From assembly GCA_024741835.1 (NCBI GenBank), contig JAENRP010000196.1, positions 4,163-68,162 on the forward strand: a DNA stretch of 64,000 bases. The letters run 5' to 3'. Origin of the DNA: Diplocarpon mali (lineage: Eukaryota > Ascomycota > Leotiomycetes > Helotiales > Drepanopezizaceae). Positions within the stretch are counted from its first letter, which is position 1, and each line of letters starts with the position of its first letter. Shown here in pieces: positions 1-64,000 of this stretch. Position numbers and translations under genes: made by a program. The notes below the pieces were generated by a model. The model had not been told where the DNA came from. It saw only the letters and a program-made list of their open reading frames with translations, and searched no databases.

Positions 1-540
1 TATTTATATTTATATCCTTACTATCTTTATCTTTTTTATATTAAAATAAAGTAATCTGCTATAGTAGATATTAGGTATTAAAGGCAGTTATTTAAAAGTA
101 TTTTACTTTTAAAGTATCTTATCTTATCTTTATATTATTATAAACTTAAATAAAATCTTAATCTTTATTGCTTAAACTTCTATTAATCTTAAGCATATAT
201 TTAGCTAAGGCTAGCTTATACTCTTTCTCCTTTTCTATATTTAAAATCTACCTTTAGGATTCTCGGTTATTATCTACTAAAGCTCTTAAGCTAAGCTTAT
301 TTAATATATTTAGTAAATCCTTAGCAATTATATTAGCTATTAAAGTAGAAGTAGACGAATTAGTAGAAGGAGTATAAGGGGCTATTCTTGCATATTTAAT
401 AAGTATCTTTTGAATTGCTATTTCAATGCCTTTACTTTTAAAGTAAAGCTCTAAATCGTTAAACTATTATTACTAGTTCTTTCGAAAGAGTTAGAGGTCT
501 TTAGGTCTGGTGTTTCGGTCGGAATCGGAAGCTATTGCCA
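1..540 (-). pseudogene. gag remnant of copia B1
   Basis: Reverse-strand sequence matches the B2 gag start (23640-24175) and the B3 gag pieces (56053-56291, 61871-62133). No frame stays open for long; stops are TAA/TAG in the RIP pattern. Gag should package element RNA, but no zinc knuckle can be recognised. Family assignment comes from the linked pol of B2 and B4, not from this protein. Confidence 0.75.
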
Positions 541-694
541 TTTCGAATAGAATTGCGTTTAAAAATCAAATAAATTAAATAGTTAAAGGCACTCCTCCTA
601 TTAAAAAGTTAAAATGATTAAATAGCAGGTGTTATAGAAGTATTAAATAGGGAGGAAGTCCTTTTATTAAAAAGGGTTTTTAGGCTATAACGCA

Positions 695-835
695 GGGAAT
701 TATACCTCTTATAAAATATAGTAAAGTAAGGAATTATACCTCTTGCAATACTTAAGGGTTATAGAGTAAGGAATTATACCTCTTGTAATATAGGTTGGCT
801 AAATAGGGAATCATACCTCTTATTCGCCGATTGCT
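695..835 (-). repeat. Leader repeat array of B1
   Basis: Four units like GGAATTATACCTCTT (reverse strand: AAGAGGTATGATTCC) spaced 34-41 bp in the untranslated leader between primer site and gag. The same four units occur in B2 (23349-23475) and B5 (~15178-15310). Confidence 0.8.
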
Positions 836-930
836 CGCCTTTTACTATAAGTCTTATTTAACTTCCTACTAATAGTTATAGCGCAAGTGCTTTTTAAAAG
901 AAGTTCATAATCTATTATCAGTCTATTTAA

Positions 931-941
931 GGCTTATAACC
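931..941 (-). other. Primer binding site of B1 (initiator tRNA-Met half type)
   Basis: Reverse strand reads GGTTATAAGCC directly inside the LTR. If one G was lost to RIP it would be GGTTATGAGCC, complementary to the anticodon stem-loop of initiator tRNA-Met, the half-tRNA primer known for Drosophila copia and Ty5. The tRNA match is from knowledge of the family. Confidence 0.65.
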
Positions 942-1136
942 TATTGAGCTTAAGTAAGTTGGCGTAGTAAGTAAAGGAGGCTTTTAGAGGTCGATAGTCG
1001 ATATATTAGTAAGAGTTAAGGAAGGAAGGTTACCCCTTTCTTCCTTATAGCTATATATATATTAATATCCTACTGATTAAGCAATAGGGTCATATGATAA
1101 TACATCAGAGTGATAGCTATATCACCCATCTCAACA
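942..1136 (-). repeat. 5' LTR of B1
   Basis: 195 bp. Ends read (reverse strand) TGTTGAGATGGGTG at 1136 and CTCAATA at 942. Same length as the LTRs at 14910, 15427, 23034 and 35416. Confidence 0.9.
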
Positions 1137-1332
1137 ACTTATAAAATAGAATAAGTAGTAGATTCTTAGTTAATAGTACTTAAATATCGCTATATAAGGC
1201 ATATTTTAAGTAAAAATTAAGCCTAGACTATATCTATATCTTTAAAAGCATCTGCTACTCTTATATTAGTCTAAAGTCCTAGCCTATAGGTATAAAGAGT
1301 AAGAAGCTAATAGATTAAGGTAAAGAGTATAT
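1137..1332 (+). pseudogene. Copia B4, integrase C-terminal fragment
   Basis: Parallel to B2 at 26340-26530 on the same strand. Translation of the B2 copy shows the end of a copia integrase (STxISLYK, then SPKSQPAGIKSKK). It is cut on the left by B1 and on the right by F (target TATAT, 1328-1332), and resumes at 12408. Confidence 0.82.
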
Positions 1333-1461
1333 TGTAGAGACCTGGAAGTGGAGGATCTCGTAATATAGGTCATATGGTCAGATGAGGACTAAGAAAGGGG
1401 TATATATAGGACTACTATTATACTTAAAGATAGCGCGTAATGCCAACTACCTATTCTACCC
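1333..1461 (+). repeat. 5' LTR of F, left half
   Basis: Starts TGTAGAGACCTGG and ends at CTATTCTACCC, where A1 is inserted. Matches 12161-12290. Continues at 9066-9182. Confidence 0.85.
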
Positions 1462-1660
1462 TGTGGTGCGGTCGGCTGGAGGGCCTTCATTAGGTCGCTT
1501 AGGAGGCTCGCAGAAGTAGGAGAAGATGATTAATTATATTATTATCTAATATATATATGGTAAGGAGACTTCGGAAAGAAAAAGGGAGAGTCTATGACTT
1601 AGTAGGAGTTATGTAAAGGGTCTTTAGAATAAGTAGAGACTTTGCCTATTCTATATAATA
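1462..1660 (-). repeat. 3' LTR of A1
   Basis: 199 bp. Outer end TGTGGTGCGGTCGG is little mutated; inner end CTATATAATA is heavily mutated compared with CTACACGACA at 9051-9060. Confidence 0.9.
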
Positions 1661-2527
1661 TACCCTTTAGTTAGGCGATACTCTTAAAATCGCTTAGCTA
1701 TATAAATAAAATAAAAGAAAGAATAGCAGTTATAAGGAAAAGAGGCTCTATCTTACGTACTGCCCTTTTAGAGGTCGTTCCTTTTAAAATAAGAAGGGTC
1801 GCTATAGGTAATAAGCGCGCTTAAGAATCTTTGCAATTCTATGCTAGTGCTCTATTAGGCTTCTTATAAAGTATTTCTATCGCAGAGGTTCTCCTTCCCT
1901 TCTTTTAAAAATAACCCTCTTTTATTATTTAAAAATATCGTCTTTATACTAATAATTTTAAATATAAAAGGAACTCCCGCTTATTATAGCCTTAGCCGCC
2001 TTTGTAAAGTAAGACCCTTAAAGTCCTTATATCCTGCGTTATACTAACTTTGCGCTAGGTCGCTAGCGCTCTTATAAGAGCTATAACCCTAGTGCGCTTA
2101 TCCTAGCGTTTGCTAGGCAATAAGCTGCTGCTGCTATTGCTGCTGCCTCTGCCGCTGCTGCTATTGCTGCTACTACCTAAGAGCCCTGCCCCTACTGCGC
2201 GTTATATACTAAAGCTTATAATAGAATATAATAATATATACGTACGCTATATTGTATATAAGAGTATTGGCAATCTCGATTGTTAGTGCTTTAATAGCAC
2301 CTTTAGTATGCGTTGCGTCTATTATGCTATGCTAAGCAACGGCTGCTAATAGGCCAGCGGCCCTCTCCTCGCCTCTTAAGAGGCTATTATATCGGCTCGC
2401 GCCTGCGGCGCCTTTAAGAAGGAGGTAGTACTACTACTTAATATAATAAAGGGTGCACTTTAGAGCTTTTATAATACGTTTATTAAGTTTTATTAAGTTC
2501 TAGGCTGATTTTAAAAGATAGGAGCGA
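1661..2527. other. A1 3' region between Ala-rich frame and LTR
   Basis: About 0.87 kb without a recognisable domain. Contains a triplet-rich tract at 2125-2180 (GCTGCTGCTGCTATTGCTGC type) matching an A2 tract at about 55340-55395. It lacks the 304 bp insert found in A2; the uninterrupted site is at about 2318-2340. Confidence 0.6.
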
Positions 2528-2872
2528 TTAGACCCTAGTGCTAAGAGGGCCTGCTACTCCTACGAGTAGTAGTATCGCTGCCTCCTTTGCTCCTAGTATA
2601 CTATTCCTATTTGCTCCTAGCCCCTTTAGCTTAGACCCGTTCGCCCCTATTGCCGCCGCCGCTCTTGTCCCTTTTGCTTCTACTATCGTAGCCGCTGCTA
2701 TAGTCTCCCCGTTTATCTTCCTAGCCCCTACTGTCGCTGCGCCCGTCCTTGCCGCCGCCCTTGCCGCCTTCGCTCCTATCGCCCCTACTATACCTTTTGC
2801 CTTCGCCTTTGCTATTGCTAGTATTTTTACTAGCGGGCCTTTGGCTAAGGGAGTACTAGTAGGCCTCTCTTA
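2528..2872 (-). pseudogene. Ala/Lys/Gly-rich frame in 3' part of A1, function unknown
   Basis: On the element sense strand a frame of about 115 codons is open, rich in Ala, Gly, Lys and Arg (for example ARTGAATVGARKI, then KLKGLGANRNS), ending at TAA 2530-2528. The matching frame in A2 (54345-54728) is also open, although the copies differ by many triplet changes. The opposite strand is open too (2538-2873, MLRGPATPTSSSI onward), as expected of GC-rich triplet repeats. I recognise no family. It could be an extra C-terminal reading frame or only low-complexity DNA that RIP breaks less easily. Confidence 0.4.
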
Positions 2873-3299
2873 AGAGGAGATCTATGCAGAGCTCTTAGCT
2901 ATAGCGTCTCGGCTCCTGGCCCTAATTAAGAGAATCTAAAAGAGGGTCGCGCCTTGCAATAGCGGCTTAAGAATATTACTTATTCTTATATTTTTAGAAA
3001 AGGAGAAGCTTCTATAGTACGCTTTATAAGAGAAAACAAATGAATATGACTATAAGAGAGTAGGAGCTTATAAGTACGAGTCTCTTAGTAATAAGTGACT
3101 ACTTGCTAGTAAGTGCGAGTTGTTAAACGATTATTTAAAAGCTTTAAAGGTTTAATAAACAAATAAAGCTCTTAAACTTCTAATAGTCTAGGTTCTTAAT
3201 AAGCCTATTTGCGTATATCTCCTTAATAGAGAGGTAGATTATCTAAAAGCTTTTTCTTTAATACTCTTAGCAGATCTATATATTGCTAATTTTAATATA

Positions 3300-6200
3300 T
3301 TAAAGGCTTATCTTGATCTTCTTATTCTTTATAATAATTAGCCGAATTATCTATTAGTTATTATAATATATATTCTATTTAAAGAAGGAGTCTATGCGAA
3401 TCTCCTTAAAGAGGCGTTTTATAGCTATTATCTCCTTTATAATAGAAACTATACTATAGAGTTCTACTTTAGTAGAGGAGAGCGTGATAGTTGCTTAGCG
3501 ATTCGCTTTTTAAATAATCGGTCCTTTAAATAGGAAGAAGACGTATCCTTAAGAGGATCTGCGGATCTTTTGATCATCTTTAAAAGAAGCATTTGAAGAA
3601 GCGACCAATTAGTATTCCTTAGCCTTAAAGTTATAGGCAATTCCTAAAAAGCGCGTGCTATATAAGTATTAAAGCGTTTAATCTGCAGCTAAGAGGTGCT
3701 TAGAGCTTGGATTAGTTAAGAAGAAAGATAGTTAGAAGGCTGCGAACGCAATATCCAGGCGTATTATAATCGCTATATAGAGAATAGAGCCTATTTTCTC
3801 TTAGTACTCCTTTACCTTTTCTAAGGAAGCTTGCCTTAAGTTCTTAATAAACTCCTTTTTTAATAGTAGAGTATTAGGCACTCTCCTTATATTAGCTCTA
3901 AACTTTTAAGCGATCTTCTTAATATAAGTATTATAAACTAAGGAGATCCTCTTTGCCTTCCTATTTTAAATAATCCTTACTTTAAGGAACTAAGAGATAT
4001 CTCCTATAATAGTAAGCTTATACGCCCTCTTTAAGTCTTTAATTAGATAAGTCGCCTGATCTAAGTTAAAGGCCTTATATAATACTTAAATATCGTTAAT
4101 ATAAAACGCTATAAAGACTATACGATCCTTTATTATAAAAATATAAAGCTCCTTGCCTAATAGCTTAAGTTGAAGGCCCTTAAGCGTTCCTGCGAAGTTC
4201 CTATACTATAGCACTAAAGAGTCTTTTAGCTTATAAAGCGCGCGGTCTAATTCTACTACTATACTAGGGCGCTTAAAGCCATTTAATAGGAAGTATATAA
4301 CTAAAGTACTCCTTAGGTCTTTAAAAGCATTAATAAATGTATTAATAATATTAAACTGCTTTACTTCTATATTAAAGTATATAATAAGCGCTATTAGTAC
4401 TTTAAAAGACCTTGCTATAAGTATGGCTGCGTAGGTTGAGAAAATTAAAGCTTTATCTTAGAGATCCTTTTGTATAATTAGCTATAATCAGCACTTTAGA
4501 AGCTTATTAAAGCTATTAACCTTATAAGTAAAAACCCATTTTAATAGTATCGGCGGGAGCTTTGAGTAGTCCTTTTGCATAATTCTCTAGCAACTTTAAG
4601 ATTCTAAATTCCTAATCTCCTAGCGCCCTCCTTCCTTAAATCGTTTGCTAAAAGGGTGCTTCTCTAAGTCTAGCCATCCTTTTAAAGGCTTCGGCAGAAA
4701 GCCTTAATACTATAGGTAGTTAAGAGACTGCGCTTTATCCTTTGCCTAACTATTAATTATAGCTTTAATAATTATATAAACTATCAAATAGTCCTTCTTA
4801 TTCTTCTTTATCTATTCGTTCGCTTAAAAGGTTAATACAAACTCCTATATATATAAAGAGTAGGATAAATTAATATTACTTTAAAAGAGTATATGCTTTA
4901 AAGTAGTAGTATATACTTTTGAAGTCTCCTATTACTTAACGCTTAAGCGTTTTATCCTCTTTTACCTAGGAAGAGGGAGTTCCTCTTTGCGCTTTTCTCT
5001 ATAAGTCTCTTCTTCTATTTTTATTATTGCTAAAGGTTCCTCTAAAAGTCTAAGTAGCTCTATCTCTTAAGCTTATAATCTTTAAGCTAGTATTACAACT
5101 TAAGGTATTATATTATTAAGGCCTATTCCTCTTACTAGGTCGCTTTTTATAAGATTATTAAAGCTCCTCCTAGATCTTAGTAGTAGTGCCTCTAGCCTTC
5201 TATTAGAGTTTACTAAGGCCTGCCTTTATAATTAAAGACTTTATCTTAAAGCCCTTAAGCTATTTCCATTCTTATATAGAATAGTAGCTAAAGATCTGCC
5301 GATCGCCTTATAGAACTTGTCTCTAAAGACTCCCTTAGAGTCATTTATAATTCCTTCTTTAGTAGGGCCTTTATAAGGAATCATTACCCTTAAGCTTTAA
5401 TTGCTATTTGCCTTTTTAAAGATTAGCGAAGTGGCTTTTAGTTCGCTTGCTTCTACCCTTGAGTTTCTAAGCAGGTCTCTTAGAGAATTTAGATTTAAGT
5501 TAAGGCCTTTTATATTATTAGTTAAAGGCTATAAAGCAGCGTCGGTCTATAATGCAGGCTCTTCTTATATAGCAGCTTCTTCTGCAGCGATTGCATTCGG
5601 CCTTGCAATAAGCTCCGATTCCTTAAAAATGCCTTCGAACTTAGCGTCCTAAGCTCCCTTTCCCTCTCCGATCAATTAAAGGGTTATCTTAAGTTCCTAG
5701 CGCAATATATAGTTTGCGCGCTTAGCTTTTGGACTATAGAAGAGAGACTTATCGAATTCGATATTATAAGTTATTATTACTCGCTAGAGTATAAGAACCT
5801 AGATTTTATAAACATTAAAGGTAATATATCTAATTAAGTAACTTAAGTGCCTTTATAGTTTAATTTTAAAGGTTCGGCGGTCCCTCTCTGCCTCCCTCTC
5901 CTTAATTAAAGGGTATGCATAAGCGCTATATGCATAAATGCGACTCCAGTTGGGCTTTAAGCTTGCTATTATCTGCTTAATAAGCAGTAGCTTATAGAAT
6001 TGAAAATACTGCTTAAACTAACTATAGAGAGCCTTACTTAATAAGATCATCTTCTTCTTAGCAAGTAGGGAGATATTATAAAAGTATATAATAGCCTTTA
6101 TAACCTTTAGCTAAAGGCTTGCTAAAAGCCTTGCATAGATTCTCATTTTAATAAAGCATTTAATTAACTCCCTTCCTACTTGCTCCGCGCCTCTATTAGG

Positions 6201-8640
6201 TTAATATATATAGGCAAGAGTAAGCTCTAAATTAATTCCCTCCTCTTTTACCTATCTCTAGTACTTTATAAGAGAGTCTTCCCTTAAGGAGATTACTAAA
6301 GTGTTATTATTTTACCTAATTTTGCAAATGGAAAGCCTATATTAGTATTTCACCTATACTTCAAAGGCCTAGAGGACCTTTATAACTATATCTTCGCCCT
6401 TCGATCTTAGTAGGAATGTCTAAAGTATACTACTATACTTATCCTTAATTAAAAGAACCTATAAGCAACTATTATATAAGTTATTTAGAAAGTTAAAGAG
6501 ATCTTAAAAGATCTTAAAGAAGGGCTTTAAAGATCGGTTCTTAAAGGTAGCGCAAGAAATAACTTGCCTAGTAGACGCTACTATGCATATAAGGTACTCT
6601 AGCCTCTATATTCTCCTAATCTTTACTCCCTTAGCACACTTGACTAGCGCTTAAAGAGCCTTTGCGCTTAAGTGGCTAGCGCAAAGGTGCTAAGTATATA
6701 CATTATTATCCTATACCCTAATAAGTGTATAGCTAGACTAGAACCTATTATAAAGCGTCGTCTCAGCTATAGGAAACGCTATTAAAGTAGAGAAGTTATA
6801 TTAAAGTATATTTAGGAGATCTAAATAGTTAATAGGCTTATATTTAAAGAAAACGAGATTATAGCAACGCTTTAATTAAGCTTGCTTTATAAAATCTCTA
6901 ATACTCCTAGAGCGCAAAGTAAGGTCTACTCTAGAGTACTAAAAACCCTTATCCGCAAGGAGCCTCTTTAAGATAATATTAATAGTAAACTCCTCTATAA
7001 TAGTAATATTATAAAGCGTTATCCCTATAAGAGAGCCGTTATACTATAGAAGAGAGTCTGCTATATATCTATTACCTCTCTTAATAATTAGGAGTCTTAA
7101 GGTACCTACTTCTATATATTGCTATAAGTCGCCAGAAGGCTTAAAGGTGCTTGCAATAAGTAAATCCTTTGAATTAATAATATAAGTAGCCGCGTAATTA
7201 TTAAGGAGTATACTTAAGGAAAGCAGGTGGCATTCTAGCTTAAAGAGGTAGTAGATATTAAACGATTCTTTAAAAGCGTCGAAGGCAAAGGGATCTATTA
7301 CTATAAAGACTGGTGAGTTCTCCCTTTTATTACTTAAACCGTCCTCCTTAGAGGCTAAAGCCTTTCCTTTGAATTTATCAATCGCTATTATTGCAATATC
7401 ATTCTCCTTAAGCTATGCTTAAAGACCCTTGAATTAGTCTTTTGCATTTAACGCCTTTTGTATTTATAGGACCTCCTCTTATAAGGGGAGAACCTTTATA
7501 TTTTCCTTGCGCCTGTTTATAGCATATAACAGTTTCCGATAGTCCTAGGGCTTCTAATAGTAATTTTTAAAGCCTCTATAAGGGCACTTGGGCCTGATCT
7601 CCCTTCTAAAGCTTATAGAGCGATTTCGGGAGCTGCTTACTAAAGCCTGCAAAGGGGTTTCAGCATTTAAGAGAGACTCTTAAGTAGTAAAAACTACTAG
7701 CCCTTTATTATCAATCGCTCTATTAGATTTAATGCTTGCTAGGGCGCGGCTTAGCTGCATTAGGTTGTACTTGTATAAGGTTCCTATCTGCTTATTAGTA
7801 ATGATTTCCTCCTTTAGGTGAGTCGCCTAACTCGGATTGATCTTTATTATAATTAAGTCTAAAAAGTTAGTAACTCCTAGTCTCCCTTTAATCTTAGGAA
7901 GACTATATTATTCTATTAAGCAGTACGCCTCCTGCTACTCCCGAATTTACTATTAAGTATTAGTTCTCCTAGTCTTGCCTTAGTATAGTATATCGCAATA
8001 CTAAAGCCTTGTCTAAGACTAAATAGCCTTATCGGAAGGCGTAATATCACGCTTTAAAATAGATACTAGGCCTTAGAGTAAGAGTTACTAGTTTACTAAA
8101 ATGGAATGCAGGTCGTTAGCAGTGGTTCCAATTATAGGAGTGTTTCTATTAGGTATTAAGGAGGAGAGCTTCTTAGCTTGGATTTATACTTAAGCTATTG
8201 TAGAAGCTAAGAGCATTCTATCGACAGTCTTAAAGACCTATTCTAAGAGTAGCTTGTAGTATTTGCATTAGGTCTTCCAAGTCTCCTTACATATATAGTA
8301 CTCCTTTATTAGGATTTTATATTCATCCTTAATATCCTTATATAAAGCCTATAAAGGAGGAGCCTTTAATAGGTCTCCTAGGGGAAAGCAGGCGTAAATC
8401 TATTCAAATAGAGTCGCTATATACTCTTTATACGACCTCGCGTATACTATGCAAAGGTTAGCCGTTTCCAATTCCTTAAGCTCCTATATAGAAGGAGCTT
8501 AAGGCTCGGTCTTTATAATTGACTTAAATAGGAGTCTCAAATCGGCAAAAATGGTAATATTATAAAGCTTAGCAAAGAATATATATTTACTAAACCACTT
8601 CACTTAAGAGGCAAAGGTATTAAGGCGAGGCTTAGAAATA
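3300..8640 (-). pseudogene. gag-pol remnant of copia A1
   Basis: Parallel to the better readable A2 gag-pol (48560-53815), on the reverse strand. Gag is at about 6900-8640, integrase about 5650-6750, reverse transcriptase and RNase H about 3380-4700. The longest open piece (5401-5652) is on the wrong strand and is a shadow. The expected product is a Gag-Pol polyprotein (protease, integrase, reverse transcriptase, RNase H). Stops interrupt every domain, so no function remains. A1 also covers sequence lost in the A2 assembly gap. Confidence 0.8.
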
Positions 8641-8851
8641 CTTAAAGAGTTAGATATATTAAATAGAGTCTAATAAAAAGGTTAGGTATATAAATGAAGT
8701 TTGCAAATAAGGTTCGATTGGAAAATAGAGATTTATTAATTGAAAATGAAGGTCCTTTAAGTTATTATAAATACTCGAAAAGTCGGTTAAAAGCTTAAAG
8801 GGCCCTTTAGCCGGTTGTATGCGAAGAGAAAGTATATTAAAGTGCTCATAA

Positions 8852-8861
8852 GGCTTATAAC
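8852..8861 (-). other. Primer binding site of A1
   Basis: Reverse strand GTTATAAGCC directly inside the 5' LTR, the same motif as in families B, C and the TRIM. Confidence 0.6.
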
Positions 8862-9060
8862 TATAGTACAGTCGGCTAGAGGGCCTTCATTAGGTCGCTT
8901 AGGAGGCTTGCAGAAGTAAGAGAAGATGATTGATTGTATTATTATCTAATGTATATATAGTAAGGAGACTTCGGAAAGAAAAAGGGAGAGTCTATAACTC
9001 AGCAGGAGTCACGTAGAGGGTCTCCAGAATAAGTGGAGACTCCGCCCATTCTACACGACA
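8862..9060 (-). repeat. 5' LTR of A1
   Basis: 199 bp. Its outer end (about 8990-9060) keeps many CpA/TpG sites (CAGCAGGAGTCACG, CTCCAGAATAAGTGG) that are mutated in the 3' LTR. It contains CACG(T) and TGCTGAG-like boxes on the reverse strand. Confidence 0.9.
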
Positions 9061-9065
9061 TACCC

Positions 9066-9182
9066 CTAACTAGTGAATTGTCCTAGTTCTTGTCTTTAAA
9101 GAGCCCGCTTATAGTGCTTCCTCCCTCTTGTCTTTGGTCTTCATATAGGCCTATTCTTATATTGTTCCTGCTCCCTTTTATA
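9066..9182 (+). repeat. 5' LTR of F, right half
   Basis: Continues 1461 after the A1 insertion. CTAACTAGTGAATTGTCC to CTCCCTTTTATA matches 12291-12407. The exact 3' end is uncertain by 1-2 bp. Confidence 0.83.
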
Positions 9183-9183
9183 T

Positions 9184-9197
9184 TAGTGACCTACGCA
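9184..9197 (+). other. Primer binding site of F (tRNA 3' end type)
   Basis: TAGTGACCTACGC follows the LTR. Reversing one RIP change gives TGGTGACCTACGC, the complement of a tRNA ending GCGTAGGTCACCA. I cannot tell which tRNA. Confidence 0.6.
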
Positions 9198-9895
9198 GGG
9201 ACGATTCCTTTGAAATTTCGTCTTTATATAACTTCTCCTCTTGATTCTCTTAGTTCGCAGATAAGAGATCAACCCTTTGAAAACCTTTTAAAATAACAAT
9301 CATTCAGTTATTTATGACTATTAGTTATTATTCCTCTATTATCGACCTTGCAATCACTTAGTTATTTAGAACTATCGATTGCCACTCTCTACTATTAATA
9401 ACCTTAGATTTTCCCATTTCGGCCCCTATTCCGCCTCTCCTACCTCTAATCTAAAAAGCTTAAATTATCAGCTTATTAGTACGATTATCGGAATTCCAAC
9501 CTTTCTAATATAAAGAAAGTTTAATTAGCTATAATAGCTACTTCAAATAGCAGCAGTTTTAAGTATTTATATAATACTAAACGAAAGCTCTAATCGGGAG
9601 TATCTCCTTAGCTTTCTTAGAAAGCTAAATCGAATACTTCAGCCGCCTCTACTTAACAGAACCCTATTCTTTGCTCTAGAAACAACCCCTAGGATATACT
9701 GATTTTAAGAACTAATGGAAATTGTCTTAGAAGCTAAGATGAATCTTTCTTAGAAACTTTATCTTAGAAATTAGTCTTAGACTTAATAAACCTTTTCTTA
9801 CTGCTAGTGATTGCAGTACCCTTATTTATTACTTTGCACCTATTAAAGAAGTCTTAGCGAAGCCTAAATAAACTTTTAGCAAAAGCTGGATTTTC

Positions 9896-9918
9896 ACTCC
9901 TAGGCTAGGCCTACGAGT
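9896..9918. repeat. Dispersed 23 bp palindrome in F
   Basis: Arms ACTCCTAGGC and GCCTACGAGT around a TA centre. Confidence 0.85.
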
Positions 9919-10252
9919 AAAAATATAAAAATGCAATTTTATATACCTTAAGTTCTTTATCTTTACCTTTAGCAACTGCACCTGCTTTTTCAATATCAAT
10001 ATTTGAAAAGATTAAAAATGTTAATTTTAAACCTCCCTTTAACCCTTTGCCTAAATCTTTTCAAGCTCGCCTTAGTCACTTTAAGATTGATTCGAATTCT
10101 AAAAACTCTTTAGAATACCTTAAATCTTATATTCGACCTAGCCCCCTTCCTCCTATTGAAATAAATAAAGCAATAATAGCCGCCTTTAAAGCTATTACTA
10201 ATCATTTTCCCCTTCCTAGTTCCCTTAGCGCTCCTTATTTCACTAGAGCTAA

Positions 10253-10337
10253 TGTTGTGCATAATACCGCTCGGCCAAAATGTGAATCCACACCTTAGGG
10301 CGCGTACTAGCATATTTAGCCTATTTTCTATATAATA
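10253..10337 (-). repeat. 3' LTR of TRIM1
   Basis: 85 bp, TGTTGTGCATAATACC at the outer end to CTATATAATA at the inner end. The middle (CGGCCAAAATGTGAATCC) is identical in most copies. Confidence 0.9.
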
Positions 10338-10664
10338 TACCCCCTAGGTCGCTGGAAGAACAGTTTTTCCGACGGCCTAAGTACTAGCCCAGTCTATAGT
10401 AGCGTAGATATAGCGCATAGACCGCTAAGCTAATAGGAAATAGGTAGTCGGAAGGCCGGAATGCATTTTTCTTCAGCTATATATCGGACGGCTATCGGAC
10501 GTCTTTTTACTTAAACTTATCGAAACTTCTATTGATATAGTTGAAACCGAGTATGATCATTGCCGAGAATTTGAAAAGTAGTTTATTAGTAGAACTTCGA
10601 AGTGAGAAAAGTCGGCTAAACCTCGCGTAAGAGGAATGCGAAAAGATTTATTGCTACGCTTATA

Positions 10665-10675
10665 GGGCTTATAAC
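10665..10675 (-). other. Primer binding site of TRIM1
   Basis: Reverse strand GTTATAAGCCC directly inside the 5' LTR, followed by TATAAGC exactly as in A2 (48324-48341). This ties the TRIM to the copia families. Confidence 0.65.
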
Positions 10676-10760
10676 TATTATACATAATACCGCTCGGCCA
10701 AAATGTGAATCCACACCTTAGGGCGCGTACTAGCATATTTAGCCTATTTTCTGTACAATA
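10676..10760 (-). repeat. 5' LTR of TRIM1
   Basis: 85 bp. Outer end CTGTACAATA is less mutated than the matching inner end of the other LTR. Confidence 0.9.
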
Positions 10761-11387
10761 GCTAATATTACTAATTTCCTTAAATAATATAAGGAGACTT
10801 ATTATAATTTTAGCATTAGATATAATAAAATGATCAATCGACTTTCCTACTATTGCGATTAAACTAATAAAGATATTATTGAATCTCTACTTAAGTAAAA
10901 GCTTTGCAAGTCCTAGGAACTACTTATTAAGGCTCTTAAAGCTGAATTTTAAGAATTTAATAGATAGCAGATTCGCAATACTCTAGCCTTTCTAAAAGAG
11001 TTTGTTCTTATTATACGCACTCCTAAGGAACTTAAGAATTACTATCGGACTTTTACTTATATATCAAACGCCTTAATCAGCTAGAAAATACTTAGCGAAG
11101 TTAAAAGAGGCCGCCTTTTCCTACTTAGATTACCTATTAGCCTTTGCAATAAGATCATTAAGAATTTCAGGATCAATAAGCAAGACCCTATAACCTTCGC
11201 CTTATTTAAGGAATTCTCGGCCTTTACTTTAAAATCAGATCTTAGTAAGAGAACTATTAATGCTATAGAATAGGAAAAAGCCCCTACTCCCTCTTATACT
11301 AAAGACCTTAAGAGCTTAGTTCAAGAATACTCAAAGGCTTTAGAAGTTATAAAGGAGGCAAAGAGAAATCCAATAGTAATCCCCTTT

Positions 11388-11410
11388 ATTTGCAGTCCTA
11401 GCCTAGGAGT
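11388..11410. repeat. Dispersed 23 bp palindrome in F
   Basis: ATTTGCAGTCC, then TAGCCTAGGAGT. In the interrupted F frame it reads C-S-P-S-L-G-V, the standard phase. Confidence 0.8.
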
Positions 11411-11818
11411 AAAATCTGCCTTAAAAATTAAGGAACTCAAGGCCTAGTTTTCTAAACTCTATATCTAACATTTAGAAACCTTAATCGAGAGCCTTCTTTA
11501 GGAAACTTATCGCGCCCTTTAGTTTGATAATCAATAGGATCTAAAGGGTAAAAACTAGCACGCGAACCTTAAATACCTAAATTTAGCTTCCCTTAAGTTG
11601 AATAAGCAAGTTACTACCTTAAAAAGGCTTAATAATTGTATATAGCTATATTAAAGAAATTCTTAGATTATTAGTCGAATTTTATATAAAGCCTGGATTT
11701 TCTTTAGTAAGGACGCCTCTTAAGTTAGTTAGGGCATATATGCTTAAGATTACTTGAAATTATCTTTAAATTTTCTTTAAAATTGCGATTTAATAGCTTT
11801 GATAACTTTAAGCTTTTG

Positions 11819-11841
11819 ACTCGCGGTCTTAGCCTAAGAGT
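11819..11841. repeat. Dispersed 23 bp palindrome in F
   Basis: ACTCGCGGTC, then TTAGCCTAAGAGT. The forward open stretch 11783-11954 reads it as TRGLSLRV, the standard phase. Confidence 0.85.
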
Positions 11842-11942
11842 CGCATTACTAAAGGAGGAAAAGGAGTTTTATTATTTTTATTCGTTTACTACCGCCCCTT
11901 TCCCCTTTCCCCTCTTCTTCTATATATATTTCTTTGAAATCT

Positions 11943-11954
11943 ACTCGCAGGCCT
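11943..11954. repeat. Half palindrome abutting an assembly gap
   Basis: ACTCGCAGGCCT is exactly the left arm; the N run starts at the centre of symmetry. Confidence 0.7.
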
Positions 11955-12013
11955 NNNNNNNNNNNNNNNNNNNNNNNNNNNNNNNNNNNNNNNNNNNNNN
12001 NNNNNNNNNNNNN
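11955..12013. other. Assembly gap, 59 N
   Basis: Unread bases inside the internal region of F. Confidence 1.
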
Positions 12014-12160
12014 TTCCTCTCCCTACCTTTACGACTTTAGGTACTAACCTTATTTGCACTTATTATTTTTGCAAATAGGAATTAGTATTCTCGACTTGCA
12101 AAAGTCTTATATTCCTTACTAAAAGTAGCAAAAGCCGCTACTTAAGTTAATTAAGGCATA

Positions 12161-12407
12161 TATAAAGACTTGGAAGTAGAGGATCTTATAATATAAGTTA
12201 TATAGTTAGATAAGGACTAAGAAAGGGGTATATATAAGACTACTATTATACTTAGAGATAGTGCGCAATGCTAACTACCTATTCTACCCTTAACTAGTAA
12301 ATTGTCCTAGTTCTTGTCTTCGGAGAGCCCGCTTATGGTACTTCCTCCCTCTTGTCTTTGGTCTTCACGTAGGCCTATTCTTATATTGTTCCTACTCCCT
12401 CTTATAA
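12161..12407 (+). repeat. 3' LTR of F
   Basis: 247 bp, TATAAAGACTTGG to CTCTTATAA, matching the split 5' LTR. Followed by target copy TATAT 12408-12412. Confidence 0.88.
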
Positions 12408-14585
12408 TATATTTATTAAGTATATTAAATAGATAATAAAGCAATAGATAGTATATATGCTAAATCTAAGGTAAGTAATTATATCCTTAATAATTAAGTT
12501 TAATAAATCTCAAAATAGGGGAAAGCTATCCTTAAAGCTCTATATACTTAGAGATTCGCAAGGTGTATTAGTCGATGGTAATACTATTAAGCCGAACTAA
12601 TAACCTCTCTCTCTTAGCTTAGGTATATTAAGCGCACCTGCTAATCGACGACTTGCTAATCGCCTAAAGGCCGAATAGACTATTCCTATTATCTGCAAAC
12701 TGCTTAAAGTAAGGAACAACTTTGATATTATTATTCCTTTAATTAAAGCACTTATAGTAAAGGATATTCTTAAAACAAGTATAAGTAATAATAAGCCTTT
12801 ACTATTAGAAAGCAGTTCCTTAAATAATAAGCTTATAGAACCTATAGCCGAACCTACGTCTTTAAAGAGGAATAGAGACCTAAAATCAAAAGATACCTTA
12901 GATAAACGCAAGTCTAAGCGTATCTAGGCCATAATAGCATATAGGATCTATAAGCTTAAACTTTAATAGAGCTTTGATAAAGATAATACGTCCCTAGCCG
13001 CTAAGGGAATAATGAAAATCTCTCTTCTAAAGATATATAATAAAGCTATTAATAATTTAAAGAATAAAGTAGTATAGAATAAGGCAATCTAAAAGGAGAT
13101 AAGCTCTTTTATTACAAATAGTATATAAATAGAAGAACCGATGCTAAAGGACGTAAACCTAATATTAATAAAGTGGGTCTTTACAATTAAGATATATGTA
13201 AATAGAACCCTAGAGCATTATAAGGTAAGGCTTATAGCTAAGGGCTTCTCCTAATAGTATGGAAAAGACTACTTTGATATATTCATACTAATAGTTTATA
13301 TAAATACCCTTTGCATATTTATAGCAATAGTAGCTGCTAAGGACCTTAAATGCAGATAGTACGATATTAAAAATGCATTTACTAAAGTAATTATAAAGGA
13401 ACGGATTTTTCTCTTTTAACCTAATAGTATTCTTATATATGCTAGCTACTTTCTCTATATACTTTGCAGTATCTATAGGCTTAAGCAATTAGCTTATAAT
13501 TAGAACCTCTTATATAGCTCTACTTTAATAGAAATGGGATTCGTTTAAAGCCTAGCTAACCTTTATCTATTTACTTATATTAAGCGTAGAATTAAGTTGC
13601 TACTATATATTAATAATATTACTATAGCTGCAAAAACAACTACTTAATTAAATTAGTTCTTTATAATAATTCGGAAACATTTTAATACTAATGATCTAAG
13701 GGGAATTTATAAGATCCTTAGCATTTATATTATAAGGAACCGCTCTACTTAAGAACTTTAGTTAGACTAAGAGCAATATATTAAGAAGATCCTAGACCAA
13801 ATAGGACTTTCTACTTATGCTTTTAACTTTAAGCTAAAGTATATTCCAATTAAAGGAAAGTATAATAAGTTAGAACTTATTAATAAAAATAAGTAAAAAG
13901 GAGATCTAAAGAAGTACTAATAGGATATTAAAGCAATTATATATACTATAGTATATATAAGACCAGATATCGCCTTTATTATTAAGTAATTTAGTCAGAA
14001 CTTAAAGGATCTAACAGTTTAATATAAGAATGTAATCAAACGACTTAGAAGGTACCTTTAATCGATAATTATATAGAAGGTAAGATATAGACTAATGAAA
14101 TATATAAGTATAAAGCTTAAGGTATATACTAATTCCAATTAGGCAAATATAAAAGGTTAGAAAAGTATATTTAAAAGCGTAGTAGTATTATATAGTAAAC
14201 CTATATTATAAGGAAGTAGGAAGTAGAAATCAGTGGCTATCGCAAGCACTAAGGCCAAATATATATTAATATTATTAAATTATAAGTAAGGATTATAAAT
14301 CGCTTAAGTTTTAAAAGATATAAGTTTCGCTAAGTATATTAGATAAGATAAGAACAATATTAATCTTTAAGTAGATAATATAAGGGCGATTGCACTTGTA
14401 AAGAATCCATACTTATATAAGCGATCGAAATATATCAATATTACCTACTACTTTATCTACGACCTTATTATAAAGAATAAGTTATTAATTACTTATATCC
14501 TAATTAATCGAATAATAGTAGATAGATTTATAAAGCTACTAAAGATAGTTGCAAAGTTTAAAGCATTTAAAGATATACTAGGGTT
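12408..14585 (+). pseudogene. Copia B4 pol: integrase tail, reverse transcriptase, RNase H
   Basis: Forward translation shows a Ty1/copia Pol. At about 13180-13250 KVRLIAKGFS, then YGKDYFDIF; at about 13355-13400 QYDIKNAFTK; at about 13465 YRLKQLAYN; at about 13600 LLLYINNITIA (catalytic YVDD decayed to YINN); at about 13945 YTIVYIRPDIAF (start of RNase H); at about 14215 GSRKQKSVAIASTKAKYI; at about 14375 VDNIRAIALVKNPYLYKRSKYI. These match family motif order. Stops at former Gln and Trp codons break all domains. Frame ends at about 14588 (KDILGL, stop). Open stretches 12597-12911 and 13288-13488 on the other strand are shadows. Confidence 0.88.
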
Positions 14586-14621
14586 GTAAAAGATAATAAG
14601 GGCTTAGTAGGCTTAAGGACG

Positions 14622-14771
14622 ATTCTTAGGCCTACTTTGCAAGTTAGGTTATATAGTCTTATAGAGGAAAGTTTTTAAATCGACTCCTAGGCTTAGACCG
14701 CAAGTTAAGTCATATAGTCTTATAAAGGAACGCTTTTAAGGAAATTTGACTCCTAGTCCTACCTTATAAGT
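14622..14771. repeat. Three palindromes in the B4 3' UTR
   Basis: Starts 14622, 14683 and 14749, intervals 61 and 66 bp. They lie after the pol stop, and the first interval is not a multiple of 3. Same trio in B2 at 35129-35277. Confidence 0.85.
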
Positions 14772-14909
14772 AAGGTTGGTGATTTTAATAGAGGTTACTA
14801 TTAATTGATTATTTTTAATTTAAAGAGATACCTAAGAGTTGGATTAATACAAAAGGATAGTTATTATTTTCCTAATTGCAAGTTAATTAGAGTAAGGTCT
14901 AAGTAGGGG

Positions 14910-15104
14910 TATTAAGATAGGTGATATAGCTATTACTCTAATGTATTATCATATGACCCTACTACTTAATTAATAGGATATTAATATATATATAGCTATA
15001 GGGAAGAAAGGGGTAACCTTCCTTCTTTAACTCTTACTAATATATCAACTATCGACCTTTAAAAGCCTCCTTTACCTATTGCGCCGACTCACTTAAGCTC
15101 AATA
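14910..15104 (+). repeat. 3' LTR of B4
   Basis: 195 bp, TATTAAGATAGGTGATA to AAGCTCAATA. Followed by AAATA (15105-15109), the target copy within the B5 leader. Confidence 0.88.
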
Positions 15105-15621
15105 AAATAGCGGGTTTTATAGAAGTATTAAATAGGGAGGAAGTCCTCTTATCGAAAAGGGTTTTTAGGCTATAACGTAAGGAATTATACCTCTTATAAA
15201 ACATAGTAAAGCAAGGAATCATACCTCTTATAGTACCAAAGGGTTGTAGAGCAATGAATCATACCTCTTATAATATAGGTTGGCTAAATAGGGAATCACA
15301 CCTTCTATTCGCCGATTGCTTGCCTTTTACTATAAGTCTCGTTCAACTTCCTATTAATAGTTGCAGCGCAAGTGCTTTCTAAAGGAAGTTAATAATCTAT
15401 TATCGGTCTATCTAGGGCTTATAACCTATTAAGCTTAAGTGAGTCAGCGCAGTAGGTAAAGGAGGCTTCTAAAGGTCGATGGTTAATATATTAGTAAGAG
15501 TTAGGGAAGGAAGGTTACCCCTTTCTTTCCTATAGCTATATACGTATCAACATCCTACTAACTAAGCAGTAGGGTCATATAACAATACATCGGAGTGATA
15601 GCTGTATCACCTATCTCAATA
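15105..15621 (-). mobile_element. Copia B5, 5' end (leader plus LTR)
   Basis: Reverse-strand copy of the B leader (15105-15414, with four leader repeats at about 15178-15310), primer site (15415-15426) and 5' LTR (15427-15621). It is cut at 15105 by B4; the gag side lies beyond the window. Inserted in D2: 15622-15626 (TAATC) matches the unbroken D1 site. Confidence 0.85.
15427..15621 (-). repeat. 5' LTR of B5
   Basis: 195 bp, same ends as B1. Confidence 0.88.
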
Positions 15622-15761
15622 TAATCTAATATTCGAGCTTCCTAGCTCGAATACAAGATCCAATTATTTCTTCGATCTCCTACTCTTCTTATTCTAGCAG
15701 TACTTTAATTAGGGTAGGAGGTTCCTAAGCTTAGCCTAATAGAGGGTTAGGAACGTATTTC
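15622..15761 (-). pseudogene. Gypsy D2, fragment left of C1
   Basis: Matches D1 at about 19072-19210 (ATCCAATTATTTCTTC, GTAGGAGGTTCC). This is the integrase C-terminal side of D on the reverse strand. It ends at target ATTTC (15757-15761), where C1 is inserted, and continues at 41569. Confidence 0.82.
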
Positions 15762-16008
15762 TGTTGCAATGAGGTTCTCTGATAGTAAACTTGATAGTAG
15801 ACTAGAAGAGGGCACGAAGAAGTATGAGGTGCAAACGACGATATTAGGTGTCTTGATTCATAAGAGCTCTTTAACTAAGAGCTATTTAAGGTAAGCGGGC
15901 TTCTTAGTAAAGCCGCTAAGTTATATAGCAAGTCATATGACATATCATATGTATAATATATCATATAATAGATCATATGATAAACATATGACAGGTATAC
16001 CTATAATA
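15762..16008 (-). repeat. 3' LTR of C1 with CATATG cluster
   Basis: 247 bp, TGTTGCAATGAGG to CCTATAATA. At about 15933-15990 the palindrome CATATG recurs, partly inside TCATATGA boxes. Such clustered E-box-like sites could be promoter elements, which is inference. Confidence 0.9.
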
Positions 16009-16186
16009 TACCCCTCTAGGGAGACCTTTAAAGGTACTTGCTAGCAATATATATGATATTATAACTTTTGTTATAATTTACAGTTTCGTATGAAAAATCA
16101 ACCTGCAGATATTTGAAATAGAGTAGAGTTCGCTAGCGCGCTCTAGTTTGAAGTAGGAAATCCACCCCTTAGTAAGTTAAAAATCA

Positions 16187-16209
16187 ACTCGCGGGCCCGG
16201 CCTAGGAGT
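16187..16209. repeat. Dispersed palindrome in C1 3' UTR
   Basis: ACTCGCGGGCC, C, GGCCTAGGAGT: nearly free of RIP damage. Lies between the pol end and the 3' LTR. Same place in C2 at 56702. Confidence 0.9.
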
Positions 16210-16291
16210 AAAAAAATCACCCTTTAATAGAAGTGCAAAAAAAATCACCCTATAATAGAGGTGTAAAAAAAATCACCCCTTAATTGAGGTG
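16209..16291. repeat. Tandem ~27 bp repeat in C1 3' UTR
   Basis: Three units of A-run, ATCACCC, then TTAATAGAGGTGC-like sequence, immediately after the palindrome. Same triplet of units in C2 at 56725-56815. Confidence 0.85.
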
Positions 16292-16309
16292 CAGAACCTT
16301 CATATTTAA

Positions 16310-18589
16310 CAATTTGATAAAGGCGGTATAGTTAGAGCTATTTAAGCTCTTAGTAAGTCCATCGGCAGCGTTGTCTTTAGTATTCGTATACTAGAGGTCC
16401 AAATGGCCTTTCCGAAGCTCTTACTAAATATAATAGAACTTGATATTAATATACTTTATTCTCTAATGATATTCGGGGTTTTTAGTAAGATAAAGGGCTC
16501 CTTAGTTGTTATAGATCATCTCGACTTTAGTAGCGTCGTCGCTGCTATAGCCTATTTCCTTAAGTACCTAGCGTATCTAAGAGGCCTTTTATACGAATTT
16601 GCATATAGCAATATACTCTACCTTTATAGATAAGAGAGCAATAATAGTTTATCGCTTAAAGGAGGTAGTAATTATACTATTATTAAGGAAGAAGACGGCC
16701 TTAGAATAAGAGGCTCTAGTTCCTCTATCGCCTGCTTAGTTAGAATCGCAGTAGCTATGCAATTTCTAAAGCTTTAGGTCAGTTGTTTTACTTCCGAAGG
16801 TAGTATAATAGAATCGCGTTCCTTATAAGTATTATAAAACTCGTTTTAAAGCTGCTATATATTATAGTAAAGGGTTAGTAAGGAATTTGCTAAGAATGGA
16901 GCAGTAGTATAGTATATCCTAATATATATAGTACATAAGGTACTATAGAGAATTATAGATCTCTTAATACAGCTTTACTTCCTATAGAATGGCTTAGCCT
17001 TCAAATTTGACCATATGAACTTTATAGCCACTAGCAAAAGGCGTTAGTACGCTCTTATAATTAATCATATAAAAACGTTTAAGAACCTTATTAACGTAGG
17101 CGTCTTAATAAAGCGAGATCGTTCTATTTTATCGATCTCTAACTATATATACTTTTAAGAAGTAGTTAGCCAGTTCGCTACTTATAATCTTAAAGAGGTT
17201 GCAAAGATCTCTTTTAAACTTATTATATATATTACCTTTCTTTACTACTATAAGAAAGTCGTTAATGTAAGTAATAATAAGAATCCGAGAGGCGCAGTTA
17301 ATATATATGCAATTATTAGTATTTAGAGGTTGAAAATCGAGCTTTTGCAGCTTAGACTATAGCTTTTCTTACTATAGTCTTAGAGATTGCTTTAAGCTAT
17401 ATAAGGCCTTAAGAAGCTTAAGATAGTAGTCTTAAAGTAAAAGAACGACCTTATCTTAAGTGTATTTAGAAGGTAACTTAATATAAATATTAAAGTCAGC
17501 TTTTAAATTAAGGAAAGCTGTCTTAATGTCGAACTGATTTAGCTTAAAGTCGTATAGCACTGCAAGCGCAATTGCGATCTTCTAGACCGTAGATTTGCAT
17601 ACTTTAGCAAAAGTCTAGTTATAATCTCGACCTTATCATTATATATAGCTTTATATAATAAATCTAACCTTCTATTAGGAGATTTCTCTATTTTAGTCTC
17701 TTTTTATTTTAAAGATAAGCCTTGATTTAAGTATTCTATTATCTTTAAAGAGTTTTAAGCGTTTCACTACTACCTATATATTCTTATAAGCAAGGGAATT
17801 GTACTTAGAGTTGATCGCAGATCGCCATTTATTAGCATTAGCGCAAGAGAGGGCTTATTCGACTGTTTTCAGGTCATTTAAGTATAGAGAGTCGAGTAAG
17901 GCTATATAGAAGGCGCTTAAATAGGCTTCCTTATTATTAGAGTTATCAGCTTTGAATCTAAGAGCATAAGTTGAGCGAGTAGCTCTTTTCTCGGAAGGCT
18001 AAGGGTAAGCCTTATTCTTTAAACCAGGAGGTCTTCCTCTCTTTCTTAAAGTTGGAAGCTTAGCGTTATTAGCTTCTCCTAAATCAGAATTGACTCGCGG
18101 TCCTAGCCTAAGAGTGAAATCATTATAAGAGTCAGAATTGACTCGCGGTCCTGGCCTAGGAGTAAAGTTATCGTAAGAGTCAGAATTGACTCGCAGTCCT
18201 AGCTTAGGAGTGAAATCACCCTTTAATTGCGGCTTTATAATTAGGCCGTCTTTATCGAATCGAATATAAGATGATCGAATAATCTTATTACCTATTTGCA
18301 ATAGTATATAGATCTGATAGATACTTCTATTATCAAATCCGATAAGAGTACCTACCTCTGCTCTTAGAGCGAGTTTATTACTCTAAGTTCGCTTTTCTTT
18401 TTCAATTAGCATATAGACGCAATAACCTAGTACTTAAAGATACTTGACTAAGGGAGTATAAGGCTTATTAGGCTCGATATTATCCCAAAAGACCTTATAT
18501 AGAGTCTTACTACTTAGAATATCAAAGGCGGTAAGATTAGTAATATATATCACCGAAAGAAGGAGGTAAGGCTAGAGAAAGGAGGGGAT
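16310..18589 (-). pseudogene. Copia C1 pol: integrase tail, linker, reverse transcriptase, RNase H
   Basis: Reverse-strand translation. At about 17390-17400 ALYSLKQSLRL; at about 17240-17290 ILIITYINDFLIVVKKGN (YVDD decayed to YIND); RNase H below 17000 (MYYIYYTRIYYTIALR). Upstream, 17999-18301 is open and reads IRFDKDGLIIKP, three palindrome-encoded repeats such as FTPRPGPRVNSDS, then RKRGRPPGLKNK, an AT-hook-like tail often seen between integrase and reverse transcriptase in copia elements. The open stretch 16403-16633 is on the other strand and is a shadow. Cut at 18589 by D1. Confidence 0.86.
18093..18211. repeat. Three in-phase palindromes in C1 integrase-RT linker
   Basis: Starts 18093, 18141 and 18189, intervals 48 and 48 bp (16 codons). 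The open reverse frame 17999-18301 reads them as LTPKLGLRV/FTPRPGPRV/FTLRLGPRV units. Confidence 0.92.
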
Positions 18590-18840
18590 TGTTACGACTT
18601 GCTCTGGAGCGTATAGTGGGTCGAGAATCGAACGCTGACTGTATTACCTTAAGAGGTATGCTATATAATGGAAAAGAAAAGATAAAGAAGAAAGAGTCTT
18701 TAGTAGAGCTCCTTTAGAATAAGTACAGGTGCTTTACTAGTATGCACGTGATTTAGCCACCTTACTACCTTAGCGTGCACCTGACTTTGATACTTTGATA
18801 TAATATATGATATAACCGTATATATAATGCGGCTGTAATA
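18590..18840 (-). repeat. 3' LTR of D1
   Basis: 251 bp, TGTTACGACTTGCTCTGG to GGCTGTAATA. Its inner end has lost the CACGTG boxes that are intact in the 5' LTR (38524-38771). Confidence 0.9.
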
Positions 18841-18859
18841 CTACCTCCTCCCTTTGAAA

Positions 18860-20480
18860 AACTGCGCCTGCGCAATTGTATCTATAGGCATATTATCCTT
18901 TAAGTCCCTATAATTATCAACTCTATTATTATACGACTTAAGCCAGCTTAATAGCGCCCTCGGTAGCCCCTTAGCTTAAGGGTTCTTTAGATAGAAATCT
19001 TAAATAGCATACGGCGCCGTTATAGTATTAGAGCATAGGTACTATTCGAGGTCTTTATCAGCTCCTTTCTACTTAATCTGATATTTAAGCTTCTTAGCTT
19101 AAATATAAGATCCAATTATTTCTTCTATCTCCTACTCCTCTTATTCTAGCAATACTTTAATTAGAGTAGGAGGTTCTTAAGCTTAGCCTAGCAGAGGGTT
19201 AGGAATGTATTTTCGTAATAAGTGGAAGTAGAATATAGGGTAGATCGAACGGAGCAAATTAGGCAATTATAGCTTCTAGCTTTCTCCTAGCTTTTCTAGT
19301 ACTTTTATTAAGCCATATTACTTATCGGAGAGCTTTTAGCTCGGCCGGTCCAGTTTCCAATTTTTAATACTAATTAGTATATTATCTCCTATAGTCTAAT
19401 CAACTAGCTAGCAGTAGAGATCTGCAAGCCGTTTCATTTTAGCTTATTATACTTAGAAAGACGACTAGGCGAATTGGACTACTTTTTAAGCTCTAGTAGC
19501 TATGCAGAGCGCCGTTTTACGATTTACTCTCTCGATTGCTATCTATAGAGGCTTTAGGTTAATTAAATTCTAAAAGGAGCGAGCTTTATAGCCGTTTAGC
19601 ACTTGGAAAGGGGAAATTTGCCCTAGGGATTCGTAAGGCAAGGTCAATTGGGTAATATCTATTAAAGGCAAGAGACGGCTCTAATTATCTTAATAGTATA
19701 AGTAGAACGGCCTAAGGCGTTATTTTAAGTACTAGTTTATAATCTCAGTTTAGCTATTGACGTTAGGGTTATAAGCTATAGTTAGCTTGACCTTTATACT
19801 TAATATTCGATAGAGCTCTTTTTAAAATATAAAAACGAATTAAACGCCTTTATCTAATAGAATCAAGTTGAGCATCTTAAAATAGCGTATCTAATGAATT
19901 AAAAACAACTCTATAAGGCCTTTCGCATTAACCGTCTTATAGCATAGGATCGATACTACCTTCTTTAACAATCGGTCTATTATTACTAATGTAAAGTCGT
20001 AGCTGAGTTTATTAAATAAGAGCTCTATAAAATCCATAGTCAAGTGTTAGTATACTTATTCAAGAATTAGCAAGGGTTAAAGGAAACCTAGGGTCTTATT
20101 ATAATAAGCTTTTATTCTCAAATAACAATAGTTCTAAATATAAGTGCTAATATCGCTACTAAGGCTTTTCTAATAGTATTTTCTTCCTATTAGAAGTCTG
20201 GTCTTTCCAATTCCTACGTATGCGACGCAGGGTTACTTATATATATAACGAATTAGGGCTATTCGCAGTTTAAGAGGTTGGGATAGTATAATAAGTCTAC
20301 TTTAGAAGAAGAGTTTGCCTTAACTGAGTTTATAATCGAGGCTATAGCTCTACGCCTTATCTCGGAACTTCTATAGCTTAAGGGAGGTCTTATTAGCTTG
20401 AATGACCTTATCGATAATATAGTAGCTTACTATATTATACTCAACCCTTGACATTAGGTCGGCAGGTGCCTTTATTAGCG
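18860..20480 (-). pseudogene. Gypsy D1 integrase and chromodomain-like C-terminus
   Basis: Reverse-strand translation: at about 20010-20100 DFIELLFNKLSYDFTLVIVD (integrase core); at about 19780 LTIAYNPNVNSxTEIINQYL, the usual HPQTDGQTE region decayed; at about 19620 PYESLGQISPFQVLNGY. The end (about 18900-19020) reads KGADKDLEQY, then CSNTITAPYAI, resembling the C-terminal chromodomain-like segment of fungal chromoviruses (normally WKG, WYP, SNF). It would insert element cDNA. Broken by many stops. Confidence 0.8.
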
Positions 20481-20497
20481 CGATTGGCATACTTATT

Positions 20498-20565
20498 ACT
20501 TGTAGGCTAGGCCTGCGAGTGGAATCGATCTGTACTAAAGTCACTTATAGGCTGGGCCCGCAAGT
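20498..20565. repeat. Two in-phase palindromes between RNase H and integrase of D1
   Basis: Starts 20498 and 20543, interval 45 bp. The D1 reverse frame reads NDSTCGPSL, stop, VTLVQIDSTRRPSLQVIS, continuous with flanking Pol, so both lie in the host frame. Confidence 0.9.
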
Positions 20566-20579
20566 AGAATCGTTTCTAA

Positions 20580-22000
20580 TAGCAAGTACTTTTATAAAGA
20601 GCTTATTATTAGGCAAAAGCTACTGATGGTATAAAGCTTGTTTCCTAGCCTTAAGAGGGGTCAGCTCCTAGTCTTAATAAGAGAGTATATCAGCTAGCGT
20701 ATTCATTATGCCTATTTAATATATAATAAGGAAGTTGAAATCAGCGAAGAACTCCGCCTAGCAAGCTTGCTAGGCTATTAAGTCCTTAGTTATTATAAAG
20801 TACTTAAGGGCCTTATGATCTATATATACGCATACTGTTTTCTAGGCCTTAAGTAGCTCTGCCTTATACTAATAGAATGATTTAAAAATCGCTAAGAGCT
20901 CCTTTTTATAAATAGGGTAATTTAGCTTAGTATTATTCATTATCTTTAAAAAGTACCTAATTAGGTAGTAGTTATTGTCTTCTTAGAGTTAAGAGAGTAC
21001 GCTAGCGACTATGCCGTTAGAGGCGTCGGTCTTAAGCCTTATCTACTTTTAAAGGTAATAGTAGTATAAAATCGAGGTCGTTTGAAGGCTTAAGCGCAGA
21101 GCTTCCTAAGCTTTCTTATAAGCGTTATTAAAATTAAAAGGAACGTTTCCTATAAGAGCTATTAAGAGTCGGCAGATATGACTATAGTTTTAAATAAACC
21201 TTTGGTAAAAGTTATAGAACCCTAGGAAGCTTTATATACTATATACGTTCTTAGCGTATTTTTACTTTTAAATAACTAAGACCTTATTAAGGTCTACCTT
21301 AATTCTATAAACTCTAATAATAAACCTTAGGAACCTAGTCTTAGTAACCCTGAACTCGCTTTTCTTAATATCTACTTAAAGGCTATAGCGTTAAAGAATT
21401 CCTAAGATCTTCTTAATATAAATCTTATAATTAAGGGAGTTTTCTAAGTAGATTAGAATATTATCTAAGTAGGTAGAGTAGAAATCGTCAAAGTAGTTAA
21501 GGAGAATATTATTAATAAACTGCTAAAAGGTAGCGGGCCCTTTTATTAGCCTAAATAGCAAAACCTTATACTTATAAGTCCTATAGCGCGTGCGAAAGGT
21601 AGTTAGGTCCTTAGCGTAAGCTAATATATAGATATAGTAGAAGGCTTATTATATATTGATTTTTATAAAAACACAAGCTTTCGATATATATACTATTATC
21701 TTATTAATAAGTAGAATTAGGTAGGGGTCTTTCTTTATTAGGGCGTTCAGTTTCCGATAATCGATATATAGATATAAGGAGCTATTAGCTTTTTTAATAA
21801 AGAGGATTAGGGCTGCCTAAGGGGAATTCGAAGCTTTAATAAATCCTTTATATAAGTTCTTAAGAATATAGCTTTTAACCTTTAAAAGCTATTTATTAGT
21901 AAGGCAGCAGAAGGGTTCGATTATCAAGTTGTTCTCGCCTATTAGCTTAATTTTATAATCTACCTTTAGCTTAGGTTCTAGCAGCTAATCAGAAGCCTAG
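20580..22000 (-). pseudogene. Gypsy D1 reverse transcriptase and RNase H
   Basis: Reverse-strand translation gives FDDFYSTYLDNILIYLEN at about 21430-21485, the gypsy YLDDILIYS catalytic box with one Asp changed to Asn. RNase H follows at about 20700-21000 (LNYPIYKKELLAIF, then VYIDHKALKYFITTK), normal for Ty3/gypsy order. D2 carries the parallel region at 43000-44300. Stops are in the RIP pattern. Confidence 0.87.
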
Positions 22001-23033
22001 CGATTAAAGATATTCTTAAACTTAGCGTACTAAGGTAGGAGCTTCTAATCTATTAGCTTATTATTACTCTTATACTTAGCTTGCAGCGCCGAACTAAGGC
22101 CAAGGGAGCTAATTTCAGCTTGCCTAGCTGATTGTCGGCGATTGATCTTTCAGTCTAGATTGTAAATAAAGCTTACGAATATAAACTCTTTAGGTGCCGG
22201 TTCTTAAGTTTATATAGCTTATCTTACCTTAGTTATAAAGCGGTAGTAAAGGGCGCCGATTATTAAGGCTAAGATTAGGCTGATTTAGTAAGCTCTCTTT
22301 AAAGGAGCGTTTCTCTTTATTAAAAGAGGAAGCAAAGGGTTTAATACTTTTAATAAAGCCTTCTTTATATAGTTCAGATCTCTTTTTAAGTCTTTAAAGA
22401 AACTGCTATCCTTAGGTTTATAAGAGGCCACTCGCGGGCTAGGCTTAGAAGTGGAATCCGAATTCGCAGTTTTCACTTATAGGCCGGGACTAAGAGTGGA
22501 ATTCGAAGCGTTATTACTTATTAGTATTAAGAGCTAGGCTTAGGCCATTCTTAGGTCTTTGTCCTTAGCGTCTATTATAGCTACTTAACAATTGATATCT
22601 TACTAGGCTATTAAGGGTTTTATTAGCTATAAGAGATCGATTAGTACGCGTTGATCAAAGTAGGAGACAATAGGCATATCCTTAGGCTAAGAGATACTGT
22701 TTTTCCCCCTTCTATAGGACTGTTTAAGATTATAGTACTCTAGGAACTTCCTACTGATTAAAACGTCAGTTGCTCTTAAGCTTATGATTAAGAAAGGGAA
22801 GTTTATTTATCGCCTATCGATTATAAGAGTAAGTAAAATAGCAAATCAAATAGTTTCTCCCTTAAGGCTATTATAGCTAGTAGGGGTAATCGGTTTAAGT
22901 AGTTTAATAAACTTTACCCTAAGTCTTTAAAAGAGCTAGTATACTAGAGATATCTTAATAATACTGAAAATATTAGCTCTATTATTAATATAGGCAACTA
23001 TTTTAATAAATGATCTATTTTAAGCTAGTTTTA
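22001..23033 (-). pseudogene. Gypsy D1 protease region
   Basis: Between gag and reverse transcriptase on the reverse strand, where the retroviral-type aspartic protease is expected. I cannot point to an intact DTG/DSG. The open stretch 22285-22476 (MKTANSDSTSKPSPRVASYK) is in the sense frame and contains a palindrome-derived peptide (TSKPSPRV). Cut at 23033 by B2 (TSD TTTTA, 23029-23033 and 35611-35615). Confidence 0.6.
22430..22497. repeat. Two in-phase palindromes in D1 upstream of reverse transcriptase
   Basis: Starts 22430 and 22475, interval 45 bp. The first encodes TSKPSPRV in the reverse frame 22285-22476. D2 has the same pair at 44802 and 44847. Confidence 0.9.
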
Positions 23034-23228
23034 TATTAAGATGGGTGATATAGCTATTACTCTGATATATTATCATGTGACCCTACTGCTTAGTCAATAG
23101 GATATTGATACGTATATAGCTATAGGGAAGAAAGGGGTAACCTTCCTTCCCTAACTCTTACTAATATATCGATTATCAACCTTTAGAAGTTTCCTATACC
23201 TACTGCGCCGACTTACTTAAGCTTAATA
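23034..23228 (+). repeat. 5' LTR of B2
   Basis: 195 bp, TATTAAGATGGGTGATA to AAGCTTAATA (from TGTTGAGATG...CTCAACA). Confidence 0.92.
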
Positions 23229-23240
23229 GGTTATAAGCCC
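23229..23240 (+). other. Primer binding site of B2
   Basis: GGTTATAAGCCC followed by TGG directly after the LTR. With one RIP change reversed it is GGTTATGAGCCCTG, complementary to the anticodon arm of fungal initiator tRNA-Met. Confidence 0.7.
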
Positions 23241-23348
23241 TGGATAGACCGATAATAGATTATTAACTTCCCTTAGAAAGCACTTGCGCCGCAACTATTA
23301 ATAGGAAGTTGAATAAGACTTATAGTAAAAGGCAAGCAATCGGCGAAT

Positions 23349-23475
23349 AAGAGGTATGATTCCTTATTTAGCTAACCTGTATTATAAGAGATATGATTCC
23401 TTGCTCTATAACCCCTTTGGTACTATAAAAGGTATGATTCCTTGCTTTACTATATTTTATAAGAGGTATAATTCC
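23349..23475 (+). repeat. Leader repeats of B2
   Basis: Four units AAGAGGTATGATTCC at 23349, 23386, 23427 and 23461, with single-base differences, in the untranslated leader. The open stretch 23356-23553 is an artefact of this repetition. Confidence 0.85.
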
Positions 23476-23639
23476 CTGCATTACAGCCTAAAAACCCTTT
23501 TCGATAAAAGGACTTCCTCCCCATTTAATACTTTTATAACACCTGCTATTTAATCATTTTAATATTTCGATAGGAGGAATGCCCTCAACTATTTAATTTA
23601 TTTGATTTTTTTTTCAACGCAATTCTATTTGAAACGGCA

Positions 23640-25150
23640 ATAGCTTCCGATTCCGATCGAAATACTAGACCTAAAGACCTCCAACTCTCTTAAAAGAACT
23701 AGCAATAATAGTTCGACGATTTAAAGCTTTACTTTAAGAGTAAAGGCATCGAAATAGCGATTTAAAAGACACTTGTTAAATACGTAAGAATAGCCCCTTA
23801 TACTCCTTCTACTAATTCGTCTACTTTTACTTTAATAGCTAATATAACTGCTAAGGATTTGCTAAATATACTAAATAAGCTTAGCTTAAGAGCTTTAATA
23901 GATAATAACTGAGAATCCTAAAGGCAGATTTTAAATATAGAAAAGGAGAAGGAGTATAAGCTAGCCTTAGCTAAATGCAAGCTTAAGATCAATAGAGGTT
24001 TAAGCGATAAAGACCGAGATTTTATTTAAGTTTATAATAATATAAAGATAAGATAGGATACTTTAAAGGCAAAATACTCTTAGACAACTGCCTTTAATAC
24101 CTAGTATTTGCTATAGCAGATCACTTTATTTTAATATAGAAAAGATAAAGATAGTAAAGATATAAATATAAATATAGACTCTACTTAATCTATACTGCGT
24201 AAAGCAAGAAGGAGAGTAAAAGCCGTAAATCCTAGGATAGCTATAACTTTTAAGGAAACTTAGCTTTTTAGTTTCTTATTCAATAGCCTCCTTCTTAAGT
24301 TCGCTATTGCAAAACAATCTCTTCTCGTCTAACCCAACCTTAAGATCTATAAGAAGATCGACCTCTTTTAAACTATTAAGCAAGACCTTAAAGGATACTC
24401 TAAATCGGCAAATGCTGCGTTATAAGGCAAAGACAAGCCCGAGAAGAGGAAGGAGCGCAGGACAAGCCCTTAAGCTTATTAAGGATGCTACTTTTATAAT
24501 AGTGCTTATAATATTACTAATTATAAAGTTAAAAGGCAATTGATTAATATAATCGCTAACTTTAATATTAAGAAGCAATTGAAGCAAAAGTCAAAAAGCA
24601 AACTACCCTTATCTTACTAAAGGCCGCAACTACTAAGGAAAGGCAAAGGAAAAGGCTATTTAGCTAGAACTTCAGCAGATACCTTTAATAATAATAGTAG
24701 GTTATCTAAACCTAGATCCACTTTTAATAATTTAAATAATAATTATAATAAAGATGCCTATATTTTAAAAGCCGATCTCTATAAGATCCTTGAATCCGAT
24801 TAGTATAGTAATACTAGTTGTATAGCATATATAACTAATAAACCCTACCTATTTAAAGGCCCGCTTATTAAAATAAAAAGGCGCTCTATTAAGGTTAGTA
24901 GTAAAAGGTTATATATAGACTTAATAGGTATAGTAAAGATAAATATCGCTAGCGTTTCTTTCCTTTTACAAAATATTCTCCTTATACCTAGCTTAAGTAT
25001 TAATCTCTTATTTAACTGCAAGATTTATATAAAGTTGAATTATATAAGAGTTTTTAATAATTAATTTATATAGTTTATAAATAATAATTATAAAGTGATC
25101 TTTAAAGCTAAGATTAAAAATAGACTTTATATTATCTTAAAGGTAATATT
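23640..25150 (+). pseudogene. Copia B2 gag and protease region
   Basis: Starts after the leader; the first half is shared with B1 and B3. An open stretch 24307-24543 (MQNNLFSSNPTLRSIRRS) is in the sense direction and basic (KTSPRRGRS), possibly a nucleic-acid-binding part of Gag. No CCHC knuckle is visible. The part about 24780-25150 (for example SVSFLLQNILLIPSLSINLL) precedes the palindrome array and resembles the copia protease neighbourhood, but I see no clean DSG. Confidence 0.6.
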
Positions 25151-25160
25151 ATAGAAATTG

Positions 25161-25630
25161 ACTCTTAAGCCGGACTTATAAGTGAATTCCTTTAAGGAAA
25201 GTGCACTCTTTGCCTTAATATAATTAAGTGAGGATAAGAAGAATAGATAGACTCTTAAGCTAGGATTGCAAGTAAAATTCGCGAAAATAACTCTTAAGCT
25301 AAGATTATAAATAGATTGCAAAGTATCTTTAAAGGTAACTCTTAAGCTAGGATTATAAGTGAATTTAATAGAAATAACTCTTAGGCCAAGACTGCAAGTA
25401 GATTCTATAGATTTGCTAATAATAACTCTTAGGCTAGGATCGCAAGTGAAATTTGCAGAAATAACTCTTAGGCTAGGATTATAAGTGAAATTCGCAAATT
25501 CGTTAAAGATAACTCTTAAGCTAAGACTATAAGTAGATCTTGCTATTTCTAGGAAATCGACCTTTAAGCTAAGACTATAAGTAGATCTCGCGGTTTTACT
25601 AAAAACGACTCCTAAGCTAGGCTTGCAATT
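25161..25630. repeat. Array of ten in-phase palindromes in B2
   Basis: Starts 25161, 25251, 25290, 25338, 25377, 25425, 25464, 25512, 25560 and 25608. Intervals 90, 39, 48, 39, 48, 39, 48, 48, 48 bp, all multiples of 3. The forward frame reads units such as ITLRLGSQV and ITLKLGL, so this was a peptide repeat of 13 or 16 residues between the gag/protease part and the integrase. The reverse open stretch 25127-25321 is a shadow, made possible by the symmetry. Confidence 0.92.
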
Positions 25631-25719
25631 AAAAAATAATAAAACCTTAAACTACTATTACTAGTCCTTTCCAGCTGCTAATAATAAAGTATCAACTGAT
25701 AATAGGCTACTAAAGCTAT

Positions 25720-26974
25720 TAGAAGCCGAAAGCCTATTAAGGTATTAGTTAATATATAGAAGATTCGCGCATCTAAGGCTAAAGAAATTAAAGGGCTTAT
25801 ATAAGGTCTCGACTTTAAAATGGAAGATCTAAGTACTAAAGGATCGCCTAATATGCCGAATTTGCAAGCTAATAAAACTTTAAAATCGGACGCAAACTAA
25901 GCTTAATCTATAAAAAGATTTAATACTAGCGCTAATATCTATTAATATTACTAAACCATTTATAACTTTAATCAAAGGAAATAATTAGTTTTCTTAAATA
26001 GTAGATAACTCTACTTAATAGATATAGACTATTTACGCTAGAACTAAATCTAAGCTTATAGAAAAGTTGGAAACTTGAAAAGTGATAGAGGAACGCCAGA
26101 CCTAATTAAAGCTAATAGCTATTAAGTCTAATAACGCATTAGAGATTAGGGCAAAGCTTAATAAATAGGTAAAATAAAGAGTTTATTATAAACTAATTAT
26201 AATATACAAAGGTTCCTACTAGAATAGCATCGCTAAGCGAAGTATTTAGCAAGTAGAGATTAACTATTGCACTCTATTACAAGATGCTAACCTACTATTA
26301 GAATTCTAGGACCTTGCGATTAAGGCAAATATATACTTGCGAAATAGAATAGGTAATAGACTAATAGTCAATAGTACCTAAATATCGCTATATAAAGTAT
26401 ATTTTAGATAAAAACTAAGCCTAGACTACATCTGCGTCTTTAAAAGCGTCTGCTACTCTTACATTAGCCCGAAGTCCTAGCCCGCGGGTATAAAGAGCAA
26501 AAAGCTAATAGACCGAAGTAGAGAGTATATATTTATTAAGTATATTAAATAGATAATAAAATAATAGATAGTATATACGCTAGATCTAAGGCGAGTAATT
26601 ATATCCTTAATAGTTAAGTTCGATAAATCTCGAAATAAAAGGGAGCTATCCTTAAAGCTCTATATACTTAAAGATTCGTAAGGTATACCACTTGATAGTA
26701 ATACTATTAAGCCGAACTAATAACCCCTTTCTCTTAGCTTAGGTATATTAAGCGTATCCGCTGATCGACGATCTGCTAATCGCCTAAAGGCCGAATAGAC
26801 CATTCCTATCGTCCGCGAACTACTTAAAGTATAAAATAACTTTAATATTATTATCCCTTTAGTTAAAGCACTTATAGTAAAGGATATTCTTAAAATAGGT
26901 ATAAGTAATAATAAGCCTCTACTATCAGAAAGCGGTTCCTTAGATAATAAGCCTATAGAACCTATAGCTAAACT
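25720..26974 (+). pseudogene. Copia B2 GAG-pre-integrase and integrase
   Basis: Forward translation at about 25740-25860 gives RRFAHLRLKKLKGLYKVS, then CRICKLIKL, the His/Cys zinc-binding GAG-pre-integrase domain. The integrase core follows with SPKSQPAGIKSKK near 26470. Cut at 26974 by E (TSD AAACT); reverse transcriptase resumes at 33362. Stops throughout. Confidence 0.85.
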
Positions 26975-27278
26975 TATGATAGATTGTCACTATGTGTAGG
27001 TTGTACCCCGGTTCGTACCCGGTTTGTACCCGGTTTAGTTACGGCTTAGCGCAATCTTGGTATAGGCTAAAAAACCGGGTTACTCCCAGTTGGCATCTAG
27101 TTCAGATCCCCTTAAGCAAGTGACCCTCTTTTCTTTATATATATATTCTATGCCCTTTCACTCCTTTAGGGCTTAGTAGTTATTGATTTTAAGTTATTAT
27201 TAAGACGTTCTATTAGTATTGCTATATGATTCGTATATGTATTAGTGCTAAGCAGAGGTTATACTCTTAGTTATTATA
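26975..27278 (+). repeat. 5' LTR of E
   Basis: 304 bp. Near its start three direct repeats GTACCC(C)GGTT lie 11-12 bp apart (27003-27035), and later AACCGGGTTACTCCC. The repeats are partly erased in the 3' LTR. Confidence 0.93.
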
Positions 27279-27830
27279 TTATTAATAACTCTTTCGCTTT
27301 GCTAAAGATAGCATTATAATATTTATTTATATTATTCTTAGTAGTCGACCGAAACCCTAATGAGTATAATAATATACTAAAAGACCTATACTAAGCTCTT
27401 GCTATAAGCTTGAAGAATAGTTTCCCTTATCACTCGGTCTTTAAAGACCCTTTGCTCTCTCTCTTAAGAAGGTGCTAGTATTACCCCTAGTACCTTTCCT
27501 ACTAACTCCCTACTAGCCGATAACGATAGCCTTAAAGTCACTATATTATAAGTTGAACTAGATTCCTTATAAGCACAACTTACGTTTATATTAGAAGAAT
27601 ATAATAGGTATAACTATAAGTTGAATTCTATATACTAATAGTTAATTGATTAAGAAAGAGATCTAGATAACCTCTAAAGCGCCTTTAAAGGCATCTTAAG
27701 ATCAATTGAGAAAACACTTATACTTAAACTTTAAAATACTTCCGATTTACTTATGCGTTCCTAACGCTTTATAAACTTCGACTTACCTCCTTTTGTTTCC
27801 TCTACTGCGCGCAGTAAGCGATGCAATAAT
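27279..27830 (+). other. E leader
   Basis: Between the 5' LTR and the first recognisable gag sequence. The bases after the LTR (TTATTAATAACTC) do not match a tRNA that I know. Nothing else is seen. Confidence 0.5.
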
Positions 27831-28880
27831 TAAGACGATCCTTCTTTTGCTTCCCCCGACCGATATACTACCAATTTACCTCTAGCTTAGCAGCTAAACC
27901 TTCCTTGCATTTATAATATACTAAACCTTACTTAGAAACTGTCTAATAGCTATAATTACTGCGCTAAATACTAGGAGGCCTGCGTATTTAATAATTTAAA
28001 GCTTTACTACCCTTACTTCTATAAGGAATAGGCCTAGTTTAATTACGTTTTAGATTAGACTAAGGGTATAGCTAAGGACTAGCTGACCCTTTAGGTACTT
28101 AATAAGAACGCCTGAATTACTGCCGAAACCCTAGTAAGTCAACTTACTAAGTTCTTAGCTAACTTAACAGAATGCGAAGAAGCCGAGATTGAGTTTATTA
28201 CCCTTTATATAAAGGCTAATAAGTCTTTTTAGGAATTCTACTTTAAGTTCTCCTAACTAGCTGCTATAGTAGAGATCGACGATAATAGTCGACTTTATAG
28301 CGCCCTTAGGGAGAAAATCCTAAAATGCTTCTAAACCTCCCTTATATAGAAGTAGTATAAGACTAGGACATTAGATAAGTAGGTTATTGCTATCTAATAA
28401 GAAGATGCTAGATAGCGCGCTAAGAGGATACTATATAGTTAGATATAATATAGAGAGAGATTGGGTATTAAAGCTAAAGCTAATTTTAATAAAAATGCCT
28501 AATAAGGAGATAATGATAAATCAAATCCCTTGCTAAGAAACCTTTTTAAATCGTATCTAAATCGACCCTAGTATAGTACCCTTGCCTTTAGCTTTGCTAA
28601 GTCCGGAACTCCCTCTTTTCCTTTGCGCTGGACCGATACCTTTAGTGCTCCCTCTTTAGCTAATCGAAAAAATCAGTTTAATAAACGGCCGAAATCTCCC
28701 TTTGTTACTTTTAAGTATTATAGCTCTTGCGTTAATAAGCTTAAGTATAATAATGGCTAAGGATAGAGTAGCGATAAAGAGGAGGACCTTAAGGCTGAAT
28801 AAGATAATAGTAGCGCTTCCCTTCCCCCTTCGACTCTTAGGGGAAACGCCCTTACTTAAGTAAAGCCTCCTTCTTAGGCG
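27831..28880 (+). pseudogene. gag remnant of E
   Basis: Forward sequence upstream of the protease, with pieces such as VSQLTKFLANLTECEEAEI and FITLYIKANKSF, a gypsy capsid-like helical pattern. No CCHC box remains recognisable. Several TAA/TAG interruptions. Confidence 0.65.
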
Positions 28881-29300
28881 TACTTTATAATATGCGATAC
28901 CTCGATTTAAAAAACCTCTTTAGTGGCGATTCGATAATAAAACGGATCCTACTTTTAAAGAATGGTATTTCTTATAAGGTATTAGCATTAATTGATATAG
29001 GCGCTAATAGGTATGCTTTGATTGATTTAGTATTACTTAAATCTTTATCTTCTTTTCTTAAACTATTAATTCGCATACTTCCTATACCCTTTTTAGTTAA
29101 GGGATATAATAGTTCTTAGGGTAGTACTATTACTTATTATATACTACTTAATCTGTGTATCGATTAGCGAATTTAATCTTTTACTCCCTTTCTTATTACT
29201 AACTTCGGCAATTATAAAGTGATTTTAAGAAGAGCTTGGCTTAAGGAGTATAAAGTTTCTATTAATTGTACTTCTTATAAGCTGACCTAGCCCGATTCCT
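28881..29300 (+). pseudogene. Aspartic protease of E
   Basis: Open at 28892-29119. YKVLALIDIGANRYALID carries the catalytic LIDTGA(N/S) box of gypsy proteases with Thr changed to Ile (ACT/ACA to AT-), a RIP-type change. It would cut Gag-Pol. The frame ends just after GYNSS with TAG, probably a former TGG. The replaced active-site Thr and the stops indicate it is inactive. Confidence 0.85.
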
Positions 29301-29899
29301 ATCCTCCTACTGTCTCTTTTATAAGGAATATCGAAATCACTAATACTAAATAGCAAAACTTGGATTAATACTACTAGCGAAATGCAATTCGATATGATAT
29401 AGTACTAGAACGGTCCCTTTTTAAGTATAAAGCTCGATGCTAGGAAGCCCTTTTCCAACTCCCTTTTAAATCACCTCCTATTCCGATTAAATACTCTTTT
29501 ACCGATTTTACCCCGACTTTACCTTAAGTCGAGGGTAATACCTTTTCTAAGGACTACTCCTACTATATATTGATTATAAAGCGAGAGCTTAATGCAATTA
29601 AGCCTAACTTAGCTCCTTCTTCTGTTTCGACCTTAAAACGTATTTGTAAGTAGATAGCGAAGTGTAAAATTCTCCTTTTATCTTTAAATATATATGTAAT
29701 TTCAGCTTATGCTTTTTATATAATAGCTAGGAATTAGCAAGGTATAAAGCTCTTTAGTATCTTATTTTATGAAATTGATCAATTGATTTAAGATAATTAA
29801 GAAAGTCAGACCTAATAATGTGAAACCGATTCCCTCTTAAACTAATACTATAATAGAAAGGTTTCGGTAGCTGTTTTAACTGCCTCTCTTAAACTAATT

Positions 29900-31330
29900 G
29901 AAAAACCGATTCCAACCGCTTATAAAGAGTATTGATATATATTTTCAAAAGCCGCTTCTGCTATGCTGCCGCCCTATCGACCTTATGATTATAAAATCGA
30001 ACTTATAGCCGAAGGTACTTAAAAGGCCCTTTAATACTCCTCCTTATATAAGATATCTATACTTAAACTGGAAATAGTAAAGGCGTATCTTATTAATAAC
30101 TTTAATAAAGGATTTATCAAGGCCTCCTCCGCCCCTTATGCTGCGCTAGTACTATTTGTAAAAAAGGCTAATAGCTTCTTACGATTCTATATTAATTACT
30201 ATATGCTTAATAACCTTACTTGTAAAGACCGCTACCCTTTATTACTAATCGATAAGACCTTAGCTCGATTAGCTAGCGCTTAGATTTTTATAAAGCTCGA
30301 TATACGGCAGGCTTTTTATCGAATCCGAATAGACCTCGAATCTAAAGAGCTTACTACTTTTAGAACTCGGTACAGCGCGTATAAGTGCAAGGTACTTCCT
30401 TTTAGCCTTATTAATAGCCCTACTACTTATTAGAGGTATATAAACGACGTCCTTTTCGATTACCTTAATGATTTTTATATAGCCTACTTAGATAATATCC
30501 TTATTTACTCTACTAACCGACTCAACTATAAATTGCATATAAAACGAGTCCTTTAGCAATTATTAGATATAGGACTACAGGCTGACCTAAAGAAGTATGA
30601 ATTTAATATTATAAAGACTAAGTACCTTAGCTTTATAATCACTATCGAAGGCGTTCGGGTTAACCTTAATAAGGTAGTAGTAGTAGAGAATTAGACCTAC
30701 CCTTCTATTATAAAGGGTATTTAATTATTCCTTAGTTTTTACAACTTTTATTATTATTTTATTTAAGACTATAGTCTTATTACTACCCTTTTAGTATACC
30801 TTATTAAGAATAACGTTTCCTTCCGATTCACCCTTAAATGCGAGTAGAGCTTCCTATAGCTATAAGAAGCTCTTACGTATGCCTTAATCCTTTAGTACTA
30901 TAGGCAAGACCTCCTTTGTATATTAGAAACCGATGCCTTTAATAGTATAGTCGCCTTTATATTATTATAGCGATATAGGTCCGAATGGCTCCTAGTTGCC
31001 TACTATAGTAAAACTATAGCATCGGCCGAGCTGAACTATGCTATATATAATAAAGAGATGCTAGCTATTATTCGATCATTTGGCTATTTTAAAGCTAAGC
31101 TTATAAGAGTACCCTACCGAATCGTAGTATATACGGACTATAAAGTACTTAAGTACTTTATAATTATAAAAAACCTTAGTTCTCAATAGGCCTGCTAGGC
31201 CGAGCTTCTCTTCGAATATAACTTTACGATTATCTACCGACCTAGCTTTAAAAACCCTCTTGCCAACGCCCTAACTTGCTATATCGATAAGTTAAACAAT
31301 TAGAATATAATAAAACGCAATAACCGCCTT
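29900..31330 (+). pseudogene. Reverse transcriptase and RNase H of E
   Basis: Forward translation: SSAPYAALVLFVKKANSFLR at about 30125; IFIKLDIRQAFYRIRI at about 30285; LPFSLINSPTTY at about 30390; YIAYLDNILIYSTN at about 30475 (YLDDILIYS with Asp to Asn); RNase H SKTIASAELNYAIYNKEML-like at about 31010-31065 and VVYTDYKVLKYF at about 31130. All in one phase with TAG/TAA at former Trp/Gln codons. This is the best preserved Pol in the window. Confidence 0.92.
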
Positions 31331-31599
31331 ATAATATTATTGCGCTAGGATCAGATTAACCCTCGAATCCTCTTTAAATAGCTTTACAAATAGACTATAG
31401 CTAAGAACCTAGTCTCTATTAAAGAAGTTTCGGCTTTTTCCCTTACTTTTTATATTATTAATTAAGTACTAGCCGCTAATTAATAATATAGGCCTTACTA
31501 AGTCTATCGCCAGGTAGCCCTTTAAAATAGGTCTAATATAGCCTTGACTAAGACTAACCCTTAGACAATAGAAGGAGATTTGCTTCTCTTTTAAAGTAA

Positions 31600-32560
31600 G
31601 CTAGTAGTACCTAATATAGACTACCTCTATATGCTACTTATATAAGAGGTTTATAATTAAATTGCTATTATGCATTTAAGCGCGCGCAAAACCTACTAGC
31701 TTCTCTCTTTATAATATTACTAGCCGAATCTACACCGATACGTATCTTAGTACTATAAGAACTGCTATACTTGCAAATAAAGCAAAGTCCCTTATAATAA
31801 GAAACCTAGTTTACTTTAACCTCTCTTAGTACTAAGCCGACCTTAGGAGTATATAACTATAGATTATATGAGTTTTAATAAAGATAAGCATAGCTATAAT
31901 AACGTTCTTATGATTATCAATCGATTTAATAAGCAGGCGATATCGATACCCTACTAAAAGGCTACCGATTTACGATAGTTAGCCTAATTCTATATATACT
32001 ATATATATTGCTACTTTGGTCCCCTTTTGATAATTACCTTTAACTAAGGCCTTTAATTCATCTCGAGCTTTTAAAAAGCTTTTACCTCTATTTTAAGTAC
32101 GAAACTGACCCTCGGCTCAGCCTACTACCTTTAAACCGACGGCCAAACTAAAAACTATAATCAGTACCTTACGCAACGCCTTTAACCCTTTATTAGCTAT
32201 TATTAAGACGATTAGAGCGAATTCTTGCTTATAATAGATTTCGCCTAGCTAATGCTCTCTTATAACTCCCTCGGTGGCTTATCGCCATTTGAAGTAGTAT
32301 ATAGGTACGCTCTACGTACTAATTAGGACTAGAAGCTTGATGTACCTAATTCGGAGTCCCCTTCTTAAAAGCTTAATCGATAAGACGCCCTTAAATACTT
32401 TATAAGATATTATAGAGCTTAAACCCTTGCTAAATCTTATATCCTTAAGGCCTAGGAACGCATGCGAAACGCCATTAATACCTCTTATCGCCTTGCTACT
32501 TTCGAAGTCGGCGATCTAATATACTTAGATATACGTTCCTACCCTATAGATAGGCCTTTT
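31600..32560 (+). pseudogene. Integrase of E
   Basis: Forward translation: zinc-binding His/Cys part (HLSARKTY, NCYTCK, at about 31670-31790); core with YITIDYMSFNKDKHSYN (31850-31900), GSAYYL, stop, TDGQTKNYNQYL (about 32110-32165); PFEVVYRYALRTN (32290-32325). C-terminal RMRNAINTSYRLATFEVGDL at about 32460. Broken by stops. Confidence 0.9.
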
Positions 32561-32739
32561 AAAAAGCTCAGCTTCCTTAAAGCCGGCCTATTTAAGATAG
32601 TAGAGAAAGTGTTTAATTTATACTAATTAAAGCTACTTGACTTTATAAAGGTATATAATATCTTTTACTTAAGTCGCCTTCGAAGGGACCCTAGTACCCC
32701 TTTAGATAGTCAAGTGAATAAACCCCCTCTTGCTATTAA

Positions 32740-32980
32740 TATTATAAGAGAATAAGAATACGAAGTAAAGAGCTTGCTTGCTATACAAAAGTAAGCCGGT
32801 ACACTTACGTACCGCGCCTTATAGGTTGGCTGCGATATTAATTTAGAATAGTACTTAGCCTTTAATTTTATATATACGCCTTTCAAGCTTTGCGAATTTT
32901 ATTTAGAAAATCCAGACCTCTTGGGCCTACCCGCAAGGCTTCCTAATTAGATATAGGCCTATACCGATAGTATAGATAAT
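32740..32980 (+). pseudogene. Chromodomain-like C-terminus of E
   Basis: Reads EYEVKSLLAIQK, GTLTYRA, VGCDINLE, YLAFNFIYTPFKL, then ENPDLLGLPARLPN. Spacing and residues fit the fungal chromovirus tail (EVE..., Y..W.G, W.P..N, L..FH). Chromodomains of this class are thought to guide insertion to heterochromatin. Expected Trp residues are now stops or other residues. Confidence 0.72.
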
Positions 32981-33052
32981 TATAATAAAATAGGTGACGA
33001 TAAACCTATGGTTAAACGCTTAAGGATGAGCTTTTTTCAAGAGGGAGGGTGA

Positions 33053-33356
33053 TATAATAGATTGTCACTATATATAAGTTATACCCTAGTTCATACCTGA
33101 TTTATACCCGGTTCGGTTATAGCTTGGCGCAATCTTAGTATAGGCTAAAAAACCGGGTTACTCCCGGTTGGCATCCGGTTTAAATCCCCTTAAGTAGGTA
33201 ACCCTCTTTTCTTTATATATATATTCTATACCCTTCTACTCCTTTAGGGCTTAGTAGTTATTAATTCTAAGTTATTATTAAGACGTTCTATTAGCATTGC
33301 TATATGATTCGTATACGTATCGGTGCCGAGCAGAGGTTACACTCCCAGTCGTCACA
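33053..33356 (+). repeat. 3' LTR of E
   Basis: 304 bp. Outer end GAGGTTACACTCCCAG...GTCACA is less mutated than the matching end of the 5' LTR; the inner end is more mutated. Confidence 0.93.
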
Positions 33357-33361
33357 AAACT

Positions 33362-35100
33362 TGCGTCTTTAAAAAGGAATAGAGACCTAGAATCGAAAGA
33401 TACCTTAGACAAACGCAAGTCTAAGCGTATCTGGGCTATAATAGCGCATAGGATCTATAAGCTCGAACTTTAATAGAGCTTTAATAAAGATAATGCGTTC
33501 TTAGCCGCTAAGGAGAGAATGAAAATCTCTCTTTTAAAGACGTATAATAAAGCTATTAATAACCTAGAAAATAGAATAGCATAGAATAAGGCAATCCAAA
33601 AGGAGATAAGCTCTCTTATTACAAATGGCATATAAATAGAGGAACCGACGCTAAAGGACGTGAACCTAGTATTAATGAAATAGGTCTTTATAATCAAGAT
33701 ATATATAGATAGGACCTTAGAATGTTATAAGGTAAGGCTTATAGCTAAGGGCTTCTTCTAATAGTATAGAGAAGACTACTTCAATACGTTTGCGCTAATA
33801 GTTTATATAGATACCCTTTATATATTCATAGTGATAATAGCTGCTAAGGACCTTAAATGCAAATAATACGATATTAAAAATGCATTTACTAAAGCGACTA
33901 TAAAGGAATGGATTTTTCTCTCTTAACCTAACGGTATTCTTATATATACTGGCCACTCTCTCTATATACTCTATAGTATTTATAGGCTTAAATAATCAGC
34001 CTATAATTAGAACCTCTTATATAGCTCTACTCTAATAGAAATAGGATTCGTTTAAAGCCTAGCTAACCCTTGTCTATTTACCTATATTAAGCGTAGAATC
34101 AAGTTGCTATTATATATTAATAATATTACTATAGCTATAAAAACAACTACTTAATTAGATTAGTTCTTTATAATAATTCAGAAACGTTTTAATACCAAGG
34201 ATCTAAAGGGAATTTATAAGATCCTTGGCATCTGCGTTATAAGGAACCGCTCTACTTAAGAACTCTAATTAAACCAAAAGCAGTATATTAAAAAGATCCT
34301 AGACCGAATAGGACTCTTTACTTATACTCCTAACTTTAAGCTAAAGCGTATTCTAATTAAAGGAAAGTATAATAAGTTAAAGCCTACTAATGAAAATAAG
34401 TAGAAAGGAGATCTGAAGAAGTACTAATAGGATATTAAAGCAATTATATATACTATAGTATATATAAGACCAGATATTGCCTTTATTATTAGGCAACTTA
34501 ATCAGAACCTAAAGGATCCGACAGTTTAATATAAGAATGCAGTTAAGCGATTTAAAAGGTACCTTCGATTAATAATTATATAAAAGGTAAGATATAGACT
34601 AACGAAATATATAAGCGCAAAGCTTAAGATATATACTAATTCTAATTAGGCAAATATAAAAGGTCGGAAAAGTATATCTAAAAGCGTAGTAGTACTATAT
34701 AATAGACCTATATTATAAGAAAGTAGGAAGTAGAAATCAATAGCTACTATAAGCACTAAGGCCGAATATATATTAATATTATCAAATTATAAGTAAGGAT
34801 TATAAATCGCCTAAGTTTTAAAAGATATAGGTTTTATTAAGTATATTAAATAAGATAAGAACTATATTAATCTTTAAGCAGATAATATAAGGGCGATTGT
34901 ACTTATAAAGAATCTATACTTATATAAGCGATTGAAATATATTGATATTGCCTACTACTTTATCTATAACCTTATTATAAAAAATAAGTTATTAATTACC
35001 TATATCTTAACCGATCAAATAGTAGCAGATGGATTTATAAAGCTATTAAAGACAGTTGTAAAGTTCAAAGCGTTTAAAGATATGCTAAAGTTATAGAAGA
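33362..35100 (+). pseudogene. Copia B2 reverse transcriptase and RNase H
   Basis: Continues the B2 pol after E and is parallel to B4 12860-14585. Forward frame shows YDIKNAFTK at about 33870, LLLYINNITIA at about 34110, YTIVYIRPDIAF at about 34450 and a RNase H end (YKRLKYIDIAYYF) at about 34925. The open stretch 33470-33697 on the reverse strand is a shadow. Confidence 0.88.
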
Positions 35101-35128
35101 TAGTAGGGGCTTAGCAAGCTTAAGGACG

Positions 35129-35277
35129 ACTCCTAGGCCTACCTTGCAAGTTAAGTCATATAGTCTTATAGAGGAAAGTTTTTAGATCGACTCCTAGGCT
35201 TAGACCGCGAGTCAAGTTATATAGTCTTATAAAGGAACGCTTTTAGGAAATTTAACTCCTAGTCCTACCCTATGAGT
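35129..35277. repeat. Three palindromes in the B2 3' UTR
   Basis: Starts 35129, 35190 and 35255, intervals 61 and 65 bp, downstream of the pol stop. The lack of 3-bp phase here contrasts with coding copies. Confidence 0.88.
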
Positions 35278-35415
35278 AGGATTGGTAATTTTAATAAAGG
35301 TTGCTATTAATTAATTGTTTTTAATTTAAAGAGATACCTAGGAATTGGATTAGCGTAAAAGGATAGTTGTTATTTTCCCAACTGCAGGCCAATCGGAGTA
35401 AGGTCTAAGTAAGGA

Positions 35416-35610
35416 TATTAAGATAGGTAATACAGCTATCACTCTAATATATTATCATATAACCCTACTGCTTAATCAATAGGATATTAATATATATATA
35501 GCTATAGGAAAGAAAGGGGTAACCTTCCTTCCTTAACTCTTACTAATATATCGACTATCAACCTTTAGAAGTTTCCTATACCTACTGCGCCGACTCACTT
35601 AAGCTCAATA
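35416..35610 (+). repeat. 3' LTR of B2
   Basis: 195 bp, TATTAAGATAGG to AAGCTCAATA. Confidence 0.92.
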
Positions 35611-36143
35611 TTTTATAAGAATTAAAAACTAGCGACCGCCTATTAATAGGTAGGAATCAAAATCTAAGTCTTTTTATAAATTATAACCTATACTATAGTA
35701 GGAGTCTTTGCTATAGTTTAGCAGTTTCCTAATAGTAGGTCGTTTTCTATCTCAACTTTAGCTACTATAAACTCGCCTTGCTTTTTTAGCTTTAGGCAAT
35801 CTATTATATAATGACCAAGGGCTCTATAGTTATAGCAAAGACTAGACGACGGCTTTAGGCTAATAGACCTTTCTTAATAGGCCGCCGGCAAGGGGGAATG
35901 AGTGCAGGAAGCTAAGGAGGTAGCTATAGCAGTAGGTCTCTATAACTCCCTTTTTAATATACTAAGGACGCGGTCCTTTAAAAGGGAGAATGCGATAGCA
36001 GGGGCGACTTATCGAGCGTTATAGGCCTCTTCTTACTTAATATTACAGGCCTCGCAGTCCGCAATAGCTAAGAACTCATCTAAAGTAGTATAATTATTAT
36101 TTATTTTATACTTCTCTACTTAAAGGTCGTTCTTTAAGGCTAA
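35611..36143 (-). pseudogene. Gypsy D1 gag, 3' part
   Basis: Matches D2 at 45400-45935 on the reverse strand. A Gag position follows from the element order. I see no certain zinc knuckle. Cut by TRIM2 at GCTAA (36139-36143). Confidence 0.68.
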
Positions 36144-36228
36144 TGTTATGCATAATACCGCTCGGCCAAAATGTGAATCCATACCTTAGGGCGCGTACTA
36201 GCATATTTAGCCTATTTTCTATATAATA
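36144..36228 (-). repeat. 3' LTR of TRIM2
   Basis: 85 bp, TGTTATGCATAATACC to CTATATAATA. Confidence 0.9.
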
Positions 36229-36556
36229 TATCCCCTAGGTCGCTAGAAGAATAGTTTTTCCGACGGCCTAAGTACTAGCCCAGTCTATAGTAGCGTAGAT
36301 ATAGCGCATAGACCGCTAAGCTAGTAGGAAATAGGTGGTTAGAAGGCTAGAATGCATTTTTCTTTAGCTATATATCAAAGGTCATTTTACTTAAATCTAT
36401 CGAAACTTCTATTAATGCAGTTAAAACCGAGTATAATTATTGCCGAATTCTTTAAAAAGTAGTTTACTAGTAGAACTTTAAAGCGAGAAACGTTAGCTAA
36501 ACCTTGCGCAAGAGGAATGTAAAAAGAATTATCGCTACGCTTATAGGGCTTATAAC

Positions 36557-36641
36557 TGTTATATATAATACCGCTTGGCCAAAATGTGAATCCACACCTT
36601 AGGGCGCGTACTAGCATATTTAGCCTATTTTCTGCATAATA
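36557..36641 (-). repeat. 5' LTR of TRIM2
   Basis: 85 bp, TGTTATATATAATACC to CTGCATAATA; the outer end is less mutated. Confidence 0.9.
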
Positions 36642-36646
36642 GCTAA

Positions 36647-38523
36647 GGAGACCTTTTTATAAATATTATTAAACTAGCGAGACTGATCGATCTTTCTAGC
36701 TATAGTAAGGGTGATAAACTTAAATCGGAACTTATTATATGATAATAAACCTATAGTTAGCCTATTATATTTAAGCTTAGCGGACTAAACGTAATTATAG
36801 TTAAAGAACCTCTAATTTAAGACCCTAAGGACATTAGTAGCATATATAAACTCATTAGTAAAGACAGGATCTATATATTATAAGATCAGGTTTTAAGCTT
36901 TACCTATTATATATTTAAAGTAGGTAGTAATCTAGTCCTCTCTTAAAGTGAAGTTGCTTAAGTACTTTTAAATAAATACCTTTATAGCTATCTTTTAAGC
37001 GTTATAAGTGATTTTGCCTTAATAGTTGCTAAAATGGGTTTAAAGGTACTTAATTTAATAGGGGTTAATAGCTAAAACTAAAGGTCAGATAATTAAAAGG
37101 TAGTAGTTTAAGAAAGGTAGTAAGTCGGCAGTAAAGGACCGAGCGTTCTAAGGGCTAGCACTTAAGGAAAAAGGGGCGGTAGCATTATTTTAAAGAGCAA
37201 TAGCTATAGTAGCGCTAATAAGGTTTGCAATTTCGGCCTATTAAGCAGCTAAAAAGAGAGGGGCCGATATAGTAAGGGTAGACGTCTTTAAGGAGAGTAT
37301 ATCTTCTTCTTTAACTTTAATCGATAGTAATAGGGTATTTTAAGAATCTACTTGCGGTCTAAGACTAAGAGTGAAATCGGTACTAAGGGAGGTTTCTTCC
37401 TAAGTGGGCTTAGGAGAAGGAATATCTCTAGGACTAGGATTGGCAGTAAGGCCCGTAGAACTAGTAGTAGTAAGGCCTGGTAGTAGAGGTATAATTAACC
37501 TTTCACTTCTCTTAAGTGGTATAAGATTAGAAGTTACAAGTACTAACTCTTTTTATATTATCTGGTTTAGTTTAAAGGGACCTAATGCTAAATAGTAACC
37601 TATTTAAAAGGGGGAAGATCAGTATAAGCGGAGCTATATATATTCTTAAAGCCTTCTAATAGAGTATATATTAAGGTATTATAAGTTTATAGATCTTAAG
37701 AAAGAAGGTTTTACTTTAGGATCATATCTCTTTACTAATTAGGAGTTGCAATAAGGTTGTCTAAGGGTATAATGCAAATCTAAGGAAGTAGGGTCTAAGG
37801 ATCTAAAGCTTATTACTCTACTAAAGTTGACCTAGTCTCTAATAGTATAGTATAACCTACTAAAGCTAACTAAGTCTTTATATGTATATATAGGTATAGA
37901 TCCTTTAATTTTATACCTAAGTATTTTAAAAGAAAGAGTAAGGAGCTTTAAAGAGGTAAGGAGCTTTAAAGAGTTATAAGAAGAGTTATCGATAAGTATA
38001 GGTCGACGGGAAGTATAAAGAAGGTCGATAACTTATTCGCAAGGAGGGTTTTTCGAAGAGTCGAGTTATATTTAAGGGAAGGAAGGAATAAGGAGCTTTA
38101 AAGAGTAAAAGGAGAGTTATCGACGAGTATAGGTCGATATATTATAAAGTATTTATAAAGGAGGGAGAGAGTTAAAAAGAGAAAAGTTATTATACTACTT
38201 TAGGCAGCAGCCTATACTAGCGAAGCGAGGGCATAGTGAATAATTTTTTTTCGAATTGAAATTGAAGGTGAATTTCCATTTGTAAAATAGAGTACGTAAG
38301 GGGTCGAAAAAACGAGCTAATCTCGTATTTAAAGGTTATTATTTAGCTTTCTTTAAAAACTAGATTGAGAGATCGAGGCGCTATATATAAGTTGCTTAAG
38401 GCAGTTTGTAGTAGAAGTATTAAAATCGAAAGATTAAGTTGCTTAAGGCAGTTTGAAGTGATAATTCTAAAGGAGGTAGATATTAAGCTTCTTAGCAAAG
38501 GTTAAGTTGATCTTTTCTCAAAT
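36647..38523 (-). pseudogene. Gypsy D1 gag, 5' part, and leader
   Basis: Reverse strand; parallel to D2 45940-47820. Gag probably spans about 36650-37600. About 37900-38200 is a purine-rich low-complexity tract (repeated AGGAGCTTTAAAGAG, GTCGATAAC) also in D2, and 38200-38523 is leader. The forward open stretch 37404-37595 is a shadow. Confidence 0.62.
37350..37372. repeat. Palindrome in D1 gag
   Basis: ACTTGCGGTCT, then AAGACTAAGAGT. In the standard phase the reverse strand gives TLSLRPQV. D2 equivalent at 46634. Confidence 0.85.
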
Positions 38524-38771
38524 TATAACTTACTCTAGAGCATATAGTAGGTCGAGAATCGAACGCTAATTGTATTACCTTAAAAGGTACGCTATATAAT
38601 AGAGAAGAAAAGATAAAGAAGAGAGAGTCTTTAGTAGAGCTCCTTCAGAATAAGTACAGGTGCTTTACTAGCGTGCACGTGATCTAGCCACCTCGCTACC
38701 TTAGCGTGCACCTGACTTCGATACTTCGACACAACACGTGATATAACCGTGCACGTGATGCGGCCGTAACA
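38524..38771 (-). repeat. 5' LTR of D1 with CACGTG boxes
   Basis: 248 bp. GCACGTGAT at about 38674 and 38751 and ACACGTGAT at about 38734 remain intact at the outer end. CACGTG is the binding site of bHLH factors in fungi, so these could be promoter sites (inference). Confidence 0.9.
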
Positions 38772-39780
38772 GGGATATTTTAATCAATTATAGCTATTTG
38801 CAACTTTTCCATTAGTATACGAATTAATCGTTTTAATCTACCGTCTTATTCTAGCGTATATAGAGTAGATTCTTCTAAAATCATACTAAGGTTTTCTATA
38901 AGTATTCGTATCTATATAAGAGAGTACTCCTTGCCTTTATCAGTTCTTTACCGCTTGATTATACAATTATACTAAGTTTGTAAAAGGCTAATCATCTTCT
39001 TAATTGCCTTAAAGGCATTAGATTTATTTATATAGGTCTATTCCTATTTAGCTATTATAGCTAGGTAAATGAAGATAGAGGCGTATTTATGGCTATTAAG
39101 GCTAGTTGGCTTTAGATAAACTATATCGACGTATAGCTCGTCAAGTGCCTTTATAGGTCGAGGGCGAGCTAAACGTTTATTAACGTATTAGAGAGGTCTG
39201 CCTTTCTCGCAAGGAGCGCAAATTCGCGTTTTCCTTGATTTTGTTTCCTTAATCTGCATATTAGTAATAGTAGACTAGGTCTTTCTGACCGTTTATAAGC
39301 TAGCGTAGCCTAATTGATAGTGCTAGAGCTTAATATTAAGAGGTCTATTCTCGATAGTAGTTAAGAGAGCATATCCACTTATATAACTAAAGGAGTTAGT
39401 AGAAGGCTATTCCTTATTAATATATATATTATTATCAATAGTGCAAATTTCCTTCTTATTAGATAGGAATAGCTTACTATTTCGATAGAAGCCTTTAATT
39501 TTATTAAGTTTACTACCTAAGTATAGGCAAATAGGTAATTAAGGTATATAAAGAGTATTAATTAACTTAAGAATATATACCTTTCCATTGGATTTAAGTG
39601 CATTGACTTTGCAAGTGCTAATGCCAAGAGGTTAAATAGATCTATTAACTATACTTAAAGAGGGTAGATTATCTTAAGCAGTATAGGAAGTGAACTTAAA
39701 GAGATTATTAGAGACGTACTTACTAGCACTTATATTATATAGCTAACGATTCCTCAATTTTAATAAGAAGTAGGTAGAAG
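38772..39780 (-). pseudogene. Copia C1 integrase
   Basis: Reverse-strand continuation of C1 after D1. Parallel to C2 59096-60105, where the frame reads RIYAPYKKGRPL (zinc-binding part) and RTNRGKEYS (core Asp region). Confidence 0.82.
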
Positions 39781-39785
39781 AACTG

Positions 39786-39862
39786 ACTCTTAGGCCCGGC
39801 CTGCGAGTGGAAATTGGCCTTAAGGAGGAGTCGGAATTGACTCCTAGGCCTGGCTCGCAAGT
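39786..39862. repeat. Two in-phase palindromes in C1 between gag and integrase
   Basis: Starts 39786 and 39840, interval 54 bp (18 codons). Same pair with the same spacing in C2 at 60111 and 60165. Confidence 0.9.
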
Positions 39863-39879
39863 GAGAATTGGCCCTAGGG

Positions 39880-41310
39880 TTAGTAATAGTATAGTATGCC
39901 TAAAGAGGTCATTATCTGACTCTTTGTCTTCCTTCTAAATCTTCCTTAAAGGCTTCTTGCCTTTTGGTAATAATAGCAAGGACTTATCGTCCTTACCTTT
40001 GAAGTAATAGAATATATACTTTTTCCTTAAATCCTTCTCCTAAGCCTCTCTTTTCGATTTATTAATTGCAAAGCAATCTTCTGCCTTATAGTATGGCTTT
40101 AGTTGCTTGCAATAAGGATAAGGGGAGTTAGGAGAGTTAAGGGAGTTAGTAGTATTCCTAGAGGTGCTCTTCTTTAAGTCTTTAAAACCTCCTTTATTTT
40201 CTGACTTCTTATAGTCAGATAAATGCGGCTTACTAGCCGATTTATTACTATATAAGACGGTTCTATTCATTTTTAAACTTTATAAGGCTTAAGCTTTATT
40301 AGTAATATCTTTAATAAGAGCTTTAAGCGTGATCTCTGATTTTCATCCAGCTGCTATAGCTAAGCGAAGGTTAGAGCGTTATCGATCTGCCCAAATAGGC
40401 CATCTATTAGAATAGCTAGCAATAAATATAATAAGGTACTAGTAAGAGGGAAGGGTAGAGTCGAGAGCTTCCAATTTAGTGATTAAAAGCCTAAAGGCGA
40501 CGATATAAGCTTTAAGTGAGTTGAAGTCGTTATATTTAATAGTAATATAGGTCTATATAGCATTATATTTAAGCACTATTCCAGATCCTTTATACTATTT
40601 TTAAAGAGCTTCCTATATATCTAAAGCAGATTTATCGCCTTTTATATAAGCTAGTAGGCCTGGTTTGCAATTAAGTATAATAGCAAGCTTTATCTAAGAT
40701 TCCTTAGCTTCCTATCTAACCTAATTGTCCCTTTCCTTAAGTATAATAGAACGGTCCTATAAGTCAACCTTAGGTAGAGTATATATTCTAGCTTTTATAT
40801 AGAAATATATAGTCAAGGCATTTGACTTTGCAAAGTTCAAAACCTTATTCTTCTACTAGCTATAGTCCTCTGCGCCTTTAAGCTTTTAAGACTTAGGGAG
40901 GCTAAGGGCAGCCGAAGATAACGATATCTTATTTTTATATATATATATAGAGTTATCGAAAGGAGAAGGTAGAGAAGGAGGAGGAGGAGGAGATGAACTA
41001 TTGAATTCGAGTTTAGGGTACTATATATTAGTCCCTTTAAAATTAGGTGATTCAGGCAGTAGAGTACTTTTAGTAATTAAGCTAGTAATCTCAGCTATCA
41101 GTTCTGATAATTCAGCTATAGTAACGAATCTTACGTAAGCTTGGATTATTGCATAGCGCTCTAGAAGGGGAGTAGCTACTGTTTTATTATTGAAATGATG
41201 CTTATTATATATTATTAGTTAAGTAAAACTCAAAATATCGATCAGCCTTTTCGTTTGTAAGGGAGACTCTGATCGATGGAATTTATTAAATGCTATTTAT
41301 AGGCATACAG
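39880..41310 (-). pseudogene. Copia C1 gag
   Basis: Reverse strand. An open stretch 40040-40270 (MNRTVLYSNKSASKPHLSDYK, ending with CKQLKPYYKAEDCFAINKSKR) is in sense and is Lys/Ser-rich; C-x-x-L-K... is a possible worn zinc knuckle (CxxCxxxGHxxxxC), not certain. A GGAGGAGGAGGAGGAG purine tract lies at about 40975-40993. Equivalent in C2 at 60200-61620. Confidence 0.7.
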
Positions 41311-41321
41311 GACTTATAACC
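41311..41321 (-). other. Primer binding site of C1
   Basis: Reverse strand GGTTATAAGTC inside the 5' LTR, the shared copia motif. Confidence 0.62.
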
Positions 41322-41568
41322 TATTGCAATAACGTTCTCTAATAGTAAACTTGATAGTAGACTAAAAGAGGGTACGAAGAAGTATAAGGTGCAAACGATA
41401 ATATTAGGTGTCTTGATTCATAAGAGCTCTCTAATTAGGAGCTATTTAAGGTAAGCGGGCTTCTTAGTAAAGCCGCTAAGTCATATGGCAAGTCATATGA
41501 CATATCATATATATAATATATTATATAACAGATCATGTGACAAACATGTGACGGGCATACCTGCAACA
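41322..41568 (-). repeat. 5' LTR of C1
   Basis: 247 bp. Contains the CATATG/CATGTG cluster (about 41482-41552). The outer end GATCATGTGACAAACATGTG is little mutated. Confidence 0.92.
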
Positions 41569-41573
41569 ATTTC

Positions 41574-42830
41574 TATAGTAAGTAGGAGTAGAATATAAGG
41601 TAGATCGAATAGAGCGAATTAGGCAATTGTAGCTTTTAGCTTTCTCTTAGCTTTTCTAATACTTTTACTAGGCCGTACTACTTATCAGAGAGCTTTTGGC
41701 TCGGCCGGTCTAGTTTCCAATTTTTAGTACTAATTAGCATATCATCTCCTATAGTCTAATTAACTAGCCGGTAGTAGAAATCTATAAGCCGTTTTATTTT
41801 AGCTTATTATACTTAAAGAGATAATTAAGTGAATTGGACTACTTTTTAAGCTCTAGTAGCTATATAAAGCGCCATTTTACGATTTAATCTCTCAATTGCT
41901 ATCTATAAAGGCTTTAGGTTAATTAAATTCTAAGAGGAGCGAGCTTTATAGCCGTTTAGCACTTAGAAAGGGGAAATTTGCTTTAGGGATTTATAAGGTA
42001 AGGTCAATTAGGCAATATCTATCAAAGGCAAGAGATAACTTTAATTATCTTAATAGTATAAGTAGAACAGTCTAAGGCGTTATTTTAAGTATTGGTTTAT
42101 AATCTCAGTTTAGCTATCGATATTAGGGTTATAGGCTATAGTTAGCTTAACCTTTATACCTAGTATTTGATAGAGCTCTTTCTAAAAGGAAGAGACGAAT
42201 TAGGCGCCTCTATTTAATAAAAAGTTAAGCATGCCGAAATGGCATATCTAATAAATTAAAAACAACTCTACAAGGCCTTTTGCGTCAACCGTCTTATAGC
42301 ATAAGATTAATACTGCCTTCTTTAACAATCGGTCTATTATTACTAGTATAAAGTCGTAGCTAAGTTTATTAAGCAAGAGCTTTATAAAATCTATAGTCAA
42401 GTATTAATATACTTATTCGGGAATTAGCAAGGGTTATAGGAAACCTAGGGTTTTATTACAATAAGCTTTCATTCTCAAATAATAATAGTTCTAGATATAA
42501 GTACTAACGTCGCTACTAAGGCTTTTCTAATAGTATTTTCTTCCTACTAGAAGCCTTGTTTTCCCGATTCTAGCGTATGCGACGCAAGGTTACTTATATA
42601 TATAACAAATCAGGGCTATTTATAGTTTAGGAGGTTGTAATAGTATAATAAGTCTACCTTAGAAGAAGAGTTTGCCTTAGCTGAGTTTATAATTAAAGCT
42701 ATAGCTTTACGCCTTATCTTAGAACTTCTATAGCTTAAGAGAGGTCTTATTAGCTTAAATGACCTTATTAATAATATAGTAGTTTGCTATATTATACTCG
42801 ACCTTAGACATTAGGTCGGCAGGTACCTCT
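41574..42830 (-). pseudogene. Gypsy D2 integrase
   Basis: Reverse strand, parallel to D1 19210-20470, same motifs in decayed form. The chromodomain-like end is on the other side of C1, beyond B5. Confidence 0.8.
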
Positions 42831-42854
42831 ATTAGCGCAATTGGCATAATTATT

Positions 42855-42922
42855 ACTTATAGGCCGGGCCTAGGAGTGGAATTGATCTACGCTAAAGTTA
42901 CTTATAAGCCGGGCCTAGGAGT
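42855..42922. repeat. Two in-phase palindromes between RNase H and integrase of D2
   Basis: Starts 42855 and 42900, interval 45 bp. ACTTATAGGCC, G, GGCCTAGGAGT is nearly undamaged. Confidence 0.92.
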
Positions 42923-42939
42923 AGAATCGCCTCTAATAG

Positions 42940-44380
42940 TAAGTACTTCTATAAAGAGCTTATCGTTAAGTAAAAGCTGCTAGTAGTATAAAGCTCGTTT
43001 CCTAGCCTTAAGAGAGGTCAGCTCTTAGTCTTAATATAAGAGTATATTAGCTAATGTATTTATTATACCTATTTAATATATAATAAGGAAGTTGAAGTTA
43101 GCGAAGAACTCCGCCTAGTAAGCCTACTAGGCTATTAAGTCCTTAGTTATTATAAAGTACTTAAGGGCTTTATAATCTATATATACGTATATTATTTTCT
43201 AAGCCTTAAGTAGCTCTGCCTTATACTAGTAGAACGATTTAAAAATCGCTAAGAGCTCCTTATTATAAATAGGGTAATTTAGCTTAGCGTCATTTATTGT
43301 CTTTGAGAAGTACCCGATTAAGTAGTAGTTATCGTCTTCCTAGAGTTAGGAGAGTATACTAGCGACTATACTATCAGAGGCGTCGGTCTTAAGCCTTATC
43401 TACTTTTAAAGGTAATAGTAGTATGAAATCGGAGTCGTTTAAAGGCTTAATCGCAGTACTTCTTAAGCTTCCTTATAAGCATTATTAAAATTAAAAGGAA
43501 CGTTTCTTATAAAAGCTATTAAAGGTCGGCAGATATAACTATAGCCTTAAATAAACCTTTAGTAGAAGTTACAGAACCTTAGGAAGCTCTATATATTATA
43601 TACGTTCTTAGCGTATTTCTACTCTTAAATAACTAAGACCTTATTAAGGTCTACCTCAATTCCGTAAACTCTAATAATAAACCTTAAGAACCTAGTCTTA
43701 ATAACCTTAAACTCGCTTTTCTTAATATCTGCTTAAAGGCTATAGTATTAAAGAATTCCTAAGATGTTCTTAATATAAATTTTATAGTCAAGGGAGTTTT
43801 CTAAGTAAATTAGAATATTATTTAAATAAGTAAAGTAGAAATCGTCGAAGTGGTTAAAGAGAATATTATTAATAAACCTTTAAAAGGTAGCAGGCCTAAT
43901 TATCAGCCCGAATAGCAAAACCTTATACTTATAGGTCCTATAGCGTATGCAAAAGGTAGTTAGGTCCTTAGCGTTAGCTAATATACAAATATAGTAGAAG
44001 GCTTATTATATATCGATTTTTATAAAAACATAAGCTTTTAATATATATACTATTATCTTATTAATAAGTAGAATCAGGTAGAGGTCTTTCTTTATTAAGG
44101 CGTTCAATTTCTAGTAATTAATATATAGATATAAGGAGCTATTAGCTTTTCTAATAAAGAGGATTAGGACTGCCTAAGGAGAACTTGAAGCTTTAATAAA
44201 CCCTTTATATAGGTTCTTAAGAATATAGCTCTTAACCTTTAAAAGCTATTTATCAGTAAGGCGGTAAAGGGGTTTAATTATTAAGTTATTCTCGCCTATT
44301 AGCTCAATTTTATAATCTACCCTTAGCCTAGGTTTTAGCAGCTAATCAAAGGCCTAGCAATTAAAGACGTTTTTAAACTT
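42940..44380 (-). pseudogene. Gypsy D2 reverse transcriptase and RNase H
   Basis: Reverse strand, parallel to D1 20580-22000. The YLDD box region is at about 43800-43850. Confidence 0.85.
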
Positions 44381-45400
44381 AGTATACTAAGGCAAGAGCT
44401 TCTAGTCTATTAGCTTATTATTACTCTTATACTTAGCTTATAGCGCCGAACTAAGGCTAAGGGAGCTAATTTCAGCTTACTTAACCGATTCTTAGCGATT
44501 GATTTCTTAGCGATTGATTTCTTAATCTAGATTATAAATAGAGCTTATAAATATAAACTCTTTAAGTGCTAGTTCTTAAGTTTATATAGCTTGTTTTACC
44601 TTAGTTATAAAGCGGTAATAGAGGGCGCCGATTACTAAGGCTAAGATTAGGCTAATCTAATAAGCTATCTTTAAAGGAGCATTTCTCTTTATTAAAAAAG
44701 GAAGCAAAGGGTCTAGTACTTTTAGTAAGGCCTTCTTTATATAGTTCAGATCTCTTTTCAAGTCTTTAAAGAAACTACTATCCCTAGGACTATAAGAGGC
44801 CACTTGCAGGCCAGGCCTAAGAGTGGAATTCGAATTCGCAGTTTTCACTTATAGGCTAGGCCTAGGAGTGGAATTCGAGTTATTACTTATTAGCACCGAG
44901 AGCTAGGCTTAGGCTATTCTTAAGTCTTTGTCCTTAGCGTCTATTATAGCTGCTTAACGATCGATATTTTATTAGGCTATTAGGAGTTTTATTAATTGCA
45001 AGAGATCAATTAGTACGTATCGATTAGAGTAGAAAATAATAGGCATATCCTTAAGCTAAGATATACTATTTTTCCCCTTTTTATAAGACTATTTAAGGTT
45101 ATAGTACTTTAGGAACTTCCTATTAATTAAAACGTCGGTTGCTCTTAAGCTTATAATTAAAAAAGGGAAGTTTATTTATCGCCTATTGATTATAAAGGTG
45201 AGTAAGATAGCAAATCGAATAGTTTCTCCCTTAAGGCTATTATAGTTAATAAGGGTAATTAGTTTAAGCAGTTTAATAAACTTTACCTTAAGTCTTTAAA
45301 AGAGCTAATATACTAAAGACGTCTTAATAATATTGAAAATATTAGCTCTATTATTAATATAAGCAACTATTTTAATAAATGATCTATTTTAAGCTAGTTT
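44381..45400 (-). pseudogene. Gypsy D2 protease region
   Basis: Parallel to D1 22001-23033. The reverse open stretch 44657-44848 (MKTANSNSTLRPGLQVASY) is the same frame as D1 22285-22476, with the palindrome reading TLRPGLQV. No clear DTG. Confidence 0.6.
44802..44869. repeat. Two in-phase palindromes in D2 upstream of reverse transcriptase
   Basis: Starts 44802 and 44847, interval 45 bp. ACTTGCAGGCC, A, GGCCTAAGAGT. Confidence 0.92.
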
Positions 45401-47820
45401 TATAGAAACTAAGAATTAGCGGCCGCCTATTAATAAGTAAGAATTAAAATCTAAGTCTTTTTATAAATTATAACCTATATTATAGTAGGAGTCTTTGCTA
45501 TAGCTTAGCAGTTTCCTAATAGTAGGTTATTTTCTATCTTAACTTTAGCTACTATAAACTCGCCTTACTTCTTTAGCTTAAGGCAATCTATTATATAATA
45601 ACTAAGGGCTTTATAGTTATAGTAGAGATTAAACAATAGCTTTAGGCTAGCAGACCTTTCTTAATAGGCCGCTAGTAAGAGGGAATAAGTATAAGAAGCT
45701 AAGGAGGTAGCTATGGCTATAGGTCTTTATACCTCCCTTTTCAATATGCTAAGGACGCAGTCCTTTAAAAGGGAGAACGCAATAGTAGAGGCGACTTATT
45801 AAGTATTATAGGCTTCTTCTTACCTAATATTATAAGTCTTACGGTCCGCAATAGCTAAGAACTCATTTAAAGTAGTATAATCATTATTCATTTTATACTT
45901 CTCTACTTAAAGGTTGTTCTTTAAGGCTAAGGAGACCTTTTTATAGATATTATCAAACTAGCGAGACTGATCGATCTTATTAGCTATAATAAGAGTAATA
46001 AACTTAGATCAGAACTTATTATATAATATTAAGCCTATAGTTAGCCTACTATATTTAAGCTTAATAGATTAAATATAATTATAATTAAAGAACCTTTAAT
46101 CTAAAACCTTAAAGATATTAATAGCATATATAAACTTATTAATAAAGATAGGATTTATATATTATAAGATTAGGTTTTAAGCTTTACTTATTATATACTT
46201 AAAGTAGGCAATGATCTAGTCCTTTCTTAAAGTGAAGTTGCTTAAGTACTTTTAAATAAATACCTTTATAGCTATCTTTTAAGCGTTATAGGTAATTTCG
46301 CCTTAGTAGTTGCTAAAATGGGTTTAAAGGTACTTGATTTAATAAGGGTTAACGGCTAAGACTAAAGGTCGGATGATTAAAAGGTAGTAGTCTAAGGGAG
46401 GTAGTAAGTTAGCAGTAAGGGACCGAGTATTCTAAGGGCTAGTACTTAAGAAAGAAGGGGCAGTAGCATTATTTTAAAGAGTAGCGGCTATAGCAGCGCT
46501 AACAAGGTTTGCGATTTCGACCTATTAAGCAGCTAAAAAGAGAAGGGCTAATATAGTAAGGATAGACGTCTTTAAAGAGAGTATATCTTCTTTCTTAACT
46601 TTAATTAATAGTAATAGGGTATTTTAAGAATCCACTTATAGGCCAGGCCTAAGAGTAAAATCTATATTAAAGGAGGTTTCTTCTTAAGTAGGCTTAGGAG
46701 AAGGAATATCTCTAGGACTAGGGTTAGCAGTAAGGCCTATAGAACTGGTAGTAATAAGGCCTAGTAGTAGAGGTGCGGTTAACCTTTTACTTCTTTTAAA
46801 TAGTATAAGATTAGAGGTCATAAGTACTAACTCTTCCTATATTATCTAATTTAATCTAAAAGGACCTAATGCTAAATAGTGACCTATTTAAAAGGGGAAA
46901 GATTAGTATAAGCAGAGCTATATACGTTCTTAAAGCCTTTTAGTAGAGTATATATTAAAGTATTATAGGTTTATAGATCTTAAGAGAGAAGGTTTTACTT
47001 TAGGATCACGTCTCTTTATTAATTAGGAGTTATAATAAGGTTATATAAAAAGGGGTATAGTACAAATCTAGGAAAGTAGGGTCTAAAGCTTATTACTCTA
47101 CCAAATTTGACTTAGTCTTAAACAGTATAATATAACCTATTAAGGCTAATTAAGTCTTTATATATATATATAGGTATAGGTCCCTTAGTTTGTACCTAAG
47201 TATAAGAAGGAAGGAGTAAGGAGCTTTAAAGAGTATAAGGAAGAGTCGACGAGTATAAGTCGATAGGAAGTATAGAAAAGGTCGACGACTTATTCGTAAG
47301 GAGGGGTCTTTAAAGAGTCGAGTTATATTCGAGGGTTTTAAAGGAAGGAGTGAGGAGCTTCGAAGAGTATAAGAAGAGTTATTAAAGAGTATAAGGAGAG
47401 TTATCGATAAGTATAAGGTTGATAAAAAAGAGTAGTATAGAGTATTTATAAGAGAAGGAGAGAGTTAAAAAGAGAAAAGTTATTATACTACTCTAGGCAG
47501 CAGCCTACGCTAGCAAAGCGAGGATATAGTAAATAAATTTTTTTCTTTTCGAATTAAAATTGAAAGTGAATTTCCATTTGCAAAATGGAATAGGTAAGGG
47601 GTCGAAAAAACGAGCTAATCTTATATTCAAAGGTCGTTTTTCAGCTTCCTTTAAAAACTAGATTAGTAAGATCTAGGCACTATATACGAGTTACTTAAGG
47701 CAGTTTGTAGTAGAAGTCGAGATCGAGAGATCGAGTTGCTTAAAGCAGTTCGATATAACGATTCTAAAGGGGGTAGATATTAAGCTTCTTAGCAGAGGTT
47801 AAGTAGATCTTTTCTTATAT
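45401..47820 (-). pseudogene. Gypsy D2 gag and leader
   Basis: Uninterrupted counterpart of D1 35611-38523. Gag is about 45400-46900; a purine-rich tract (47210-47480) and leader follow toward the LTR. Confidence 0.65.
46634..46656. repeat. Palindrome in D2 gag
   Basis: ACTTATAGGCC, A, GGCCTAAGAGT. Same place as D1 37350. Confidence 0.9.
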
Positions 47821-48061
47821 TATAACTAGCTCTAGAGCGTATAGTAGGGCGAGAATCGAATAATACTAATTGTATTACCTTAAGAGGTACGCTATATAAT
47901 AGAGAAGAAAAGATAAAGAAGAAGAGAGAGTCTCTAATAGAGCTCCTCCAGAATAAGTACAGGTGCTTTACTAGCGTGCACGTGATCCAGCCACCTCGCT
48001 ACCTTAGCGTGCACCTGACTTCGCCACGTGATATAACCGTGCACGTGATGCGGCTGTAATA
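47821..48061 (-). repeat. 5' LTR of D2 with CACGTG boxes
   Basis: 241 bp. GCACGTGAT twice and CCACGTGAT once in its outer 90 bp, all intact. Ends CTGTAATA at 48061. Confidence 0.9.
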
Positions 48062-48126
48062 CTATTTAATCATTTCGACTTTTTCGATAGGAGGAGTGCC
48101 TTTAACCATTTAATTTATTTGATTTT
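48062..48126 (+). mobile_element. Copia B3 leader fragment
   Basis: CTATTTAATCATTTCG to TTTGATTTTT matches the B2 leader end (about 23546-23610). B3 is the outermost element; it is cut left by D2 and right by A2 (TSD ATTTT, 48122-48126 and 56053-56057). Confidence 0.85.
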
Positions 48127-48323
48127 TGTCGTGCAGAATGGGTGGAGTCTCCACTTATTCTGGAGACCCTCCACGTGACTCTGCTAAGTCATAGACTTTC
48201 CCTTTTCTTTCCGAAGTCTCCTTACTATATATATATTAGATAATAATATAATTAATTATCTTTCCCTACTTTTATAAGCCTCTTAAGCGACCTAATGAAG
48301 GCCCTTCAGCCGATTGCACTATA
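48127..48323 (+). repeat. 5' LTR of A2
   Basis: 197 bp, TGTCGTGCAGAATGG to CGATTGCACTATA. The first ~80 bp are nearly free of RIP changes (CCACGTGACTCTGCTAAGTC). Confidence 0.92.
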
Positions 48324-48334
48324 GTTATAAGCCC
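48324..48334 (+). other. Primer binding site of A2
   Basis: GTTATAAGCCC followed by TATAAGC, identical to the TRIM. Confidence 0.65.
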
Positions 48335-48559
48335 TATAAGCACTTTAATATACTTTCTCTTTGTATATAACCGGCTAGAGGGCCCTTTAAGCTCTTAACC
48401 GACTTTTCGAGTATTTATAATAACTTAAAGGACCTTTATTTTCAATTAATAAACCTCCATTTTCTAATTGAATCTTATTTGCAAACTTCATTTATATACC
48501 TAACCTTTTTCATTAGACTCTATTTAATATATTTAACACTTTAAGCATCTTTAAGCTTT

Positions 48560-50450
48560 GCTTTAATATCTTTGCTTCTTAGGTAAAGTAGTTTAATAAA
48601 TATATATTCTTCGCTAAGCTTTATAATATTACTATTTTTGCCAATTTAAGACTTTTATTTAAGTCAATTATAGAGACTAAGCCTTAAGCTCCTTCTATAT
48701 AAGAGCTTAAGGAATTAGAAACGGCCAACCTTTGCGTAGTATACGCGAGGTTATATAAAGAGTATACAGCTACTTTAGCTAAATAGATTTACGCCCGCTT
48801 TCCCTTAAGAGATCTGTTAAAGGCTCCTCTTCTATAGGCCTTTTATAAAGATATTAAGGATAAATATAAAATCCTAATAAAAGAGTACCTTATATATAAA
48901 GAGACTTAGAAGACCTAATGCAAATACTATAAGCTACTATTAGAATAGGTCTTTAAGACTGTTAATAGAACGCTTTTAGCTTTTACGATAGCTTAAGCTT
49001 AAATCTAAGTTAAGAAGCTCTCTTCCTTAATACCTAATGGAAATACTCTTATAAGTAGAACTACTGCTAATAACCTATATGCTAATTTAGTAAACTAGCA
49101 ACTCTTACTCTAAGGCCTAGTATCTATTTTAAAGTGTGATATTACGCCTTTTAATAAGGCTATTTAATCTCAAACGAGGCTTTAGTACCGCGATATACTA
49201 CGCTAAGGTAAGACTAGGAGAACTAATACTTAATAGTAGATCTAGGAGTAGTAGGAGGCGTATTGCCTAGTAGAATAATATAGTCTTCTTAAGATTAAAA
49301 GGAGACTAAGAGTAATTGACTTTTTAAACTTAATTATAGTAAAAATTAATTTAAGTTAAGTAACCCGCTTAAAGGAGGAAATAATTACTAATAAGCAAAT
49401 AGAAACCCTATATAAGTATAATCTAATATAGCTAAGCCGCGCCTTAGTAGGCATTGAATCCAATAGAGCGATTGATAATAAAGGACTAGCAGTTTTTACT
49501 ACTTAAGAGTCTTTCCTAAATGTTAAAATCCTTTCGCAGGCTCTAGTAAGTAGCTCCCGAAATCGCTTTATAAGCTCTAAAAGAGAGATTAGGCCTAAGT
49601 GCCCTTATAAAGGCTCTACCAATTATTATTAGAAGCCTTAGGACTATTAGAAACTGTTATATACTATAGATAGGCATAAGGAAAATATAAAGGCTCTTCC
49701 CTTACAAGAGGAAGTCCTAAGAATATAAAAGGCGTTAAATATAAGAGACTAGTTCAAGGGTCTTTAAGCATAGCTTAAAGAGAATAATATTGCGGTAATA
49801 GCAATTGATAAATTTAAAGGAAAGGCTTTAGCCTTTAAGAAGGATAGTTCAGGCAAAAGGAAGAACTTACTAGTCTTTATAGTAATAAACCCCTTTGCTT
49901 TTAACGCTTTTAAAGAATCGTTTAATATCTACTATCTTTTTAAGCTAGAATGCTACCTGCTTTCTTCAAGTACGCTCTTTAATAATTGCGCAGCTACGTA
50001 TATTATTAATTCAAAGGATTTACTTATTATAAGCACCTTTAAGCCTTTTAGCAATTTGTAGCAATATATTAAAGCAGGTACCTTAAGACTCTTAATTATT
50101 AGGAGAGGTAATAGATATATAGCAGACTCTTTTTTATAGCGTAACGGCTCTCTTATAGGAATAATGCTATGTAATATGGCTATTGTAAAGGAATTTACTA
50201 TTAATATTATCTTAAAGAGGCTCCTTATGGATAAGGGTTTTTAGTACTTTAAGGTAGACCTCACTTTGCGCTTTAAGAGCATTATAGATTCTATAAAGCA
50301 AGCTCAATTAAAGCGTTACTATAATCTCGTTTTCTTTAAATATAAGCCTATTAACTATTTAAATCTCCTAAATATACTTTAATATAACTTCTCTACCTTA
50401 ATAGCGTTCCCTATAGCTAAGATAACGCTTTATAATAGGTTCTAGTCTAG
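48560..50450 (+). pseudogene. Copia A2 gag
   Basis: Forward, first coding block after the leader (48335-48560). It is long for a copia Gag. No domain is recognisable beyond position; broken by TAG/TAA. Same block in A1 (reverse) and A3. Confidence 0.65.
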
Positions 50451-51530
50451 CTATGCGCCTATTAGAGTATAGGACGATAATGCGTATATATAGTACTTTT
50501 GCGCTAGCTACTTAGGCGCAAAGGCTCTTTAAGTGCTAGTTAAGTGCGCTAAGAGAGTAAAGATCAAGGGAATATAGAGGCTAAAGTGCCTTATATGCGT
50601 AGTAGCGTCTGCTTAGCAAGTTATCTTTTATACTACCTTTAAGAACTGATCTTTAAAGCCCTTTTTTAAGATCTCCTAGGATCTCTTTAACTTTTTAAAT
50701 AACTTATATAATAGTTATTTATAGGTTCTTTTAATTAAGGATAAGTATAGTAGTATACTTTAGACGTTCCTATTAAGATCAAAGGGCAGAGATATAGTTA
50801 TAAAGGTCCTTTAGGCCTTTAAAGTATAGGTAAAATGCTAATATAGGCTTTCTATTTGCAAGATTAGGTAAGATAATAATACTTTAATAATCTCCTTAAG
50901 GGAAGACTCTTTTATAAAGTACTAGAGATAGGTAAAAGAGGAGAAAATCGATTTAAAGCTTACTTTTGCTTATATATACTAACTTAATAAAGGTATAGAG
51001 CAAGTAGAAAGGGAGTTAATTAAACGCTTTATTAAAATAAGGATCTACGCTAGGCTTTTAGTAAGCCTTTGGCTAAAGGTTATAAAGGCTATTATATACC
51101 TTTATAATATCTCCTTACTCGCTAGGAAGAAGATGATCTTATTAAGTAAGGCTCTTTATAGTTAGTTTAAGTAGTATTTTCGATTCTTTAAGCTATTGCT
51201 TATTAAGTAGATAATAGTAAGCTTAAAGCCTAATTAGAGTCGCGTTTATATATATAGCGCTTGCGTATACCCTTTAATTAAGGAGAGGAAGGCAAGGAGG
51301 GACCGCTGAACCTTTAAAATTGAACTATAAGGGCACTTAAGTTACTTAGTTAAATATATTACCTTTAATATTTATAAAATCTAAGTTCCTATACTCTAGT
51401 AAGTAATAATAACTTATAATATTGAATTCGATAAGTCTCTCTTTTATAATTTAAAAGCTAAGCGTACAAATCCTATATCGTATTAAGAACTTAAGATAAC
51501 CTTTTAATTAATTAAAGAGGGAGAGGGAGC
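50451..51530 (+). pseudogene. Copia A2 integrase
   Basis: Forward translation: CLICVVASAQQVIFYT at about 50590 (zinc-binding end), then LLIKDKYSSILQTFLLRSKG (core), IRQDNNTLISL at about 50860, QLNKGIEQVERELIKR at about 50985 (core Glu region), SRVYIYSACVYPLIKERK at about 51240. The order fits copia integrase. Confidence 0.85.
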
Positions 51531-53815
51531 TTAAGACACTAAGTTCGAAGGCATTTTCGAAGAATCGGAGCTTATCGTAAGGCCGAATGCAATTGCTATA
51601 GAAGAAACTACTATATAAGAAGAGCCTATATTATAGACTAATGCTACTCTATAGCTTTTAACTAATAATATAAAAGGCCTTAATTTAAATCTAAATTCTT
51701 TAAGAGACCTATTTAGAAACTTAAGGGTAGAAGTAAGCGAATTGAAAGCCACTTTGCTAGTCTTTAAGAAGGCAAATGGCGACTAGAGCTTAAGGGTAAT
51801 AATTACTTATAAAGGCCTTATTAAAGAAGGAACTATAGACGACTTTAAAGGAGTCTTTAAAAATGAGTTTTATAAGGCGATCGGCAGATCTTTAGCTGCT
51901 ATTTTATATAAGAATAGAGATGGCTTAAGGGCTTTAAGATAGAGTCTTTAATTATAAAGGCAGGCTTTAGTAAACTCTAATAGAAGGCTAGAAGTACTAT
52001 TACTAAGATCTAGGAAAAGCTCTAATAGTCTTATAAAAAGCGACTTAATAAAAGGAGCAAGCCTTAATAATATAATACCTTAAGTTATAATACTAGCTTA
52101 AAGACTTTAGACTTAAGAGATAGAGCTACTTAGACTTTTAAAGGAACCTTTAGTAATAATAAAAATAAAAGAGGAGACCTATAGAAAAAAGTGCAAAGAG
52201 GAACTCTCTTTTCTTAAGTAAAAGAGGATAAAACGCTTAAGTGTTAAGTAATAGAAGACTTTAAAAGTATACGCTACTACTTTAAAGCATATGCTTTTTT
52301 AAAGTAATATTGATTTACCTTGCTCCTTATATATATAAGAGTTTATATTAACCTTTTAAGCGAATAAATAGATAAGAGAGGATAAGAAGGACTATTTAAT
52401 AGTTTATGCAATTATTAAAGCTATAATTAATAGTTAGGCAAAGGATAAAGCGCAGTCTCTTAACCGCCTATAGTACTAAGGCTCTCTACCGAAGCCTCCG
52501 AAAGGATAGCTAGATTTAAAGAAGTACCCTTTTAGCGAACGATTTAAGGAAGGAGGGCATTAGGAGATTAGGAATCTAGAATCTTAAAGTTGCTAAAGAA
52601 TTGTATAAAAGGACTACTTAAAGCCCTTGCTAATACTATTAAAATAGGTTTTTACCTATAAGGTTAATAGCTTTAGCGAGCTTTTAAAGTGCCGATTATA
52701 ACTAGTTATATAAAAGGATCTTTAAGATAAAGCTTTAATTTTCTCAACCTATATAGCTACGCTTATAGCAAGGTCTTTTAAGGTACTAATAGTACTTACT
52801 GCGTACTTTAATATAGAAGTAAAGTAGTTTAATATTATTAATATATTTATTAACGCTCTTAAAGACCTAAGGAGTTCTTTAGTCATATACTTCTTATTAA
52901 ATGGCTTTAAGTGTCCTAGTATAGTAGTAGAACTGGACTGCGCGCTCTATAAGTTAAAAGAATCTTTAGCGCTATAGTATAGGAACTTTGCAAGAACGCT
53001 TAAGGGCCTTTAACTTAAGCTATTAAGCGAAGAGCCTTATATTTTTATAATAAAGGATCGCATAGTCTTTATAGCATTTTATATCAATAATATTTAAGTA
53101 TTATATAAGGCCTTTAACTTAAATCAGGCGACTTATTTAATTAAAGACTTAAAGAGAGTATATAAGCTTATTATTATAAGAGATATCTCTTAGTTCCTTA
53201 AAGTAAGGATTATTTAAAATAAGAAGGTAAAGAGGATCTCCTTAGTTTATAATACTTATATTAAAAAGATCGCTTAAAAGTTTAAAGCTAATATAAGGAG
53301 AGTACTTAGTACTCTATTATTAAAGAAGGAGTTTATTAAAAACTTAAGGTAAGCTTCTTTAAAAAGGGTAAAAGAGTATTAAAAGAAAATAGGCTCTATT
53401 CTTTATATAGTAATTATAATACGCTTAGATATTGCATTTATAGCCTTCTAACTATCTTTCTTTTTAATTAATCCAAGCTTTAAGTACCTCTTAGCTACAG
53501 ACTAAATGCTTTAATACTTATATAGTATACGCTTCTTAGGAATTGCCTATAGCTTTAAAGCTAGGGAATACCAATTAGTCGCGTCTTTAGATACTTCTTT
53601 TAAAGATGACCAAAAGACTTATAAATCCTCTTAAGGATATATCTTTTTCTTATTTAAAGGACCGATTATTTAAAAAGCGAATTGCTAAGCGACTATTACG
53701 CTCTCCTTTACTAAAGTAGAACTCTATAGTATAGTTTTTATTATAAAGGAGATAATAGTTATAAAATGCCTCTTTAAAGAGATTTATATAAACTCCCTCT
53801 TTAAATAAAATATAT
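51531..53815 (+). pseudogene. Copia A2 linker, reverse transcriptase and RNase H
   Basis: Forward: linker about 51530-52560; reverse transcriptase with QFDIINIFINALKD at about 52825, CALYKLKESLAL at about 52940 and FIAFYINNI at about 53075 (YVDD decayed); RNase H start GSILYIVIIIRLDIAF at about 53390. The reverse open stretch 51531-51752 is a shadow. Runs into the N gap. Confidence 0.87.
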
Positions 53816-53817
53816 AT

Positions 53818-53936
53818 NNNNNNNNNNNNNNNNNNNNNNNNNNNNNNNNNNNNNNNNNNNNNNNNNNNNNNNNNNNNNNNNNNNNNNNNNNNNNNNNNNN
53901 NNNNNNNNNNNNNNNNNNNNNNNNNNNNNNNNNNNN
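53818..53936. other. Assembly gap, 119 N
   Basis: In the RNase H end of A2. The inverted A1 copy covers this segment at about 3275-3378. Confidence 1.
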
Positions 53937-54344
53937 TATAAATCTATTAAGAGTATTAAAGAGGAAGCTTTTAAATAATCTACCTCCTTATTAAGGAGAT
54001 ATATATAAATAAGCTTATTAAGAACCTAGACTGCTAGAAGTTTAAAAGCTTTATTCGTTTATTAAACTTCTAAAGCTTTCAAATAATTGTTTAGTAACTC
54101 GCACTTACTAGCAAATAGTTACTTATTATTAAAAGACTTATACTTATAAGCTCTTACTCTTTTATAGTTATATTTATTTATTTTTTCTTATAAAGCGCAT
54201 TATAAAAGCTCTCCTTTTTTAAAATATAAAATAGGTAATATTCTTAAGCCGCTATTATAAGGCGCGACCCTCTCTTAGATTCTTTTAGCTAAGGCTAAGA
54301 GCTAAGATACTATAGCTATAAGCTTTATATAAATCTCCTTTTAA

Positions 54345-54728
54345 AAGAGGCCTATTAATACTCCCTTAGCTAAAGGCCTGCCGGCGAATATACTAGCGAT
54401 AGCAGGGGCGATAGCAAAAGGTATAGCAATAAGGGCAGTAGGGGCGAGGGCGGCGAAGGCAAGGACGGGCGCAGTAATAGCAAGGGCCAAGGAGACGAAT
54501 AAGAAGACTATAGCAGCGGCTGCGATAGTAGAGGCAAAGGGGATAGGAGCAGCGGCGACGGCAAGGGCGAATAGGTCTAAGCTAAAGGGGCTAGGAGCGA
54601 ATAGGAACGGTATACTAAGAGTAAGGGAGGTAGTAGCACTACTACTCGCAAGAGTAGCAGGCCCTTTTAATACTAAGGTCCGATCGCTCCTATCTTTTAA
54701 AATCAGCCTAGAACTTAATAAAACTTAA
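54345..54728 (+). pseudogene. Ala/Lys/Gly-rich frame in 3' part of A2, function unknown
   Basis: About 127 codons open in the element's sense, between RNase H and 3' LTR, ending TAA 54726-54728. Composition is mostly Ala, Gly, Lys, Arg and Ile (ILAIAGAIAKGIAIRAVG, then KLKGLGANRNG). The A1 counterpart is also open. It is far richer in G+C than its surroundings. Not recognised; may be a low-complexity tract rather than a protein. Confidence 0.4.
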
Positions 54729-54882
54729 TAAAATGTACTATAGAAGCTCCGAAGTGTACCCTTTATTGCATTAAGTAGTAGCGCCACCTCCTCCTTAAAG
54801 GCGCCGCAGGCATAGGCCGATACAATAGCCTCCTAGGAGGCAAAGAGAGGTCTGCTGGCCTATTAGCAGCTGTTGCTTAGCA

Positions 54883-55186
54883 CTATATATATAGGTTCTA
54901 TACCGGTAATCGATATTCACGTAAATATAATTGAGTACTTATTATTAAAAAGAATCTATTATAATATCTATCTATCTCTATATAACTGAGATAGTACCTT
55001 TATACTTATGAATATCCTCCTTCCTATAGTCCCTCTTAGCCGCATATAGATATCCTTCCGAAGTCCTCCGGCTAAACAGCCGTCCGAAATACATACGAAA
55101 CCCCTTATATCGCATATGGTACAGCTGTATAGGATGACCCTAGGAACAAGGGCAGCTTGCCTCCTGCATAGGAATCTGCGTACTAA
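54883..55186. other. 304 bp insert in A2 with weak RIP signature
   Basis: Absent from A1, where the flanks join as GCTTAGCA/TAGCATAATAG. It keeps many CpA/TpG sites (ACATACGAAACC, TACAGCTGTATAGGATG, CTCCTGCATAGG). Flanked by TAGCA and TAATA (RIP form of TAGCA), so a 5 bp duplication is possible. No TG/CA ends and no match to other families here. Overlapping open stretches on both strands (54968-55282, 55116-55364) extend past its borders. Confidence 0.7.
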
Positions 55187-55855
55187 TAATATAATAAACG
55201 CAACGCGTACTAAAGGTGCTATTAAAGCACTAATAATCGAGATTGCTAGTACTCCTATGTATAATATAACGCACGCACGCATTATCGCGCTCTATTATAG
55301 GCTTAGGCATACGGCGCGCAGTAAGGGCAAGGCTCTTAGGTGGCGGCGGCGGCAAGGGCGGTAGCGGCAGCAGAGGCGATAGTAGTAGTAGCATATTTCC
55401 TAGCAGGCGCTAAGAGGACTAAAATAGAGTTGCAGCTCTTAAGGGAGCGCTAGCGACCTAGCGCAAAGTCAGTATAATATAAGGTATAAGGACTCTAAGG
55501 GTCTTACTTTACAAAGGCGGCTAAGGCTATAATAAGTAGGAGTTCCTTTTATATTTAAAAATTATTAATATAAAGATAATATTTTAAATAATAAAGGAGA
55601 GTTGTTTTTAAAAGAAGGAAAAGAGAACCTCTATAATAGAAATACTCTATAAGAAGCCTAATAGAGCACTAGTATAGAATCGCAAAGATTCTTAAGAGCG
55701 CTTATTGCCTATAGTAACCCTTCTTATTCTAAAAGGAACGACCTTTAGAAGGGCAGTATATAAGATAGAGCCTCTTTTCTTTACAACTACTATTCTTTCT
55801 TTTGTTTTATCTATATAGCTAAGCGATTCTAAGAGCATCGCCTAACTAAAGGGTG
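55187..55855. other. A2 3' region before the LTR
   Basis: Parallel to A1 1661-2330. Holds the CACGCACGCACG run (about 55270) and the GGCGGCGGCGGC triplet tract (about 55340-55390). AACTAAAGGG just before the LTR may be the polypurine primer. No domain seen. Confidence 0.6.
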
Positions 55856-56052
55856 TATTATATAAAATAGGTAGAATCTCTACTTATTTTAAAGACCTTT
55901 TATATAACTCTGCTAAGTTATAAACTCTCCCTTTTCTTTCCAAAGTCTCCTTACTATATATATACTAGATAATAATACAATTAATCATCTTCCCCTACTT
56001 CTGCAAGCCTCTTAAGCGACCTAATAAAGGCCCTCCAGCCGACCGCACCACA
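55856..56052 (+). repeat. 3' LTR of A2
   Basis: 197 bp. Inner end TATTATATAAAATAGG is heavily mutated; outer end CCGACCGCACCACA is intact. Confidence 0.92.
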
Positions 56053-56291
56053 ATTTTAATACAATTCTATTTAAAATAGTAATAGCTTCCGATTCCGATC
56101 GAAATATTAAGCTAAGAGACCTTTAACTCTCTTAGAAGAACTAGCAATAATAGTTCGACGATTTAAAGCTTTACTTTAAGAGCAAAGGTATCGAAATAGC
56201 AATTTAAAAGACACTTATTAAATATGCGAGAATAGCCTTCTATACTCCTTCTACTGATTCGTCTACTTCTACTTTAATAGCTAATATAATT
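56053..56291 (+). pseudogene. Copia B3 gag, first piece
   Basis: Matches B2 23625-23850. Cut by C2 (TSD TAATT 56287-56291 and 61871-61875). Confidence 0.82.
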
Positions 56292-56524
56292 TGTAGCAAT
56301 GAGGTTCTCTGATAGTGAACTTGATAGTAAACTAAAAGAGGGCACGAAGAAGTATAAGGTGCAAACGACGATATTGGGTGTCTTGATTCATAAGAGCTCT
56401 CTAACTACGAGCTATTTAACAAGGGCTGCCACTAAGTCATATGGCAAGTCATATGATATATCATATGTATGATATATCATATGATAGATTATATGATAAA
56501 CATATGACGGGCATACCTGCAATA
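56292..56524 (-). repeat. 3' LTR of C2
   Basis: 233 bp with the CATATG cluster at about 56438-56505. Confidence 0.92.
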
Positions 56525-56701
56525 CACCCCTCTAGGGAGACCTTTAAAGGTACTTGCTAGCAATATATATAATATCATAACTTTTATTATAATCTATAGT
56601 TTCGCATGAAAAATCAACCTATAGATATGGGAAATAGAGTAGAGTTTGCTAGCGCGCTCTACTCTAGAGTAGGAAATCCACCCTTTAGTAAGTCAAAATC
56701 A

Positions 56702-56724
56702 ACTCGCGGGCCCGGTCTGGGAGT
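56702..56724. repeat. Palindrome in C2 3' UTR
   Basis: ACTCGCGGGCC, C, GGTCTGGGAGT. Confidence 0.9.
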
Positions 56725-56815
56725 AAAAAAAAAAAAAAATCACCCCTTAATGGAAGTGCAAAAAAAAATCACCCTATAATAGAGGTGTAAAAAAAATCAT
56801 CCCTTAATCGAGGTG
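56725..56815. repeat. Tandem ~28 bp repeat in C2 3' UTR
   Basis: Three units of A-run plus ATCACCCC/TTAAT.GAGGTGC, following the palindrome as in C1. Confidence 0.85.
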
Positions 56816-56829
56816 CAGAACCTTCATAT

Positions 56830-59095
56830 TTAACAATTTGATAAAGGCGGCGTGGTTAGAGCTATTTAAGCTCTTAGTAAGGCCGTCGGCGGCGTTGTCT
56901 TTGGTATTTGTATACCAGAGGTCCAAATGGCCTTTCTGAAGCTCTTGCCGAATATAATAGAACTTAATATTAATATGCTTTATTCTCTAGTGATATTCGG
57001 GATTTTCGGTAAGATAAAGGGCTTCCTAGTTATCGTAGATCATCTCGACTTTAGTAGCATTATCGCTAGCGTAGTCTATTTCCTTAAGTACCTGGCGTAT
57101 CTAAGAGGCCTCTTATGCGAATTTGCATATAGCGACGTACTCTACTTCTATAGATAAGAGAGCGATAATAGTCTATCGCTTAAAGGAGGCGGTAATTATG
57201 CTATTATTAAGGAAGAAGACGGCCTTAGAATAGGAGGCTCTACTTCCTTTGTCGCCTGCCTAATTAGAATCGCAGTAGCTATGCAATTTCTAAAGCTCTA
57301 AGTCAGTTCTTTTGCTTCCGAAGGTAGTATAATAGAATCGCGTTCCTTATAAGTATTATAAAACTCGTTTTAAAGCTACTATATATTATAGTAAAGGGTT
57401 AATAAGGAATTTGCTAAGAATAGAGTAGTAGTATAGTATATCCTAATATGTATAATGCGCAAAGTACTATAAAGAACTATAGATCTCTTAGTATAGCTTC
57501 ACTTCCTATAGAGTGGCTTAGCCTTTAAATTTGACCATATGAACTTTATAGCTACTAGCAAAAGGCGTTAGTATACTTTTATAATTAGTCATATGAAAAC
57601 GTTTAAAAACCTTATTAATATAGGCGTCTTAATAAAGTAAGATTGTTCTATTTTATCGATCTCTAACTATACGTACTCTTAAGAAGTAGTTAGCCGGTTC
57701 GCTACCTATGATTTCGAAGAGGTTGCGAAGATCTCTTTTGAACTTATCATATATATTACCTTTCTTAGCTACTATAAGGAAGTCGTTAATATAGGTAATA
57801 ATAAGAATCTGAGAGGCGCGGTTAATATATATGCAATTATTAGTATCGAGAGGTTGAAAATCGAGCTTTTATAGCTCGGACTATAGCTTTTCTTACTATA
57901 GTTATAAAGATTGCTTTAAGCTATATAAGGCCTTAAGAAGCTTAAGATAGTATTCTTAAAGGGAAAGAACGACCTTATTTTAAGTATATTTAGGAGGTAA
58001 CTTAATATAAATATTAGAGTCAGCTTCTAAATTAAGGAAAGCTATCTTAACGTCGAACTGATCTAGCTCAAAGTCATATAGCGCTGCGAGCGCAATTGCG
58101 ATCTTCTAAACCGCAGATTTGCATACTCTAGTAAAAGTCTAGTTGTAATCTCAACCTTATCGTTGCATATAGCCTTATATAACGAATCTGACCTTCTATT
58201 AGGAGATTTCCCTATTTTAGTCTCTTTTGGTTTTAAAGATAAGTCTTGATCCGAGTACTATATTGTCTTTAGATAGTTTTAAGTGTTTTACTACTACCTA
58301 TATATTCTTATAAGCGAGGGAATTGTACTTAGAGTTGATCGCAAATCGCTATTTATTGGCGTCAGCGCAAGAGAGGGCTTATTCGACTATTTTTAAATCA
58401 TTTAGATAAAGAGAGTCAAGTAAAACTATATAGAAGGCGCTTAAATAGGCTTCCTTATTATTAAAGTTATTAGCTTTGAATCTAAGAGTAGTAGAGCAAG
58501 TAGCTCTCTTCTTAAAAGGCTAAGGGTAAGCTTTGTTCTTTAAACCAAGAGGTCTTCCTCTCTTTCTTAGAGTTGGAAGCTCAGCTTCTTCTAAATCAGA
58601 ATTGACTCCTAGTCCCAGCCTAGGAGTGAAATCATTATAAGAGTCAGTATTAACTCGCGGTCTTAGCCTAGGAGTGAAATCGTAAGAGTCAGAATTGACT
58701 CGCGGTCCTGGCCTAAGAGTGAAATCACCCTTTAATTTTAGCTTTATAATCAGGCCGTCTTTATCGAATCGAATATAAGAAGATCGAATAATCTTTTTAC
58801 CTATTTACAATAGTATATAAATTTGATAGATACTTCTACTATCAAATCTGATAAAAGTACTTACCTCTGCTCTTAGAGCGAGTTTATTACTCTATATTCG
58901 CTTTTCTTTCTCGATTAGCATATAGACGCAATAGCCTAGTACTCAAAGATGCTTAACTAAAGGAGTATAAGGCTTATTAGGTTTAATATTATCCTAAAAG
59001 ACCTTATATAAAGTCTTACCACTTAAAATATTAGATACGGTAAGATTAGTAATATATATTATCAAAAGAAGGAGGTAAGGCTAGAGAAAGGAGGG
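56830..59095 (-). pseudogene. Copia C2 linker, reverse transcriptase and RNase H
   Basis: Parallel to C1 16310-18589. Reverse-strand motifs as in C1; the linker reads LPTLRKRGRPLGLKNKAYP (AT-hook-like) next to three palindrome repeats. The forward open stretch 56927-57157 is a shadow. Confidence 0.86.
58605..58720. repeat. Three in-phase palindromes in C2 linker
   Basis: Starts 58605, 58653 and 58698, intervals 48 and 45 bp. C1 has 48 and 48, so one 3 bp change has occurred without loss of phase. Confidence 0.92.
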
Positions 59096-60105
59096 GATAT
59101 TTTAATCAATTATAGCTATTTGCAACTTTTCCATTAGTATACGAATTAATCGTTTAAATCTGCTATCTTATTCTAGCGTATATAAAGTAGATTCTTCTAA
59201 AATCATACTAAGGTTTTCTATAAGTATTCGCATCTATATAAGAGAGTACTCCTTGCCTCTATTAGTTCTCTAACGTTTGATTATGCGATTATATTAAGTT
59301 TATAAAAGGCTAATCATCTTCTTATTTACTTTAAAGGCGTTAGATTTATTTATATAAGTCTATTCCTATTTAACTATTATAACTACGCAAGTGAAGATAG
59401 AAGCGTATTTATAGCTATTAAGGCCAATTGGCTTTAGATGAACTATATTAATATATAGCTTATCAAGTACCTTTGTAGGTCAAGGGCAAGCTAAACGTTT
59501 ATTAATATATTAGAGAGGTCTGCCTTTCTTATAAGGAGCGTAAATTCGCGTCTTCCTTGATTTTGTTTCCTTAATCTGCATATTAGTAATAGCAGATTAG
59601 GTCTTTTTAACCGTTTATAAGCTAGTATAGCCTAATCGATAGTGCCAGAGCTTAATATTAAGAGGTCTATTCTTAATAGCAGCTAAAAGAGTATATCCAC
59701 TTATATAATTAAAGGAGTTAGTAGAAGGCTATTCCTTATTAATATATATATTATTATCGATAGTGCAAATTTCCTTCTTATTAGATAGGAATAGCTTGCT
59801 ATTTCAATAGAAGCCTTTGATTTTATTAAGTTTACTACTTAAGTATAAGCAGATAGGTAATTAAAGTATATAAAGAGTATTAATTAATTTAAGAATATAT
59901 ACCTTTCTATTGGATTTAAGTGCGTTAACTTTGCAAATGCTAATGCTAAGAGGTTAAATAGATCTATTAACTATACTTAAGGAGGGCAGATTGTTTTAAG
60001 TAGTATAGGAAGTAAACTTAGAAAGATTATTAAAGATATGCTTATTAGCACTTATATTATATAGCTAACGATTCCTCAATTTTAATAAAAAGCAAGAGGT
60101 AGAAG
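59096..60105 (-). pseudogene. Copia C2 integrase
   Basis: Reverse strand: RIYAPYKKGRPLQYI (zinc-binding end, at about 59515-59560), YINIVHLKPIGLNSH, RTNRGKEYS at about 59245 (core Asp), PNKPYTPLVKHL at about 58960. Broken by stops. Confidence 0.84.
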
Positions 60106-60110
60106 AACTG

Positions 60111-60187
60111 ACTCCTAGGCCTGGCCTGCGAGTGGAAATTGGCCTTAGGGAGGAGTCGGAATTGACTCCTAGGCCCGGCTCGCGAGT
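60111..60187. repeat. Two in-phase palindromes between C2 gag and integrase
   Basis: Starts 60111 and 60165, interval 54 bp. ACTCCTAGGCC, T, GGCCTGCGAGT and ACTCCTAGGCC, C, GGCTCGCGAGT. Confidence 0.92.
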
Positions 60188-60199
60188 GAGAATTAGTCC

Positions 60200-61620
60200 T
60201 AGGGTTAGTAATAGCATAGTATGCTTAAAGAGGTTATTATCTGACTCTTTATCTTCCTTTTGAATCTTCTTAAAAGGCTTTTTACCCTTTAGTAATAATG
60301 GCGAGGACTTATCATCCTTGCCTTTAAGGTGACGAAATACGTACTTCTTCCCTAAATCCTTCTCTTAGGCCTCTCTTTTCGATTTGTTAATTGCAAAGCA
60401 ATCTTCTGCCTTATAGTATAGCTCTGGTTGCTTATAATAAGGATAGGGGGAGTTAGGGGAAGAGGTAGTAGTATTCTTAAAGGTGCTCTTCTTTAAGTCT
60501 TTAAAACCTCTTTTGTTTTCTAACTTCTTATAGTTAGAGGAATGCGGCTTACTAGCCGATTTATTACTATATAAGATAGTTCTATTTATCTTTGAACTTT
60601 ATAAGGCTTAAGCTTCGTTAGTAATATCTTTAATAAGAGCTTTAAGTATGATCTTTGATTTTTATCTAATTGCTATAGCTAAGCGAAGGTTAAAGCGTTA
60701 TCAATCTGCCTAAATAGGCTATCTATTAGAATAGCTAGCAATAAATATAATAGGGTACTAGTAAAAGGGAGGGGCAGAGTCGAGAGCTTTTAATTTAATG
60801 ATTAAAAGCCTAAAGGCAATAATATAAGCTTTAAGTGAATTGAAGTCATTATATTTAATAGTAATATAGGTCTATATAGCGTTATATTCAAGCACTATTC
60901 CAGATCCTTTATACTATTTTTAAAGAGCTTTTTATATTTTTAAAGTAGATTTATCGCCTTCTATATAAGCTAGTAGGCCTGGTTTGCAATTAAGTATAAT
61001 AGCAAGCTTTATCTGAGATTCCTTAGCTTCCTATCTAATTTAATTGTCCCTTTCCTTAAAAGTAATAGAATAGTCCTATAAGTCAACCTTAAGTAGAGCA
61101 TATATTTTAACTTTTATATAAAGATATATAGTTAAGGCGTTTGATTTTGCAAGGTTCAAAACCTTATTCCTCTACTAGCTATAGTCCTTTGCGCCTTTAA
61201 GCTTTTAAGACTTAAGGAGGCTAAGGGTAGCTGAAGATAATAATGATATCTTATTTATATATATATATATAGAGTTATCGAAAGGAGGAGAAGGAGGAAG
61301 AGGAGGAGATAAACTATTGAATTCGAGTTTAAGGTACTATATATTAGTCCCTTTAAAATTAGGTGATTCAAGCAATAGAGTACTTTCAATAATTAAGCTA
61401 GTAATCTTAGCTATTAGTCCTAATAATTCAGCTACAATAACGAATCTTGCGTAAGCTTGGATTATTGCATAGCGCTTTAAAAGGGGAGTAGCTACTATTT
61501 TATTATTGAAATGACGCTATTATGCGTCGTTGGTTAAGTAAAACTCAAAAATATCGATCAGCCTTTTCGTTTGTAAAGGAGACTCTAATCGATGGAATTT
61601 GTCAAATGCTATTCATAGGC
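60200..61620 (-). pseudogene. Copia C2 gag
   Basis: Parallel to C1 39880-41310. TATATATATATATATA at about 61256-61271 and a GGAGGAGAAGGAGGAAGAGG tract at 61284-61310 mark its low-complexity part. Confidence 0.7.
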
Positions 61621-61625
61621 ATGCG

Positions 61626-61637
61626 GGGCTTATAACC
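61626..61637 (-). other. Primer binding site of C2
   Basis: Reverse strand GGTTATAAGCCC directly inside the 5' LTR. Confidence 0.65.
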
Positions 61638-61870
61638 TATAGTAATAAGGTTCTCTAATAGTGAACTTGATAGTAAACTAAAAGAGGGCATAAAGAAGTA
61701 TAAAGTGCAAACGACGATATTGGGTATCTTAATTCATAAGAGCTCTCTAACTACGAGCTATTTAACAAGGGCTGCCACTAAGTCATATGGCAAGTCATAT
61801 GACATATTATATGTATGATATGTCACGTGACAGATCATGTGACAAACATGTGACGGGCATACCTGCAACA
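61638..61870 (-). repeat. 5' LTR of C2
   Basis: 233 bp. The outer 70 bp keep TCACGTGACAGATCATGTG and CCTGCAACA unmutated. The reverse open stretch 61758-62033 arises from these boxes and is not a gene. Confidence 0.92.
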
Positions 61871-62133
61871 TAATTGCTAAGTATTTATTAAATATATTAA
61901 ATAAGCTTAGCTTAAGAGCTTTAATAGATAATAACCGAGAATCCTTAAGGTAGATTTTAAATATAAAAAAGGAGAAGGAGTATAAACTAGCCTTTACTAA
62001 ATGTAAGCTTAAGATTAATAAAGGTTTAAGCAATAAAGACTAAGATTTTATTCAAATTTATAATAATGCAAAGATAAGATAGGATACTTTAAAGGTAAAA
62101 TACTTTTAAATAACTGCCTTTAATATTTAATAT
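61871..62133 (+). pseudogene. Copia B3 gag, second piece
   Basis: Continues 56291 after C2; matches B2 23855-24115. Cut at 62133 by A3 (visible target copy AATAT 62129-62133). Confidence 0.82.
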
Positions 62134-62330
62134 TGTTGTGCAGAATGGGCGGAGTCTCCACTTATCCTAGAGACCCTCCACGTGACTCTGCTAAGTCATA
62201 GACTCTCCCTTTTCTTTCCGAAGTCTCCTTACCATATATATACTAGATAATAATACAATTAATCATCTTTCCCTACTTCTGCAAGCCTCTTAAGCGACCT
62301 AATGAAGGCCCTCTAGCCGACCGCACTATA
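62134..62330 (+). repeat. 5' LTR of A3
   Basis: 197 bp, TGTTGTGCAGAATGG to GACCGCACTATA. Outer part little mutated. Confidence 0.92.
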
Positions 62331-62569
62331 GTTATAAGTCCTATAAGCACTTTAATATGCTTTCTTTTTATATACAACCGGCTAAAGGGCCCTTTAAGCT
62401 CTTAACCGACTTTTCGAGTATTTATAATAACTCAAAGGACCTTTATTTTCAATTAATAAATCTCTATTTTCTAATCGAACCTTATTTGCAAACTTCATTT
62501 ATATACCTAACCTTTTTTACTAAACTCTATTTAATATATCTAATGCTTTAAGCATCTTTAAGCCTTGCT

Positions 62570-64000
62570 TTAATACCTCTGCCTCTTAAGTGAAGTAGTT
62601 TAGTAAATATATATTCTTCGCTAAGCTTTATAATATTACTATTTTTACTAATTTAAGACTTTTATTCAAGTCAATTATAAAGACTGAGCCTTAAGCTCCT
62701 TCTATATAAGAGCTTAAGGAATTAGAAACGGCCAACCTTTGCGTAGCATATACGAGGTTATATAAAGAGTATATAGCTACTCCGGCCGAATAGATTTACG
62801 CTTGCTTTCCCCTAGGAGATCTGTTAAAAGCTCTCCCTTTATAGGCTTCTTATAAAGATATTAAAGATAAATATAAAATCCTAATAAAGGAGCACCTTAT
62901 GCGCAAAGAGACTTAGAAGACCTAATGCAAATACTACGAACTACTATTAGAATAGGTCTCTAAGACCGTCGATAGAACGCTTCTAGCTTTTGTAATAGCT
63001 TAAGCTTAAATCTAAGTTAAAAAGCTCTCCTTTTTAATACCTAATAGAGATACTCTTATAAGTGGAACTACTACTAACGACCTATATACCAATTTAGTAA
63101 ACTAGTAACTCTTATTCTAAGGCCTAGTATCTATTTTAAAGTGTAATATTGCGCCTTCCGATAAGGCTATTTAGTCTTAAATAAGGCTCTAGTACTGCGA
63201 TATACTACGCTAAGGCAAGATTAAGAGAACTAATACTTAGTAGTAGATCTAGGAGTAGTAGGAGGCGTACTGCTTAATAGAGTAATATAGTCTTCCTAAG
63301 ATTAAAGGAAGATTAGAAGTGATTGACTTTTTAAACTTAGTTATAATAAAGATTAATCCGAATTAGGCGACTTGCTTAAAGGAGGAAATAATTACTAATA
63401 AGCAAATAAGAACCCTATATAAGTATAACCTAATGCAGTTAAGCCGCACTTTAGTAGGCATTGAATCCAATAGAGCAATTAATAATAAAGGGCTAGCAGT
63501 TTTTACTACTTAAGAGTCTCTCTTAGATGCCGAAACCCCTTCGCAAGCTCTAGCGAGCAGCTCTTGAAATCACTCTATAAGCTCTAAAAGGGAGATTAGG
63601 CCTAAGTGCCCTTATAAAGGCTTTACCAATTACTATTAAAAGCCCTAGGACTATCGGAAACTATTATATGCTATAAACGGGCGCAAGGAAAATATAAAGG
63701 CTCTCTCCTTACAAAAGGAGGTCTTACGAATATAAAAGGCATTAAACGCAGGAGACTAATTCAAAGGTCTTCGAGTATAGCTTAAGGAAAATAACATTGC
63801 GGTAATAGCAATTGATAAATTTAAAGGAAAGGCTTTAGCCTTTAAGGAGGATATTTTAAGTAAAAGGAAGAACTTACTAATCTTTATAGTAATAGATCCC
63901 TTTGCCTTTAACGCTTTTAAAGAATCGTTTAACGTTTACTACCTCTTTGAGCTAAAACGCTACCCGCTCTCCTTAAGTATGCTCCTTAATAATTACGCGG
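62570..64000 (+). pseudogene. Copia A3 gag, partial
   Basis: Forward, parallel to A2 gag. Broken by TAG/TAA. The open stretch 62357-62551 lies in the leader and is not convincing as a gene. Confidence 0.65.

Follow-up and report, generated by a model that had tools for sequence, protein, structure and literature searches.

A short dyad motif shared by several transposon families of Diplocarpon mali, possibly an old dispersed insert

The window analysed here, a stretch of 64,000 nucleotides of nuclear DNA from the fungus Diplocarpon mali, contains nested LTR elements in which a short two-armed motif, or dyad, recurs many times. An earlier note on this DNA described it as a palindrome shared by four unrelated retrotransposon families and kept in one reading phase. 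The question raised by the locus is what kind of sequence this is: an insert that spread among transposons, a binding site, a piece of protein or RNA, or a trace of common descent.

Form and abundance of the motif

With a threshold of at least 16 of the 22 arm positions, 41 dyads were found in the window, versus a mean of 0.48 and a maximum of 3 in 50 local shuffles. At least 17 positions were matched by 31 dyads (shuffles: mean 0.08, maximum 1) and at least 18 by 29 dyads (0 in 50 shuffles), so the earlier count of at least 38 copies was a fair one. A few of the dyads that match 16 of 22 positions may be chance occurrences. The genome-wide search that the earlier note had proposed, run with a looser pattern across the 49.4 Mb genome, gave 3610 forward matches versus 7-13 for a reversed control. 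GTDB genome contigs and IMG/VR contained 0 and 0 exact copies of the motif, as expected for a fungal sequence. The pattern for scanning assemblies is ACTCYNRGNCNNNGNCYNYGAGT.

The core of the motif is strictly 23 bp long and consists of two inverted halves, alike but not equal, separated by a spacer of 1 bp and not of 1-3 bp as had been proposed; the gap-0 (22-bp) pattern matched one genomic site. The first A and the last T of the core are present in 137 of 137 copies. Conserved sequence reaches past the core, to ca. 35 bp, with the consensus RAWTYN-ACTC(C/T)TRGGCC-N-GG(A/C)CYGCGAGT-NRAWTY. Outside the core, position -2 was always a pyrimidine and position +24 always a purine in 38 chosen distinct sites, and this constraint holds in UTR sites as well.

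The term palindrome is approximately right, but the halves, ACTC[CT].. and ACTC[GA].., are distinct, and the motif is therefore no true palindrome. Among 1420 strict copies genome-wide, 1297 contain one half of each kind, versus 82 and 41 with two halves of the same kind, an indication that the copies descend from a single oriented ancestor. Pairing between core columns 4 and 18 occurs in 12 of 136 copies, while 43 would be expected under independence. The arms thus show no compensatory pairing change, and the copies do not form a true palindrome or hairpin family. Transversions at the half-discriminating columns (9 of 102 site-columns, versus 138 of 6424 in the flanks; p 0.0005) are in excess, which is consistent with exchange of the half type at a fixed site.

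An inverted-repeat scan outside the motif (arms of at least 10, loop of at most 6) returned 94 raw rows; judged by eye, most of those listed are single, the few that recur are seemingly copies of one transposon position, and no other palindrome family common to several transposon families was seen. Just 13 rows of the scan fell inside the motif, because its arms are imperfect.

Host families, positions and reading phase

In 30 of 31 loci fetched by means of the motif, the family lying over it could be named (B in 12, F in 7, D in 6 and C in 5), and the 264 kb contained 45 distinct pairs of left and right motif flanks. Some of these loci overlap, and they include hardly any gene-rich DNA; within this sample, every motif copy whose surroundings were recognised lay in a transposon. 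Like the nested LTR elements, an amino acid permease gene ca. 4 kb from a B-array dyad in locus L035 speaks against a mitochondrial location. The motif also occurs, as three dyads, in a fifth carrier, an element of 2.0 kb in locus L041 with 319-bp direct repeats. No dyad matching at least 18 of 22 positions was found in the 7.5-kb RVT_1-bearing element of locus C8 or in family A, so the reported absence from family A holds at this threshold but not at a lower one, as there is one 16/22 match at 31828.

The sharing of the motif by B, C, D and F stands, but their description as four unrelated retrotransposon families is borne out only in part. B and C are both copia-like: a Pol_BBD piece was found in another B copy (L034:8836-9327, E 0.0022), and SH3_retrovirus (17999-18382, E 0.0045) and RVT_2 (17129-17356, E 5e-6) were found in the second C copy, all below the Pfam cut-off. 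Family D is Ty3/gypsy-like, with RVT_1 in a related copy (C15:102521-103003). Family F, a large element of more than 14 kb with many dyads, gave no Pfam match of use: 67 pieces of several F copies returned just two weak unrelated families (E 0.03-0.05), and other pieces were equally uninformative. Protein searches with the B array piece and the C linker piece gave nothing at E <= 0.01.

Table 1. Transposons and dyads of the window, by family
Feature	Position	Strand	Remarks
Family B, LTR element, Ty1/copia look, split by family A	23033..35619	+	direct repeats 23033-23237 / 35415-35619
Family A inside B	26975-33344		direct repeats 26975-27266 / 33053-33344
Dyad array in B: 25161, 25251, 25377, 25425, 25464, 25608	25161..25630	+	intervals 90, 126, 48, 39, 144
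Three dyads ahead of B 3' LTR: 35129, 35190, 35255	35129..35277	+	intervals 61, 65
Two dyads of another B 3' end: 14683, 14749	14683..14771	+	interval 66
Family C, LTR element, Ty1/copia look, 5.58 kb	56285..61868	-	direct repeats, LTR 238 bp
Three dyads, SH3-like domain to RT of C	58605..58720	-	in-frame T-x-x-x-x-x-x-V; frame from sister copy
Equivalent three SH3-RT dyads, second C copy	18093..18211	-	
Dyad pair in C gag part	60111..60187	-	orientation opposite to other C sites relative to coding sense
Equivalent gag dyad pair, partial C copy	39786..39862	-	
Dyad in C 3' UTR	56702..56724	-	6 bases ahead of 29-bp tandem repeat
Equivalent 3' UTR dyad, second C copy	16187..16209	-	22/22 arm positions fit
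D dyad pair, RNase H to integrase	42855..42922	-	frame from other copies
D dyad pair ahead of RT	44802..44869	-	frame from other copies
Dyad in D gag part	46634..46656	-	frame from other copies
RNase H-integrase pair, another D copy	20498..20565	-	first dyad both halves X kind, so either orientation possible
Pre-RT pair, same D copy as 20498..20565	22430..22497	-	
Dyad in F	9896..9918	.	
Dyad in F	11388..11410	.	homologous to L032:4637
Dyad adjoining F	11819..11841	.	flanking peptide common to one of three dyads of the L041 2.0-kb element

The sites lie after the Pol_BBD piece and in the 3' UTR in B, in gag, between SH3 and RT and in the 3' UTR in C, and in gag, before RT and between RNase H and integrase in D. 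No single homologous protein position is common to B, C, D and F, in agreement with the earlier observation that positions differ between families. The motif is in frame inside unrelated coding genes, all of them transposon genes (D gag, pre-RT and RNase H-integrase; C gag and SH3-RT linker; the B array). As had been noted, intervals between neighbouring dyads of coding clusters are multiples of 3 in 15 of 15 cases (39, 45, 48, 54, 90, 126, 144), and those in B 3' UTRs are 61, 65 and 66.

In a census of sampled sites, not of all genomic copies, the three phases are unequal and the phase that begins at ACT prevails at coding sites. At five coding sites of D and C (nine windows), this phase had the fewest sense-strand stops, 3-10 per window versus 12-30 in the two others. 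The bias was thus correctly seen, but the wording that the motif is kept in one reading phase is too strong. At an F site (L032 1508), the longest open frame that crosses the motif begins one base later in four of four copies, and the phase is ambiguous at the F sites F6 and F11. In addition, the dyad contains a TAG that, in each orientation, puts a stop into one of the two phases other than ACT; phase retention is therefore partly forced. On the strands translated, the frames quoted in the earlier note read T-x-x-P/L-x-x-x-V, a looser peptide than its T-x-R-P-G-x-x-V. Two L041 sites, considered as further phase exceptions on account of a 163-aa frame, are not counted as such, a judgement made by eye: their opposite strand and the window copy at 11819 have a peptide in common.

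Insertion, recombination and the origin of the motif

No empty site was found in 135 spanned queries. At one F site (F13), 40 of 239 candidate copies were scored, the site's own among them, and all 40 exceeded the length of the joined flanks by 35 bases. In D gag, both flanks were matched in 38 copies; the excess was 35 bases in 23 of them, 17-32 bases in 15 and zero in none. With no empty site, insertion itself was not seen. Duplications of target or flank, including AG/TAG-like terminal ones, did not exceed those in permuted pairs at 20 single sites. Losses of whole tandem units, seen in 20 of 136 queries, were confined to clusters 0-3, which carry the arrays. A joint inside the motif was seen in an F copy, L046 843, which has the left flank of one site and the right flank of another that lies ca. 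4 kb away. With the B tandem array left out, identity showed no steeper change across the motif than at transposon positions picked at random: the left-right difference exceeded 0.10 in 0.013 of 304 pairs, versus 0.027 of 1974 control pairs. The share was 0.189 of 143 pairs in a first run that included B-array sites, presumably due to misregistered array units. An apparent recombination mosaic in D gag (split matches with 88-95% identity in the left flank and mostly 68-74%, in some short pieces 83-91%, in the right) was dropped, since the copies compared, which are other than the split ones, lack such a jump.

The reading that we favour, with a probability of about one half, is that the motif is an old, short dispersed insert; its spread among the lineages of transposons would predate their present copies, and its later increase would be due to the hosts and to tandem duplication in frame. 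An insert of ca. 27-35 bp would have entered many positions in several lineages, in either orientation, and survived where it did little harm, that is, in 3' UTRs and, in a stop-free phase, in linkers between Gag-Pol domains. Passive multiplication by the hosts would later have raised it to thousands of copies, while whole tandem units were gained and lost locally, with multiples of 3 kept in coding parts. Between positions and families, copying by recombination or gene conversion, possibly by template switching during reverse transcription, would be the most likely route, as in yeast mitochondrial GC clusters, rather than cut-and-paste. The multiplicity, sharing, positions, unequal halves, sampled phase bias, tandem-unit changes and the one in-motif recombination joint were observed; the insertion and its route of spread are inferred. 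The lack of empty sites, of target duplications and of a steeper identity change at the motif counts against this reading. So does the absence of copies outside transposons in the loci sampled, which include little gene-rich DNA, since a freely mobile element might show them. A bolder version, which we offer tentatively, makes the motif a parasite of parasites: a minimal selfish DNA word of ca. 35 bp that would reside in the nucleus only inside transposons, cross between copia, gypsy and the giant element as recombination copies its dyad, and have settled in a phase open in both orientations, as a nuclear counterpart of the mitochondrial GC clusters.

A rival that we regard as doubtful is a cis-acting DNA site, kept by selection for transcription, chromatin or integration, in which the dyad would provide two half-sites for a dimeric host or element-encoded protein. 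The strict length and mirrored conservation argue for it, as does the fact that four or five families carry the dyad, most at several sites. Within families, the 18 other core columns have fewer transversions than the flanks (3 of 461 versus 138 of 6424 site-columns, p 0.025), and sites in 3' UTRs preserve the core too (0 of 72 versus 15 of 1018, p 0.62, alone not significant). However, the halves are systematically unequal, the places in coding linkers and UTRs vary and include no fixed promoter-like position, and family A and the C8 element, found in DNA of the same sort, lack the dyad at 18 of 22 positions or more. We know of no protein that binds such a dyad.

Phase bias, placement between domains and coding intervals in multiples of 3 would also suit a protein linker module, T-P-R-P-G-P-R-V or, from the reverse strand, T-R-R-P-G-L-G-V, selected as a flexible hinge. 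This is unlikely, being already weakened by the copies in B and C 3' UTRs, where nucleotides -2 and +24 are constrained too, and by the off-phase F site (F site 8), which reads LAVLAYE and similar; moreover, the reversed motif of C gag gives a different peptide.

An RNA hairpin for packaging, dimerisation or localisation of retrotransposon RNA appears quite improbable. The CTA-type half comes first on the sense strand at seven of eight loci in representative B, C and D copies (C gag is the exception, and some D copies are ambiguous), and two of six folded strands, from five sites, gave z values of -2.25 and -2.57, but the other four ranged from -1.84 to +0.40, and the mismatch conserved at core columns 4 and 18 is contrary to what compensatory pairing would give. 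That the transposons inherited a single protein domain or tandem satellite, with no separate element, is very improbable and, unless the domains prove homologous, refuted by the non-homologous contexts of the sites, which lie in copia, gypsy and F, in UTRs too and in both orientations. In favour of it, local tandem duplication is real, and spacers of a B array unit and a D pre-RT unit agree at 16 of 16 nucleotides in purine/pyrimidine code, although those of one B-F pair do as well and shifted controls agree at 13-15.

A mobile motif would be a very small selfish DNA unit that moves among unrelated nuclear transposons and supplies their proteins with in-frame linker insertions. As a binding site, it would instead mean that several unrelated transposon families have a single host-reading signal in common. 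In both cases, the motif is a frequent tag of the repeat compartment of this genome.

Comparison with known systems

Like MITEs, the motif is a short inverted-repeat insert without genes; unlike them, it has no target-site duplication and no transposase linked to it, and it is far below the usual MITE length. A short conserved palindrome is also described for fungal GalEa copia elements (passages of PMC5445492); theirs is a 9-bp hairpin site beside the 5' LTR, where a primer-binding site would be expected, whereas the present motif lies at numerous internal positions and is found in families D (gypsy-like) and F as well. According to passages of PMC2670323, the short palindromic repeats of Volvox carteri organelles are likewise numerous hairpins in both orientations, known from the nucleus too. 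They belong to noncoding organelle DNA and are judged inert in the nucleus, whereas our motif lies in coding DNA of nuclear transposons.

Rickettsia palindromic elements, to which the earlier note compared the motif, are described in sections of PMC10969869 as palindromic inserts that lie in frame in unrelated genes and encode a conserved peptide. The likeness holds for this behaviour, but not for length, host or gene setting: those elements are ca. 150 bp long and occur in bacterial host genes, while the motif is 23-35 bp long and occurs in fungal transposon genes and UTRs. Within this species, gene copies with and without the motif were not found among the 135 spanned queries, 40 F13 copies and 38 D gag copies, and target duplication was likewise absent.

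Yeast mitochondrial GC clusters, according to passages of PMC8811140, are short, GC-richer, palindrome-like inserts in AT-rich DNA, with in-frame variants in a coding gene (var1), and are recombination hot spots and gene-conversion substrates. The motif shares the form and the in-frame coding variants; it differs in being nuclear rather than mitochondrial, in lying inside transposons, in its unequal halves, and in showing neither AG/TAG-like terminal duplications nor empty/filled polymorphism. Though it fits the definition of neither, the best reading is that the motif works in the manner of the GC clusters or of the Rickettsia elements.

Copies of the dyad in the window and in the genome

The window (C196:4163-68162) is a nest of mutated transposons, with a GC content of about 33%. 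A scan for the 23-bp core revealed 41 dyads matching at 16 or more of the 22 arm positions (mean of 0.48 in shuffled sequence) and 29 matching at 18 or more (none in shuffles), confirming that the dyad is real. The arm-gap-arm search of the whole genome (49.37 Mb, 676 contigs) that the earlier note had proposed was conducted with a looser pattern and one mismatch, and returned 3610 forward and 3592 reverse matches versus 7 and 13 in the reversed control; since the dyad is nearly self-complementary, the forward and reverse counts partly represent the same sites. The spacer, previously described as 1-3 bp long, is strictly one base, the no-spacer 22-bp pattern being present at a single genomic site. 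Contig C2 had no entry among the exact motif matches listed, which extend beyond it, and no match was found in the prokaryote and viral collections searched, as expected.

Twenty stretches picked at transposon blocks (200 kb) and the window, 264 kb altogether, contained 138 motifs at a score of at least 18/23 including the free centre column (at least 17/22). These motifs had 45 distinct left/right flank pairs, several of which were units of one tandem array. Another 31 motif-holding loci were taken, the first in contig order, some overlapping, plus three picked as isolated. Across the motif, 30 of the 31 matched family B (12), F (7), D (6), or C (5); the remaining locus, L001, has a 22-bp variant with an F match beside it. 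GC around these loci was 0.23-0.42.

Carrier elements and relatives

Judging from their Pfam pieces, families B and C are probably copia elements (Table). The F span is inferred to be one element from its collinear copies; it has many dyads, the copies examined match at about 72-90% identity, and a Pfam search with 67 F pieces yielded no informative match. The 2.0-kb carrier resembles a short, non-autonomous LTR element. No dyads at 18/22 or better were found in a 7.5-kb RVT_1-bearing element or in family A, which has one match at 16/22. Sharing of the dyad by B, C, D, and F stands, and its claimed absence from A holds at the stricter threshold.

Table. Carrier elements and associated features
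Feature	Coordinates	Size	Description
Family B		6.1 kb; LTR about 195 bp	LTR element; Pol_BBD piece below Pfam cut-off
Family C		5.6 kb	SH3_retrovirus and RVT_2 pieces below Pfam cut-off
Family D	C15:102521-103003 (RVT_1)	7.1 kb	Direct terminal repeats; gypsy-like; RVT_1 above cut-off
Family F	C19:37223-51590 of G000 (genome), loci L031-L032 (22223-36590 of stitched C19 stretch); window about 9081-11468	>14 kb	
Fifth carrier	L041:5759-7793	2.0 kb	319-bp direct repeats, 96% identical; three dyads
Tandem repeat after C 3' UTR dyad	Window 16210-16293 and 56731-56817	28-29-bp unit	AAAAAAATCACCCTTTAATAGAGGTGCA; gap from dyad none in one copy, 6 bases in the other
Common stop, two C copies	Window 17999-18001 and 58520-58522		Same place after KNKAYP
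Recombinant F copy	L046:843-865		Flanks of two sites joined inside dyad

Searching with a piece of family D gave matches to three proteins of Diplocarpon coronariae (76-82% identity), so the genome probably belongs to this species or to a close relative within Drepanopezizaceae. One annotated D. coronariae protein (P0009, PZA11_007750) seems by eye to be a fusion of a D gag-like start and the pre-RT region at P-G-P-R-V. The assembly of this species is reported to contain 20.7% copia and 5.7% Ty3 elements (PMC11527701). A word search for 'palindrom' in the main texts of that paper and of the D. rosae (PMC5628827) and M. brunnea (PMC3484023) papers gave no hits, and among the papers listed by searches for fungal palindromic elements in transposons, no title or abstract start described the dyad, most subscription papers being outside the scope of these searches.

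Reading phase, halves, and sequence change

According to the earlier note, the dyad is kept in one reading phase, starting at ACT. In local windows, sense stops in the ACT phase versus the other phases numbered 8 versus 12-17 at D gag, 8-9 versus 15-26 at D pre-RT, 9-10 versus 19-23 at D RNase H-IN, 3 versus 18-30 at the C linker (SH3-RT), and 5-8 versus 15-27 at C gag. Pooled stop densities also favoured this phase at the B array and at the majority of F sites, in some cases weakly. They gave no clear phase for clusters 10, 11, 14, and 15, and another frame was equally low at RNase H-IN in heavily mutated D copies. In all four copies of F site L032 1508, the longest frame through the motif, reading KGTRLAVLAYES or similar, begins one base later, a departure from the single phase. 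The bias is partly forced, because TAG closes one of the two other phases when the dyad is Y-first, and the other when it is X-first. Intervals between neighbouring dyads in coding clusters of the window were all multiples of 3, as claimed (15/15, versus 1/3 in B 3' UTRs).

The dyad is nearly self-complementary, but its halves differ, one being ACTC[CT].. and the other ACTC[GA]..; columns 4 and 18 were complementary in 12 of 136 motifs, versus 43 expected if independent. Strict patterns found 664+633 mixed copies genome-wide; both halves were of the G/A kind in 82 further copies and of the C/T kind in 41 (reversed controls all zero). The motif is therefore directional. On the sense strand of representative B, C, and D copies, the C/T half comes first at seven of eight loci, C gag being reversed. 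Conservation extends past the core: position -2 was C/T and +24 was A/G in 38/38 chosen distinct sites, where the adjoining bases tend to RAWT and AWTY.

Differences within families were mostly C/T and G/A, as expected from RIP-type mutation. By eye, stops in the RVT_1 matches listed were mostly TAG and TAA, with few TGA, expected from C-to-T change at CAG/CAA. Compared with flanks (138/6424 site-columns), transversions were rarer at the 18 non-discriminating core columns (3/461, p 0.025) and more frequent at the four half-discriminating ones (9/102, p 0.0005), two of 28 sites with too few copies having been dropped; the corresponding counts by pairs, which are non-independent, were 14/10800, 75/2400, and 1110/123278 (flanks). 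Conservation between sites is inflated, since the motif was found by similarity. The recombinant F copy has the left flank of one site and the right flank of another, and about 4 kb between the two is missing; P0009, a D-family protein, seems to show a comparable join. By contrast, outside the B array, identity jumps at the motif showed no general excess (0.013 of 304 pairs versus 0.027 of 1974 control pairs).

Origin of the dyad

Full-span alignments were obtained for 135 of 136 queries, with a motif-less partner in 20, all from clusters 0-3; the cases shown were losses of one whole tandem unit (39, 45, 48, or about 61 bp). A joined-flank search at F13, a site in F, scored 40 of 239 candidates, own copy included, and found no empty site: all 40 exceeded the query by 35 bases and so were filled. 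Among 38 D gag copies scored on both flanks (in two others, the left flank alone matches), none was empty: 23 were longer by 35 bases, 15 by 17-32, and none by 0. At least two of the shorter copies contain the dyad, so their shortfall lies elsewhere. All sites tested for emptiness look fixed within their families, and 20 single sites showed no duplication of their flanks.

We favour an old short insert that would have spread among transposon lineages, because of the block-like units, both orientations, and signs of half exchange at fixed sites; with empty sites missing, we give it an even chance (about 0.5). A putative protein-binding site kept in transposon lineages remains the alternative. 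An RNA hairpin is spoken against by the unequal halves and by inconsistent folding, two of six strands giving z of -2.25 and -2.57. One inherited domain is ruled out by where the copies lie, by their orientation, and by their presence in UTRs, and on the same grounds a peptide module is unlikely.

Among the systems compared, those that behave most like the dyad are the GC clusters of yeast mitochondria (PMC8811140), RPEs (PMC10969869), and the palindromes of Volvox (PMC2670323).
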